Source: Mesostigma viride
Taxonomy: Eukaryota; Streptophyta; Mesostigmatophyceae; Mesostigmatales; Mesostigmataceae
Length of the DNA: 64,000 bases
Direction: 5' to 3'
NCBI GenBank assembly: GCA_009746045.1
Contig: RPFO01000253.1
Span: 62,001 to 126,000 of the forward strand
Numbering within the stretch: position 1 is the stretch's first letter; each line of letters begins with the position of its first letter. A program made the translations under genes and the position numbers. The notes below the pieces were generated by a model. The model worked only from the letters and a program-made list of their open reading frames with translations, had not been told where the DNA came from and ran no database searches. Of the stretch, positions 1-64,000 are shown one piece after another.

Positions 1-3000
1 GAGCAGCACCGAACCGTGCCGGTATCATGGGGCCGTGAGCAGCACCGAACCGTGCCGGTATCATGGGGCCGTGAGCAGCACCGAACCGTGCCGGTATCAT
101 GGGGCCGTGAGCAGCACCGAACCGTGCCGGTATCATGGGGCCGTGAGCAGCACCGAACCGTGCCGGCATCATGGGGCCGTGAGCAGCACCGAACCGTGCC
201 GGTATCATGGGGCCGTGAGCAGCACCGAACCGTGCCGGTATCATGGGGCCGTGAGCAGCACCGAACCGTGCCGGTATCATGGGGCCGTGAGCAGCACCGA
301 ACCGTGCCGGTATCATGGGGCCGTGAGCAGCACCGAACCGTGCCGGCATCATGGGGCCGTGAGCAGCACCGAACCGTGCCGGTATCATGGGGCCGTGAGC
401 AGCACCGAACCGTGCCGGTATCATGGGGCCGTGAGCAGCACCGAACCGTGCCGGTATCATGGGGCCGTGAGCAGCACCGAACCGTGCCGGTATCATGGGG
501 CCGTGAGCAGCACCGAACCGTGCCGGTATCATGGGGCCGTGAGCAGCACCGAACCGTGCCGGTATCATGGGGCCGTGAGCAGCACCGAACCGTGCCGGTA
601 TCATGGGGCCGTGAGCAGCACCGAACCGTGCCGGTATCATGGGGCCGTGAGCAGCACCGAACCGTGCCGGTATCATGGGGCCGTGAGCAGCACCGAACCG
701 TGCCGGTATCATGGGGCCGTGAGCAGCACCGAACCGTGCCGGTATCATGGGGCCGTGAGCAGCACCGAACCGTGCCGGTATCATGGGGCCGTGAGCAGCA
801 CCGAACCGTGCCGGTATCATGGGGCCGTGAGCAGCACCGAACCGTGCCGGTATCATGGGGCCGTGAGCAGCACCGAACCGTGCCGGTATCATGGGGCCGT
901 GAGCAGCACCGAACCGTGCCGGTATCATGGGGCCGTGAGCAGCACCGAACCGTGCCGGTATCATGGGGCCGTGAGCAGCACCGAACCGTGCCGGTATCAT
1001 GGGGCCGTGAGCAGCACCGAACCGTGCCGGTATCATGGGGCCGTGAGCAGCACCGAACCGTGCCGGTATCATGGGGCCGTGAGCAGCACCGAACCGTGCC
1101 GGTATCATGGGGCCGTGAGCAGCACCGAACCGTGCCGGTATCATGGGGCCGTGAGCAGCACCGAACCGTGCCGGTATCATGGGGCCGTGAGCAGCACCGA
1201 ACCGTGCCGGTATCATGGGGCCGTGAGCAGCACCGAACCGTGCCGGTATCATGGGGCCGTGAGCAGCACCGAACCGTGCCGGTATCATGGGGCCGTGAGC
1301 AGCACCGAACCGTGCCGGTATCATGGGGCCGTGAGCAGCACCGAACCGTGCCGGTATCATGGGGCCGTGAGCAGCACCGAACCGTGCCGGTATCATGGGG
1401 CCGTGAGCAGCACCGAACCGTGCCGGTATCATGGGGCCGTGAGCAGCACCGAACCGTGCCGGTATCATGGGGCCGTGAGCAGCACCGAACCGTGCCGGTA
1501 TCATGGGGCCGTGAGCAGCACCGAACCGTGCCGGTATCATGGGGCCGTGAGCAGCACCGAACCGTGCCGGTATCATGGGGCCGTGAGCAGCACCGAACCG
1601 TGCCGGTATCATGGGGCCGTGAGCAGCACCGAACCGTGCCGGTATCATGGGGCCGTGAGCAGCACCGAACCGTGCCGGTATCATGGGGCCGTGAGCAGCA
1701 CCGAACCGTGCCGGTATCATGGGGCCGTGAGCAGCACCGAACCGTGCCGGTATCATGGGGCCGTGAGCAGCACCGAACCGTGCCGGTATCATGGGGCCGT
1801 GAGCAGCACCGAACCGTGCCGGTATCATGGGGCCGTGAGCAGCACCGAACCGTGCCGGTATCATGGGGCCGTGAGCAGCACCGAACCGTGCCGGTATCAT
1901 GGGGCCGTGAGCAGCACCGAACCGTGCCGGTATCATGGGGCCGTGAGCAGCACCGAACCGTGCCGGTATCATGGGGCCGTGAGCAGCACCGAACCGTGCC
2001 GGTATCATGGGGCCGTGAGCAGCACCGAACCGTGCCGGTATCATGGGGCCGTGAGCAGCACCGAACCGTGCCGGTATCATGGGGCCGTGAGCAGCACCGA
2101 ACCGTGCCGGTATCATGGGGCCGTGAGCAGCACCGAACCGTGCCGGTATCATGGGGCCGTGAGCAGCACCGAACCGTGCCGGTATCATGGGGCCGTGAGC
2201 AGCACCGAACCGTGCCGGTATCATGGGGCCGTGAGCAGCACCGAACCGTGCCGGTATCATGGGGCCGTGAGCAGCACCGAACCGTGCCGGTATCATGGGG
2301 CCGTGAGCAGCACCGAACCGTGCCGGTATCATGGGGCCGTGAGCAGCACCGAACCGTGCCGGTATCATGGGGCCGTGAGCAGCACCGAACCGTGCCGGTA
2401 TCATGGGGCCGTGAGCAGCACCGAACCGTGCCGGTATCATGGGGCCGTGAGCAGCACCGAACCGTGCCGGTATCATGGGGCCGTGAGCAGCACCGAACCG
2501 TGCCGGTATCATGGGGCCGTGAGCAGCACCGAACCGTGCCGGTATCATGGGGCCGTGAGCAGCACCGAACCGTGCCGGTATCATGGGGCCGTGAGCAGCA
2601 CCGAACCGTGCCGGTATCATGGGGCCGTGAGCAGCACCGAACCGTGCCGGTATCATGGGGCCGTGAGCAGCACCGAACCGTGCCGGTATCATGGGGCCGT
2701 GAGCAGCACCGAACCGTGCCGGTATCATGGGGCCGTGAGCAGCACCGAACCGTGCCGGTATCATGGGGCCGTGAGCAGCACCGAACCGTGCCGGTATCAT
2801 GGGGCCGTGAGCAGCACCGAACCGTGCCGGTATCATGGGGCCGTGAGCAGCACCGAACCGTGCCGGTATCATGGGGCCGTGAGCAGCACCGAACCGTGCC
2901 GGTATCATGGGGCCGTGAGCAGCACCGAACCGTGCCGGTATCATGGGGCCGTGAGCAGCACCGAACCGTGCCGGTATCATGGGGCCGTGAGCAGCACCGA

Positions 3001-6000
3001 ACCGTGCCGGTATCATGGGGCCGTGAGCAGCACCGAACCGTGCCGGTATCATGGGGCCGTGAGCAGCACCGAACCGTGCCGGTATCATGGGGCCGTGAGC
3101 AGCACCGAACCGTGCCGGTATCATGGGGCCGTGAGCAGCACCGAACCGTGCCGGTATCATGGGGCCGTGAGCAGCACCGAACCGTGCCGGTATCATGGGG
3201 CCGTGAGCAGCACCGAACCGTGCCGGTATCATGGGGCCGTGAGCAGCACCGAACCGTGCCGGTATCATGGGGCCGTGAGCAGCACCGAACCGTGCCGGTA
3301 TCATGGGGCCGTGAGCAGCACCGAACCGTGCCGGTATCATGGGGCCGTGAGCAGCACCGAACCGTGCCGGTATCATGGGGCCGTGAGCAGCACCGAACCG
3401 TGCCGGTATCATGGGGCCGTGAGCAGCACCGAACCGTGCCGGTATCATGGGGCCGTGAGCAGCACCGAACCGTGCCGGTATCATGGGGCCGTGAGCAGCA
3501 CCGAACCGTGCCGGTATCATGGGGCCGTGAGCAGCACCGAACCGTGCCGGTATCATGGGGCCGTGAGCAGCACCGAACCGTGCCGGTATCATGGGGCCGT
3601 GAGCAGCACCGAACCGTGCCGGTATCATGGGGCCGTGAGCAGCACCGAACCGTGCCGGTATCATGGGGCCGTGAGCAGCACCGAACCGTGCCGGTATCAT
3701 GGGGCCGTGAGCAGCACCGAACCGTGCCGGTATCATGGGGCCGTGAGCAGCACCGAACCGTGCCGGTATCATGGGGCCGTGAGCAGCACCGAACCGTGCC
3801 GGTATCATGGGGCCGTGAGCAGCACCGAACCGTGCCGGTATCATGGGGCCGTGAGCAGCACCGAACCGTGCCGGTATCATGGGGCCGTGAGCAGCACCGA
3901 ACCGTGCCGGTATCATGGGGCCGTGAGCAGCACCGAACCGTGCCGGTATCATGGGGCCGTGAGCAGCACCGAACCGTGCCGGTATCATGGGGCCGTGAGC
4001 AGCACCGAACCGTGCCGGTATCATGGGGCCGTGAGCAGCACCGAACCGTGCCGGTATCATGGGGCCGTGAGCAGCACCGAACCGTGCCGGTATCATGGGG
4101 CCGTGAGCAGCACCGAACCGTGCCGGTATCATGGGGCCGTGAGCAGCACCGAACCGTGCCGGTATCATGGGGCCGTGAGCAGCACCGAACCGTGCCGGTA
4201 TCATGGGGCCGTGAGCAGCACCGAACCGTGCCGGTATCATGGGGCCGTGAGCAGCACCGAACCGTGCCGGTATCATGGGGCCGTGAGCAGCACCGAACCG
4301 TGCCGGTATCATGGGGCCGTGAGCAGCACCGAACCGTGCCGGTATCATGGGGCCGTGAGCAGCACCGAACCGTGCCGGTATCATGGGGCCGTGAGCAGCA
4401 CCGAACCGTGCCGGTATCATGGGGCCGTGAGCAGCACCGAACCGTGCCGGTATCATGGGGCCGTGAGCAGCACCGAACCGTGCCGGTATCATGGGGCCGT
4501 GAGCAGCACCGAACCGTGCCGGTATCATGGGGCCGTGAGCAGCACCGAACCGTGCCGGTATCATGGGGCCGTGAGCAGCACCGAACCGTGCCGGTATCAT
4601 GGGGCCGTGAGCAGCACCGAACCGTGCCGGTATCATGGGGCCGTGAGCAGCACCGAACCGTGCCGGTATCATGGGGCCGTGAGCAGCACCGAACCGTGCC
4701 GGTATCATGGGGCCGTGAGCAGCACCGAACCGTGCCGGTATCATGGGGCCGTGAGCAGCACCGAACCGTGCCGGTATCATGGGGCCGTGAGCAGCACCGA
4801 ACCGTGCCGGTATCATGGGGCCGTGAGCAGCACCGAACCGTGCCGGTATCATGGGGCCGTGAGCAGCACCGAACCGTGCCGGTATCATGGGGCCGTGAGC
4901 AGCACCGAACCGTGCCGGTATCATGGGGCCGTGAGCAGCACCGAACCGTGCCGGTATCATGGGGCCGTGAGCAGCACCGAACCGTGCCGGTATCATGGGG
5001 CCGTGAGCAGCACCGAACCGTGCCGGTATCATGGGGCCGTGAGCAGCACCGAACCGTGCCGGTATCATGGGGCCGTGAGCAGCACCGAACCGTGCCGGTA
5101 TCATGGGGCCGTGAGCAGCACCGAACCGTGCCGGTATCATGGGGCCGTGAGCAGCACCGAACCGTGCCGGTATCATGGGGCCGTGAGCAGCACCGAACCG
5201 TGCCGGTATCATGGGGCCGTGAGCAGCACCGAACCGTGCCGGTATCATGGGGCCGTGAGCAGCACCGAACCGTGCCGGTATCATGGGGCCGTGAGCAGCA
5301 CCGAACCGTGCCGGTATCATGGGGCCGTGAGCAGCACCGAACCGTGCCGGTATCATGGGGCCGTGAGCAGCACCGAACCGTGCCGGTATCATGGGGCCGT
5401 GAGCAGCACCGAACCGTGCCGGTATCATGGGGCCGTGAGCAGCACCGAACCGTGCCGGTATCATGGGGCCGTGAGCAGCACCGAACCGTGCCGGTATCAT
5501 GGGGCCGTGAGCAGCACCGAACCGTGCCGGTATCATGGGGCCGTGAGCAGCACCGAACCGTGCCGGTATCATGGGGCCGTGAGCAGCACCGAACCGTGCC
5601 GGTATCATGGGGCCGTGAGCAGCACCGAACCGTGCCGGTATCATGGGGCCGTGAGCAGCACCGAACCGTGCCGGTATCATGGGGCCGTGAGCAGCACCGA
5701 ACCGTGCCGGTATCATGGGGCCGTGAGCAGCACCGAACCGTGCCGGTATCATGGGGCCGTGAGCAGCACCGAACCGTGCCGGTATCATGGGGCCGTGAGC
5801 AGCACCGAACCGTGCCGGTATCATGGGGCCGTGAGCAGCACCGAACCGTGCCGGTATCATGGGGCCGTGAGCAGCACCGAACCGTGCCGGTATCATGGGG
5901 CCGTGAGCAGCACCGAACCGTGCCGGTATCATGGGGCCGTGAGCAGCACCGAACCGTGCCGGTATCATGGGGCCGTGAGCAGCACCGAACCGTGCCGGTA

Positions 6001-9000
6001 TCATGGGGCCGTGAGCAGCACCGAACCGTGCCGGTATCATGGGGCCGTGAGCAGCACCGAACCGTGCCGGTATCATGGGGCCGTGAGCAGCACCGAACCG
6101 TGCCGGTATCATGGGGCCGTGAGCAGCACCGAACCGTGCCGGTATCATGGGGCCGTGAGCAGCACCGAACCGTGCCGGTATCATGGGGCCGTGAGCAGCA
6201 CCGAACCGTGCCGGTATCATGGGGCCGTGAGCAGCACCGAACCGTGCCGGTATCATGGGGCCGTGAGCAGCACCGAACCGTGCCGGTATCATGGGGCCGT
6301 GAGCAGCACCGAACCGTGCCGGTATCATGGGGCCGTGAGCAGCACCGAACCGTGCCGGTATCATGGGGCCGTGAGCAGCACCGAACCGTGCCGGTATCAT
6401 GGGGCCGTGAGCAGCACCGAACCGTGCCGGTATCATGGGGCCGTGAGCAGCACCGAACCGTGCCGGTATCATGGGGCCGTGAGCAGCACCGAACCGTGCC
6501 GGTATCATGGGGCCGTGAGCAGCACCGAACCGTGCCGGTATCATGGGGCCGTGAGCAGCACCGAACCGTGCCGGTATCATGGGGCCGTGAGCAGCACCGA
6601 ACCGTGCCGGTATCATGGGGCCGTGAGCAGCACCGAACCGTGCCGGTATCATGGGGCCGTGAGCAGCACCGAACCGTGCCGGTATCATGGGGCCGTGAGC
6701 AGCACCGAACCGTGCCGGTATCATGGGGCCGTGAGCAGCACCGAACCGTGCCGGTATCATGGGGCCGTGAGCAGCACCGAACCGTGCCGGTATCATGGGG
6801 CCGTGAGCAGCACCGAACCGTGCCGGTATCATGGGGCCGTGAGCAGCACCGAACCGTGCCGGTATCATGGGGCCGTGAGCAGCACCGAACCGTGCCGGTA
6901 TCATGGGGCCGTGAGCAGCACCGAACCGTGCCGGTATCATGGGGCCGTGAGCAGCACCGAACCGTGCCGGTATCATGGGGCCGTGAGCAGCACCGAACCG
7001 TGCCGGTATCATGGGGCCGTGAGCAGCACCGAACCGTGCCGGTATCATGGGGCCGTGAGCAGCACCGAACCGTGCCGGTATCATGGGGCCGTGAGCAGCA
7101 CCGAACCGTGCCGGTATCATGGGGCCGTGAGCAGCACCGAACCGTGCCGGTATCATGGGGCCGTGAGCAGCACCGAACCGTGCCGGTATCATGGGGCCGT
7201 GAGCAGCACCGAACCGTGCCGGTATCATGGGGCCGTGAGCAGCACCGAACCGTGCCGGTATCATGGGGCCGTGAGCAGCACCGAACCGTGCCGGTATCAT
7301 GGGGCCGTGAGCAGCACCGAACCGTGCCGGTATCATGGGGCCGTGAGCAGCACCGAACCGTGCCGGTATCATGGGGCCGTGAGCAGCACCGAACCGTGCC
7401 GGTATCATGGGGCCGTGAGCAGCACCGAACCGTGCCGGTATCATGGGGCCGTGAGCAGCACCGAACCGTGCCGGCATGGGGCCGTGAGCAGCACCGAACC
7501 GTGCCGGTATCATGGGGCCGTGAGCAGCACCGAACCGTGCCGGTATCATGGGGCCGTGAGCAGCACCGAACCGTGCCGGTATCATGGGGCCGTGAGCAGC
7601 ACCGAACCGTGCCGGTATCATGGGGCCGTGAGCAGCACCGAACCGTGCCGGTATCATGGGGCCGTGAGCAGCACCGAACCGTGCCGGTATCATGGGGCCG
7701 TGAGCAGCACCGAACCGTGCCGGTATCATGGGGCCGTGAGCAGCACCGAACCGTGCCGGTATCATGGGGCCGTGAGCAGCACCGAACCGTGCCGGTATCA
7801 TGGGGCCGTGAGCAGCACCGAACCGTGCCGGTATCATGGGGCCGTGAGCAGCACCGAACCGTGCCGGTATCATGGGGCCGTGAGCAGCACCGAACCGTGC
7901 CGGTATCATGGGGCCGTGAGCAGCACCGAACCGTGCCGGTATCATGGGGCCGTGAGCAGCACCGAACCGTGCCGGTATCATGGGGCCGTGAGCAGCACCG
8001 AACCGTGCCGGTATCATGGGGCCGTGAGCAGCACCGAACCGTGCCGGTATCATGGGGCCGTGAGCAGCACCGAACCGTGCCGGCATCATGGGGCCGTGAG
8101 CAGCACCGAACCGTGCCGGTATCATGGGGCCGTGAGCAGCACCGAACCGTGCCGGTATCATGGGGCCGTGAGCAGCACCGAACCGTGCCGGTATCATGGG
8201 GCCGTGAGCAGCACCGAACCGTGCCGGTATCATGGGGCCGTGAGCAGCACCGAACCGTGCCGGCATCATGGGGCCGTGAGCAGCACCGAACCGTGCCGGT
8301 ATCATGGGGCCGTGAGCAGCACCGAACCGTGCCGGCATCATGGGGCCGTGAGCAGCACCGAACCGTGCCGGCATCATGGGGCCGTGAGCAGCACCGAACC
8401 GTGCCGGCATCATGGGGCCGTGAGCAGCACCGAACCGTGCCGGCATGGGGCCGTGAGCAGCACCGAACCGTGCCGGCATCATGGGGCCGTGAGCAGCACC
8501 GAACCGTGCCGGCATCATGGGGCCGTGAGCAGCACCGAACCGTGCCGGTATCATGGGGCCGTGAGCAGCACCGAACCGTGCCGGCATCATGGGGCCGTGA
8601 GCAGCACCGAACCGTGCCGGCATGGGGCCGTGAGCAGCACCGAACCGTGCCGGCATCATGGGGCCGTGAGCAGCACCGAACCGTGCCGGCATGGGGCCGT
8701 GAGCAGCACCGAACCGTGCCGGCATCATGGGGCCGTGAGCAGCACCGAACCGTGCCGGCATCATGGGGCCGTGAGCAGCACCGAACCGTGCCGGCATCAT
8801 GGGGCCGTGAGCAGCACCGAACCGTGCCGGCATCATGGGGCCGTGAGCAGCACCGAACCGTGCCGGCATCATGGGGCCGTGAGCAGCACCGAACCGTGCC
8901 GGCATCATGGGGCCGTGAGCAGCACCGAACCGTGCCGGCATCATGGGGCCGTGAGCAGCACCGAACCGTGCCGGCATCATGGGGCCGTGAGCAGCACCGA

Positions 9001-12000
9001 ACCGTGCCGGCATCATGGGGCCGTGAGCAGCACCGAACCGTGCCGGCATCATGGGGCCGTGAGCAGCACCGAACCGTGCCGGCATCATGGGGCCGTGAGC
9101 AGCACCGAACCGTGCCGGCATGGGGCCGTGAGCAGCACCGAACCGTGCCGGCATCATGGGGCCGTGAGCAGCACCGAACCGTGCCGGCATGGGGCCGTGA
9201 GCAGCACCGAACCGTGCCGGCATCGGGGCCGTGAGCAGCACCGAACCGTGCCGGCATCATGGGGCCGTGAGCAGCACCGAACCGTGCCGGCATGGGGCCG
9301 TGAGCAGCACCGAACCGTGCCGGCATCATGGGGCCGTGAGCAGCACCGAACCGTGCCGGCATGGGGCCGTGAGCAGCACCGAACCGTGCCGGCATCATGG
9401 GGCCGTGAGCAGCACCGAACCGTGCCGGCATCGGGGCCGTGAGCAGCACCGAACCGTGCCGGCATGGGGCCGTGAGCAGCACCGAACCGTGCCGGCATCG
9501 GGGCCGTGAGCAGCACCGAACCGTGCCGGCATCGGGGCCGTGAGCAGCACCGAACCGTGCCGGCATCATGGGGCCGTGAGCAGCACCGAACCGTGCCGGC
9601 ATCATGGGGCCGTGAGCAGCACCGAACCGTGCCGGCATGGGGCCGTGAGCAGCACCGAACCGTGCCGGCATCGGGGCCGTGAGCAGCACCGAACCGTGCC
9701 GGCATCGGGGCCGTGAGCAGCACCGAACCGTGCCGGCATCATGGGGCCGTGAGCAGCACCGAACCGTGCCGGCATGGGGCCGTGAGCAGCACCGAACCGT
9801 GCCGGCATGGGGCCGTGAGCAGCACCGAACCGTGCCGGCATGGGGCCGTGAGCAGCACCGAACCGTGCCGGCATCATGGGGCCGTGAGCAGCACCGAACC
9901 GTGCCGGCATCATGGGGCCGTGAGCAGCACCGAACCGTGCCGGCATCATGGGGCCGTGAGCAGCACCGAACCGTGCCGGCATCATGGGGCCGTGAGCAGC
10001 ACCGAACCGTGCCGGCATCATGGGGCCGTGAGCAGCACCGAACCGTGCCGGCATCATGGGGCCGTGAGCAGCACCGAACCGTGCCGGCATCATGGGGCCG
10101 TGAGCAGCACCGAACCGTGCCGGCATCATGGGGCCGTGAGCAGCACCGAACCGTGCCGGCATCATGGGGCCGTGAGCAGCACCGAACCGTGCCGGCATCA
10201 TGGGGCCGTGAGCAGCACCGAACCGTGCCGGCATCATGGGGCCGTGAGCAGCACCGAACCGTGCCGGCATCGGGGCCGTGAGCAGCACCGAACCGTGCCG
10301 GCATCATGGGGCCGTGAGCAGCACCGAACCGTGCCGGCATCATGGGGCCGTGAGCAGCACCGAACCGTGCCGGCATCATGGGGCCGTGAGCAGCACCGAA
10401 CCGTGCCGGTATCATGGGGCCGTGAGCAGCACCGAACCGTGCCGGCATCATGGGGCCGTGAGCAGCACCGAACCGTGCCGGCATCATGGGGCCGTGAGCA
10501 GCACCGAACCGTGCCGGCATGGGGCCGTGAGCAGCACCGAACCGTGCCGGCATCATGGGGCCGTGAGCAGCACCGAACCGTGCCGGTATCATGGGGCCGT
10601 GAGCAGCACCGAACCGTGCCGGCATCATGGGGCCGTGAGCAGCACCGAACCGTGCCGGCATCGGGGCCGTGAGCAGCACCGAACCGTGCCGGCATCATGG
10701 GGCCGTGAGCAGCACCGAACCGTGCCGGCATCATGGGGCCGTGAGCAGCACCGAACCGTGCCGGCATCGGGGCCGTGAGCAGCACCGAACCGTGCCGGCA
10801 TCATGGGGCCGTGAGCAGCACCGAACCGTGCCGGCATCGGGGCCGTGAGCAGCACCGAACCGTGCCGGCATCATGGGCCGTGAGCAGCACCGAACCGTGC
10901 CGGCATCGGGGCCGTGAGCAGCACCGAACCGTGCCGGCATCATGGGGCCGTGAGCAGCACCGAACCGTGCCGGCATCATGGGCCGTGAGCAGCACCGAAC
11001 CGTGCCGGCATCGGGGCCGTGAGCAGCACCGAACCGTGCCGGCATCGGGGCCGTGAGCAGCACCGAACCGTGCCGGTATCGGGGCCGTGAGCAGCACCGA
11101 ACCGTGCCGGCATCATGGGCCGTGAGCAGCACCGAACCGTGCCGGCATCATGGGCCGTGAGCAGCACCGAACCGTGCCGGCATCGGGGCCGTGAGCAGCA
11201 CCGAACCGTGCCGGCATCATGGGCCGTGAGCAGCACCGAACCGTGCCGGCATCATGGGCCGTGAGCAGCACCGAACCGTGCCGGCATCATGGGCCGTGAG
11301 CAGCACCGAACCGTGCCGGCATCGGGGGGCCGTGAGCAGCACCGAACCGTGCCGGCATCGGGGCCGTGAGCAGCACCGAACCGTGCCGGCATCGGGGGCC
11401 GTGAGCAGCACCGAACCGTGCCGGCATCGGGGCCGGAAGCAGCACCGAACCGTGCCGGCATCGGGGGGCCGTGAGCAGCACCGAACCGTGCCGGTATCGG
11501 GGGGCCGTGAGCAGCACCGAACCGTGCCGGCATCGGGGGCCGTGAGCAGCACCGAACCGTGCCGGCATCGGGGGGCCGTGAGCAGCACCGAACCGTGCCG
11601 GCATCGGGGGACGTGAGCAGCACCGAACCGTGCCGGCATCGGGGGGCCGTGAGCAGCACCGAACCGTGCCGGCATCGGGGGGCCGTGAGCAGCACCGAAC
11701 CGTGCCGGCATCGGGGGGCCGTGAAGCAGCACCGAACCGTGCCGGCATCGGGGCCGTGAGCAGCACCGAATCGTGCCGGCATCGGGGGCCGTGAGCAGCA
11801 CCGAACCGTGCCGGCATCGGGGGGCCGTGAGCAGCACCGAACCGTGCCGGCATCGGGGGGCCGTGAGCAGCACCGAACCGTGCCGGCATCATGTGGCCGT
11901 GAGCAGCACCGAATCGTGCCGGCATCGGGGGGCCGTGAGCAGCACCGAACCGTGCCGGCATCATGTGGCCGTGAGCAGCACCGAATCGTGCCGGCATCGG

Positions 12001-13724
12001 GGGCCGTGAGCAGCACCGAACCGTGCCGGCATCATGTGGCCGTGAGCAGCACCGAACCGTGCCGGCATCGGGGGGCCGTGAGCAGCACCGAACCGTGCCG
12101 GCATCATGTGGCCGTGAGCAGCACCGAACCGTGCCGGCATCATGTGGCCGTGAGCAGCACCGAACCGTGCCGGCATCGGGGGGCCGTGAGCAGCACCGAA
12201 CCGTGCCGGCATCGGGGGGCCGTGAGCAGCACCGAACCGTGCCGGTATCGGGGGGCCGTGAGCAGCACCGAACCGTGCCGGCATCATGTGGCCGTGAGCA
12301 GCACCGAACCGTGCCGGCATCATGTGGCCGTGAGCAGCACCGAACCGTGCCGGCATCGGGGGGCCGTGAGCAGCACCGAACCGTGCCGGCATCATGTGGC
12401 CGTGAGCAGCACCGAACCGTGCCGGCATCATGTGGCCGTGAGCAGCACCGAACCGTGCCGGCATCATGTGGCCATGAGCAGCACCGAACCGTGCCGGCAT
12501 CGGGGGGCCGTGAGCAGCACCGAACCGTGCCGGCATCGGGGGGCCGGAAGCAGCACCGAACCGTGCCGGCATCGGGGGGCCGTGAGCAGCACCGAACCGT
12601 GCCGGCATCGGGGGGCCGGAAGCAGCACCGAACCGTGCCGGCATCGGGGGGCCGGAAGCAGCACCGAACCGTGCCGGTATCGGGGGGCCGGAAGCAGCAC
12701 CGAACCGTGCCGGCATCGGGGGGCCGTGAGCAGCACCGAACCGTGCCGGCATCGGGGGGCCGGAAGCAGCACCGAACCGTGCCGGCATCGGGGGGACGTG
12801 AGCAGCACCGAACCGTGCCGGCATCGGGGGGCCGGAAGCAGCACCGAACCGTGCCGGCATCGGGGGGCCGGAAGCAGCACCGAATCGTGCCGGCATCGGG
12901 GGGCCGGAAGCAGCACCGAACCGTGCCGGCATCGGGGGGACGTGAGCAGCACCGCATCGTGCCGGCGTCGGGGGGCCGTGAGCAGCACCGAACCGTGCCG
13001 GCATCGGGGGGCCGTGAGCAGCACCGAACCGTGCCGGCATCGGGGGGCCGTGAGCAGCACCGAACCGTGCCGGCATCATGTGGCCGTGAGCAGCACCGAA
13101 TCGTGCCGGCATCGGGGGGCCGTGAGCAGCACCGAACCGTGCCGGCATCATGTGGCCGTGAGCAGCACCGAATCGTGCCGGCATCGGGGGGCCGTGAGCA
13201 GCACCGAACCGTGCCGGCATCATGTGGCCGTGAGCAGCACCGAATCGTGCCGGCATCGGGGGGCCGTGAGCAGCACCGAACCGTGCCGGCATCATGGGGC
13301 CGTGAGCAGCACCGAACCGTGCCGGCATCATGGGGCCGTGAGCAGCACCGAACCGTGCCGGCATCATGTGGCCGTGAGCAGCACCGAACCGTGCCGGCAT
13401 CGGGGGCCGTGAGCAGCACCGAACCGTGCCGGTATCGGGGGGCCGTGAGCAGCACCGAACCGTGCCGGCATCATGGGGCCGTGAGCAGCACCGAACCGTG
13501 CCGGCATCATGGGGCCGTGAGCAGCACCGAACCGTGCCGGCATCATGTGGCCGTGAGCAGCACCGAACCGTGCCGGCATCGGGGGGCCGGAAGCAGCACC
13601 GAACCGTGCCGGCATCGGGGGGCCGTGAGCAGCACCGAACCGTGCCGGCATCGGGGGGCCGTGAGCAGCACCGCATCGTGCCGGCGTCGGGGGGCCGTGA
13701 GCAGCACCGAACCGTGCCGGCACC
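1..13724. repeat. 36-bp satellite array, right edge
   Basis: About 380 head-to-tail copies of a GC-rich 36-bp unit that begins GAGCAGCACCGAACCGTGCC and ends with a variable GTATC/GCATC plus ATGGGGCCGT segment. Three zones are visible. From 1 to about 8,070 nearly every unit carries GTATC and is otherwise identical, with a rare GCATC at about 167, 347 and 8,083 and one 33-bp unit near 7,474. From about 8,080 to 10,870 GCATC units dominate and 33-bp (TCA deleted) and 34-bp units appear. From about 10,870 to 13,724 units vary strongly (ATGGGCC, ATCGGGGGG, ATCATGTGG, GAATCG, GGAAGC). The array stops at CCGGCACCATGTACGGG. The left end lies outside the window. The period is 12 codons, so very long open frames arise on both strands; nothing supports them as genes. 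Role unknown; a centromeric, subtelomeric or intronic location is possible. Confidence 0.97.
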
Positions 13725-14586
13725 ATGTACGGGTCCTATTGGGCAGATACGAACATACTCGTCATTCGGTACCGGCACCCCTGGTTTGACCCAAACATGT
13801 TCGGGTTTGAGTACAGTACCGAATATTTGATAGATATTGCCGTTCTGGCCGATGGAATTGTGTCATCTCTTGGCAGGATCAACTTGGCTGCTAGAAAGTT
13901 TTCAGGCATCGACTCAATCGAGGCTGTGAGCGTCCAGCTCTACGGTTCAGGGACGGCGCGATGCGTCAAATTCAAGTTCTTCACTGTAGTATCCGATGGA
14001 TAATCAAGCTTACAAACATGAGTATATATATCATTCTCAATGAATATGTATATACGGACGGGTGGTGGTATATTCAGTACGCACTCTCATTCGTGTACTA
14101 CTGAGTACGGGGTTCGGTCAGACCGTACCAACCCGGACATACTCGGTATATCGGGTACCGGCGACCTTGGCGGGACCCGAACATGTCCGGGGTTCGGTAC
14201 CGGGTGACCTGGACAGTACTCGGTGTGGGGTTCGGTCATCCCAGGAACCGAGTAGCCCAGCCCTAGCGACAACGTCACAGCAATCCACTGTTGACGACCT
14301 TTGTGAGGCGATGGAAAACACGCCATCTGGCTAGCTCGCAAGTCAAGCGCGTCTGTCCACCCTCCTACAGGGTAGCAGGCTGATACGAAGAATCATTTGG
14401 CTGCAGAGTACGAATACTGAAGATTTCAGATTTTTATAGAAGCGACACTTGCCAGCATGCCCGGACCGGTTCCAGCATGTACATGGCCCCACCCTTCCAA
14501 AACCTGGCCTCACCACCCACAAAACCAGCCCTTAACTCTCGCAACATGCCACTACCCCACCTCTCGCCACATGCCACGGGCCTCAC
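13725..14586. other. Array flank and start of NAA35 intron 3; no coding sequence seen
   Basis: Unique-looking sequence between the satellite and the last visible NAA35 exon. Two stretches (about 13,765-13,825 and 14,149-14,255) share a loose vocabulary of CGGTACCGG, CGAACATGT and GGGTTCGGT, suggesting an older decayed repeat. At 14,028-14,045 ATCATTCTCAATGAATAT also occurs in reverse complement near 26,530. Nothing resembling later NAA35 exons was found here. Confidence 0.5.
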
Positions 14587-15994
14587 CTCTCGGAACGCGG
14601 CGCGGCTGACAGCTGAGCGGATGATGGCACATAGCGCGCGCACGGCGGCGCAGTAAGCGGCCAGGACGCGGTTGCCGCTGGCGTACGCAGGGCGCAGCAT
14701 GTACACGCAGGTGAAGACCGACTGGGCAAGAGAATGGCCGCGGTGCCAGGCCGCCTGGGAGCGCACGGGGAGGGTGCAGGGGCACAGTCAAGGTGCCAAC
14801 AGTGCACAAACATAGTGAATGATGGGTACAGGGAATGTGGGCTATGGTGTGCATGAGTATAATGAGCGTGAGTATAATGCGCGGGGGTACTCTGCATGGG
14901 GTACGGGGTACTATGAGTGGGCCACATCGAAGTGGGGGCAAGCGGACGGTCCGGCGGATTAGTGGCAGTACTGTGGACAAGGAGCAGGCGCACACAGAGT
15001 GGGAAACGGCTTCTTGAGCATCTGGCACGGGTAAGCATGTGTTTTTTTGCTGATGCTATTGAAACGGTTGTACTAACCATATCAATAGCATCAATACGGG
15101 AATGTGTTTCCAACATGTGGGTACGTTTGCACGTATGTAAGGCTAAGCGGGTGGCGGATGCACGTGAAAATCCAGGGTGCACGTCCTGATTGCAAAACCA
15201 CCTGCTTACGCATGTTAGCACATGCACCAAGGTACACAAATATTGCGGTGGGTTTAGTCTGCCATATAAAGATATTCTAGGTCATCTAGTCGCTCTACAC
15301 GTAAGCCAGCCATAATTTCAATGCACAAGGCTACACATTTCCATCTCCATTCATATTCATCATCCTGAACGACTCGAAAACGCGGACAAGATAACGGCAG
15401 GCTCGAGCTACCATGGTCCGGATTCTCCCGATCTCTGGCCTGCGCTGGTTGTCTCCTTGATATTCTACTATGTTTCAATCCCATGCAGGGTGCAATATTT
15501 TCACCTCTTTAGCGACCAATTCATCCATGACAAGGATGAGCTGTGGGCCCGTCAAATTCAGGGGTGCATGCCCGCTGGCTATCACTTCCTCGGGATTTTG
15601 ATATCCTCCGGTGTACACCCCTGCATCCATTTTCGGGTCCATAATTTCCAGCGCTGACATGGCATCGAACATGCTGAAGCCTTCGCCGTGTATCAGCTGT
15701 CCCACAGCCATATCTGCTCAGCGGAGTCGTAAAGACATCAAACAACCAGGTTTGTCACCAGATGCAGAAATCGCAGGGAAGCGCGAGAAACAGCACAGCA
15801 TTCCGAGGATTTACTACTATCAAGAGTACGTCAAAAGAGTAGGATGGCGAGGCTGCCCATTCAAACGACAAGCAGTTGTCAAGGTTAAGACCGTAAAAAC
15901 AGGGCGATGGTCGAATAATTGCCAACTCACCATCGCAAATCTGTTTAAGAAAAGTGGTGCAGTCTGTCCAGCCCGACGACTGCTTTCCCTCCAT
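14587..15994 (-). CDS. NAA35: N-alpha-acetyltransferase 35, NatC auxiliary subunit (5' part only)
   Basis: NAA35/Mak10 is the auxiliary, ribosome-anchoring subunit of the NatC N-terminal acetyltransferase in the cytosol. Three coding exons are visible on the minus strand: 15,994-15,931 (ATG at 15,994), 15,713-15,505 and 14,754-14,587, giving 147 residues with matching phases and GT-AG borders. Exon 1 joins exon 2 through a split Asp codon. The family signature is clear: VGQLIHGEGFSMFDAMSALE at residues 25-44, followed by IMDPKMDAG, then AAWHRGHSLAQSVFTC at the start of exon 3. The family is usually about 700 aa, so roughly four fifths is missing. A donor (GAG|GTGAGG) follows exon 3, but no further exon is seen before the satellite. 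Either the remaining exons lie beyond the array or the gene is cut. Intron 2 holds a dispersed repeat copy. Confidence 0.9.
15279..15462 (+). repeat. Dispersed repeat, copy A (in NAA35 intron 2)
   Basis: A segment of about 184 bp that recurs almost unchanged at 44,530-44,718 and, for its second half, at 23,467-23,566. All three copies share AGCTACCATGGTCCGGATTC and GAACGACTCGAA. All are in the same orientation on the plus strand. It has no coding content and I recognise no terminal repeats. It is probably a fragment of a larger mobile element. Confidence 0.85.
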
Positions 15995-16791
15995 TTCTGA
16001 ATTGCACCCACGTCGTATGATAACAAGCTAAATTTCTCGCCACATTCACACCTTTCCCCGCGCAATCACGCCCTTGATAATGCCACCAATCTAACAAAAA
16101 GTTTTGCGCATCGCAGCGACCTAAACCACTTACTAGGTTGATGCTGCCTAGAAGAAATGACCGTCGCCGGTCGGAACGAGCGTGCAGGCTGTGAAAGAAC
16201 AATTAAGTGGTGAACGTGTTTCACCAGTGACGCCCATCGCCACCACCTGTCACTCAAACCTGCAAACTCTGAGCAGGATCGTATCTAAGAAACTGGACTG
16301 CAAATAACAGGTACATACTCCATGTAAATTATAAGTAGTTATTGAAGCTGGCTGCCAAGGACTGTTTGAAGGCGAAAATCCGTATGTACTGCCAAGTACT
16401 TCACAGTGCAGATACTGCCCATTGCTCACCATACAGTAGCACCCGGCCACAGCAGGCAGTGGCAAAATTAACTTTATGGGAAACGGACGTAAATAATCGA
16501 GGACGAAAATGGAGTTCTCTGTAACCCTCCTGAAATAGCGAGCATACTCAGCTCTTCCTAAAAAACACAGGACGATGGTGGGGATTATCTTGCTGTCACG
16601 GCCACAATTACAATTATCCGTTAAGTCATGACATTGTGGGGGTCACTGTGCTGGTTGCCTCGCGGGCATGCTTTCTGCAACATGGGCTTGGTGTTTCACC
16701 TGACACTTTCCGGCACAAGCTTGGGCTTGAATCATCCATAGCTGCTGATTACCGTATGACATAGTTTCCTAGTGTGGGCGGCTCTACCAGG
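15995..16791. promoter_or_regulatory. Divergent intergenic region between NAA35 and FAP119-like gene
   Basis: The ATG codons of NAA35 (minus) and the CLAMP-domain gene (plus) are 797 bp apart, so this stretch should hold both 5' UTRs and both promoters. I see no defined motif such as a clear TATA box that I would commit to. The role is inferred from position only. Confidence 0.4.
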
Positions 16792-19700
16792 ATGACTACG
16801 GAAGAAAGCACGCAGCCAGACCAGGCTGCTGGGAACGGCGAAGGGCCTCGAACGCAGGGACCAGAATACGATAAATTCTTTACAGCTGATCAATTGAACA
16901 CGTTTTATTCGCGCACAGAGAAGCCGGAGCTAGGATTAAGGTGGGTTGCCAACTTTCGTATGCTGCCTGCTGCTTTCCCACTAATTAGTTTGGCTACTGC
17001 TGCCCACTACCACGTTCGAATTCATCACACAGCCCTTCGAGTACAGCCGACACCCATTGTTATAGAGCGCACTTCAAGGCTAGCGATTTCGTAGTATTTT
17101 CCCTCTTTCGGCTTTTGGCCTTTAGTCACGAAGACGATGTGTTCTTTGCAGAGCCTATAGTCGCACGGACGACTGTCGCGACCCCAGTGCCCCTGACGAC
17201 TTTCAATCCATGGTGGCATCGGAATCTTGAGATAAACCCTGGACTCGGTGGACTCCTCTGAATCTGTTCACAGGAATGATTTTGTCGTGCAAAGTCCGTG
17301 GAACGGTTTAGCCTGTACTTTTCATGCTGCATCGCCTGACTTTACTCTTTTTCCCCGTATGGCACAGCACCAATCGTGCTTTGCATACTGCCCTCCTCCA
17401 GTCTTGGCTGGTAGATGAGGCTCTTTCCTTGTGCCAGTGTCCCGTTCCGTTCGCCCTCCCTCTTCGCCCCCTACCCCCTTCCCTCCCCTACCCCGACCCT
17501 CTGCCCCCTCTAACATCCCCCGTCCGCTCCTACTCCAAAGGTCTCCCTGTTTTCCTGAGCGCTTTCCCAGCCTCTAACATCCCCCGTCCGCTCCTACTCC
17601 ACAGGTCTCCCTGTTTACCTCAGCGCGTCCGCTCTTACTCCAGAGGTCTCCCTGTTCACCTCAGCGCTTTCCCAGCATGAAGGGGCTTGCCAGTCTGCCC
17701 TTGCCACGTTAGTTAAGGCGCTATCCTGCTTTGGCTCACAGTTCCTTTGCATGTCGCTGTCTGTTCCCCTGCTGCGCTCCGCCCTCCCCAACACACGTCC
17801 TGCCTACCACACACACAAGCATGCTCCCCCCCCCCTCCCTCCTCCCCCCACCCCCTCTCCTCAACAACCCACACGCACGTAACCCCCTGCAGGTTCCTGT
17901 CACAAGTTTTGGACCTGCAGGAGTACCAGACGGATGCACACTCTGCGATCATACTCGACTACTCGGTCGGCATGCTGCTGTATGTGGTGGCCCTTTACGG
18001 GATGGGTGTTGGTCAGCATGGTGCTGTACGTGGTGAGATAGCCTGCTCTGGGCTCTGGTGATATCGTATTAGTATTAAAGCTAGGAACTATAATGGTATG
18101 TGTGTGTGTGTACCGTGTGGCTGTGTGATTGGATGGTGTCTATGTTTCCTGGTGCTGCGTGGGTGGTGCAATGAGATGATGTGTGTGTGGCCTGGCGGCT
18201 GTACGTGGCGGCACACCATGTCCGTGTCTGGTGATGATACGCGTCTGGAGTTGTATGCCACAAAGTGGCCACCCGTGTATCTGCTATAGTTTGCCGGCTT
18301 TGTGGGATTGTTTGGTCACATGCGGTGGGCATCACCCAGTTTTGGGCGGAACGGGCCGCGGCGATTGGCGCACTGGCTTTTACAGCCACAGTGGAGGGAG
18401 CCTGCAATTGGTAGGCAGTGGAAGCAGACATGGAAAGCGAGAATGTGAGGGTCATGCCGCCGTGAAGCCTGTTGTGTTTGGAAAGGAAAATAATGATGCA
18501 GGGGGAGGGGGGGGGGGGAGGGGGGGGGGGGAGGGGGAGGGGGGAGGGGGGGGGGGGAGGGGAGGGGGGAGGGGGGGGGGGGAGGGGGGAGGGGGAGGGG
18601 AGGGGGGAGGGGGGAGGGGGAGGGGGAGGGGGGAGGGGGAGGGGGGAGGGGGGAGGGGGGGCCGAAGAGGGGGACACATCCTGCTAAATGTTTTCTGAGC
18701 AGGTGCAAGCCATCTGTATTGTTGGTGGAGGTACCGCAGTTGTGGAGGAGTTCTGGCAGTTTGGCAAGATTTGGGGCAAGTTTCGTTCTTCATGTGTAGG
18801 CTTGCCAATACCCACATTCCATGTGGACATGTACATCTGCCTGCCCAACTGCACGAGCTTTCATCGACCCCATCATTTTCTCCTGCTTTCTTCTCGTTGC
18901 TTATTGTGTCCGCCCATGTGCTTGCTTGTCCATCTGCGTGCATCTACGTGCTGCAGGTTCTGCCAGCAGCACTCGATGGACTTTGAGCAAACGGCGGTGA
19001 TCTTCTCGCTGGGTCGACGCGTGCTGTCATGTATATCAGGTGGGTGGATCATGGTTGCATCATGGGTGGGTGGCGGGTGGTTGCGTTGCGGATTGGTGGT
19101 GGGTGGCTGCATCGTGGGTGAGCCGTGGGCGGCTTCACCCTAATTTTGCTGCGCCCGCTACCGTTCATGATCTCTGCATCTTTGGCCCAGACGGATTCTC
19201 CTGTTGACCTATCTCGACCCGCCTCCTCCCTCGCTCCCCCCCTTACACCTCCCCCCCCACTGTCGCAGGCGGCGGCAACTTTGCAGCCACGGAGCAGCTC
19301 TTCCGCCGCCAGCTGCTGCCGCTCTGCTCCGCACACCCCAAGCCTGGCACACCGCACATCTTTTCGTCGCTGGAGGTCAAGCTGATCGTGGACTGGTTTG
19401 CCGAGGGGTGAGTGAAACGTGCGTGCTGCTGGAGTGTGGAGGGGTGAGGGGGGGGTGCGCGGCTTCTTGCTGAGGGGCCAGCATCTGAGGGGCCGTCTGC
19501 CATGGGTTTGCTGATGGGTAAGTGGGCAGGAGGCTGCTGCTGGCTGCTGCAGCTTCGCAAGGCAAGCACCCAACATTTATAATGACCAGTATAGTGACCA
19601 ATACTAAGGCAACCCCTTTTCTTTGCCAGATGCATGAGATGATGCGCTGCTGGGTTAGCGAGGGGTGACCAAGCTCCATTATTCCAATAAAGCTACTTTG

Positions 19701-20972
19701 TTGATAGATATGGGGAGGGAAATGACTGCCTTCTTACCATAGATAATAGCTGAGCGCTGCGGCTACACATAACAGGCATGAATAAGGATATGGTGTTTTC
19801 CCTTCCCGTTGCCTGGCAATCTCCCCTGGCTCACTGCCCCCGTGCCGCGTGGCTGCCTGCTTGCCCACGTGCCAGCCTGTTCCGCCACTTCAAGCTGTAC
19901 GCATACGCGATGACACGCGAGCAGGACCACCAGGCAGCCAAGGTGGACGTGATTGTGGAGACGGCGGTGGTGCCCCTGCTGGCGGCCTCGCGCAACGAAG
20001 AGGAGCTCGCCGCACACAAGGTATGTATGGCAGCCTTCCACACGCAGCCACCCACACGAGGTATGGGCTGCACTAGCCCAAGCAACGCCAAGAATGCCCC
20101 AGCCCACACGAAGGCCAGGCCTCGCGAGCACGCACCGGGCAGGGCACGCATGGTACACAGGCAAGGTCAGGAGAGGAGCCGGGGTAACATATGCCCATGA
20201 AGGTGGGGCGCACAAAGCCGCACACGCAAGGTAGGGTGCACACAGACGCACACACAAGGGAGCGCTTGCAATGACAGAAGCCAGGGCCATGCTCGCCATG
20301 ACCATCTTAAAGGGTTGGCACTCCATAGCTCTAGAGCATGTTCGTGTCTTGAAATGTTGGATAGCCTGGGAAGTGGCACAGCAAGGCCATTTTATGTGGA
20401 CGAAGCGGGGAAGGGCATCGATGGTCCACAGGGTAGGCCCATGCTTTCATGCAAAGTATTTCCATTATCCCTCATGTCAGTGTCGGAGGTGCATCACTCA
20501 GTCCTAAAACCGAAAACCCGGACCCCTCGCCAGCGGGGGTCATGCCTGCGGTTAGCCTAGTTGGCACCTTCCATTCTGGTTTGGGTTGGGAGTCCATGCA
20601 GCCTACCAGTGATGCCCCGCACTGCTTCTCTCACTGGATACCCCTGCCTGGTTGTGCACGTGACTGCGCTATCCACACACGATGACCCCGCAGGCATCCA
20701 TCGTGCAGCAAGCCGAGGAGGAGAGAGCGCGTGTGGAGGCGCAGCAAGCGGCCGAGGCGGCCGAGAAGGCGCGCGTGGCAGCAGAAGAGGCCGCGCAGGC
20801 CGAGCTGGAGCGCCTGCGCCGCAAGCCCGCCACGCTGGAGGAGGCGGTGGACAAGGCGATCGAGAAGCGGGTGGCGGTGCTGGCAAAGGACATGGAGGAG
20901 AATTATGCGGCCAGGGAGAGGCAGCTGCTGCAGAAGATCGAGATGCTCCAGGCTCAGCTGGGCTCCAAGTGA
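16792..20972 (+). CDS. CLAMP-domain flagellar central-pair C1a protein (FAP119/C1a-32/34 type)
   Basis: Six exons assemble with matching phases and GT-AG borders into 293 aa: 16,792-16,940, 17,893-17,979, 18,957-19,039, 19,269-19,407, 19,876-20,020 and 20,694-20,972. Residues about 51-175 match the CLAMP family (flagellar C1a complex subunits C1a-32/C1a-34, FAP119/CFAP119): ILDYSVGMLLFCQQHS then FEQTAVIFSLG (residues about 71-100), and HIFSSLEVKLIVDWFAEG followed by LFRHFKLYAYAMT (about 136-166), the most conserved part. Residues 202-293 form an Ala/Glu-rich coiled coil. In Chlamydomonas the C1a complex sits on the central-pair microtubules and helps control dynein and waveform. The length fits the 32-34 kDa subunits; I cannot decide between FAP114 and FAP119. 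The exon 2 donor is GTATGT. Several introns contain decayed copies of their own exon borders (see findings). There is an in-frame GTG at 16,774, but the first ATG is 16,792. Confidence 0.85.
17516..17676 (+). repeat. Threefold tandem repeat in CLAMP-gene intron 1
   Basis: Three imperfect copies of a pyrimidine-rich unit containing CCGTCCGCTCCTACTCC, AGGTCTCCCTGTTT and CAGCGCTTTCCCAGC. The third copy is shortened. It lies about 220 bp upstream of the exon 2 acceptor and resembles acceptor-side polypyrimidine sequence. Confidence 0.75.
18499..18661 (+). repeat. G-rich microsatellite in CLAMP-gene intron 2
   Basis: About 160 bp of runs of four to twelve G separated by single A. The plus (sense) strand is the G-rich one, so the transcript could form G-quadruplexes. 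Open frames of Gly/Glu/Arg or Pro/Ser through it are compositional. Confidence 0.95.
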
Positions 20973-21976
20973 TTGGGTCAACGTTGGCCGGGTGTGGATG
21001 TTGCTGCCTGATGTGCAAGCTTACAAGCTTGCCGCCTTTGCCAGGAGAACAAACGGTGCTATTAATAGTCACGTAACTATGACCGTATAACATAGGGCGC
21101 GATACAGTCAGATGCCTCTCAGTACTTCTAGCAGGGTATACTGACGCCGTGCAGGTGGTAAACGCTGGACGGCATCCAGAGCTCAAGGCGATGATGCTAC
21201 ATGATCATGTTGCGCAGTGACCTTGCTAGGTTAGGGAGGTTTAGTGTCCATGAGTAGACCTTTGCCAGAATTGACCGCCTGCATTCCGTCGCGACCGCAT
21301 TTCATGCACGTGATGATTTTCCTGCAGTGTGTCGCGCTGGAACCTAGGCAGGAGCGTGCTCTATATTTCCGGTGATTGTATGCACAAGGAACGAAGTGAA
21401 TCTCGAGATGATCACTGTCCATGTCTCAGTTCTCTAATTGGCTTCGCTGGGCAACATTCTGGCACCCTTTTTCCTAGTGCCTAATATTCACAGATATATT
21501 CGCAGATGTTTGACTGACTACCACCTGCCTGCCTCGACAATATATGCAGTGTTGGAGTTGTAATATACATTCGGTCCTGTAATATAGGGAGCCACGGAAA
21601 TCCCAATAAAGCTGGCCCTAGCAAATTGAGCATGTGAAGATCAAGGAGACAACCAAGATGTGTACGGCCCTGATTAAACACGCGCTCCCGCTGGCCGGGA
21701 GTCACGGAGCGCAATAATACCTGGTGCTTTTCATCCCTGTAGATATTCATTATTTCGGGCTAAAACGACAGCTCTCAGCAGTCAGATTCGCAATACACAA
21801 CGAATGCTAGATTACCTACGCCTCTGCGTTGCGCAAGCACCCCCGAACACCCAGAGCAGGCGGCAGGCTCGCATCCTCCGCCTGCAGGACAAGCTCCATG
21901 CGATGAAAACCACTTTTCCATCCATCTCCCTCCCCTCCGGCCGGTCCATACCCACCCCCATCTTCCACTGCATCCA
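20973..21976. other. Intergenic, no gene seen
   Basis: Downstream flank of the CLAMP gene. It contains short unrelated open frames on both strands, none with recognisable features, and no repeat that I could match elsewhere in the window. Confidence 0.5.
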
Positions 21977-21989
21977 CCCCCATATATAT

Positions 21990-22072
21990 TAAAAATATAA
22001 TTACTTACAGCAGAGTGAAATCACTCAAACCAAAGCAAACGCCCAGCTATAAACCTATATACAGAGCCATGT
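21990..22072 (-). mobile_element. 83-bp 5'-truncated LINE tail with target-site duplication
   Basis: This insert is bounded by CCCCCATATATAT on both sides (21,977-21,989 and 22,073-22,085), a 13-bp target-site duplication. Read on the minus strand it matches the last part of the insertion at 40,509-41,074: GGTTTATAGCTGGGCG, GTTTGCTTTGGTTTGAGTGA and CTGTAAGTAATTA, ending in an A/T-rich tail. It is therefore a severely 5'-truncated copy of the same non-LTR family, made by target-primed reverse transcription. Confidence 0.9.
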
Positions 22073-22135
22073 CCCCCATATATATATCTCCCCTCCTCGT
22101 TCTCCCCGGCCTGTTAGGCCGGTAGGCATCCTTGG

Positions 22136-24320
22136 CCCTCGCAACTTTCAACGTACGCACATTGCTAGCTAGCAGATAGCGACCATAGCTACCGGGTGGA
22201 GGAGCTTGTTGCCTAGCTTCTGCATTGCACGTCGTGTGTCTATTCTAGGCGTGCAGGAGCATCGACGCACGGCGCCTCCTGGCACGGTGCTCACTGATCC
22301 GGCTTGGCATGCAGGCGGTTATCATTTTTACTTTGCTGGTAGTGGGACGCCAGGCCAAGGGGGCGTTGCATGTCCTTTTGTGTTTGCCGCTGGCAGCTGC
22401 CAGCCTGTAAGCACGCTGATGGTTTTAACCCCACGCCTTATATGGTGGCACATTTCACCTTAGTTTATAGGGGCGGTCTAAGCACAACCGATCGAGGTCA
22501 CGGTTGGGGTGGCTATGCACCCCATAGTGGCTTGCCACAGCTGGAACGCCAGAAGTTCTTAATTCGAGGACTTGCATAACCCTGAGGGGGCCACCCCGGC
22601 CCGCCACTTCTTTGTTATGCATGCTGCTTGACGCCAACGCCACGCTCCCCGTGGGCACTGCTGGCAGTCGCTTTGCGCCTGCCGACACGGCTGCTAATGA
22701 CATGCAACGCCTCCTTGTTTTCTGCCTTTTTACGGGATACCGGATGGTTGCTGTCAACTGCCACTTCCACCGTCCCTCACAGGACTTGGTCACTTTTCGG
22801 GGCCCTAACAACCGTCAGGCCTGTCTGGACTACGTGGCGGGTACGGCAGCCCAGGTGCGCTTCGGTTCTGGATACCCGAGTGTTCGTGCACCCACGGTGT
22901 GCTCTGACCACCGGTTGGTGCGTGCGACCATTCGGCTCCGGTTCCAGGCCACCGAGCGCCGCGCCCTAGTAACCTGTCCTGACTGGACTGCGCTACGTAC
23001 GCCCGGTCCGTGGGGATCCTGAGGACTGGACGGACGCCCACCACGAGCGGAACAGGTGCCGGCAGGCGTACCTGGCGGCCCTGGACGCCCAGGCAGACGT
23101 CGACGCGCTGGCCCAGCAGGGTGCTCCCAACGCTGCCATTTTTGCGGGCTTTGCGGCCCGCACCCCGTTGCTGCATGGCGGCCCGGCACCTGCCGGCCAC
23201 GCCCCGCCGACGCCCGGCCCGGCCTCCTCTGCCACCAGGACCCAAAGGTCTTGGCCCCCCGGCACCGCCTACTGTACCTCAAGCGTAACCGGGACCCACT
23301 GCTGAAACCGGTGCTCAAGGCCACCCTTGTGGAGGCCTACTGACATGCTCAGGATGCAGTGGCGGCCCTGCCGAGTGCATCGCGGATGCCAAGGCCTGCC
23401 ATCCTTAAGCTCGCAACCAGCCAGAGCAAGGAAATATATGTTGAAATATATGTTGCCCACCCCTCCTCCTGAACGACTCGAAAACGCGGACAAGATAACG
23501 GCACGGCTCAAGCTACCATGGTCCGGATTCTCCCGATTGCTGGCCTGCGCTGGTTGTCTGCTTGAATTATGTTGCGCACCCTCCCGTATGTTGCCCTCCC
23601 TCCTTCTCGTTGTGTATATAGGGTTGCAAGGGTTTCAAGGACCAGCTTACCCGAGGTCGATCATGGGCCTGGTAGCTTGACGTAGTTCTAAGTGATCGAG
23701 TGGGTGCCAGTTGCCACCGCCTTCCCCACTCACGGGACAAGGCAGCTCCCCCACCAGTCCTGCTCACCTTCCCCTCGATATCCCCTGAGGACAATCAGCG
23801 GTTCCCAGTTTCTCGTCGCAAGAGGTTGCACGACCTCACCTGGATGCTGAACGAGGACCTGCCCCCCGCTCAGCATGCAGCAGCGACACGACCTGTGGCC
23901 GGAATACCTCCGCCACAAGCAGGACCCCCAGAAGCCGAAGGTGTACTGGAAAGGTTGCTGCACACCGATGAGTTGCTGGCCGACCTAGTGGTCCCAGCTA
24001 AGTTTGAACACCGCATTTCCTCCGGCCATCTCTCTTGCTTGGACTGCTATGTGCACAGAACAAGAAGAGGTGGCAGACGATCGTCCAGGCCCACACGCCA
24101 GCGCCGGTGGGCAAGCCCCCCCCCCCAGGAGGAAGGGGCGCTTTACTGAGTAGAGTAGTTAGGATTTTCTAGATTACCTTAGAATTAGCTTAGAGTTAGC
24201 TTAGTTTGGTTTCGCGGCTCCGCCCACCCCCATGCATCCAGCAAGGAATACGTGCTACACATGTGAAGCTCCCGGCAACGGAGTTATGTAACTATAAATT
24301 AATTTAATTTTAATTTACTG
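22136..24320 (+). pseudogene. Decayed LINE with APE-type endonuclease
   Basis: Remains of a non-LTR retrotransposon in several frames. The start (about 22,140) reads LATFNVRTLLAS, then GVQEHRR, the usual opening of an apurinic-type endonuclease. Further on, NCHFHRP, FRGPNNRQACLDYVAG and SDHRLV (about 22,740-22,940) complete the domain. The reverse transcriptase is missing or unrecognisable. The 3' end (about 23,960-24,150) encodes ADLVVPAKFEHRIS and IVQAHTPAPVGKPPP, matching the C-terminus of the element at 42,116-43,680. The tail reads CGGAGTTATGTAACTATAAA followed by TAATTTAATTTTAATTT. A dispersed repeat copy and a short insert interrupt it between 23,466 and 23,670. Frameshifts and stops make it dead. 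Confidence 0.8.
23467..23566 (+). repeat. Dispersed repeat, copy B (inside LINE remains)
   Basis: This 100-bp stretch matches the second half of copies A (15,279-15,462) and C (44,530-44,718), sharing GAACGACTCGAAAACGCGGA with copy A. It lacks the first half. It lies inside the LINE remnant. Confidence 0.85.
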
Positions 24321-24812
24321 GAGGGGCGGGGATCTGATGATCAACCACAAGATGTGGACGCCCCCTGCGGGCTAGGTTCATGGGCCCTTGTCATCCGGTA
24401 GTCACTGCCGCCATGGCAGCCGTGCCCGGCCTAGAATGTTAGCAATGCCTAGCCTTGCCACCATACCGGCTAGTCCCGTGCACCGCTAACGCACAGTACA
24501 CAACAAGCTAGCCATAGCCTTAGCTTAGCTTAGCATTTCTACAGCCAGCAATGCTACGCCCTATAGCTATGCTTCGCCTGCTTGCCCACGCTCCTTGCCA
24601 CATGTGATATGCTCGGCGCGGGTCTTATTGCACCCACAGACCGTGCCGGATCACGTCTATTGTGTCCGATTGCTGCTGTGCATGGCATGCATGCCTCTGG
24701 CCAGTGCATGCAGGAGAAAGTGGGTCTCTGCCCTCTCTCCCTGTTGTGCATACACAGGGACTAAAAGCACTCCGGTGCTCCGTGACCCGGTCCAACGGGA
24801 GCACTTGTTTAA
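24321..24812. other. Transposon-flanking sequence, no gene seen
   Basis: GC-balanced sequence between the LINE tail and the piggyBac-like element. CTAGCC/AGCTTAG words recur, but there is no coding signal. Confidence 0.4.
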
Positions 24813-26501
24813 CCCCTAAATGGTCTTGCGGCCGATTTTCCGCCAAAAATCGAGTTCCAGCCGATGCATCGGCCCCTTCTCGGGCGACCAAATGCCGCGA
24901 AAACTATTGAGAATTAGGAAAAGTTTAGCTGAGAAGATCGAAAGTTTATAAAATACTCTAAAGCATGGTATATGGGTTTGCATACTTCTGACAAAGTTAT
25001 AGAGGTGTTCTGGCCGGTCAAAGTACAAGGGGTCAGGGTACTTTTTCACGTACAACGTGCATTCCGGAAAACGACGACCTGGCCATGGCGGCTTGCGCCC
25101 ACGCATGGCATTTACGTTTTCGTTCGAATTTTCTGACCAAACTTAGGATATTGATTTTATACGTCCTAAAGATCACACAGGCCAATTTCTGGTTCGCGGG
25201 AATGCCCTTTGATAGGTGTCGGCAGCGTTCTTGCTGGAAAAAACTGCGATCAGGCCGGACGATAGAAACGTTGACAGCAATACCTTTCCGGCGTATTTTA
25301 AAGGATATATCGGTTTCTTTATACTTTTTATGATACATAGTAGTCGTAAACGTGCAAGGGTGGCCAGAAATCGCCGAATCCAGCGACCATGCTGCACAAC
25401 TTTGGTGTGCCGAAATGCGCCATTTTGCGGCCACCGCCTGGGCCAAGGTAACGCCATCCATGCCTGGTAAAGCTTAAGCATCGTTTTCTTATCGATGTTT
25501 GACGTTTATATATACGTTCTAGCTTGTGTAGCACATTCTTTTTGCATTATTCATGCTCTTTCTTGACCCTGGCCTGGCCCCTTTCTAAAACACCCTTCTT
25601 AGATGCTTCCCTCAGTCAGTTGACCTGCCACAGGGTGATGGTGATAAGTTTTAGAGGCTGTATGGGTTTGAATACCTCCATATATGTTTGTTATACATTT
25701 CCCATACACATATTGCATGAGTGTGAGGCAGTTGGCTGGTCGCTGTGGCATCATCAAGCACGTAACTGGTGAGTAAAAGCTTCCCATTGACAGCATGTGC
25801 CACCAGGTGTGCTGGCCATCACCTGGCAAGCTATAGCAGCTTAGGCCTAGTTTATCCTTGCTAGGGCAGGCTGAAATAGGCTCAACATCACTAGTTTGTT
25901 GGTGGCTGCCTCCTAGAATGCATGCCTTGCGTAGGGTATCCGTACCACGTTACCTACGTGCATGGACAAGGTAGCACCTGCACATAGGTGCCATGTAAGG
26001 GCAGTGTGATGATGCAGTTATGTTTCCCCATCATTGTGGAAGGGAAATGTATTGTTTGGCATGGTTGGTGGCCATATTAGTAGGTAGTATGCCCACCCCT
26101 ACCCCCTTGGTTGCTTTTTACCAACGGTACCCCTATGGGCTGTACTGGGTGTAACTGCTGGTATACCCACCCAAATGATGACCCCAATGGCTCAAACTGT
26201 TCAGCAACTAAACGTTTATCATCCCTGAAGTGGTAGGTGCCTAGGTCTTATAACATAATTCAAAATGCACATTCTACCAAAAATGAAAACGCGCGTCTTG
26301 ACCCCCCTGACTTTGACGGCAGTTATACATGGCCTACCCTGCATATATGTGAGGTTGTGATATACCAACCCGAAGGGCAACTCATGGACATGCTTGGCCC
26401 CCAAGGACAGCCATTGGATATGGGTAGGTTGGATGGCATCTGGTTTGCAAAATTGTGAAGATCCAGCCGATTTATCGGCAGGATCTCAGACCATTTAGGG
26501 G
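24813..26501. mobile_element. piggyBac-like element, TTAA target site, non-autonomous
   Basis: The 1,689-bp element has perfect 14-bp terminal inverted repeats, CCCCTAAATGGTCT at the left and its complement at the right, directly flanked by TTAA on both sides (24,809-24,812 and 26,502-26,505). TTAA targets and ends starting with C runs are the hallmark of the piggyBac superfamily. Inside each end sits a subterminal palindrome, CAGCCGATGCATCGGC at about 24,862 and CAGCCGATTTATCGGC at about 26,464. The interior holds only short open frames on both strands; I could not recognise a DDD transposase. It is probably a non-autonomous derivative mobilised by an enzyme encoded elsewhere. Base composition is more AT-rich than in neighbouring LINE sequence. 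Confidence 0.85.
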
Positions 26502-26505
26502 TTAA

Positions 26506-28800
26506 TTCATTAATTAACTAATATATAATATTCATTGAGAATGATAGATTACGGAGGTGAGATAGGCATGCAACATAAGGAAAAACCCGATAGCTGGGAG
26601 AATAACCCTAAAGAAATTATTAGTAATCTGACACGGACATCCAAGGATCACGCCAGCTGCACAAGGCATACAACTAACTATACATTACAAAACTACACGC
26701 AGCAACAACGTACGCTGCCGGCCCACCATGCAGGCCTGGAAGGGATCTAGACCGCATGGGTCGTGACAAAGTCGGCCCGGGTGCGGCGGAATAACACATC
26801 AGCCACGGTGCAAGTGAGGTCGAGTGACAGGCGCTGCCGCCAATACAAGGACCACGTGCGGGCCGACCACGGGGTGGTCTGACCCTCGCTCGAGGTCGAG
26901 GCGCCTCTTCACGGCGCTGGCAGTGCACTCGTGGAAAAACTCCGCTGTCTTGCCCAGGGCCCAGGGCCCCGAACTCCTCAAGGACAAAGGGGATGACCCG
27001 GTGGGGCCCCACATTGCCGTAGGAGGCAAACTTGTCGCGCTCAGCCATGTGCAGCGGCAGCAGCGCCGGCATCCACAGCCGCCCGGCCGGAGGATGTGGC
27101 GACCGGAGAGCGGCCGAGCCACGGAGACATCGATGAGCAGGTGGCAACCCTGCCCGTCGTAGTCAAGCACGGTAATGTCGGGGCCCTGGTTGGGTGAGTA
27201 GAGGGCGGCCCCATCCGCGTCCTCGCACTTGATGGTGGAGTGGGGAAAGACCGATCGACCGAACCATGGCATGCACACACCACCCGGAGGCGAGCGGTAT
27301 GGAGATAGAGGAACCAGTTCTGGTTCTGCTGGCCACCCATGCACGCGATGTAGTGCGTCCCAGTAGTATCCAGAGCAAGCCCGCAGCTGCCGCAGGACGC
27401 ACCCGCCGCGATGAGAGGTTGCGGGGCAAAGAGCTGGTGGCGGAGAGCGATGGCGTAAAGGGCCGGAACCAGCGTGAACAAAGGGCTCATGGGCAGGGCG
27501 CGCAGGAATGCGCGGACCCCACGCTCCCCTCAAGGGAAACGGAGTGAAGCCAAGCCTTCCCCTGATCGTTCAAGCTCACATGCAGACCCATCCAGTCGGC
27601 ACAGTGTAGTATACCCGCCTAGGTCTTTTGTTGTTTTTCATGAACGCAGGCAGGGAAGACACTAGGACTGACGACAGTGGACACGCCGGGCGTGCCCCGG
27701 GGCAGGCGACGGTGGACGGCCTGAGCGGGGCGGACGAGGTCGCAAGCCTGCTGGATCCCGAGGTACGAATATCCTGCACAGCCTGCACAAAGGGGAAGGG
27801 GGATGGGGTGACCAAGTCGGGAATGGCGCTGACGGCGCTGGGGACCAACCGGCGGATCTCCGCCCAGGCCTGAGCAACAGAGCCAAGGAAGGCGGCGGGG
27901 GCGAGGCGGGCGGCGCGGGTGAGCCCACACCCGCCCATGCGGCAGGGGAGGGTGGCCAAGCGCATGGAGTGAGCTGGCAGGCTAGGGCCGGGGAGGAGCA
28001 CCTGCAAGGCGGCCTGAATACGCTCGTCATGGCCTTCCGCGGCAAGCCGCACCAAGTGGGGGGTAGCGCCACGGAGACAGTGAACCACCCGCGGGTGGGC
28101 GCAAAACCACAGGAGGAGCCCTTTGGTCTGGGGGTCCTTGAGGCGCGCCCAAGTCTCGAGGACATGGGTGCGCTGTTCCACGGTGGCCCGGAGCTCCTCT
28201 TAGACGTAGTCAGGGTCACCCACAGGGACGCCCAGGCACGAGAAACAACGCGCCCGCGCCAATGCCCCCGGGATAGCCGCGGGGAAGCCAGAGCAGTCCC
28301 CCTGGGGCGAAAAGTCTGCACACAGTGGGGAGGGTGAGCCGAAGGTTGATGGCCGCCATGGTCACTAGTCAAGGGCAGCCAGGGCGGCAACCACAGCGTT
28401 GGCCGGGCCAAGGGCATGGATATCGTCCATATAGGCGAGGAGCACGACATCCGGGTGCGCAGCGTGGACACCTTGGAGAGCCTTGTGCAGCGGGGCAGAC
28501 AGGTAAAAGGGGCCGAGGGGGTCAACTTGCTGGGTTCCCGTGCGAGAAGTGACGTCGGCGAACGTCCCATCCTCCATGAGGAAGGAGAGTTGAGTGGGTT
28601 CGCCGTAGCAGGCTGCTGTCCACGCAAGAAGGTCACTAATATATATAGGGATGTTCAAAGGTTCCTTAAATACTCTGTATAATTGGTACCGGCCCATGAC
28701 GCAGGACCTCATGCGCTCATTAATTGATGTCGCATACAGGCCGGGAAGGGGGCAGAGCGGCCGACACCCGTCTTCCCTCATGCCCGGAGGCAAGCCATTT
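26506..28800 (-). pseudogene. Decayed LINE: reverse transcriptase and C-terminal domain
   Basis: Read on the minus strand, a broken reverse transcriptase (28,793-28,365) shows QVDPLGPFYLSAPLHKALQ and the catalytic box AYMDDI. Frameshifted downstream parts include LPCRMGGCGLTRAARLAPAA (about 27,900), a Cys/His motif CGSCGLALDTTGTHYIAC (about 27,370) and DITVLDYDGQGCHLLIDVSV (about 27,170). The last frame ends RRTRADFVTTHAV with a stop at 26,747-26,749. The C-terminal block matches the intact one at 40,509-40,937. An AT-rich 3' region runs to the TTAA of the piggyBac-like element. It is 5'-truncated and has several frameshifts. Confidence 0.85.
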
Positions 28801-29421
28801 AGCTGCAGTCAAAACTACTCACGAGGAGACGGCCCTGCGTGATTGGATATGTAGCATGCATGGCACAGAATCTTGCTAGGTTTTAAACTGAATGCATGAA
28901 TTTCGATTCGCACGATATTAAATTACACCTCGAGGCATACCGTATATTGTATATACACCACTAGCGTATACATTGCTAGATATCTCATGTGCATGGCACA
29001 TACTTACAACTGGTGCACAAGAATCATGTAACCAGTCTATGCAAGGCAGCTAGCTAGCCATGCATGATGCATTTCTCATTACATATGGCTTTGTGCGCAC
29101 AGCCTTTATGTGGAACACACTTTGCCCACTGAGGTAGGTATGCCTGAAACAGTTGCGCAGCTCAACATCGCAGGCCGTAATATAATGATTATATTTGGCA
29201 GGCCTATTGGCACCAAATCATCGGGGCTTTGTATCTACAACCAATGGCCTCCAATATAAAAGGAGCATGATATCAACAATCGGCCAAGGTAAGCTGCACG
29301 TGGAATGTTATTCACTCGACTTCATCTCGGTCCACCCTGTTTGAGGAATGCTGGCTAGCGCGCCGTAAGAAAGCGCTTTATTGAAAGGTACGGGTTCCAT
29401 CCCTGCAGTGCCCGGGCCTTG
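28801..29421. other. Intergenic / ABC1K 3' flank
   Basis: AT-rich sequence between the LINE and the ABC1K stop codon. No coding signal was seen. It should contain the ABC1K 3' UTR and poly(A) site, which I could not place confidently. Confidence 0.45.
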
Positions 29422-32400
29422 TTACTGCGGCGCACTGGGCGTGAAGCTGCGGTCGATATCCTCCTGCAGCCGTTCCAGCTGGCGCTGCACCAGCTTGGTC
29501 AGGAACCGGACACCCATCAGGGACAGGCCAGGGAGCAGCGCCTGCATGAGCGGCAGCAGCTCGCCCGCGACCCGCCGCGCCTCCCGTAGCTCGGACACGG
29601 CGAGAGGGCGTGCGGCAGCCACGCCTGTCTGCTGCACCAACTGTGGCTGCACCAGCTTCCAGAGGCGCTGGAGGACATCCAGGGACTTGCGGTCCTCCTC
29701 CGTCAGGGAGCCCCTGGCCACCCGGCCATTGGACAGCAGCAGCCCCGGGAGCAGGATGGGCCACTCGCCCTTGTCCCCCTTCGGCAGGATGCCTTGGCCA
29801 ACCGCCAGGGGCAGCCAGGGCGCCACAGCGGTCACCGCGAGTCCTGACAGGAGCGGCGTCAGCAGGGGGCCAGCCACCCCGGTTGATGACTTGCTGCCGG
29901 AACGCCCACCGGTGGTCACGGAGATGGCCGCGGTGGCAATGGAGCGCCACAGCTCGGCGCGGGCCTCGCGGCTGAGGGCATCCACCGCCCTCACGAGCTC
30001 ATCCACGAGAATCTCCTGGACGTAGTTGCCCTCTTGGGAGAAGGTCAGCTGGAGCACCTCGCGCGTGGCGGGGTCTAGAAGCGGGGCGCCCGACGATGCC
30101 GACATTGCGGCCGACACTGGCAACAAGCCGCTGGGATTTGCATTCGACGGACCCAGATCATTCCCATTCCCATTGCCCCCAGTGGATCCATTCACTGCAG
30201 ATTGTGATGGCGCAGGAGTGGACGATGGGGGTGCTGCTGCCCCCGCCCCTGGCGCCGTCACGGCTGACGTGGCGCCAGTCCCCATGAGCACCTCGGACGC
30301 CGACTGGAACTTTGTAAAGTAGCCCGCCAGCTCCTCGAGTCGGTCCACGTCCAGCTGGTCGCCATCCTTGTAGAGCGCGTAGCGCAGCGCGGCGCGCACG
30401 CGCGGGTGGTCGTCCGTGAGCAGTCGCTTAGCCATGTACGGGAACGTCTCGTAGGTGATCGAGTAGTTGGGGTCCTGCGCCAGCCCGATACCCTCCAGGG
30501 TGCCGAACGCGCGCAGGACGATGGTGTACCTGGAGGAGTCAAGGACAGTTTGAGGGTGGACCATTGAACAAGCGCAGCGAAGGAGATGAGAGGAGCTTGC
30601 GAATATGTCTAAATACGCATGTGCTTCATGGGAAGTTTACACATGTGAGAACTAGCAAGTACACCCCACCCGGGATATGGCATCGTGCAGTGTTGGTTGT
30701 CACCCTTTATACATGTTCATGCTTCCATTGTGAGCGCGGCCACGGATGCTTGCGGTGCAATCCGGCTGCCAAATCCAGAGAATTAAACTAAGCAAACGGA
30801 AGTGCAGCCAACTGAGAGCGACTATCAACATGCCCTTTACTACCGCATCTACCTTCTGGGATGGCTGCGTGCTGCGAGCATCACATTGCATTGCTCTACC
30901 AAGGCGATACCGTGGCGTCGTACGAGCGCTGTCAATGCGCTAGAATAATTGTGCTATGGTTGTGCTGGCATCCTGCACGTACCAGCCAGGCAACCGCAGC
31001 GGCACCTCCGACCCCAGCTTGTCGACATCCGCGCCAAACTTGGTGAAGTCCACCCCTGCGGCGCCGCCCCCCGCCATGAGCTGCCCCAGTATCGCCTGCA
31101 GGATGTCCACCACCATCTGCCGGTGCTGGTCCACGAAGTCCCTGGGCACAAAGCCCAGGGTGACCACATCGTCGGCGACCTTGTCCCAGTCCTGGTTGAT
31201 CAGGTGCCCAATGTACTCTGTGGGCCGTGTGGACCAATGGATGTGACAGAAGGAAGTGAAGGATGATGGGTGGGCAGGCATTAGTGAATGCCTGATGTAC
31301 TCTGCGGTTGGGTTGGACAAAGAGGATCTGACAAAACAAGGAGCAGAGGAAGGAAGAGAAGTTGGATGCATCAGTGTCGGGGATGGGCGGGTAGTATCAC
31401 ATGGGATGAGCCATGGAGGGCTACTTGATGCGATGCAAATGGCTATTTTGATGTAGGGAGGGGCCTGTGCGTTTCAACGAGGGATACGTGCCTGTGTGAC
31501 ATGGCAACCGATCCACGGGGTGAACGACTCGGGCGAAACAAAAAAACTTTTCGAACAAAAAAGACTTTTCGAACACTACGCGCTTCCCCTGCCTGTCTAT
31601 CCACAAACAGCACGAATTGTTCTGTCACCCACAGTAGGAAAGTCGCACTGCCATGCCTGCCTCCCTTTCAAGTCTCGACTGGCAACAACCCTTGAAACCA
31701 CCTGAAGGGTGGTTGCTTTTGCGTGGCCATCGCCTGCTCACCAATGAGCGCAGAGCACTGCTGTGAAACGTGAAAGTGACCCTTTGACATGAAGGTGACC
31801 ACTTTCAAAGGGGAGCACGATGACCGCATGGGCATCAACATGAAGCCACGGATAACACTGCTGCGAAACGTGAAAGTGACCCCTTTGACATGAAGGTGAC
31901 CACTTTCAAAGGGGAGCACGATGACCGCATGGGCATCAACGTGAAGCCACGGATAACACGCGTCCTGGCCTATCCACCCACGAGCCAGGGCGGTTAAAAG
32001 CTTTACATACAGCCAGTGAGGACTTTATAAAACGCGCAGCCTTTGCCCACTCGTACACACCATGCGCCACTGTCGGCCACTCACCCACATGCAGTTGGCG
32101 CCAACTGACCATGAGCGCGACTACTGAGATTCCAATACCACCACCTAGGGAACGCTCAACATAAGGGCGTTTGCCAACTTGTGCAGGGCATGCGGAGAGA
32201 TTGCCACTCTCCCACGACTGAACCCAAAAGGGTAATACCACATGAAGAATATATATTAAAAATATAATTACTTACAACAGAACATGAAGAATATATACAC
32301 ATCCCCCACCCCCCACTCACCCACCAGCACATCGATCAGGTCCAAATGTAGCCAACGATCCAATCGCAGCGGGCAAATCCCATTACCGATGCCAGCTGGC

Positions 32401-35400
32401 AAAAAATACCCATGCCAGCTATTGCTCACTCACCCACGAGCGCAAACCGCTGGTCCTCGGTGACCTGCCCCATGTTGCCGTAGTCCAGCAAGCACAGCTG
32501 GCCCGTCGCGTGCACCCGGATCATGTTGCCCGGGTGCGGGTCTGCGTGCAGGAAGCCCGTCTCCAGCAGCTGCACCAGGTAGCAGTTGAGCGTGGCGGTG
32601 ACAAGCTCCTTGGTGTCGCCGTAGGTGGAGTCGGCCAGCTTCACGCCATCCACCCATTCAGAGACCAGGACCTTGCGGGAGCAGAGCTCCGGGTAGACTT
32701 TGGGTACCAGGATCTGGGGGGGGGGGGGGGGGGGGGGGGGGGGTGTGCGGGGAGGGAGGGGGGATAGGAGCCATGCAAGGAGTTCATTTCAGCACGCGCG
32801 TCCCAGGCAAGGTTAAGCCATACCATTCGCATCACACTCTGCGCACAAATGGGAATGGGTCATGCAAGAAGACTTTACTAGGTTTTCAGCGGGTCACGCA
32901 AGCTAGGATGAGTCCATGACAGCGTGCATACGACAGCAAGCACGGCAGTGGCAGGGCAGGTGGAATGCAGGTCTTGGGAGAATCCTTCACCTACAGCTTT
33001 GTTGGGATGCACATCCCAACATGATGGACACCTGTTGGGTAAACCCTGGGCTAGTCAGAACATTCTTGTCAGCCGTGCCAATTTATCACTGACATCGAGG
33101 ACGGAAGATAGAGACGACAAAGGAGACGACAAAGAAGACGAGAAAGGTACTACCATCGTTTACATACAAGCAGCAAACCCATGAGCGCCTGGCGGTGGTG
33201 GCCCCCCACTGGCCGCAAATGGCAGCACCCACCTTTGGCAGCCGCTTCATCTGCTCCTTGAACAGCATCTGGCTGCGCGCCTCCTGCAGGTAGTCGCACT
33301 CCTCAAAGTACTTGACCGCAAACGCGTCCAAAACCTCCAGAATGCTAGCATCCGCCAGCAAGCCCAGCTTGACCGCGGCAAACACCGCCTTGCGCAGGAT
33401 GTACTGGTCCAGGGAAATGCTCTCCAGAACGTCCGGCCGCTGTACCTTGACAGCCACTTCCTCTCCGGACCCTGCCAGGCGGGCGCGGTACACCTGTCCC
33501 AGGGATGCGGCCGCCACCGGCTCAGCAGATATCTCGCTGAACACCGATGAGACCGGCTGATTCAGCACCTCCTGGAGCAGCGCCTTGGCTTGCTCCGTCG
33601 AGAAGGGAGGGACCTTGTCCTGTGGGGGGAAATAGGCGATTGGGAAATCGGGCAAGAGACAAAATAAGAGATGGGCCGACCCAAGACCAAGGTCGTTTGG
33701 GCGGCAAGCACGCGGTTGGAGCCATTGAGCGAGTTTGCAGGTGTCTGCAGGTGTCTGCAGGTGTCTGCAGGTGTCTGCAGGTGTATGCAGATGTATGCAT
33801 GTGTTTGCATGTGTTTGCATGTGTTTGCATGTGTTTGCAGGTGTTTGCAGGTGTTTGCAGGTGTTTGCAGGTGTTTGCAGGTGTCTGCAGATGTTTGCAG
33901 GTGTCTGCAGATGTTTGCAGATGTTTGCAGGTGTCTGCAGGTGTTTGCAGGTGTTTGCAGGTGTCTGCAGGTGTCTGCAGGTGTCTGCAGGTGTTTGCAG
34001 GTGTTTGCATGTGTTTGCATGTGTTTGCATGTGTTTGCATGTGTTTGCAGGTGTTTGCAGGTGTTTGCATGCATTTAAAGCCCGTGGGCCATGGCCACCA
34101 CAAAGGAATGTGGGCGGAGTATGCGTTTGCTGACACAGACATGTCGCATTCACCGGAATGATGCATGTTTGTAGTTGTGTAGGCTGTTGCCGCCACCCCC
34201 CTTCCCCCCCCCCTCCCTACCTGCAGCTTCTGCAGCTGTGCGATGTAAGGCTCTGGCAACACGTCCGGTCGGATCGACAGCGCCTGGCCCAGTTTGATCG
34301 CCGTCGGGCCGATATCCGCAATGATGCCCAGCAGGGTCTCCGCTCGCTTGGGCATGTTGGCTTCCCATCGGCCAGTCGCGCGGTCCGACAGCAGGCCCGC
34401 TGCCAGCGGCCCCACGCGCTCGAATATCTGGAGCGCGCGCTTGAAGATGGCCAGCGGCCGGCGCTCAAAGTAGGCTGGGAAGGAGGGGAGTGGGGACGGC
34501 ACAGGAACCGGACCGTTGTTTATTATCAATTAACCAGACGGTTGGACCAGAGAAGAACCAGAGGTCGATAAACCAGAAACAGGGCCCGAGATGGGCCAAA
34601 CGCGAAAGTTGCCTGATTTGATATACAGTCATTCCCGCGTTCAGTTACGATTCTGAAGTTTACGTTCCAGCGTCAAATTACGACGCCGAAGTGCGGGCGG
34701 CGACCGTAACTTCAGCCTGGGTGCCATCGTAACTTAACGTGGGATTGAGACAAGCTATAATCTGTAGACTAATTTTGGCCGCGGAGGATGCCATTTTTGG
34801 CCAGGTCCGGACGTCCATTTTTGGCCAAGTCCGGACGTCCAGACTCCGGACTAGGGGACCCGCTATCTAAATGACGAAGACAAGTCAGAAGTGAGACGAC
34901 TGTATTGAGCTATGTAGAGACGTTTTAGGCGGGAAAATACCATGCTGATGCTCCGGCCTCTAGATAGTTAGTGGCGAATAGGCAGAGCTACTCAGCAGCC
35001 AGCTGGGAACATAGAACATAGCTATCCAAGCGCCAGGGTAAGATGAACTGCTCAGCTGCAGCTTAACTGAACTGAACTGATCTGAACTAGCAAAGTAGCA
35101 GCTGCCAAAGTCGCTATCAGCCTATCACCCAATCGTCCCGCAGCGCCCAGCCTTGCCGCATCTGGTACGATCAGAATCTGGTACGAAATTCCGTAACTTG
35201 AGCAGCATTGTTCTGCACCTGAATTGAGCTTGACGAGAGCTGCCGAATGCCGTGTAGAAGTCGGTCAGAGGAAGAGGGGGTGGGCTGCTAGCGTAATTAT
35301 AGCGTTCAGTTCCGTTCCCGCGTCAAGTTACAACACCCAGAATTGGGCGGTGGCGATCGTAACTTTACGCGGGAATGACTGTACGGAGCAGAGATGGACC

Positions 35401-36304
35401 AGAGACGAACGTGCGAGAGAACAGGGGTTGGCTTCTGTCCCCATCGTGGGCCAGACATGAGAGCAGAGAGATATGCAGTTGGACACATTCCCATGGACCC
35501 CACTGATCAGGACGTCAATATTCAATTTCACATGAAACGCCGACAAGAAGGTGGTGCGAGCAACCATGCTTACTAGGGAAAAAAACAGTGTATGAATATG
35601 ATTGTACGGAGATACTGACGGAACTCACAAATCCATTAATTGTTTTGATCACGAATTTGGAAAAAATAGTCTTATCAGGGAACAGTTCGGGAACAGGAAG
35701 CGAACTCCTTCTCGCGACGCATGCAAGGGAAGATAGCACTGACAGAAGCGGCTGATTTAATTGTAGGCTCACCAGCAATACCCTCCGGGTCATATCGTGT
35801 CGGCAGCACGTCTTCGTCTGACCCGATTTTCGCCCGCTCGCTCCCCGGCAAAGGGATCGTCACGAGGACCGTTGCGAGGCCGACGACCAGCGCCCACTCC
35901 ACCGGATGGTCGACACCGAACGCAGAAGCAGGCAGGGAAGAGGAAAGGGAGCTGAAAGCAGCGTCCAGCGGCGCCGGTGTTGTCACATTTTCCAAAATTG
36001 ACGTCGCGTACTTCCTCACGACGTCGATAATTTGCTCGATATCCCCCGATAACCCTTCGTTGCTAAGGCCTGCAAGAGCCGCGAGGCCGGCAAGTGGCCC
36101 AGAATACAGCTTCTGAGTAACACGGGCTTCTGTACGCACCCTATTGTTTCTCCTGCTTTTACGGGAGGCTGCGATGGGAATTCGACTTTGCCTGTTATCA
36201 TTTGGCGCTGGTCGCGGCTCGTGCACAGCTTCCGCTGGACGTGCTTGGTGGCCGCCTTGGGCATGCGCACACATGCTGATCACATGTTTGGCTGTACTCA
36301 ACAT
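29422..36304 (-). CDS. ABC1/UbiB-family atypical kinase (plastid-type ABC1K)
   Basis: Six exons assemble in phase into 931 aa: 36,304-35,773, 34,474-34,221, 33,619-33,233, 32,713-32,434, 31,217-30,983 and 30,529-29,422. Residues 1 to about 75 are rich in Arg, Ser and Ala and look like an organelle transit peptide; RYDPEGIAAYFERRPL opens the ABC1 region. Diagnostic motifs are KLGQ at 238-241, the Ala-rich nucleotide loop VAAASLGQVY (297-306), VAVK with Lys320, catalytic HADPHPGN at 447-454, and DYG at 468-470 where DFG is usual. The C-terminal 370 residues include a Pro/Ala/Ser linker (about 645-690) and a helical tail. Plastid ABC1Ks associate with plastoglobules or thylakoids and act in prenylquinone and stress metabolism; I cannot assign the subtype. 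Introns carry a pogo/mariner-like element, a 10-bp minisatellite, a tiny LINE insertion and a 101-bp duplication. An in-frame upstream ATG lies at 36,532; 36,304 suits a transit peptide better. Confidence 0.93.
31756..31957 (+). repeat. 101-bp tandem duplication in ABC1K intron 4
   Basis: Two nearly identical copies, 31,756-31,855 and 31,856-31,957, each starting CACTGCTGNGAAACGTGAAA and ending CCACGGATAA. Each unit contains the near-palindrome AGTGACC...GGTGACCACTTT, so it can fold. The few mismatches point to a recent duplication. Confidence 0.9.
32256..32281 (-). mobile_element. 26-bp LINE tail insertion with 16-bp target-site duplication
   Basis: A 26-bp insert is flanked by a perfect 16-bp direct repeat, ACATGAAGAATATATA, at 32,240-32,255 and 32,282-32,297. 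On the minus strand the insert reads TCTGTTGTAAGTAATTATAT then TTTTAA, the extreme 3' end of the LINE family at 40,509-41,074 and 21,990-22,072. It lies in ABC1K intron 4 and is an almost completely 5'-truncated retrotransposition event. Confidence 0.88.
32716..32743 (+). repeat. Poly(G) tract next to the ABC1K exon 4 acceptor
   Basis: About 28 consecutive G on the plus strand, which is poly(C) in the transcript immediately upstream of the acceptor AG at 32,714-32,715. It serves as, or replaces, the polypyrimidine tract of this intron. Confidence 0.9.
33733..34071 (+). repeat. 10-bp minisatellite in ABC1K intron 2
   Basis: About 34 copies of GTGTCTGCAG and variants (GTGTTTGCAG, GTGTTTGCAT, ATGTTTGCAG). 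Blocks of identical variants occur, such as a GCAT run at about 33,795-33,835 echoed at 34,008-34,048, which suggests segmental duplication of the array. Open frames through it are compositional. Confidence 0.95.
34626..35381. mobile_element. TIR element with TA target site (Tc1/mariner-pogo type), non-autonomous
   Basis: A 756-bp element in ABC1K intron 1. The ends are CAGTCATTCCCGCGT and its perfect complement, extending to about 26 bp with two mismatches through AGTTACGAT. TA flanks both sides (34,624-34,625 and 35,382-35,383). CAGT-starting ends and TA duplications are typical of the Tc1/mariner superfamily, pogo branch. No transposase frame was seen. Each end carries a second, looser inner copy of the GTTACG...GGGCGG motif. 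Confidence 0.85.
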
Positions 36305-37488
36305 GGTAGCTTGATAGGAACGCGGCGCCGGATTGCTTTCCCCACTAAGTAAGCAGAAAGGAATCAACCCAGCGATGGTATGACTCCGATACAGACGGCC
36401 AATGGTATGGCTCCCAAACCTTGCGCAACGCGTGCAAGGCAACGAATTTGGCTTCTCGGCAGTGCACAGTGTCGAAAAGAGAAACGAGAGGGGGCCTTCC
36501 AACCGGCCACGTAGCTGGTCCGAACTACTCACGAAACGGAAGTTTTTGCCAAGCTGTACAATTGTGCGCCGCGCGTTGCGGGCACCGGTGGCACGTGATC
36601 CTTATGCCCACCGGTCAGACCGTAGCCCATAGGAGATTCTCGAAGCCGATCGACTGAATCGTTGCTTTTGCAGCGCCGCGTCGCGTCGCGCTGCACCTTT
36701 TGGCATGGCGTCTTTCATAGTCAGGCTGCTGGCTATAATGGCTACTGGCAAGTGGCCAATTATTAATTAAGTTCTAGAGTTATAATTGCTATCTATTGCT
36801 GTAATGGCTTAATAGGCTTTCCTAGAGGTAGAGATATGCGTTGCATATCTGCGGGGATCTGGCGGGAAAAGTGTCATGCACCTGGAGCTGCAGCCTGATC
36901 ATGACTGCTGGCAGTGGCGGCACTGCAGCATTTGCCGTACGACCAGCATTTTTTTGTGGTCACAACCCATGGCACACAGCAGCTCTGCCAAAAACGGCCT
37001 CCAATCCTGCTGGTTAGTACCGTTGTGGCTACCGTCGCCCCGGCAGCTCCCACTTGGCAGAAGCCGGCGTTCCCGCGCCATTGACCTAATGGTGGTGCTG
37101 ACGTACCTACGCGTGGTGCTGACGTCGTGCTGACGGCTTCAATTTACCCAAACGTCATCATATCGAAGACGCGGCCCGCAACTGCCCGAACTTTTGCTGA
37201 CCAGTCAGAATGACGCACTGACTGAGAGCCAGACTGACACTTCTTCTGCCAGAACCGAAACGGAGATTTGGTTTTGATTGGACCGACTCCCGGAGTGTTC
37301 TGCTGCAGCCTAGGTGCAAGGCGTTACAAGTGTCTGCTAGGCTGTAGATATCTTCCCCCGGTTGTACAGGTGGCAGTGTTACAGGCGCGAAAATTCTGAG
37401 ACAGTGGACCCCCAACAACGCGTCCGCCAGGCGTCCGCCACTAAAATTATTACGGACCTCGGTGACTGACACAATGCAGTAAATACGC
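36305..37488. other. ABC1K upstream region, no gene seen
   Basis: Should hold the ABC1K promoter and 5' UTR close to 36,304. GCGTCGCGTCGCGCTGC occurs at about 36,675. Beyond that there are only short open frames. Confidence 0.4.
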
Positions 37489-38253
37489 GTGTGCCTGACA
37501 AGGGGTGGCTGCCAGGCACGAGTCACGAGCACGACTCTCGAGCGCGATCCTGTCGTGCCTTTTTATCCACCACCTGCGCATGCAGTCCTGCACAGCCAAA
37601 GCGCATGCAGCACGAATTCGTCATCCTTCGCTTCCGTGCAAACGGGAAGCGGAAAACCGGCACACGGTTTTAAGGATTTTTTACTGGTCATGGGGTGCGC
37701 GCGGCTTGCACGCGTTTTCTTGAAAATGCCTTTTTTCCGCAAGATATTTTTCTTGCCGGCTCCCTGCAGCGTCGCCGCTTTTGGCCCCCCTGCAGATCTG
37801 CAAAACAGCCGAATTGCGAGTCCAGGCCATTCCCGCAGGCATATGCCGGAGATGGCATCTTTTAATTGCGAGCAGTTAAACAGTGACCAGCCAGCGGTAT
37901 TGCTGGACCAAGCCCCAGCCTTACGGCTCAGAGAACTGGGGTTACATGAAGTCGCTGCCCGCAGCTGGTCTCTGGCGGATGAGCGGCTTATGCCGAGGGG
38001 CATCAAGTCGTGCATGGCGAGGCGGGAGATTGAGTCCTTTAAGGCGTTTTTAATAGCGGGGCATGCTTCCCTGCACGAACAGGGATTAGACTCCCCGTTA
38101 ACCTCTAGCCAAACGTCCGCCGCCAGTCCCAGCTCTAAGGTCGAATCGAGTAGACAAATATTATGCCGTCGCAGTTCAACGTGGGATGGGACACCGATGC
38201 CACCGCTTCCCGTCCCTGCCTTTCCTGTCGTCGACTCTAAAAGGCGACGATAA
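37489..38253 (+). other. Overlapping long open frames on both strands, unrecognised
   Basis: A 254-codon open frame (GTG start at 37,489) overlaps a 231-codon frame on the minus strand (38,258-37,563). I recognise neither product. The plus product is Ser/Ala-rich with no evident domain; the minus product has a Lys/Arg-rich C-terminal half (about residues 170-200). Codon use favours neither clearly. It could be one real gene or exon, or a transposon fragment. This is the longest unexplained open region between ABC1K and VPS28. Confidence 0.3.
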
Positions 38254-38258
38254 AGCAC

Positions 38259-39204
38259 CAGTCATGCATATGCTGCTTCTATCGCAAAGCCATTCCAGCT
38301 GTCCACGTTATAGGTCTATTCAATCAGTGGTGTATTATTTTATTGCCGCAGCGCTAGCTGTGCAGGACTGCAAGAGCTGAAAGGCTATAAGCAGCTGCAT
38401 CCTGGCCGTGGTGTTAGGCCAAGCGTGCTACGATCCAGTTATCTCGCTGGATATATATTTTTGAGTCCTGAGGTGCCGGGAAATCTCGAAATTGTTTCCC
38501 TTTATTTTGTCCGCCTGTGAGTTCATTGGCACAGGCGATCACACTTACCTTTGATTTCTTCATGCCGGCCGCGGGAGCGCTCATCATGGGATGGGTGCAC
38601 TGGCTGGCACCATCAGTATTTTTGCGGTCGATTTCTACCTCCTGCATGTGTGCAAGATGCTGAGGTCGTTATCACTGTCTATCGTCATGCGCGTTTTAAT
38701 TTTCCTTGAGTTCTGTTGGCATCGCGCCTGGCTCTTGATGAAAACATGCGGCCTTTTGTCGCAGCTTCCTTCATATCGATCCCAATGAAACCTTGGGTGT
38801 GAGGAAGGGAAGTCAAGATGTAACTGTACATTACCGAGGGTTGGGGGCCATTCCCCCTGGACTTCAATGCTGAGCATGTCAGCCTGTTTACATGCAGTCT
38901 GCACTGTCGGCACTGCGTAGTGTTGGCTCCGGCCTATAAACTGAATGCCAGCTGTCGGTTGGTGTATTAACATGCTGTACACTTAGTGTGCTGATTGCTG
39001 AACAGACCACATACAGCGATGATGTCGGTGTTACTAGGGGTATAGAAGGCAGTGCTAATTACTACCTTTGAGATTCAACAAATTTTGTAGAACATGGGCA
39101 CGGAAGCGTGTGCAACGCAACAGCCGCCTATACATATTTTAGATTGCTCATCATTAAATAAATATATATTTCAGATTGCGATGTTGCTTGTGGTGCATAT
39201 TAAT
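38259..39204. other. No gene seen
   Basis: AT-balanced sequence with short open frames only. No similarity to other repeats of the window was noticed. Confidence 0.4.
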
Positions 39205-39245
39205 GAATTATTTAATTAGAAACGTAACTCCGTTGGGAGTAAAAA
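39205..39245 (-). mobile_element. Solo LINE 3' tail
   Basis: On the minus strand it reads ACTCCCAACGGAGTTACGTT then TCTAATTAAATAATTCATTA. This matches the extreme 3' end of the insertion at 56,447-57,461 (ACTCCCAACGGAGTTATGTT then CCTAATCAATTAATT). It is probably an almost fully truncated insertion of that family. I did not find a convincing target-site duplication. Confidence 0.6.
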
Positions 39246-40495
39246 TTAAGGGGACGTGGCGCGCCGAATATTTTCCGCGCGAAAAAATTCGCGGTACCAG
39301 CCGTACCGTGAAAAGTGGGTGCACCGTGCGCGCACCCCTTGCGGAAGTGGTCATGGCGACTGCGTTTAGGCGAAACTAGCAATGTAGGGCTAGAGAAATG
39401 CAAAAAAAATGCTCGAATGTTGAAGAAGATGATTTCATGATGTTGGGTTGTGGCGGCAAGTAGCTGGTTTATAATATCGCTGCTTTCTTTTACTGCCATC
39501 GGCATGGGGGTTAAACTGCATTTTTTGGTCGCGCGGAATAAAATAGAATTCGTGATAGCGGCAGTAAATTCGCAGTTTTGGGGGCCTTTTTGACCCTCAA
39601 GGATGCATTAATATCGGTAGCATCGAATTCCAAACCGAACTGGTGCTTTTTGCTACATTTTCGGCCATTGTCGGTAAGTAATTCTTCAGGCCTGCGCAGT
39701 GCGTGTCGGAACCTTCCATGGAAGAACGGCCGTTGTTGCGCGCCTGAGCGAGGGATCTGCGAGGGCAAGGTATAGATTTGTCGCGAATGTTATGTGCTAT
39801 CAGTTCTTTCTTCTATGAGCTCATCGTTCGAAGGTTTTTGCGTTCTGTTTTGGCCGTTTCCGCCAGCTAGCTCGCTGTTGCTTGCCGAATACCTGGCAGC
39901 TTTAGATTGTTTTCGTTGATGTCGTGGTTAGGGCCGCTTCAGTCGAAGCCTATAGCTTCTCGGGAAGGTTTAAGGCATTTCATAAAACGTGTTCTGGCAA
40001 GGATGGTGTGCGTATGGACGCTTCTTGTTGTGTTAGAGTGACGCACCCTCTCTTCGCAGCGGCATCACAGCGCTCATGCGCTGGAGGGCCGCCAATGGTT
40101 TCTTTCCATTTTATCGTGCAGGGGAGGAAGTGTTTTATTGACGATCATGTTGGAGATATTGCATTTGTGTGACTGCATGTAGATAGCTGCCACCAATGGT
40201 TTATTTGAGCTTTCCCTTGATATGATGATGTGAAAAGACTGCAATGTGCTGAGCCAACCATGGTTGACATGGTTGACTGCAATCACTGCATGCCATCGTT
40301 GTATGCCATGATCTCCTTGGTTCCTTGCCCTCCATAGTTCCAGTTTGTTGCCCATCTCAGGTATAGGGCAGTGAAGGAGTTGTTGCTGTGTTGATTAGCT
40401 TGGTTGGCATAAACCTTACACTCTAACCTGGGAGAAACATAGAAAATGCTGGTTAGGCATTTTAGTGCCATCATCATTATTGCTATACACATGCT
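39246..40495. other. No gene seen
   Basis: AT-richer stretch with short open frames of 60-115 codons that resemble nothing I know. Confidence 0.4.
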
Positions 40496-40508
40496 TATAT
40501 GTCTGGCC

Positions 40509-41074
40509 CCCAACCACCGGCCTGACATCGTGGTGCTGGACTTTGAGGGGGGTGGCCGGCATCTGCTTATTGACGTTTCGGTGGCGCGGCCCTTGGCTCT
40601 TAGCCACGTGGCTGGGGCCTCCCTCACGGCAGGTTACACGGCGGACCGGGCGGAGCGGGCCAAGCTCCTGGCCTACGGCGACGTCGGGCACCATCGTGTG
40701 GTGCCCTTTGTCCTGGAGGAGTTTGGGGCCATGGGGCCCCTGACCTCCGCCTTCTTCAAGGAGTGTTGCCGGCTCCGGGAGGACCGGCTGGACCTGGAGG
40801 GCCAGCGGGCCCCATGGTCGGCGCGGACCTGGACGTCATATTGGCGTCAGCGCTTGTCGGTGGCGCTGACTCGGGCCATGGCTGACATCATGCTCCGCCG
40901 TACGCGGGCTGATTTTGCGGTGCAGCAGGGCTATTAGGTTCCTCCCGTTAGGCGTTTCCATTGGTCTTATCGTAGTATAGAGCTTTGACATGGCTCTGTA
41001 TATAGGTTTATAGCTGGGCGTTTGCTTTGGTTTGAGTGATTTCACTCTGCTGTAAGTAATTATTATATTTTTAA
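40509..41074 (+). mobile_element. 566-bp 5'-truncated LINE insertion with target-site duplication
   Basis: Flanked by TATATGTCTGGCC at 40,496-40,508 and 41,075-41,087, a 13-bp target-site duplication. An uninterrupted frame from the 5' border to a stop at 40,935-40,937 encodes the C-terminal part of a LINE polyprotein: PDIVVLDFEGGGRHLLIDVS, AERAKLLAYGDVGHHRVVPF and LRRTRADFAVQQGY. The 3' UTR ends GTAAGTAATTATTATATTTT plus TAA. The open frame and clean duplications suggest a fairly young insertion. Shorter copies with the same tail occur at 21,990-22,072 and 32,256-32,281. Confidence 0.92.
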
Positions 41075-41087
41075 TATATGTCTGGCC

Positions 41088-42115
41088 ATGCTCGAGGGAC
41101 GGTGAAAGTGTATGAGGTGTGTGGCCACCCCTTTGTACTTCACAACATATTCAGCATGTATTTGATGCATGTTGGATGGCATGTAAAGTGTGATTGTGTC
41201 AACTTGGTTACTTAGTGGTCCTTAGCGCCTGTCAGGTGGTCGTCTAGGAAACCCATCAGTGCGTGTCACAGTGTCCCCAAACCTTGAGCATGTGTCGTCA
41301 TCAGTGTGCAAGAGTTATTTATATGTGCTTTTGGTCATAGATTTGCTGAGTTCTAATCATGAAGTTTACAAGGTAACCTTGGGTTGACTAATGTGTATGC
41401 TCTCTTGGCATGTATGCCTAACGATCGTGTTGCTATGCTTGGGCTGGCAAGGTTGGCCATGCCGAGGGCAGGTGAGGGCAGATGAGGTGCCTAGCTGTTT
41501 GCTTATGTATTGTGATCGAGTAGGGCATGCTTTCAGGCTTTTTGGATGGAAAACATCATGCCTAACTGGCCTTGTACAAAGAAAAACCTCCTTTAGCTTA
41601 TGTTCCTGAGGTTTTAGCACGTTAATTTAACTTTATAACTTGAGCTAGACTTGTCGGAATGACCTGGAACTTAGAAGACAGTTGTCCCCCTGTTAGACGG
41701 ATTTTCGCTGCAGAAAAAAATATTTTTTTGACGTGTTTATAAAAAGTTATTCCCAATGTCCGGTAAAAAAAGGGTCGTTTTGCGGGGAAATTAATAACTG
41801 TTCGAGGTTTTGCCCTTTCCATGATGTAAATAGCTCAGCAAGCTACAAACTCAGGGAACTAAAAACGCTGCAGGCAGTTTTGCAAATAAATGTGTGCATT
41901 GGCTGGGGCATACCCAGCCCCAATTAGCGTCTTTTGCTATTTATAGCGCATTATTGGTGTATATATGGGGGTAGTACCCCCAACAAGTGCATGGACAACT
42001 CACTAGAGATGTTATTTAGTGCCCCCAATCATAACTTAGCGTTGTGCAAATGAATTTCAAGTGATATTAATTAGCATAGGTCAGTTTTTAAGGGTTTTGG
42101 GGTGCCACCTCCCCT
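41088..42115. other. No gene seen
   Basis: AT-rich sequence between two LINE pieces. Only short unremarkable open frames; no repeat was recognised. Confidence 0.4.
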
Positions 42116-43680
42116 TAAATTAAATTAAATTATATCATGCCTCCGTGGGGAGGTCATGTAGCACATATTTCATGATGGATGGGGTGGAGGAAGCCGCGTG
42201 ATCGAACTATCCTAACTCTATCTAGAAAAGCCTAACTACACTACTCATCAAAACGCCTCCTCCGCTTGTGGGGAGGTGGCTTGCCCACAGGGTCGGGCGT
42301 GTGCGCCTTGACAATCTTCTTCCACCGCGTCTTGTCCTGCATGGCAGTCCAAAGACGGGAGAGAGAGTGGATGCGGTGCTCAAACTGGGCTGGGACCACT
42401 AGGTCGTCCAGCAACATCTGAACGTAGTTCGTGACAGGTTTCCCTACCCTTTTGGGAATGTCCTCGGGGCCAGGCCAGGGCAGAATGTGCCGCCCTGGCT
42501 GTCCAAGCCGCTGGGGGCCGGCCAGACCAAGGGTGTTGTCGACCTGGCTGGTGCGGGCAAGGTGTCCTACAAATGCTATCCTACGCTGCCTAATCTCGTC
42601 CGAAACACGAGGCATGCCATGATACAAAGACTCTGATGACGGACGCTCGGAAAAACCTACGCTAAGGACCTGCCTATGGTATTGCACTGGTTGTATTGCA
42701 CCCACAGTGTTGCGCCCCGGCACCATGCCGTGGAGAGAGCGCTCTGTGGCCTGCCCACCTGCGGCAGTGAGAGAAGCTAGGGCGCCCTCCCTCCTTCTCG
42801 CTGTGTATAAAGGGTTGAAGGTTCCTTTACTCTGTATTGGCACCCACGTGACGCAGTCACGTGCTTATTATAATTAATTAATTCAGGACCTGCCGGCCGG
42901 AGCATCCTATAAATGGTGCCGTCTAGCCTAGCTGCCAGTTTGGGTGGGAGGGTCCACGCCTCGGCGCCATACGTGAGCACCGTGAGGACGAGGACCTTGA
43001 AGAGCATGCGCTTGCGGTGCCCGTCCAGTCCCTTCGAGCGCCAGTAAGGTGTGAGCGAACGGAGCTTCCAAGGCCCAGGCAAGGCCGATGCGGGTGTCCA
43101 CATATCGTCGGCGGTGTCAGGAAGCCAGCTCCCCAACAGCTTGAAGCGGTCGCGGAACGGGACCTCCGTCCCGTCGAGCAGGCGCGGCAGCGATGGTTTA
43201 CTGGATGCCCCTATCACCATCGCCTCAGTTTTGACACTAATCTCCAGCCCCACCGCCCGCGCCTCCAGGCCCAGGCAGTCCAGCCAGGTCTGAATGTGCT
43301 CGGGGCTCTCGATGAGGGTGGTATCATCCGCATAAATCAGGTCGGCAAGGCGGTAACCAGGTCTAACCCCGCCGTGCTCTTTCACGTTAAGGATGTCCAA
43401 GCCTGGCTCGAACCCCTTAAGAGCAGTAAAGCGCGCACGTGCCCGGCGCATGACGTGATCCACGACAATAATTCGAACAGGTATGGGGACAGGACACAAC
43501 CTTGCCACACCCCGTGGTGAAGGGGGAATGGTGGAGTGGTGCCCTCCGCAGTCCGCACTACTGCCTCATGCCTGTGAGCCCTCATACAGTCGGCGAATGG
43601 CAGCAATAAACGCAGGTGGTACCCGATCCAGAGCTAGGCCTGGCCCAAAGAGCCTCCCAGAGAACCGTGGGAGTAAGAAG
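42116..43680 (-). pseudogene. 5'-truncated LINE with YADD reverse transcriptase
   Basis: On the minus strand a reverse transcriptase is split over two frames: PFPLHHGVWQGCVLSPYLFE (about 43,530-43,470), then PGYRLADLIYADDTTLIESP (about 43,360-43,300) with the catalytic YADD. A thumb-like region AEAWTLPPKLAARLDGTIYR follows (about 42,950). After an interruption at 42,776-42,895 the C-terminal part continues with RRIAFVGHLAR, LLDDLVVPAQFEHRIHSLSR and HTPDPVGKPPPHKRRRRFDE, stop at 42,241-42,243. The 3' UTR ends in repeated AATTA units at 42,116-42,133. Same family as 22,136-24,320. A frameshift near 43,470 and the insert make it inactive. Confidence 0.88.
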
Positions 43681-43682
43681 CG

Positions 43683-43935
43683 TTGGGAGTAAATGTAGCA
43701 CATATATCCCAGAGAAGGGGCATATGGCTTTTAATACATTCTAAGCTACTCCCAGCAAGGGTGGGAATGTAAACGACACTTGCTCGGGGTGCACAAGGGC
43801 ACCTGCACCCCCATGATCTATCAAGCTATGCCCAGTTAAGAGGGAGCCTGTCATGGGGAGGGACGATCAACATGGCTAGACAAAAGCTAAGGCATGGGTT
43901 CTCAGCAGAGAGTGGCTCTCTGCGTAGTCGCAGCA
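43683..43935 (-). repeat. LINE 3' UTR fragment
   Basis: This 250-bp stretch is the reverse complement, roughly 85 percent identical by eye, of 57,190-57,440, the 3' UTR of the insertion at 56,447-57,461. Shared words include GTAGCTTAGAATGTATT and GCCATATGCCCCTTCTCTGG. It is an older copy next to the other LINE. Confidence 0.85.
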
Positions 43936-44529
43936 TAAATATATATTAAAGCTAGGCATCATCTGGTGTGGTGCGCGTCATGGGCACACATGTAATGACT
44001 AATTAATGCTCATGAATCAGCTGGTATAGTGCCTACATAGTAGGCGTGCATGTACAAGGCCACTGGACCTATTAGAACTATAGACAGACCCAGAACTGGC
44101 GCGGCGCCACGGCACCGGCCCCTAAAAGGTCAACCTATAGGACCAAAATAACTAGTCCAATTCACACAATAGTCAATATTCACAAAACCCAGTACAACGG
44201 CCACATGGCCTTAGTAATTTATTCCATTGTTACGTCCGACCAAAAGGGCCGGGACGTAACACGCCGCACATTTGAAAGTGCTGTCCTCCGGCTTTTTGCC
44301 TAAAGTTGCACCGTGTGGGCACCGGCAGTTCTTGGACGTTTGGAATCATGGCATTGCTAACGTAATGGCTGACTAGCTAGGCCTTTTCAGTGGTTTTCCA
44401 TTTGCGGGTATTTCCTCGTAAATGGTGGGAGAGCGATCGCAGCAATGGTGCTCACCACTAGACACTCCCGGCCAGTTAGGCTCGAAACACACGCCCTGAT
44501 CAAGCATGCTGTTTCCGGCCCCACCGTCT
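43936..44529. other. No gene seen; small hairpin
   Basis: Contains an inverted repeat at about 44,229-44,262 (GTTACGTCC ... GGGACGTAAC, 9-bp stem). No coding signal. Sequence vocabulary resembles transposon flanks. Confidence 0.4.
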
Positions 44530-44718
44530 AGGTCATCTAGTCGCTCTACACGTAAGCCAGCCATAATTTCAATGCACACGGCTACACATTTCCATCACCA
44601 TTCATCTTCATAACCCTGAACGACTCGAACACATGGACTTGTAAGATAACGGCAGGCTCGAGCTACCATGGTCCGGATTCTCCCGATTTCTGGCCTACGA
44701 TGGTTGTCTCCTTGATAA
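44530..44718 (+). repeat. Dispersed repeat, copy C
   Basis: Near-identical to copy A (15,279-15,462) over its whole length, with a short insertion (CTTGTAA) near 44,640. It also matches copy B (23,467-23,566). Confidence 0.88.
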
Positions 44719-44997
44719 CAACTCGTTCATCAGTGATGACAGCGGACGGCAACAAGCACGACCGGACTATCAATCACTGCCACGGAGCCCTATTAATTTA
44801 TTAATTAAAATCATAGCTCCGTGGGGAGCATATGTACGTTACTAACACGGAGCCCTATATTAGTGATCATAATTAAACGTAGTAGTCGGCGACCCGGCGT
44901 ACAGCAACCTACTCATGACTAGTACCGACCGACTAGATCAGGATATTCAAGATCAAATCATTTTCACAGCTGGCCCCGGTCGGTATCCTATGTAACA

Positions 44998-45500
44998 GGC
45001 TGTTTGCGACAATCCCGGGGCGAGCTATCATGTGCACTGGGGGTGGGGGTTGAGGGTCCGAAGCCCCCCACCCCCTGGTCGGGTATGTAGCACGTCGAGG
45101 GGCAAGGACGGGTGGAGACCCCCCCCCGGCCCCCCTCATTGCCCCCCTTCTGTAGTACTAGCACTGTGCATGAATGGTAACCCTACGTACCGTGCTTAGA
45201 CATCTTGTCTCCTTGATCTTGGATGCCGATTGGTGCTACCTACTGGGCGGTCCTCTGATGGGAAAGAGTGAGGGGTGGGGCATGCACCTGGGGGGGTAGA
45301 GGGCTGGGTGGTGGCAACCCCCCCGCCCGGCCCTGGTACAACGGGTTGAGGGGTAGAAGGGGCGGGTTGAGACCCCTCTGTCAGTCCCCCCCCCCCCCCC
45401 CCAGGTCATCGGATCATCCGAATCATGATGTCGGCTCCGGCTGAAGGGGCCGTTCATAGGGGGTTAGTGGACACTGGCTCCGGGATTGTCGCGAACAGCC
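44998..45500. repeat. Inverted-repeat-bounded G/C-rich segment
   Basis: GGCTGTTTGCGACAATCCCG at 44,998 reappears as the complement of CGGGATTGTCGCGAACAGCC at 45,481-45,500, one mismatch over 20 bp. Between them lie two similar blocks (about 45,030-45,140 and 45,270-45,400) with G runs followed by C runs around GGTTGAGGG and GGAGACCCC/TTGAGACCCC. It could be a small TIR element; no target-site duplication was identified. Confidence 0.55.
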
Positions 45501-46202
45501 GGCCAGCTAAATGGAGCTTGCCCTTCCTAGTGCCCACTACATAGCCTGTAGCCGGTAACGGCTGTCGGCATTAAACACTGCTTCCGGCCGGGGCCCGCCG
45601 GCCGGCCGACCGTAACGAATTGCTAGTCACGCACGGTCTGCTTCTACAGTGCTTCTACTGGGCTCGTGGCCGGGCCGTGACGTCGAACCTAGAATTCGTG
45701 TGTTCGCCCGAATAACGCTGTGGGTTGGACAGAGTTGTGTCCTCACTGTACTGCTGAGAAACGTCCTCAGAGCACTTCTGAAGGACGAGCACAGGCCACC
45801 GAGCAGCAGGCACGCCACGGACTAAAAAAAATATGGCCACTAACGCAAATGTTTGAGGCCTCCAGAACGATGCCAGCGCACGATATATGGCTATTGATGA
45901 CCCTGAAATAGTGGGAGAAATTATGGCTCTTAACGCTGGTTGTGCGTCTCATTCCGGGCTGTCTGCGTAATTATTGAGCTGGGTTTTCGCTGTGATCTTG
46001 TTTCCGAAGGACGCGAAATTGGGGCGGTGTGAGCATCGGCAGCAAATATAGTCTCTTTCGGACCCTACTTTAATAAGGGCCAGAGCATCAGTTTGCCCAG
46101 CTTTTGGTTTCTGCCGGAGGTAGCAAGCTCGCTGGGAGCCGAGGCTACAGGGGGCCAAGTTCTGTCCCACAACCACGAGGTTGTTCCAACAGGGTCAACA
46201 AC
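45501..46202. other. VPS28 upstream region
   Basis: Intergenic. The part next to 46,203 should hold the VPS28 promoter and 5' UTR. No other gene seen. Confidence 0.4.
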
Positions 46203-49021
46203 ATGGAGGTTAAATTATACACCGACAGAGCTGAGCGAGAAAAATATGAGAGCTTGGCGGATTTGTTCGCGATTATCAAAACTACAGAAAAGCTGGAGCG
46301 AGCGTACGTCAGAGACGCAATTACTCCCCAGCAGTACGAGCCGGCCTGCTACGACCTTATTGCAAAGGCAGGTGTTCGCCCCCTTTGCTCTTCCCGCATA
46401 CCACCGCCACCTCGCTTCTCCTTGCCCCCCCGCCCCGGCGACAGCTTAAACCAGAAAAGCTGACACCCATCTGCACGGCCTTGCCCAACCTACCCCTTTG
46501 CCTGCTCTCCATGCACATGCACACTTCAAAATATTCACATCAAACTACGTCACCTTGCCCACGCTACTCCACTAGCCTGCGCTTGCCCTCATGTTCTCTT
46601 TGTTCCCACGCACCAGCAGCAGCCCGCCCAAGGTGTAATGCAGGCAGTCATCGACACAAGTATTCAACGTTGCGCCCTCCCCCCCCCCCCTTGCCTCCTC
46701 TCCATGCACACTTAACAGTTCGAATCACTAAAACAGAGGGTCAAAACTCCACCATCTTGCCCACCCTTCTCGCCCTTTTTTATCTTTTTATCCCACCCAT
46801 CGGCAAATTTCCAAGACACTGAGCATGCGCTCGATTACACAACAAGATGACATCAACATTTTCCTAATCCAACCCCGTAGATTGCCCCCCCCCCCCCTGC
46901 CCCCCCCCCCAACGCCCCCCACCCCCGTTTTGCCTTCTCTCCAACCTCATGCAACAGTACAAGACGATTGCCCCACTTGCCTCCTCCCTTGCCTCCCCTT
47001 CCCTTATGTTCCCTTCGACCCTATGGCCCGCGACGTTTTAACAGCTCAAGCAGTCGCTAGACACCTATACATGATGCTGCCCGCCCCCCATCCACCACAT
47101 GCCTTTTTTCCATGCACGTCCATTATTCAATACGCTAAAACAGACGCTCTCCTCCCCTTTTCCCCTTATCGCTCTGCCTCTCCTGCCGTTATGTCCCCTT
47201 CGACTCTACCACATGTGACAGTTCGATACACTGAAACAGACGATTAGTTACACAGTTACATGATCTTGACCCCTCAGCCCCCCCCCCCCCCCTGGCATCC
47301 TCTCCATACAGGGCCAACAGTTCAGAAAGCTAACGTGCATGCTTACTCCAATTCAACCACCTTTCCCATCCTACCTGGCTACCCCCTTGCCTCCCCTGCC
47401 CCTTGTGTTGCTACCCTCTTCCTCCCCTGCCCGTTGTGTTCCGCTGGGTGACAGTTCAAGACGCTGAAGCAGACACTCAACTACACAACGGACGACGTTC
47501 AGCACTTCATGTCTGAGTACAACATGCGGTGCCCCGCCGCCGCCAACCGGCTGCTGGTCTCCACCGTGCCCGCCACGCTGGAGCATGCGAGGCCCAGGCC
47601 GGCGGACGCCACCGCGCTCAACGTGGCCGAGGCCGTGCAGGTGGGTGCCGGCATCCGTCACGCAGGTGGCTGGATTGTGGACTTGCAGCGTGCATTTGGC
47701 GCATTGTGATGGCGCTGGATGGCGGTGTCCCCCTCTTGTTGGCATCCGCCACGCAGGCATGCGGGCCGTGTGCTTGTGTGAAACAGGTCGTCTGCTTGTG
47801 TGAATTGGGTTGTGTGCTTTTGTGAAACAGCCAAACAGGAAATACGTTACTTGGGTATGAAGCGTCCACGGGGGTCCAGGGTGGTGGCACTGCGGGGCGT
47901 TTACCGCGTGCTTCACCTCGGCACGTGCATGGTTTCATTCCTAGTTAGAGATACATTGTAGTTGGATTAGAACATTTATATTAGAACAGTTATATTAGAA
48001 CAGTCGGGGACCTTGACACCTGTGGCTGCGCGTTGTCGGACGCTCTGTGACTTTGCAACGATGTTCTCCGCCTATGCATGGTGCTCCTGGGGTAGGGTGC
48101 GGGGTGGCCAGAGTATGTTGTTTCCTGGATGAATTCGGGGGGGGGGGCAGGGGGGCTGAGTGGTGGGCTGGGGGGGGGGGGTGGATGCATTTTCTCTAAT
48201 GGAGAGTGGGAGGGGTGCTGATGTTATGGACTTTTGGGGGGGCGCGTAAACACAAGGGGGTGCGGGTATGGGCGAATGGGGTATGGGTGTTGTTGGGGGC
48301 GTGCCTTCTTGTCAGATTCCCCCTTCCCTCACGCTATCATTCATACATCCCAGTGCCAGGGCCATTTTGTTTCTTATTCGGTACGTACCGGGCCCGATCC
48401 GCCTACACAATTCAATGTGTCCCCTGCCCCATGCACCGTGTCGCAGATGTGCCCTTTCATTTGGCCTCGCTGCAGCACTTCATCATTGGCCACAATCCGC
48501 GGGCCGGCTTTATGCTCGCATTTCCCCGCAACGCCTTGTGCATACCGTCACCCCTTCCCCTTTCTTGCAGCACTTAATCACTGCACTTGCTGACCCGTTT
48601 GTTTGCTTGCACTCCCTTCCCACTTTTGGCCCACTTGCAGCAGTTTATTACTACGATGGATCGCCCATTTGCTGCCCTGTCTTATCCTGGCATCCACCCC
48701 TCACTGTCTCGTGTATACCCCTCCCTCTTTGGCCGCTTGCAGCATTTCATCACCGCGATGGACAACCTGCGCTTGAACATGGTGGCGGTGGACCAGGTGT
48801 ACCCGCTGCTCAACGATCTGCTCCAGTCGCTCTATAAGGTTCCGCAGCTGCCACCCAATTTTGAGGGGCGGGAAAAAGTCAAGGGGTGGATCGCCACACT
48901 TAGCAACATGCGGGCCAGCGACGAGCTGACAGAGAGCCAAGTGAGGGAGATGCTGTTCAACCTGGATAACGCGTATAACGCGTTCATGTCAGCACTGAAC
49001 CTGCCCACGGCGGCGCACTGA
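46203..49021 (+). CDS. VPS28: VPS28, ESCRT-I subunit
   Basis: Three exons, 46,203-46,367, 47,455-47,640 and 48,743-49,021, give 209 aa, the usual family length. The protein is a core subunit of ESCRT-I, which sorts ubiquitinated cargo into multivesicular endosomes. The N-terminal half shows EVKLYTDRAEREKYESLADL and FAIIKTTEKLERAYV (residues 2-36); residues about 120-209 form the C-terminal four-helix domain that binds ESCRT-II, with LNMVAVDQVYPLLNDL and ASDELTESQVREMLFNLDNA, typical of plant and algal VPS28. Intron 1 seems to use a rare GC donor (AAAG|GCAGGT): with it the join reads LIAK|FKTL, as in plant VPS28. A GT donor five bases further (GCAGGT|GTTCGC) would add Ala-Gly. Both introns (1,087 and 1,102 bp) contain decayed copies of the following exon's start. 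Confidence 0.96.
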
Positions 49022-50365
49022 TCTCGTTCACCAAATGAGGGGCCTGGGGGGAAACTGGGTGGGGAAGGGACGGAAAGGAGTCAGTGAGGGTCATTATTCC
49101 AACCAGGACATGAAAGGAAATCAGTGCGGGCGATCGACGTACAGAGAGGATACTGCTCGCGGAGCGCGCATGAGACTTAAACCAGTGCTCACAGGGCCTG
49201 GTTGTACATAATTCAGAACAAGAGGATACCTTCCAGTTCTGTAAAATCGGAATCCCGCCACCTGAGGGGCGTTTTTTTAGTAGAGACAACTTTTTTTATT
49301 ATAGACCACTTTGTTTGTTTCTCTGTAGTTAGAAGGGTCATCAAGCAGGTGATTTGGGGCCATGTAGTGGCAGACTAGGCTTGCCTTGGCACGTCACTTG
49401 AGGCTTCCATGTGTCATGGCCATGGGATGCTAGATCCATGCGCAGATGACTTTCTGGAGGATGACCTCAGGCTGCCAGGCTGGTCCCAGGGTTGAAGGGA
49501 GGCGCCTGGATACGTCCCCGGGACGTGCCCAGGACGAGGGGTGTAATGGCTGCATACTGATGACTGCGTGCTGAGGACCGAACATGGCAGCCCACATCGC
49601 AGGTTGCAAACTTTTCTCGAACTTCTGGTACAGATGGCTGGTCAAATTCATTTGCCCTTCCAAAAAGACAAGGCAACCAGGCCTAGACTGCAAATTCAAA
49701 CATGCAGTTGAGAATGTTCTCATAGAGAAAACATATATATATGGATCGAATTCAAGGTTCTGCATGCAAGTTTGGTTTTACTTCAGTAGTCCTTATGCAT
49801 GTCTTTACAGCGCGCCACACACAAAAGAGAATATGCACTGCCTTTCCTGGGGTACATTCTACAAGATCGATGTACAACTCAACTGCATGTGTAGTGTGTA
49901 CAATATATGCGCTTTGCAGACCATCAGTACGTACAGAGCTTGATTGTGCAGGTCCCGTTAGTAAGGGCATGTACCTGCATGTGTCACGACATGCGCTTAA
50001 TCCCGCTGTGGTTCCAAAACGCAAAAATCGCTTTGCAAACTAGCATGTAGTTCGAGACTTTATACGTTCTACTTGCGTGTACGGCGGGTGATGTATCTAC
50101 AAGGTATAGATTACAAGCCCAACAGGTGGGGCATGCATGGGCTTCAATCATGCAATGCACACAAGGCCCCTAACGCACCCATGACAATGACTGCATCAGC
50201 GCCGGTGAGTGTGCATGGAGGGCATCACCAGCTCAATAGGAACCATGGGCTGCATTTCAAGTCCTGGCCATTTGGGCCACCATCACAAACAAAATGAACG
50301 GGAGACGGATACCGGCAGCGCATGCCCGTCCGTAAAAGGTGGGATTTCCAACGTCCCGCATTGCT
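49022..50365. other. Convergent intergenic region
   Basis: Lies between the VPS28 stop and the stop of the minus-strand coiled-coil gene. A TGTAA poly(A) signal for VPS28 is likely at 49,240-49,244, and TTACA at about 50,115 could be the minus-strand counterpart. A 111-codon minus open frame at 49,765-49,430 has no recognisable features. Confidence 0.45.
49240..49244 (+). terminator. Probable TGTAA polyadenylation signal of VPS28
   Basis: TGTAA is the common green-algal poly(A) signal. This one lies about 220 nt after the VPS28 stop codon, a normal 3' UTR length. The site is inferred from motif and distance. Confidence 0.35.
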
Positions 50366-53300
50366 CTACACTCCAGCTTTATCTCCCTTTCCCACACCCT
50401 TGTGCGTCTTTCCCTCGGCCTTCCATACCTCCTCTGCCACCAACTCTTCCAGCTGCTTCTCGTCAGCCGTCTCTTCCAGCTGCCACGCCTCCCCTGGCGC
50501 CTGTACCTCCTGGCCCTGCCCCTGCCCCTGCCCCTGCACTGGCTCCTCCCCTGCCTCTCCTCCTTGCTGGACCCCTGCGTTCTCGCCATCCTGTGCGGTG
50601 CCCTGCTCTTGGGCCAGCTCCTGCCCCACCTCCCCTTGGCTGGCACCCACGTCCCCACCCTGCTCCTCCCCTCCCTGCTCCCCTCCCTGCTCCCCCCCTC
50701 CTTGAGACTCCTCGCCTTGCTGCTCCACCCCAACCTGTTCTTCGGCCGCCGATGCTTGCACCTGCTCTGCCACGCCTTCTGCTTGCGAGTCAAACGGCGC
50801 AGCGGCCTCCGATCCATCCTCCAACGGTGCTGCCTGCAATGCCTCCTCACCCTCGCCCGCCCCCTGCGGCTCACCCTGGCTGCCATCCTCGGGCACCTGT
50901 TGTTCCTGGGCGTCCGTGCCTGCGGTATCTGCCAGGGACATGCCCTCGGACAGGGCGGCCTGCTGGCCGGCATCTTCTGCAGGCACCGCCCCCGACGTCT
51001 GGATGGATGCAGACAAACGCGGGGGCAACGCACCCGTGAAACCATGCAAAACGAGCACTCAATCATTGACCTGTTTTTGAAGAGGGAGAGTGCAGTGACC
51101 ATTGTAACCCACCAGGCTAAATGGCATGGAAGAAAAGGAGTTATGAGACTGCAAGGTCACTCCCCTACAACAACAGGAGTGCGCAGCACAGGTAAGAAGC
51201 AAGGGCAGTTCATACCTGAAGTCACATCCACCGCGTGAGGCATAAAATATAGAACAATTCTGACTGAAGTTCACCTCATCGGTTGGGGCAGGCACTGGCA
51301 GCTCCTTCATAGTGCCCGTGGTCTCATCAAAATCGAGTGTCTGCGATGGCATGCAGACAAGAAGGCAGGGGGGGAGCAAGAACAGCGCCCTTTAGTGACG
51401 CAGCAGCGACGTGCAAATGTGAAACCAAACGGATAAGGCATAAGTGGATGACCAAAACAAAGCAAAAACTAAGCACATTGCACAGTGGGAACGAGGCTGA
51501 CTGTGGAAAACAGTACTCGACCGCGGATGTGGCAGCAAGCTGGCATGGCGATCCGAAGGCACCAAGCCAAAGGCACCAAGCCAAAGGCACCAAGCCAAAG
51601 GCACCAAGCAAAAGGCACCAAGCTAAGGGGATTTAAAGTGACTGATCCACAGGCACCGAGCAAAAGAGATACTCACCGGGAGCCGCGCCTTCTGCGCCGT
51701 GACCAGCGCCTGAGGAGGCGGAGCGTGGCCGGCGCGCCGTACCATACATGGGACGAGACAAGGCAGCCACCCACGATGTATTGAAGCAGTTACAACAAGG
51801 ATAGGCACAGGGAGGCAAGGCAACAGAAACACGTTGTCAGTGCTCACCGAATGGCCATGTTGCGGTGGCTACTAGCGCACCGGTGCCCTGAAGCTTCGCC
51901 ATACTTGCCTTTTGCACACGGTGGTGGAGACAACTGTTGCTGGACGTGAAAATTTGGTCCGTTTGTGTGCAGCGGTTTTTAGGCCGTCAAATTGTGACCG
52001 AACCAGACGTGGTCCACACCAGCAAGCATGCCTGCGGCTCCCCACGATAGCAATGGAAGGGAAACTGCTGGCTCCACCGCCAGCAAACCCAGCGATGCAG
52101 CAAGTGGCGTGGTGCAGGGTCGATGCCTGGTAGAGCCATGTTTACCTGCTCCATGGGTACTCTGCCGCAGTGTCTTACTTTTGAGATGGGGAATAATGGC
52201 GAACTGCGGCCAAGGGGATCCATGCCAGTGAGTGTACTAGCAGGCAGGGGCCAGTTACTACAGTAGCTATCATGCCAGTTACTACAGTAGCTATTGTGCC
52301 AGTTACTACAGTAGCTATCATGCCAGTTACTACAGTAGCTATCATGCCAGTTACTACAGTAGCTATCATGCCAGTTACTACAGTAGCTATCATGCCAGTT
52401 ACTACAGTAGCTATCATGCCAGTTACTACAGTAGCTATCGTGCCAGTTACTACAGTCGCTATCATGCCAGTTACTACAGTAGCTATCATGCCAGTTACTA
52501 CAGTAGCTATCGTGCCAGTTACTACAGTAGCTATCGTTCCAGTTACTACAGTAGCTATCATGCCAGTTACTACAGTAGCTATCGTGCCAGTTACTACAGT
52601 AGCTATCATGCCAGTTACTACAGTAGCTATTATGCCAGTTACTACAGTAGCTATCATGCCAGTTACTACAGTAGCTATCATGCCAGTTACTACAGTAGCT
52701 ATCGTTCCAGTCACTACAGTAGCTATCGTTCCAGTTACTACAGTAGCTATCATGCCAGTTACTACAGTAGCTATTATGCCAGTTACTACAGTAGCTATCA
52801 TGCCAGTTACTACAGTAGCTATCGTTCCAGTTACTACAGTAGCTATCGTTCCAGTTACTACAGTAGCTATCATGCCAGTTACTACAGTAGCTATTATGCC
52901 AGTTACTACAGTAGCTATCGTTCCAGTTACTACAGTAGCTATCGTTCCAGTCACTACAGTAGCTATCGTGCCAGTTACTACAGTAGCTATCATGCCAGTT
53001 ACTACAGTAGCTATCGTGCCAGTTACTACAGTAGCTATCATGCCAGTTACTACAGTAGCTATTATGCCAGTTACTACAGTAGCTATCATGCCAGTTACTA
53101 CAGTAGCTATCATGCCAGTTACTACAGTAGCTATCATGCCAGTTACTACAGTAGCTATCATGCCAGTTACTACAGTGGCTATCATGCCAGTTACTACAGT
53201 AGCTATCATGCCAGTTACTACAGTAGCTACTATGCCAGTTACTACAGTAGCTATCATGCCAGTTACTACAGTGGCTATCATGCCAGTTACTACAGTAGCT

Positions 53301-56300
53301 ATCATGCCAGTTACTACAGTAGCTATCATGCCAGTTACTACAGTAGCTATCGTGCCAGTTACTACAGTAGCTATCATGCCAGTTACTACAGTAGCTATCA
53401 TGCCAGTTACTACAGTAGCTATCATGCCAGTTACTACAGTAGCTATCATGCCAGTTACTACAGTAGCTATCATGCCAGTTACTACAGTAGCTATCATGCC
53501 AGTTACTACAGTAGCTATTATGCCAGTTACTACAGTAGCTATCATGCCAGTTACTACAGTAGCTATCATGCCAGTTACTACAGTAGCTATCGTTCCAGTT
53601 ACTACAGTAGCTATCATGCCAGTTACTACAGTAGCTATTATGCCAGTTACTACAGTAGCTATCATGCCAGTTACTACAGTAGCTATCGTGCCAGTTACTA
53701 CAGTAGCTACCATGCCAGTTACTACAGAAGCTATCATGCCAGTTACTACAGTAGCTATCGTGCCAGTTACTACAGTAGCTATCATGCCAGTTACTGCAGT
53801 AGCTATCATGCCAGTTACTACAGTAGCTATCGTGCCAGTCACTACAGTAGCTATAGTGCCAGTTACTACAGTAGCTATCATGCCAGTTACTACAGTAGCT
53901 ATCATGCCAGTTACTACAGTAGCTATCATGCCAGTTACTACAGTAGCTATCATGCCAATTACTACAGAAGCTATCATGCCAGTTACTACAGTAGCTATCG
54001 TGCCATTTACTACAGTAGCTATCGTTCCAGTTACTACAGTAGCTATCATGCCAGTTACTACAGTAGCTATCATGCCAGTTACTACAGTAGCTATCATGCC
54101 AGTTACTACAGTAGCTATTATGCCAGTTACTACAGTAGCTATCATGCCAGTTACTACAGTAGCTATTATGCCAGTTACTACAGTAGCTATCATGCCAGTT
54201 ACTATAGTAGCAGAGACTATGTGACGGCTGAAGCCGCACTGCACCATCTCCACAACGATGTAGAAGTCACGCCAGGACGAGCGGGCGAAAGATGCTCTCT
54301 TGGCAACACTACACAAGTAAAGTAAGGTTCACCATGCATGCTTCTAACTAGATGGCGGGAGGGATCAGCCTCTTCTCCTGACGGAAACGCATGCCTTAAT
54401 CCCACCGGCGGTGGACACGTCCGCAGCGCCCCACCTCAATCTTGGAGACACATGAAGCGTGGAACCTCGCTTCGGCCGCCTGCACGCGCGCCAGAATCTC
54501 TTTCTGCGCACACAGAAGACGACGAGTAGAGAACAGGCAAGGGCCCGGGACATGCGCATGCAATGGAAACAGCCGCATGCGAACCTAGTGAGAAACCACT
54601 TGAGCTCCTGTGCATGCGTCTGTGCATCAGACCGTTCACGCCAGCTCCCCAGCCATGCTGTTGCAGCGATGCATCCCCTGAGCATGCTGGCCGGCCACCA
54701 TGCATAGAGCGAGCAAGAAAAACCATGTGAAGCAGTCACGCGCTCTTGAGAAAAGAGGACTATGTGCATAACAGTACCCGCTTCCCCCTCCCGGCAGTAC
54801 CTGCCTTCCCGTCCCCTACCCACCAGGATGTATACACTTGCCTCAGCTCCCCCCCGCCTCCCCCACCCCCACCCGGGTCCTCCCCTCCTCCTACCTCTCC
54901 AAGCCTTCCCCCCCTCATCGCTACGTCGTTTCCGCTCTCCTGTAATGTCCTTGCTGAAGTTTCCCCAATACACCACCTGCATCGGCTTTGGCCCCCGATA
55001 CCTACCCTCCCTTCCCTAAGAACACCTCCTGCCCTCCTTTCACGTCTCTTGCCCTCTTTCCTCACCTCTTGCCCTCCGGTCACATCTCATTCACTAACGT
55101 ACCTCTCCTCGATCCGCGACAAGCTTCTTGCACATCTCCTCCATCCGCTTGGGCTTCCCCTTCTTGCACTCCTCCAGCTGCGATTGGACGCTCTCCATCT
55201 TGCTGTGCCACTTCTTGCTCTCAGCCTGAACCTTCTTCAACTCAGCCTTTGGGTTCGGGCACGCGCACGTGCCCCTGGTGAGGGGGGAAGGACAAAAGGC
55301 ACAGGGGCAGCGGGGCATATTCACGGCGCACTTCAGCATGCTGCACATTATAAGTTCTTGCTGAAGAGATATCCAACGGCTTGGGAGGGGTCACAGGCAA
55401 CTCAGAAGTCTGAACGGGAAGCTGATGAGGGGTATGCCACAGTATAGTCTTATGGGAATGTGTGAAGCGAAGTGCTGAAGGACCTGAGTAGCAAGTAGTG
55501 ACCCATTCGATGATGCCATCAACCGGGTGAATACTATCAACACATGCACATGGGGTCATCGTGCGCCCATCTCTTGCCCTCACGAAGGAGAGGCCACGAG
55601 ACACCACACGTGTGCCCCAGCAGCAAACCCACGTGTCGATAGAACTGAACAAGCCACTGAGCAAGAAACTATTGCATTACACTCTACAATACATATGAAC
55701 TACAAGGCACACACCCAACCCAACCCAACCCACATGTTGCACTCAAAGAGCTGCTGCCGTGTTGCACTCACACTCTATACTGTAGGACACACACACTCTA
55801 TACACCGCAGGACACACGGTTTACTATGCAGACTACTATGCACCCACATGTTGCACTCGTAGAGCTGCTTCTCCAGCACCGCCACCGCATTGGCCTTGTT
55901 GGCCACGTCGCGCTCGTGAGTCACCTTCTGCAGGTTGTGCAGGCGGACCTGCTCGTCCAGGCTGTTCTTGAGGCTCTGCACACGGTCCCGCAGGCTGTGC
56001 AGCTCACGGTCCAGCTGCTCCTCCCATTTGAGATCCCAGGCCTCCCTGCGGGCAGGAGTCGGGGAAAAGTTGAAAACATGAGCCATGGGAACATGATGGA
56101 CCACATAACTGAAAATCTTATGGAAAGTAGGGGTAAAAAATGACATACAGATGCAACAGCACATCAAGATCGACAAAAATGTGGGACAGTGAACGAGACG
56201 TCACAAACGTAAGAGGTAAGCACTGTGAAGGATGTGTCAAGGGCAATGAAGGCATCAGATGCGCATGGCCGCATGGCGGCAGGGCGGCAGGGCGGCAGGG

Positions 56301-59078
56301 CGGCAGGGCGGCAGGGCGGCAGGGCGTGATTATAGAAATTTGGACGATGCATCGGGCCAGCAGTGGGGCACCGGTCATGCTGAGATCCTCTCAAACCCAT
56401 CACTAAGAGCATGATTATAGAAATTTGGACAATGCATAGGGCCAGCGACGCTCTGCTGGCCCGGCCAGCGACGCTCCCTCCACCTGGGCGGACCTGCTTA
56501 AGCACCACACCACCTCCACCACCTCCACCATCGCGGCACAGCTCAAGCAACAAGCACTCGACCTTCGGGAGGAGGCCGAGCTCGACAAGCGCAGCCACAA
56601 TGTCATCGTCAAGCACTTCGACCAGCCGGCAGACGAGACCCCGACGAGTCTTCTCACAGCATTTAAGCGCGACATTCTTGCCCCCATGCTACTCACAGGT
56701 GAGCTGCGGATGTCGGCTGTCCGCCTCCCCCGCGCGCGGGGTAAGGCTGGCCCGGCACCCGTGCTCCTCACCGTTAAGTACATGGCGGACAAGCTGTCGC
56801 TCCTTAAATGCCGCAAGAAGCTCTTGGGGACTTGCTTCACGCTGGACGACGACTTGACCCTGGCCCAGCAACAGCGACGACGCGAGCTATGGCCGACCTA
56901 CCTTCAGCTCCGGCAGAGCGCAGGGGGGAAGCCGGTATACTGGAGGGGGGCGGTCATCCATGTTGACCATAAGCCCTGGCAGGCACCTCCTGCCACCCCA
57001 GCAACCTCAGTCTAGGGAATATATACCAGTAGTGTAGATTAGTCAGGCTTAGCCTAGCATGTGGCCTACGCGCATGTGCGCCCATAATTGCCCCCATGGA
57101 TGATGCCTTCAGAATTAAGCCAAGCCATGCATGCCTATAATGGGACCCCCCATGGATGCTGCATTAGGAATTCAGCCCTGCAATGCCTATGCAGAGAGTC
57201 GCTCTCTGTTGAGAAGCCATGCCCTAGCTCTCTTATAGCCATGGTGATCTTCCCCCCCCATGACAGGCTCCCCTTAGCTGGGTTGAGCTTGATAGATCGT
57301 GGTGGTGCAGGTGCCCTTGGTGCACCTAGAGCAAGTGTTGTTTACATTCCCACCCTTGCAGGAAGTAGCTTAGAATGTATTGAAAGCCATATGCCCCTTC
57401 TCTGGGATATGTGCTACATACACTCCCAACGGAGTTATGTTCCTAATCAATTAATTAATTAATAGGGCCAGCAGTGAGGCACGGGCCATGCTGAGCTCCT
57501 CTCAAACCCATCACTAAACCTACAAGCCCGATGTAAGACTAGTCACCTCGCTTTGCCTGGGTTTGCGTGTGGGGAGAGGCGCTGCCCCCTATTGATGAAA
57601 CCTGCTGGCGCTGCTATCTACTACACGTGGGGAGATGCGCTGCCCCCTATTGATGAAACCTGCTGGCGCTGCTATCTACTACAAGTATGCGCGATGATGT
57701 CAGCAATTGGAATGCCCGCATGCTTGTTCATGCACGTGCCCTGCTGTGGGTTCATGGTGAACTGCTAGGTCTCTTGCCCTTCCCTTGACCTTTCACAAAG
57801 GAGCATGGAAGCTGTACTCCACACTTGGCCCCAAGTGAAGAAAGGGCCCTGTACATTTGGACCTTCACGGTGGCTGCCTTGGGAAGACATAGCGGATATG
57901 GTACGGATGCCTTGCGAAGCTACAGCATGTGATACGTATCCGAGGCTCACCTCTCCAGCTTGATGAGGGCAGAGCACTCTGGCATTTCCTCCCTGCAAGG
58001 CCCACGCCGCCCGGCCAAGAACATAGGCACCGGGGCAAGTTGTACCATGATAAAAAATGTATCAGCAGAGGGGCTAGCACACTGTGCAGACTGTGCCCGT
58101 GGGGGGGGGGGGGGGGAGGGGGGGGGGGAGGGAGGGAGGGAGGGAGGGAGGGAGGGAGGGAGGGAGGGAGGGAGGGAGGGAGGGAGGGAGGGAGGGAGGG
58201 AGGGAGGGAGGGAGGGAGGGAGGGAGGGAGGGAGGGAGGGAGGGAGGGAGGGAGGGAGGGAGGGAGGGAGGGAGGGAGGGAGGGAGGGAGGGAGGGAGGG
58301 AGGGAGGGAGGGAGGGAGGGAGGGAGGGAGGGAGGGAGGGAGGGAGGGAGGGAGGGAGGGAGGGAGGGAGGGAGGGAGGGAGGGAGGAGGGAGGGAGGGA
58401 GGGAGGGAGGGAGGGAGGGAGGGAGGGAGGGAGGGAGGGAGGGAGGGAGGGAGGGAGGGAGGGAGGGAGGGAGGGAGGGAGGGAGGGAGGGAGGGAGGGA
58501 GGGAGGGAGGGAGGGAGGGAGGGAGGGAGGGAGAGAGGGAGGGATATGCACCGACTGATGGAATGCGCAAATGACTTATCAACATTAATGCTTCCTTCCG
58601 ATTCTCCCCCCTGCCCCCCTTCCCTCTCCCCCCCACCACCCACCCCCCCCGCCCCGCGCCCCCTATCTCTCTCACGTCATATATAATGCAGTAGGTTTCC
58701 AGTACGTACTCGAGAGTCGTGCTGATAGGCAGCACCAGATCTTGCTTTTAGCGGGCTGTAGTAAGCCTTGCAGAATCGAGAACATGTTAAAAGAAAGGTA
58801 AACCCATAACCCACTCATTATACGTAACTCGCCCGCCGGAAACACAAAAATCTTTAAAGAGGCCAACACTGCACCTACCTCGGATCGTATCTCAACATCC
58901 AAATCCATGACAGGAAATAGACTTACTCCATGGCTGCCATTGAAAGACTTGTCGGTTTCTCAGGAGGCTGAGGGTCGGCTTCTGTTGCGAGAAGTATGTG
59001 TATCAACAGAAACATGGAGGCGCAACCGCCGACAACCCATGGTGCTACTTTCTTGAATTTGCGAGGGATCTGTGCCAT
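50366..59078 (-). CDS. Membrane-anchored coiled-coil protein with acidic Gln/Glu/Gly tail, unrecognised
   Basis: Nine exons fit together in phase into 486 aa: 59,078-58,927, 57,992-57,951, 56,045-55,848, 55,274-55,103, 54,503-54,435, 54,298-54,203, 51,709-51,677, 51,340-51,275 and 50,998-50,366. Residues 12-31 (APWVVGGCASMFLLIHILLA) are a membrane segment after a basic MAQIPRKFKK start. Residues about 52-210 are coiled coil (LERREAWDLKWEEQLDRELH, ADRGEKEILARVQAAEARFH). Residues 277-486 are acidic, low-complexity and rich in Gln, Glu, Gly and Ala. I do not recognise the family. A single-pass membrane tether is an inference. Introns hold (GGGA)n, a LINE insertion, a 14-bp repeat and a 2-kb satellite. 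Least certain points are the acceptor of exon 6 (GCCAAG|AGAGC) and its donor, GTAACT at 54,202 or GTCTCT at 54,217. The start could also be upstream within 59,156. Confidence 0.7.
51556..51626 (+). repeat. 14-bp tandem repeat in coiled-coil gene intron 7
   Basis: Five copies of AGGCACCAAGCCAA with small variants, inside the 336-bp intron between exons 7 and 8. Confidence 0.9.
52250..54202 (-). repeat. 24-bp satellite filling coiled-coil gene intron 6
   Basis: About 81 copies of a 24-bp unit, GTAACTGGCATGATAGCTAC then TGTA on the minus (sense) strand. The main variation is at one or two positions (ATCATG, ATCGTG, ATCGTT, ATTATG). The period is eight codons without stops in several frames, so open frames of 650-750 codons run on both strands; I read these as artefacts. 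The array begins exactly at the preferred donor of exon 6. Confidence 0.95.
56274..56324 (+). repeat. 8-bp microsatellite (GGGCGGCA)n
   Basis: Six copies of GGGCGGCA in intron 2 of the coiled-coil gene, just upstream of the LINE insertion site. Confidence 0.9.
56447..57461 (+). mobile_element. 1,015-bp 5'-truncated non-LTR insertion with 11-bp target-site duplication
   Basis: Bounded by ATAGGGCCAGC at 56,436-56,446 and 57,462-57,472. A continuous frame from the 5' border to a stop at 57,013-57,015 encodes TWADLLKHHTTSTTSTIAAQ, a helical stretch, then LTVKYMADKLSLLKCRKKLL, FTLDDDLTLAQQQRRRELWP and GGKPVYWRGAVIHVD. This looks like the nucleic-acid-binding ORF1-type domain of L1-like elements (inference). 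A 440-bp 3' UTR ends TCAATTAATTAATTAA. It interrupts a host segment (GGCACNGGNCATGCTGAG..CTCTCAAACCCATCACTAA) that also occurs intact at about 56,363-56,406, next to the insertion, so that host segment was already duplicated. It lies antisense in intron 2 of the coiled-coil gene. Confidence 0.9.
57569..57684 (+). repeat. 58-bp tandem duplication
   Basis: Two almost identical copies starting GTGGGGAGANGCGCTGCCCC and ending CTACTACA, in intron 2 of the coiled-coil gene. Confidence 0.92.
58100..58544 (+). repeat. (GGGA)n microsatellite, about 445 bp
   Basis: Preceded by a short poly(G) run. About 105 GGGA units with a single phase break (GGAGGA near 58,386). It lies in intron 1 of the coiled-coil gene, so the transcript carries the polypyrimidine strand. 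Confidence 0.98.
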
Positions 59079-60011
59079 GTTCCGCAGACCGACGATACCT
59101 GAGATGTAGTCCTGCACTATGAAGCTGCTATCCTGTTTGGCAAAAGATTTGTGCATCCAAATTTGGCTGGAAGTGTTCCAACACTAAACGGCTAGTGAGC
59201 AGCTTTGCGTCCTACCAGTAGCTAATGGCTTCCGGTTGGCAGCAGACCCGCTTAATGTACCCACAAACAAACACTGCAATTTTAATCCCATCGGCCGATG
59301 ATTTGCACGGGGTAAAGGAGACCAGATCAACTTGCTGGAGACAACTCTTTCTCGTAGCACCCCAAGCTTATTAATAGGCGAAATCGGGCAGAGATAGCTG
59401 CTATTTGCACGAATTCGCCCTGCATACTCCAGCACTGTTCCTGAAGTGCTCACCCAAGCGCGCGCCAAATGTAATAATATCGGCGCCAAAAGTACTTGGG
59501 CACCTCGTCCGTGCGTCCCTCGATGCACGCAGCGCGCGTCATTGCAGGCTATTTTAGTCAGCCAGTCACTGATTTATAATTCCTACGCCGGTTACTGCCT
59601 TGTGTACACGTTGTCACCAGGAAACGGGATCTAATCTCAACTCAACTCAAATGGCAAAGCGTGCCCACTGCACCGCCTCCTGGGGCCGCCCTGGGCGCCC
59701 TGGATTCCCCACCTAAGAACTGCATATTTTTGGTCTTTAAAAAGCGATTGAAAGCGATGGCTGAGGGCAGACGAGGCATGGCCGACGGGGTTTGCCGAGG
59801 GAGCAATTTGCCTGGAGCCGTTCCTTGCGACCATAGGAAAGGATCTTTTCTTTGATTAGTTATGGCCAACAATGCGTAAAGCCTTGATAGTATATTTTCA
59901 GGTCTATTACGCTTTTTTGGGGGGGGGAAATGAGAGGTCATCTTTCCCGGGTGCCCGGTGAAACCATGCTCAAGGATATGTATTGAAAACCCGGGTAGTA
60001 TATAAGAGAAG
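59079..60011. promoter_or_regulatory. Divergent intergenic region between coiled-coil gene and IFT52
   Basis: The two predicted ATG codons are 933 bp apart on opposite strands. The region should hold both promoters. No specific motif was identified. The function is inferred from position. Confidence 0.4.
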
Positions 60012-63000
60012 ATGACCCTCGCTTCGGGTGATGCCGCAGGGGAAGGCGCGGGAGTTGTTCTGTTTGACTGTTGTAAGAAAGGTGTGCCAATTACCTGTAG
60101 TAAACCCAGTGGAATATTTCCAGGTGATATAATTTATGCGTCGGTTTACTCAGAAAATGGCAAGAAGATGTGCGAGGCAGATACACTGATGAGCGATTCA
60201 ACTCAGCGACTACTGTAGCATAACGAATGCCTACGTGCCTCTTATGGTGTTCCGTGTAACAGAAACCCACACGCACAAGCAAGGATTCAAACAATTGTTT
60301 CGAAGACTCCGTGGCACTTTCAAGCCAACAAGGTAAGCCAAGCTCAATCGCTTCAAAGACGATGAACCTTACTAGGAATAATTACAGCTATGTCGTTGTA
60401 ACGGCTTGCGCCATCGCCAGTCTTATCCATTGGTTGCTTGATGCGCCCTCCCAACTTGACTTGCCCATGTACACACAATATTCGGCATGGAGCGCCTGCC
60501 GCGGGCCTTCGATGGGCCGGTTGGGGAATATCTTTGTATGACAGGGGTTACGAAGGGGGAGGGGGTGGCGCACGCGGTTGGGGGACATATATATGCTCTG
60601 AAATCTTCAAATAATTAAGAGCAAGCAGAAGCTTGGGGCAATCTCGTTGACAGGGCACCTTTGATCCCAAGCTGCGAGGGACACTTGGGAAACGCTCTGC
60701 CGAGTGTTTCGTGGCATCTAGTGCCTGGTGTTGCTTCACGGGAGAAACGGTGTACGTCATGGCTGCACGGAGATAAAAGCTGCCACGTGTCCACATCTTT
60801 CTGTGGCAGCGATGGGCACCCCTGCCCTTGCCAATGGCGTGCCTGTTTAGGGCAGCCTCGCTGCCTAATGCGGGCCATGTGATTTCCGTCTTGTGCTTCC
60901 TTTGCCACGCAAGCATTCCCCTGTGTATGCTGGTTCGATGACCGTATCGTGTAAACAACAAATAAAACATCCTTTCTTTTCTTAATGATGGCACAAGGGG
61001 ATAACACAGATAAAGGGAGCAGGCCCTCCTTCTCCCTGCCCCATGTAGCACTTTAGAACTGCCCGTCACAGCTGGCTTCGGCTCAGGTTCCGTGTGCGCA
61101 TCACCCAGGGCATGGCCTGGCAGTCATGAATGTGCTAGACAAGCATATGGCACCAGGCATGCTCATCAATGCTCATCAATGAACCCAGACCGTCAGAGGG
61201 CCCGAAACCAGTATCGTCCATTCGTCCTATCGGAAACTGGCGGCGTCTTCTCGGCCAAGGCTGCTTCTTGAAGAGAAAGCGTTGGGGTCGGGGTGTTTTT
61301 TTTGTTTGGTCATGGGCAAATGTCATCCGTTGGGGACCAGAATGCAGCAGGTACTCTACAAATAATGGATTCTACTATTCATCAGTGTTTATCAAGTGCA
61401 CCCATGAGTCCGTATTAGCCATTTCGAAGGTGCCATAAGCATGCCAAATGTTTGTACCTGGTGAAGAGAGCAATTGTTTCCCAGCAAGCCCAGGAACATA
61501 GGGCTAAAAACGTCGGGTCTTTGTTTCAGCAATCTGAGTGGCAGGTCCATGACAAGTAGCTGGGGGCAGCCCATGTGCAAGGTCACGCTTGTGCTCCTCG
61601 CTATCATCTGTGCCTCCCCAACTTGGTCCACAAGAGATCGCCTCACGTTCCATACTGCCAATCTCTTTGCCCTTCTCCTGCATTGCTGAGCCGTCTTGGG
61701 CGTGTCGGGAACGTGCTGCATCATTTGGCTTGCTCGTCCTGCCACCCTTCCTCGCCTACCCATCAGCAATGAGGAGGAGATCTCCCTTGAGAAGCTCAAG
61801 ACGGCCGCCATCTGTGTGTTCGGCGCGCCGCGAGAGATGTTCACCACAAAAGAGGTGCGAGCCTGCGTGGCCTGCCATGCTATTAGCAGCATACTATAGC
61901 ACAGAAAAATAAGGCATTCTGAGGTCCCTCTTGTCATGGAGGCCTCCCCCCCCCCCCCCCCCCCCCGCCCCTGCGCCCCCCCCCAAGCGTACGAGTGAAA
62001 AGCCATGACGTAGGCTTTTCATGGATACTACTTTCGAGCATACGCATGCTTAAATGGTATGTTGCGAGATGACTCCCCTCCCTCATCTGCGTTACATTTT
62101 GATCTGTCACCGTTATTTCCAAGGAATACACACTTTCACTTGCATGGAACTATGGGTGTTCTAGACCACCTTGATTTCGCTGGCACGTACCTAAAGATTC
62201 CCCCCACCCACCTACCCACCTATGGTATTCCTAATTTGCATCGGGGACCGTCCTGTGCCATGCTCCTCACACTTTTCATCCATCATCCATCGCTGCAACA
62301 CACCAGATCAATGCGATCAAGGACTTTCTCATGGGCGGCGGCTCGGTGCTGCTGCTAATGGGCGAGGGCGGCGAGGCAGCGCTGGGCACCAACCTAAACT
62401 ACCTGACCGAAGAGCTGGGCATCATGGTCAACAATGACTGTGTGGTGAGTAGGGACCACGCGGCCCCCTAGCTACCCCCCACCAATGACTGTGTGATCAG
62501 ACTGTGCTCGTAACTGGCATCTAGCAATGAATACGTTGCGGGTACGAAGCCCTCAATGCTAGCCGGCCACTAGTGACGGTGTGGTGGGAACGGTTAGTTG
62601 CAATGAGATGGAAGAGTGGCAGGGTTGGTGGCAGGAAGGATAGTAGCAGGGCATGATTGGTGGCAGGAAGGGTGGAACATGGGCAGGGTTGGTGGTAGAC
62701 GAGTGACGGGAATGAGGTGGTGGCAAGAGCGATGGTGGGATGATGTCAAGCACCCAGTCAAGTAGTGGGAAAGCGCCCCGGCTTCTGTAAGTTCCTAGTT
62801 CACCTTCAATAGGCTGCCAGATGGCGGTGCTCGTGCTGGCATAGTGTCTCAAGCAGGCCATACCTGTTAACCTATTGACCCCACGACTCGACAGGACAGC
62901 GGCTTTCTTTGGCAGCTCTGCATCCAAGCCAGCGATGGGCTTGGCCAGGCATGGAACTTGAAGACTGATGAAATTTTATCTACTGTGAGTCTAGCTTGGG

Positions 63001-63204
63001 ACTTGTAGACTATGCATTCACCATCCCCAATGGTTGCTTACTGTGGTAGTAAATAACCTTTGCCCTTTCCCACCCCCCTCTTGCATCATGTGTTTGTTAT
63101 TTTTGCGGTCGTGTGTCCACCAGGTGCGCACGGTGTACCAGAAGTACCTGCACCCCAAGGAGGTGCTCATCACCGACGGCGTGCTCAACCGGGAGATCAA
63201 CAAC
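60012..63204 (+). CDS. IFT52: IFT52 (BLD1), IFT-B core subunit, 5' part
   Basis: IFT52 is a core scaffold of the anterograde intraflagellar-transport complex B; Chlamydomonas bld1 mutants lack flagella. Five exons are visible: 60,012-60,099 or -60,123, 60,284-60,332, 61,767-61,854, 62,307-62,444 and 63,124-63,204. They cover the N-terminal GIFT-type domain: VVLFDCCKKG, then FKQLFRRLRGTFKPTR, EEISLEKLKTAAICVFGAPR and EMFTTKE, FLMGGGSVLLLMGEGGE, GTNLNYLTEELGIMVNNDC and VRTVYQKYLHPKEVLITDGV then LNREINN. That is about 148-156 of the usual roughly 440 residues; the rest lies past the window. The end of exon 1 is uncertain: donor GTAAAC at 60,100 keeps family spacing better, GTGATA at 60,124 has the better consensus. 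Intron 4 contains decayed copies of its own donor region. Confidence 0.93.
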
Positions 63205-64000
63205 GTGCGTGAAGTGAGGGGTGGGGCAGGATGGTAGTGCTCATGTGCTCGTGCTGTGTCCAGTACCATTCTGCCGCATGGCAGTGTTTTTGCTAAGGGT
63301 TTTAACGCCGCGGTCGCAGTGGCCTCAGCCGTCAAAATCCTGCGGCGGCGGTGGCCTCGGCTGTCAAAATCCCGCGGTCGCACGCCCTTAGCACTTATAT
63401 CACAAGGGCACAAGGGCACAAGCACGCCAACATGGCAACAACTGACCACCACCCTATCGCCTAGTGGCAAGTCACTTAAGTTCTCTTTAGAAGTGATGTT
63501 GACATCACTCTGCTCTGTGCTATTAATACTGAGCCACAGAGTTATGATGATACAAAAGTCAGTTAGTTACAGTAATAAAAAAGGCCTTCATACTTAGAGG
63601 TCATTTGCGTGCAGGGCAACCAATAACCATGCAAGTCGCAGACCTTGGCAAGGCCACAAGGCACAAAGTGGCATCGTATCACATGTCTACTTTTTGTGAG
63701 CCTAGCTCAATGCATTAAAAAAAAAACAGGTGCCAACCGTGCACGCCATCCAAGCGTTACCGGATAGAATGAACGCATTAAAGCAGCTAAGAAACATGTT
63801 GTCACCCGTCACAAGCTGAATCACACGCATTATAAGAATGCCATGGCGAGTCCGCCAGGAAAGATGTTGATGTGATCCCGAATCAGCAGAGCGCGGGAAA
63901 GATTCGGGATCACTCGCCCCATGCCTTCGCCCTCCGGCTAGTTCGATTGAATGGCGACTGATATTGACACTTTCCAAACCACCCTGCAGCTGTAAGTCGC
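63205..64000 (+). other. IFT52 intron 5 (start); no further exon seen
   Basis: Follows the exon 5 donor AAC|GTGCGT. Includes a repeat at 63,309-63,381. A possible acceptor (CCCTGCAG) occurs at 63,982-63,989, but the 11 bases after it are too few to judge. Confidence 0.5.
63309..63381 (+). repeat. Short tandem repeat
   Basis: Two copies of a unit of about 33 bp containing GTGGCCTC, GCNGTCAAAATC and CGCGGTCGCA, in IFT52 intron 5. Confidence 0.8.

Follow-up and report, generated by a model that had tools for sequence, protein, structure and literature searches.

Exon borders and their copies in the window

The window, i.e., the whole 64-kb stretch of Mesostigma viride DNA that we analysed, contains several genes in which an exon edge and its splice site recur inside the adjoining intron. 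On the forward strand, VPS28 carries acceptor-side copies. Its exon 1 (46203..46367, gene model and VPS28 domain) ends in a GC donor (AAG/GCAGGT, the slash marking the exon border), and intron 1 (46368..47454) contains decayed copies of the start of exon 2 (47455..47640; gene model, domain, PDB match), which is their source. These copies lie near 46445, 46627, 46719, 46810, 47037-47071, 47126 and 47222, with weaker ones at 46521 and 46958. The best eight match scores (37, 32, 30, 25, 24, 22, 17, 15) all exceed the corresponding k-th-best maxima of 50 shuffles (29, 20, 18, 17, 17, 16, 15, 14). In intron 2, copies of the exon-3 acceptor were found by copy listing and score test at 48468..48495 (CTGCAG/CACTTCATCA), 48563..48590 (TTGCAG/CACTTAATCACTGC) and 48633..48660 (TTGCAG/CAGTTTATTACTACGATGGA); the true acceptor (TTGCAG/CATTTCATCACCGCGATGGA) belongs to exon 3, most of which occupies 48743..49006 (gene model, PDB match). 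By exon bases alone, intron 2 scores 20, 16 and 16 against a mean shuffle best of 18.5, which is not significant, and CAG is in register in 3/3 copies. The first-pass annotation had named VPS28 among the genes with such copies, and this holds, on the acceptor side, for introns 1 and 2.

Two other forward-strand genes carry donor-side copies. Exon 2 of CLAMP (C1a-32), placed at 17893..17986 by the gene model, has the true donor TATGTG/GTGGCC, and the CLAMP domain (residues 82-171) starts just past it. A copy of its end, with the donor GTGAGA, lies 46 bases downstream (18013..18040) and scores 5.05 as a donor, against 3.7 for the true one. CLAMP intron 4 holds three donor-like copies (19424..19672; offsets 36, 110 and 257). 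In IFT52, exon 4 (62307..62444; gene model, IFT52 domain) has the true donor ACTGTGTG/GTGAGT, and its end is copied twice in intron 4 (62476..62591; offsets 51 and 139), the first copy being without GT.

The remaining cases lie on the minus strand. ABC1K exon 5 (30983..31217; gene model, ABC1 domain) has the true acceptor CCACAG/AGTACATTGGGCAC, which is copied at 31282..31309 (CCGCAG/AGTACATCAGGCAT; offset 84) with similarity extending into the flank (p=0.01); a copy of the exon-4 donor lies at 32313..32340 (offset 113, 9/11 exon bases). A coiled-coil gene, for which the Pfam search returned no match, has an exon at 55848..56045 (gene model) with the true donor TGCAACAT/GTGGGT, and 20/22 bases of its end recur with the donor in intron 2 (55726..55753; offset 114). 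Hence, five of the six genes named by the first-pass annotation stand (CLAMP, ABC1K, VPS28, the coiled-coil gene and IFT52), whereas the case of NAA35 is weak: at its donor lies a tandem repeat with a 25-bp unit and 2.4 copies (14536..14596, minus strand), no more than about 6 exon bases match by eye, and this intron lies outside the statistics given below.

Frequency of border copies in and beyond the window

In the window alone, 7/22 complete introns are positive by either of two tests, and the evidence is thin under the strictest one. Indeed, when 40 exon bases were compared with dinucleotide-shuffled introns, 6/44 junctions gave p<0.05 (combined p 0.097), one of the six, in ABC1K intron 2, being a CTGCAG-rich 10-bp satellite; against pieces of other introns, 9/44 junctions did so (combined p 0.0036). 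For the acceptor of ABC1K intron 4, the top match in the strict window test falls elsewhere than on the clear copy at 31301.

The full sample comprised 65 introns, i.e., the 22 complete ones of the window and 43 from elsewhere in the genome. A total of 281 block exons were predicted, of which 77 good ones remained after filtering; 102 were set aside as repeated elsewhere and 80 as overlapped by a better exon on the opposite strand (the flags can overlap). Introns with a flanking exon score below 6 were left out, as were two IFT52 introns already counted in the window. Another IFT52 intron, with a false poly-Q exon, is included in the 66-intron counts (GT/AG register, offsets and first interior comparison) and was removed from the later ones (n=65). 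The gene c2 was excluded from the copy-versus-copy and held-out-base comparisons and kept in the frequency, register, exon-block and interior counts.

In this sample, the 30 exon bases beside the donor are copied within their own intron in 14/65 introns (0.2 in swapped introns, 1 in reverse complement), and those beside the acceptor in 7/65 (0.0 and 0), so that donor-side and acceptor-side versions both exist, as had been proposed. Copying is nearly confined to these bases: blocks 30-60 bases from the junction are rarely copied (donor 2/63, acceptor 2/64), and the figures are 0/52 and 0/54 at 60-90 bases and 0/45 and 2/48 at 90-120 bases, with swap expectations of 0.0-0.6 and reverse-complement counts of 0-2 in the exon-block test. 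The counts were 28 donor copies, spread over 16 introns, and 7 acceptor copies, spread over 6, against 0.4 and 0.8 for each swapped set. GT is in register in 20/29 donor copies (chance 6.3%) and AG in 5/7 acceptor copies (chance 5.1%). By either of the two tests, 27/65 introns carry at least one border copy. Among introns flanked by Pfam domains, which replace an earlier hand-assigned subset that was too loose (16/36), the proportion is 14/33 by the test also applied to that subset and 18/33 by either test. Introns with copies of their own borders are thus confirmed as real and as wider than the window, which agrees with the claims that such copies exist and extend beyond one locus. By the shuffle check proposed with these claims, the window alone gives thin evidence, and the matter is settled by the 65-intron sample, which lies clearly above swaps. 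Chance or low-complexity matching, to which a few GTG- or CTGCAG-rich window cases would lend themselves, is refuted for the whole set, as shuffled and swapped introns, reverse complements and blocks from exon interiors all give counts near zero; its probability is practically negligible.

Short-range copies are also found at positions inside introns, at 9.9% in the donor-type and 9.0% in the acceptor-type test without masking. The real junctions in this comparison give 15/65 for donors and 6/65 for acceptors, and the acceptors show no excess over unmasked interiors (6/65 versus 9.0%, p=0.46; 8/66 versus 12.4%). When arrays of at least six copies are masked, the interiors fall to 6.9% and 4.5%, and the excess has p<0.0001 for donors and p=0.046 for acceptors. 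At junctions, twice the interior rate is to be expected, since there one of the two exon copies is kept from drifting. Beyond this doubling, a modest excess is left for donors (binomial p=0.028) and none for acceptors, with 6 seen and about 5.9 expected by arithmetic. Our comparisons show that donors exceed interiors and that acceptors have little or no excess. A junction-specific hot spot was rejected, since interiors carry copies too; what is left is the modest donor excess. Leaving out satellite-rich introns raises the contrast to 12/53 versus 4.1%, a selection that is itself biased and on which no conclusion is based here. Intergenic points are no higher than shuffled introns (23/885 versus 17/568), which means that a general duplication pressure is visible here in introns only.

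Origin of the copies

The best explanation, to which we give a probability of about 0.6, is that short duplications over an existing splice junction are made silent by use of the outer site and then decay. A short duplication, with a unit of about 25-250 bases as judged by copy spacing, would happen to span the exon/intron junction, and the intron would thereby acquire a duplicate of the exon edge with its splice site. Splicing would continue from the outer site, beside the intact exon, leaving the mRNA unchanged and the intron one unit longer. The inner copy would then be free to decay, and arrays could enlarge through more duplication. The copies lie on the same strand, in register, and are drawn almost exclusively from the exon bases that adjoin the junction; the presence of similar copies at positions inside introns also speaks for such duplications. 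Use of the outer site leaves the conserved protein continuous: proteins run through the copy-bearing junctions, in VPS28 by a PDB match over query residues 2-89 that spans the exon 1/exon 2 junction, and elsewhere by Pfam domains. What we infer is the tandem nature of the duplication, the lack of use of the inner copies and their neutral decay. Copies that lie within a single intron, with the outer site serving the exon, look like the growth of an existing intron.

The clearest cases are tandem arrays over the junction. In an ion-channel gene (L023, minus strand, donor at 9173), the donor together with the 12 exon bases before it comes back, almost unchanged, at offsets 65, 130, 195 and 260, so that a 65-bp unit is present five times across the donor; this array is the youngest case. 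This channel intron 1 and VPS28 intron 1 are true arrays, in which the flank is repeated along with the exon edge, and for these clearest cases the view that ordinary tandem duplication cannot explain the copies fails. When gaps are allowed, 7/33 hand-picked copies (4/21 donor, 3/12 acceptor) show significant flank similarity; the set omits three channel-gene rows. The flank similarity of SRP54 intron 2, one of the seven, may stem from neighbouring copies.

A dispersed element was rejected as the source. VPS28 intron 1 is single-copy in the whole genome apart from a C-rich stretch, and 16 inter-copy segments have no convincing match elsewhere in about 300 kb of genome sequence, the best being G-rich and partial (E 2.65e-4).

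A less likely alternative is that staggered double-strand breaks near the junction were filled with unrelated DNA, the overhang becoming a direct repeat on either side. Such a break would leave exon edge and splice site, filler, then exon edge and splice site again, and the intron would gain filler plus overhang. This agrees with most tested copies, which share exon edge and splice site and no flank, and with inter-copy segments that resemble nothing in the sequence searched; as described in PMC4202315, the process accounts for new Daphnia introns. However, it leaves the true arrays unexplained, and the ends of overhangs should vary past the splice site, whereas most copies, judged by eye, run out between about +3 and +8.

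Where copies end was measured on 9 donor copies in 7 introns (arrays of at least four copies masked), picked by exon bases -34..-9. In these, the match in the held-out bases is 0.81 at -8..-1, 0.65 at +1..+6 and only 0.28 at +7..+30, which is chance level; interior intron positions treated likewise (113 matches) give 0.47, 0.39 and 0.31, without a sharp drop. Simulated decay of whole units that holds the exon match at 0.72-0.79 brings +7..+30 down to 0.38-0.43 at the lowest, which makes nine flanks at chance unlikely (p 0.03-0.06), and settings that reach a flank of 0.32 or less push the exon match to 0.66 or less. The chance-level flank counts against decayed whole units, although the simulation leaves some room for decay; the lack of an acceptor excess over unmasked interiors, the donor excess beyond the doubling and the intergenic result likewise weigh against the best explanation. 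Since old donor copies stop near +6, the step could reflect either staggered-break repair or a process tied to the splice site. Exon edges might then, in this lineage, be copied repeatedly and independently, with the exon as template and the splice site as limit, and intron growth would be coupled to junctions rather than to random duplication, which we consider doubtful. In 14 introns with at least two copies, the exon parts of the copies match the true edge at 0.78 and each other at 0.72, and the flanks at 0.46 and 0.44, the copies having been chosen by exon match and being biased to that extent. The exon side seems the best preserved since selection keeps its counterpart unchanged.

Still less probable is that copying is bounded by the splice site itself, or that inner copies are retained as decoy or reserve sites. 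The drop from 0.81 to 0.28 across real donor copies, absent from interiors, would fit, but it comes from those nine copies in 7 introns, GT is retained no better than by chance decay, and true donors outscore their copies in 20 pairs, with 8 pairs the other way and 9 ties. We know of no biochemistry for copying of this kind. Special retention of the splice core, which the first-pass annotation had claimed, was rejected: 450/542 matched exon bases, from a differently selected copy set, predict about 69% GT retention, as observed (20/29). Its ordered outward ratchet, in which fossils would be younger the closer they lie to the junction, also fails, as 7 introns with at least two copies show no age gradient (nearest copy closer to the edge in 2, farthest in 4, one tie). 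What survives of the proposal that introns lengthen by serial junction duplication is that segments are duplicated on both sides, that the outer site keeps the protein intact, and that copy-bearing introns are longer (median 804 versus 571 bases, p=0.033), long introns also offering more room for a chance match.

It is highly improbable that the inner copies serve as alternative ends of exons. Some have good donors, the CLAMP intron 2 copy among them (5.05 versus 3.7), and 9/15 acceptor offsets are multiples of three, though 4 of these come from the false poly-Q exon. Donor offsets show no such preference (12/32), and in a BBS4-like gene most changes in the copy, read codon by codon, alter the amino acid.

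Relation to known modes of intron growth

Intron lengthening is usually put down to transposons. Signs of growth by local duplication over their own borders are seen in about four in ten of the sampled introns, and mutations of this class can be rendered silent by splicing. Selection preserves one copy of the exon edge, so that the event stays recorded in each such intron in a form that could be dated; duplication rates, donor/acceptor bias and the choice between twin sites could thereby be measured genome-wide. These are known mutation types in a little-described role. Minisatellites are tandem arrays, like the youngest cases here; the arrays described here differ in that they start within an exon, whose splice site they include.

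Among the matches listed in our literature search, none concerned border copies that lengthen existing introns, the nearest being work on potato and Daphnia. The published Mesostigma viride assembly is described as 441.8 Mb with a mean intron of 1142 bp (PMC6947507). In a published tandem duplication over an intron/exon boundary, the splice signals were copied with it, as here; as reported, that duplication made a new intron, whereas here an existing intron seems to be lengthened, often repeatedly (27/65). The Rogers model of AGGT proto-splice sites (PMC3443670, PMC2891723) likewise invokes duplicated segments bearing splice sites, one copy of which becomes an intron, but, as presented there, the duplicated piece lies within an exon and supplies both new sites, unlike the junction-spanning copies found here. 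Introner elements, in the account of PMC9860276, also change intron content in a lineage-specific manner, but they are similar sequences in many introns, and no dispersed family was found here (VPS28 intron 1 genome-wide; 16 pieces in about 300 kb). In the new introns of Daphnia, as characterised in PMC4202315, terminal exon bases are repeated at the other side of the inserted DNA, internal repeats occur, and there is a passive trend toward longer introns, all as here. The Daphnia repeats of exon ends are 4-12 bp long and lie in very young introns, whereas those described here measure about 10-50 bp, are decayed, lie in conserved genes and sometimes form arrays.

Gene models and border copies in the window

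The genome comprises about 440 Mb in 2243 contigs, and the window belongs to one of them, C667. Six window genes were modelled by hand (NAA35 adding one exon only), with open reading frames maintained over their 22 complete introns. Pfam matches back CLAMP, ABC1, VPS28 and IFT52, and solved-structure relatives align with VPS28. Neither the coiled-coil gene nor the NAA35 piece has a Pfam match, so both names rest on the first-pass annotation. These genes also served to train a simple gene finder, which regains most of their exons (as tested on its own training data) and was applied to the window's edge and to another 240 kb, of which 20 kb adjoins the window. Its Pfam-matched genes include a phosphodiesterase, an ion channel, a helicase, SRP54, a penicillin-binding protein, a PfkB kinase, TPR proteins, a PHD protein and glycine decarboxylase. 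The penicillin-binding-protein (transpeptidase) gene of this green-algal genome has many small exons and lies in blocks L009-L011 (C667:1010001-1040000).

The first-pass annotation had proposed that introns carry border copies, i.e., decayed duplicates of the exon edge and splice site bounding them. We found such copies in 7 of the 22 window introns by either of two tests. The strict exon-only test gave p<0.05 at 6/44 junctions against shuffles and at 9/44 against pieces of other introns, counts which, alone, are modest support. VPS28 intron 1 stands out: its top eight matches to the exon-2 start all lie above the corresponding maxima of 50 shuffles, and CAG is found immediately 5' of three copies (46445, 46719, 47222). 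As read from the sequence, this intron apparently begins with GC, not GT (AAG|GCAGGT; window 46366-46373); the adjoining GT is out of frame with the exon-2 acceptor.

Border copies in the wider sample

Among unfiltered predictions from five stretches outside the window, 22/114 junctions reached p<0.05, versus 6 for the reverse complement (300 shuffles forward, 100 for the reverse complement). In the combined filtered set of 66 introns, pairs spanning at least 8 exon and at least 4 intron bases occur at 15 donors and 8 acceptors, and one shuffle of each intron gives none. Exon-only copies reaching the junction amount to 29 for donors and 7 for acceptors (three shuffles gave 1 and 3 in total), with GT next in 20 of the 29 and AG just before in 5 of the 7. 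Searching exon edges in swapped introns gave 0.4 donor and 0.8 acceptor copies per set, versus 28 and 7 in the real one. The cleanest statement of the pattern comes from comparing exon blocks in 65 introns (the IFT52 intron with a false poly-Q exon removed): the 30 junction-side exon bases are copied within their own intron at 14 donors and 7 acceptors, deeper exon bases yield few copies or none, and reversed copies are hardly seen. By either of two tests, 27/65 introns carry copies (donor-side in 20, acceptor-side in 9), including 18 of the 33 with Pfam-matched flanking exons.

Interior positions, too, have short-range copies of like type: donor-type copies cover 10.6% of them and acceptor-type copies 12.4%, beside the 15/66 and 8/66 at junctions. 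In a right-edge test, donors exceeded the interior (15/65 versus 9.9%) and acceptors showed no excess (6/65 versus 9.0%, p=0.46). With arrays of at least six copies masked, the interior rate is 6.9% for the donor type (donors p<0.0001) and 4.5% for the acceptor type (acceptors p=0.046). Approximately a doubling is expected at junctions without any preference, because selection preserves one exon copy; donors lie slightly above even this (p=0.028), and acceptors, on the same masking, do not. On a like test, shuffled introns (17/568) and intergenic points (23/885) give about 3%, a background level that accounts for about half of the interior rate after masking.

Proposed origin of the copies and of intron growth

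In a held-out test, donor copies (n=9) match at 0.81 up to the last exon base, at 0.65 in the consensus and at 0.28, i.e., chance, beyond it, with no gradient in the flank; acceptor copies (n=6) go in the same direction (0.56, 0.54, 0.29). Simulated whole-unit duplications with many indels approach this donor profile but do not fully reach it. Of 33 picked copies, 7 have flanks that gapped alignment shows to be similar. Together, flank similarity in part of the copies and chance-level flanks in the held-out ones suggest a mixed origin, some copies being, from their sequence, true tandem units. The others may be direct repeats from staggered-break repair, as in Daphnia, or may derive from something bounded by the splice site; the chance-level match past the consensus in the nine donor copies fits both readings.

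The tandem process is caught fresh in the intron of the ion-channel gene (block L023, minus strand, donor at 9173), where a 65-base unit, starting 12 bases within the exon and including the donor, is present five times, nearly unchanged. The Ion_trans domain (Pfam) continues through the outer junction without a break. Duplication over any donor or acceptor would leave an outer site next to the exon, so that, with the predicted use of this outer site, the message need not change. Exon identity of the copies is 450/542 bases for donors (arrays included) and 345/435 for acceptors (156/195 after subtracting the false poly-Q exon). In strength, the true donors tend to surpass their copies (stronger in 20 comparisons, weaker in 8, equal in 9).

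Direct repeats of exon ends have been reported in Daphnia (PMC4202315) and exon duplications in Drosophila (PMC2891723). In a potato gene, a tandem duplication over an intron boundary created a new intron, whereas in the Mesostigma viride sample existing introns seem to be lengthened. Among the literature matches listed, whose coverage mostly excludes subscription journals, none describes existing introns made longer by recurrent border copies.

Other repeats nearby

ABC1K intron 4 contains a 101-bp tandem duplication (window 31756-31959), whose 97% identity indicates that larger interior duplications, too, can be recent. At the left end of the window (1-13727), a 36-bp GC-rich unit recurs about 384 times with 97% match, forming an array of 13.7 kb. 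Within intron 4 of the coiled-coil gene there are about 82 repeats of a 24-bp unit (52250-54211), and 111 copies of GGGA (58102-58544) lie upstream of this gene's first modelled exon. Matches elsewhere in the sampled sequence were found for 102 of 281 predicted block exons. GC-rich fragments at window 22700-23300, 26700-28600, 40500-40940 and 56450-57010, and at loci L012-L019 outside it, look by eye like pieces of repeated mobile elements.
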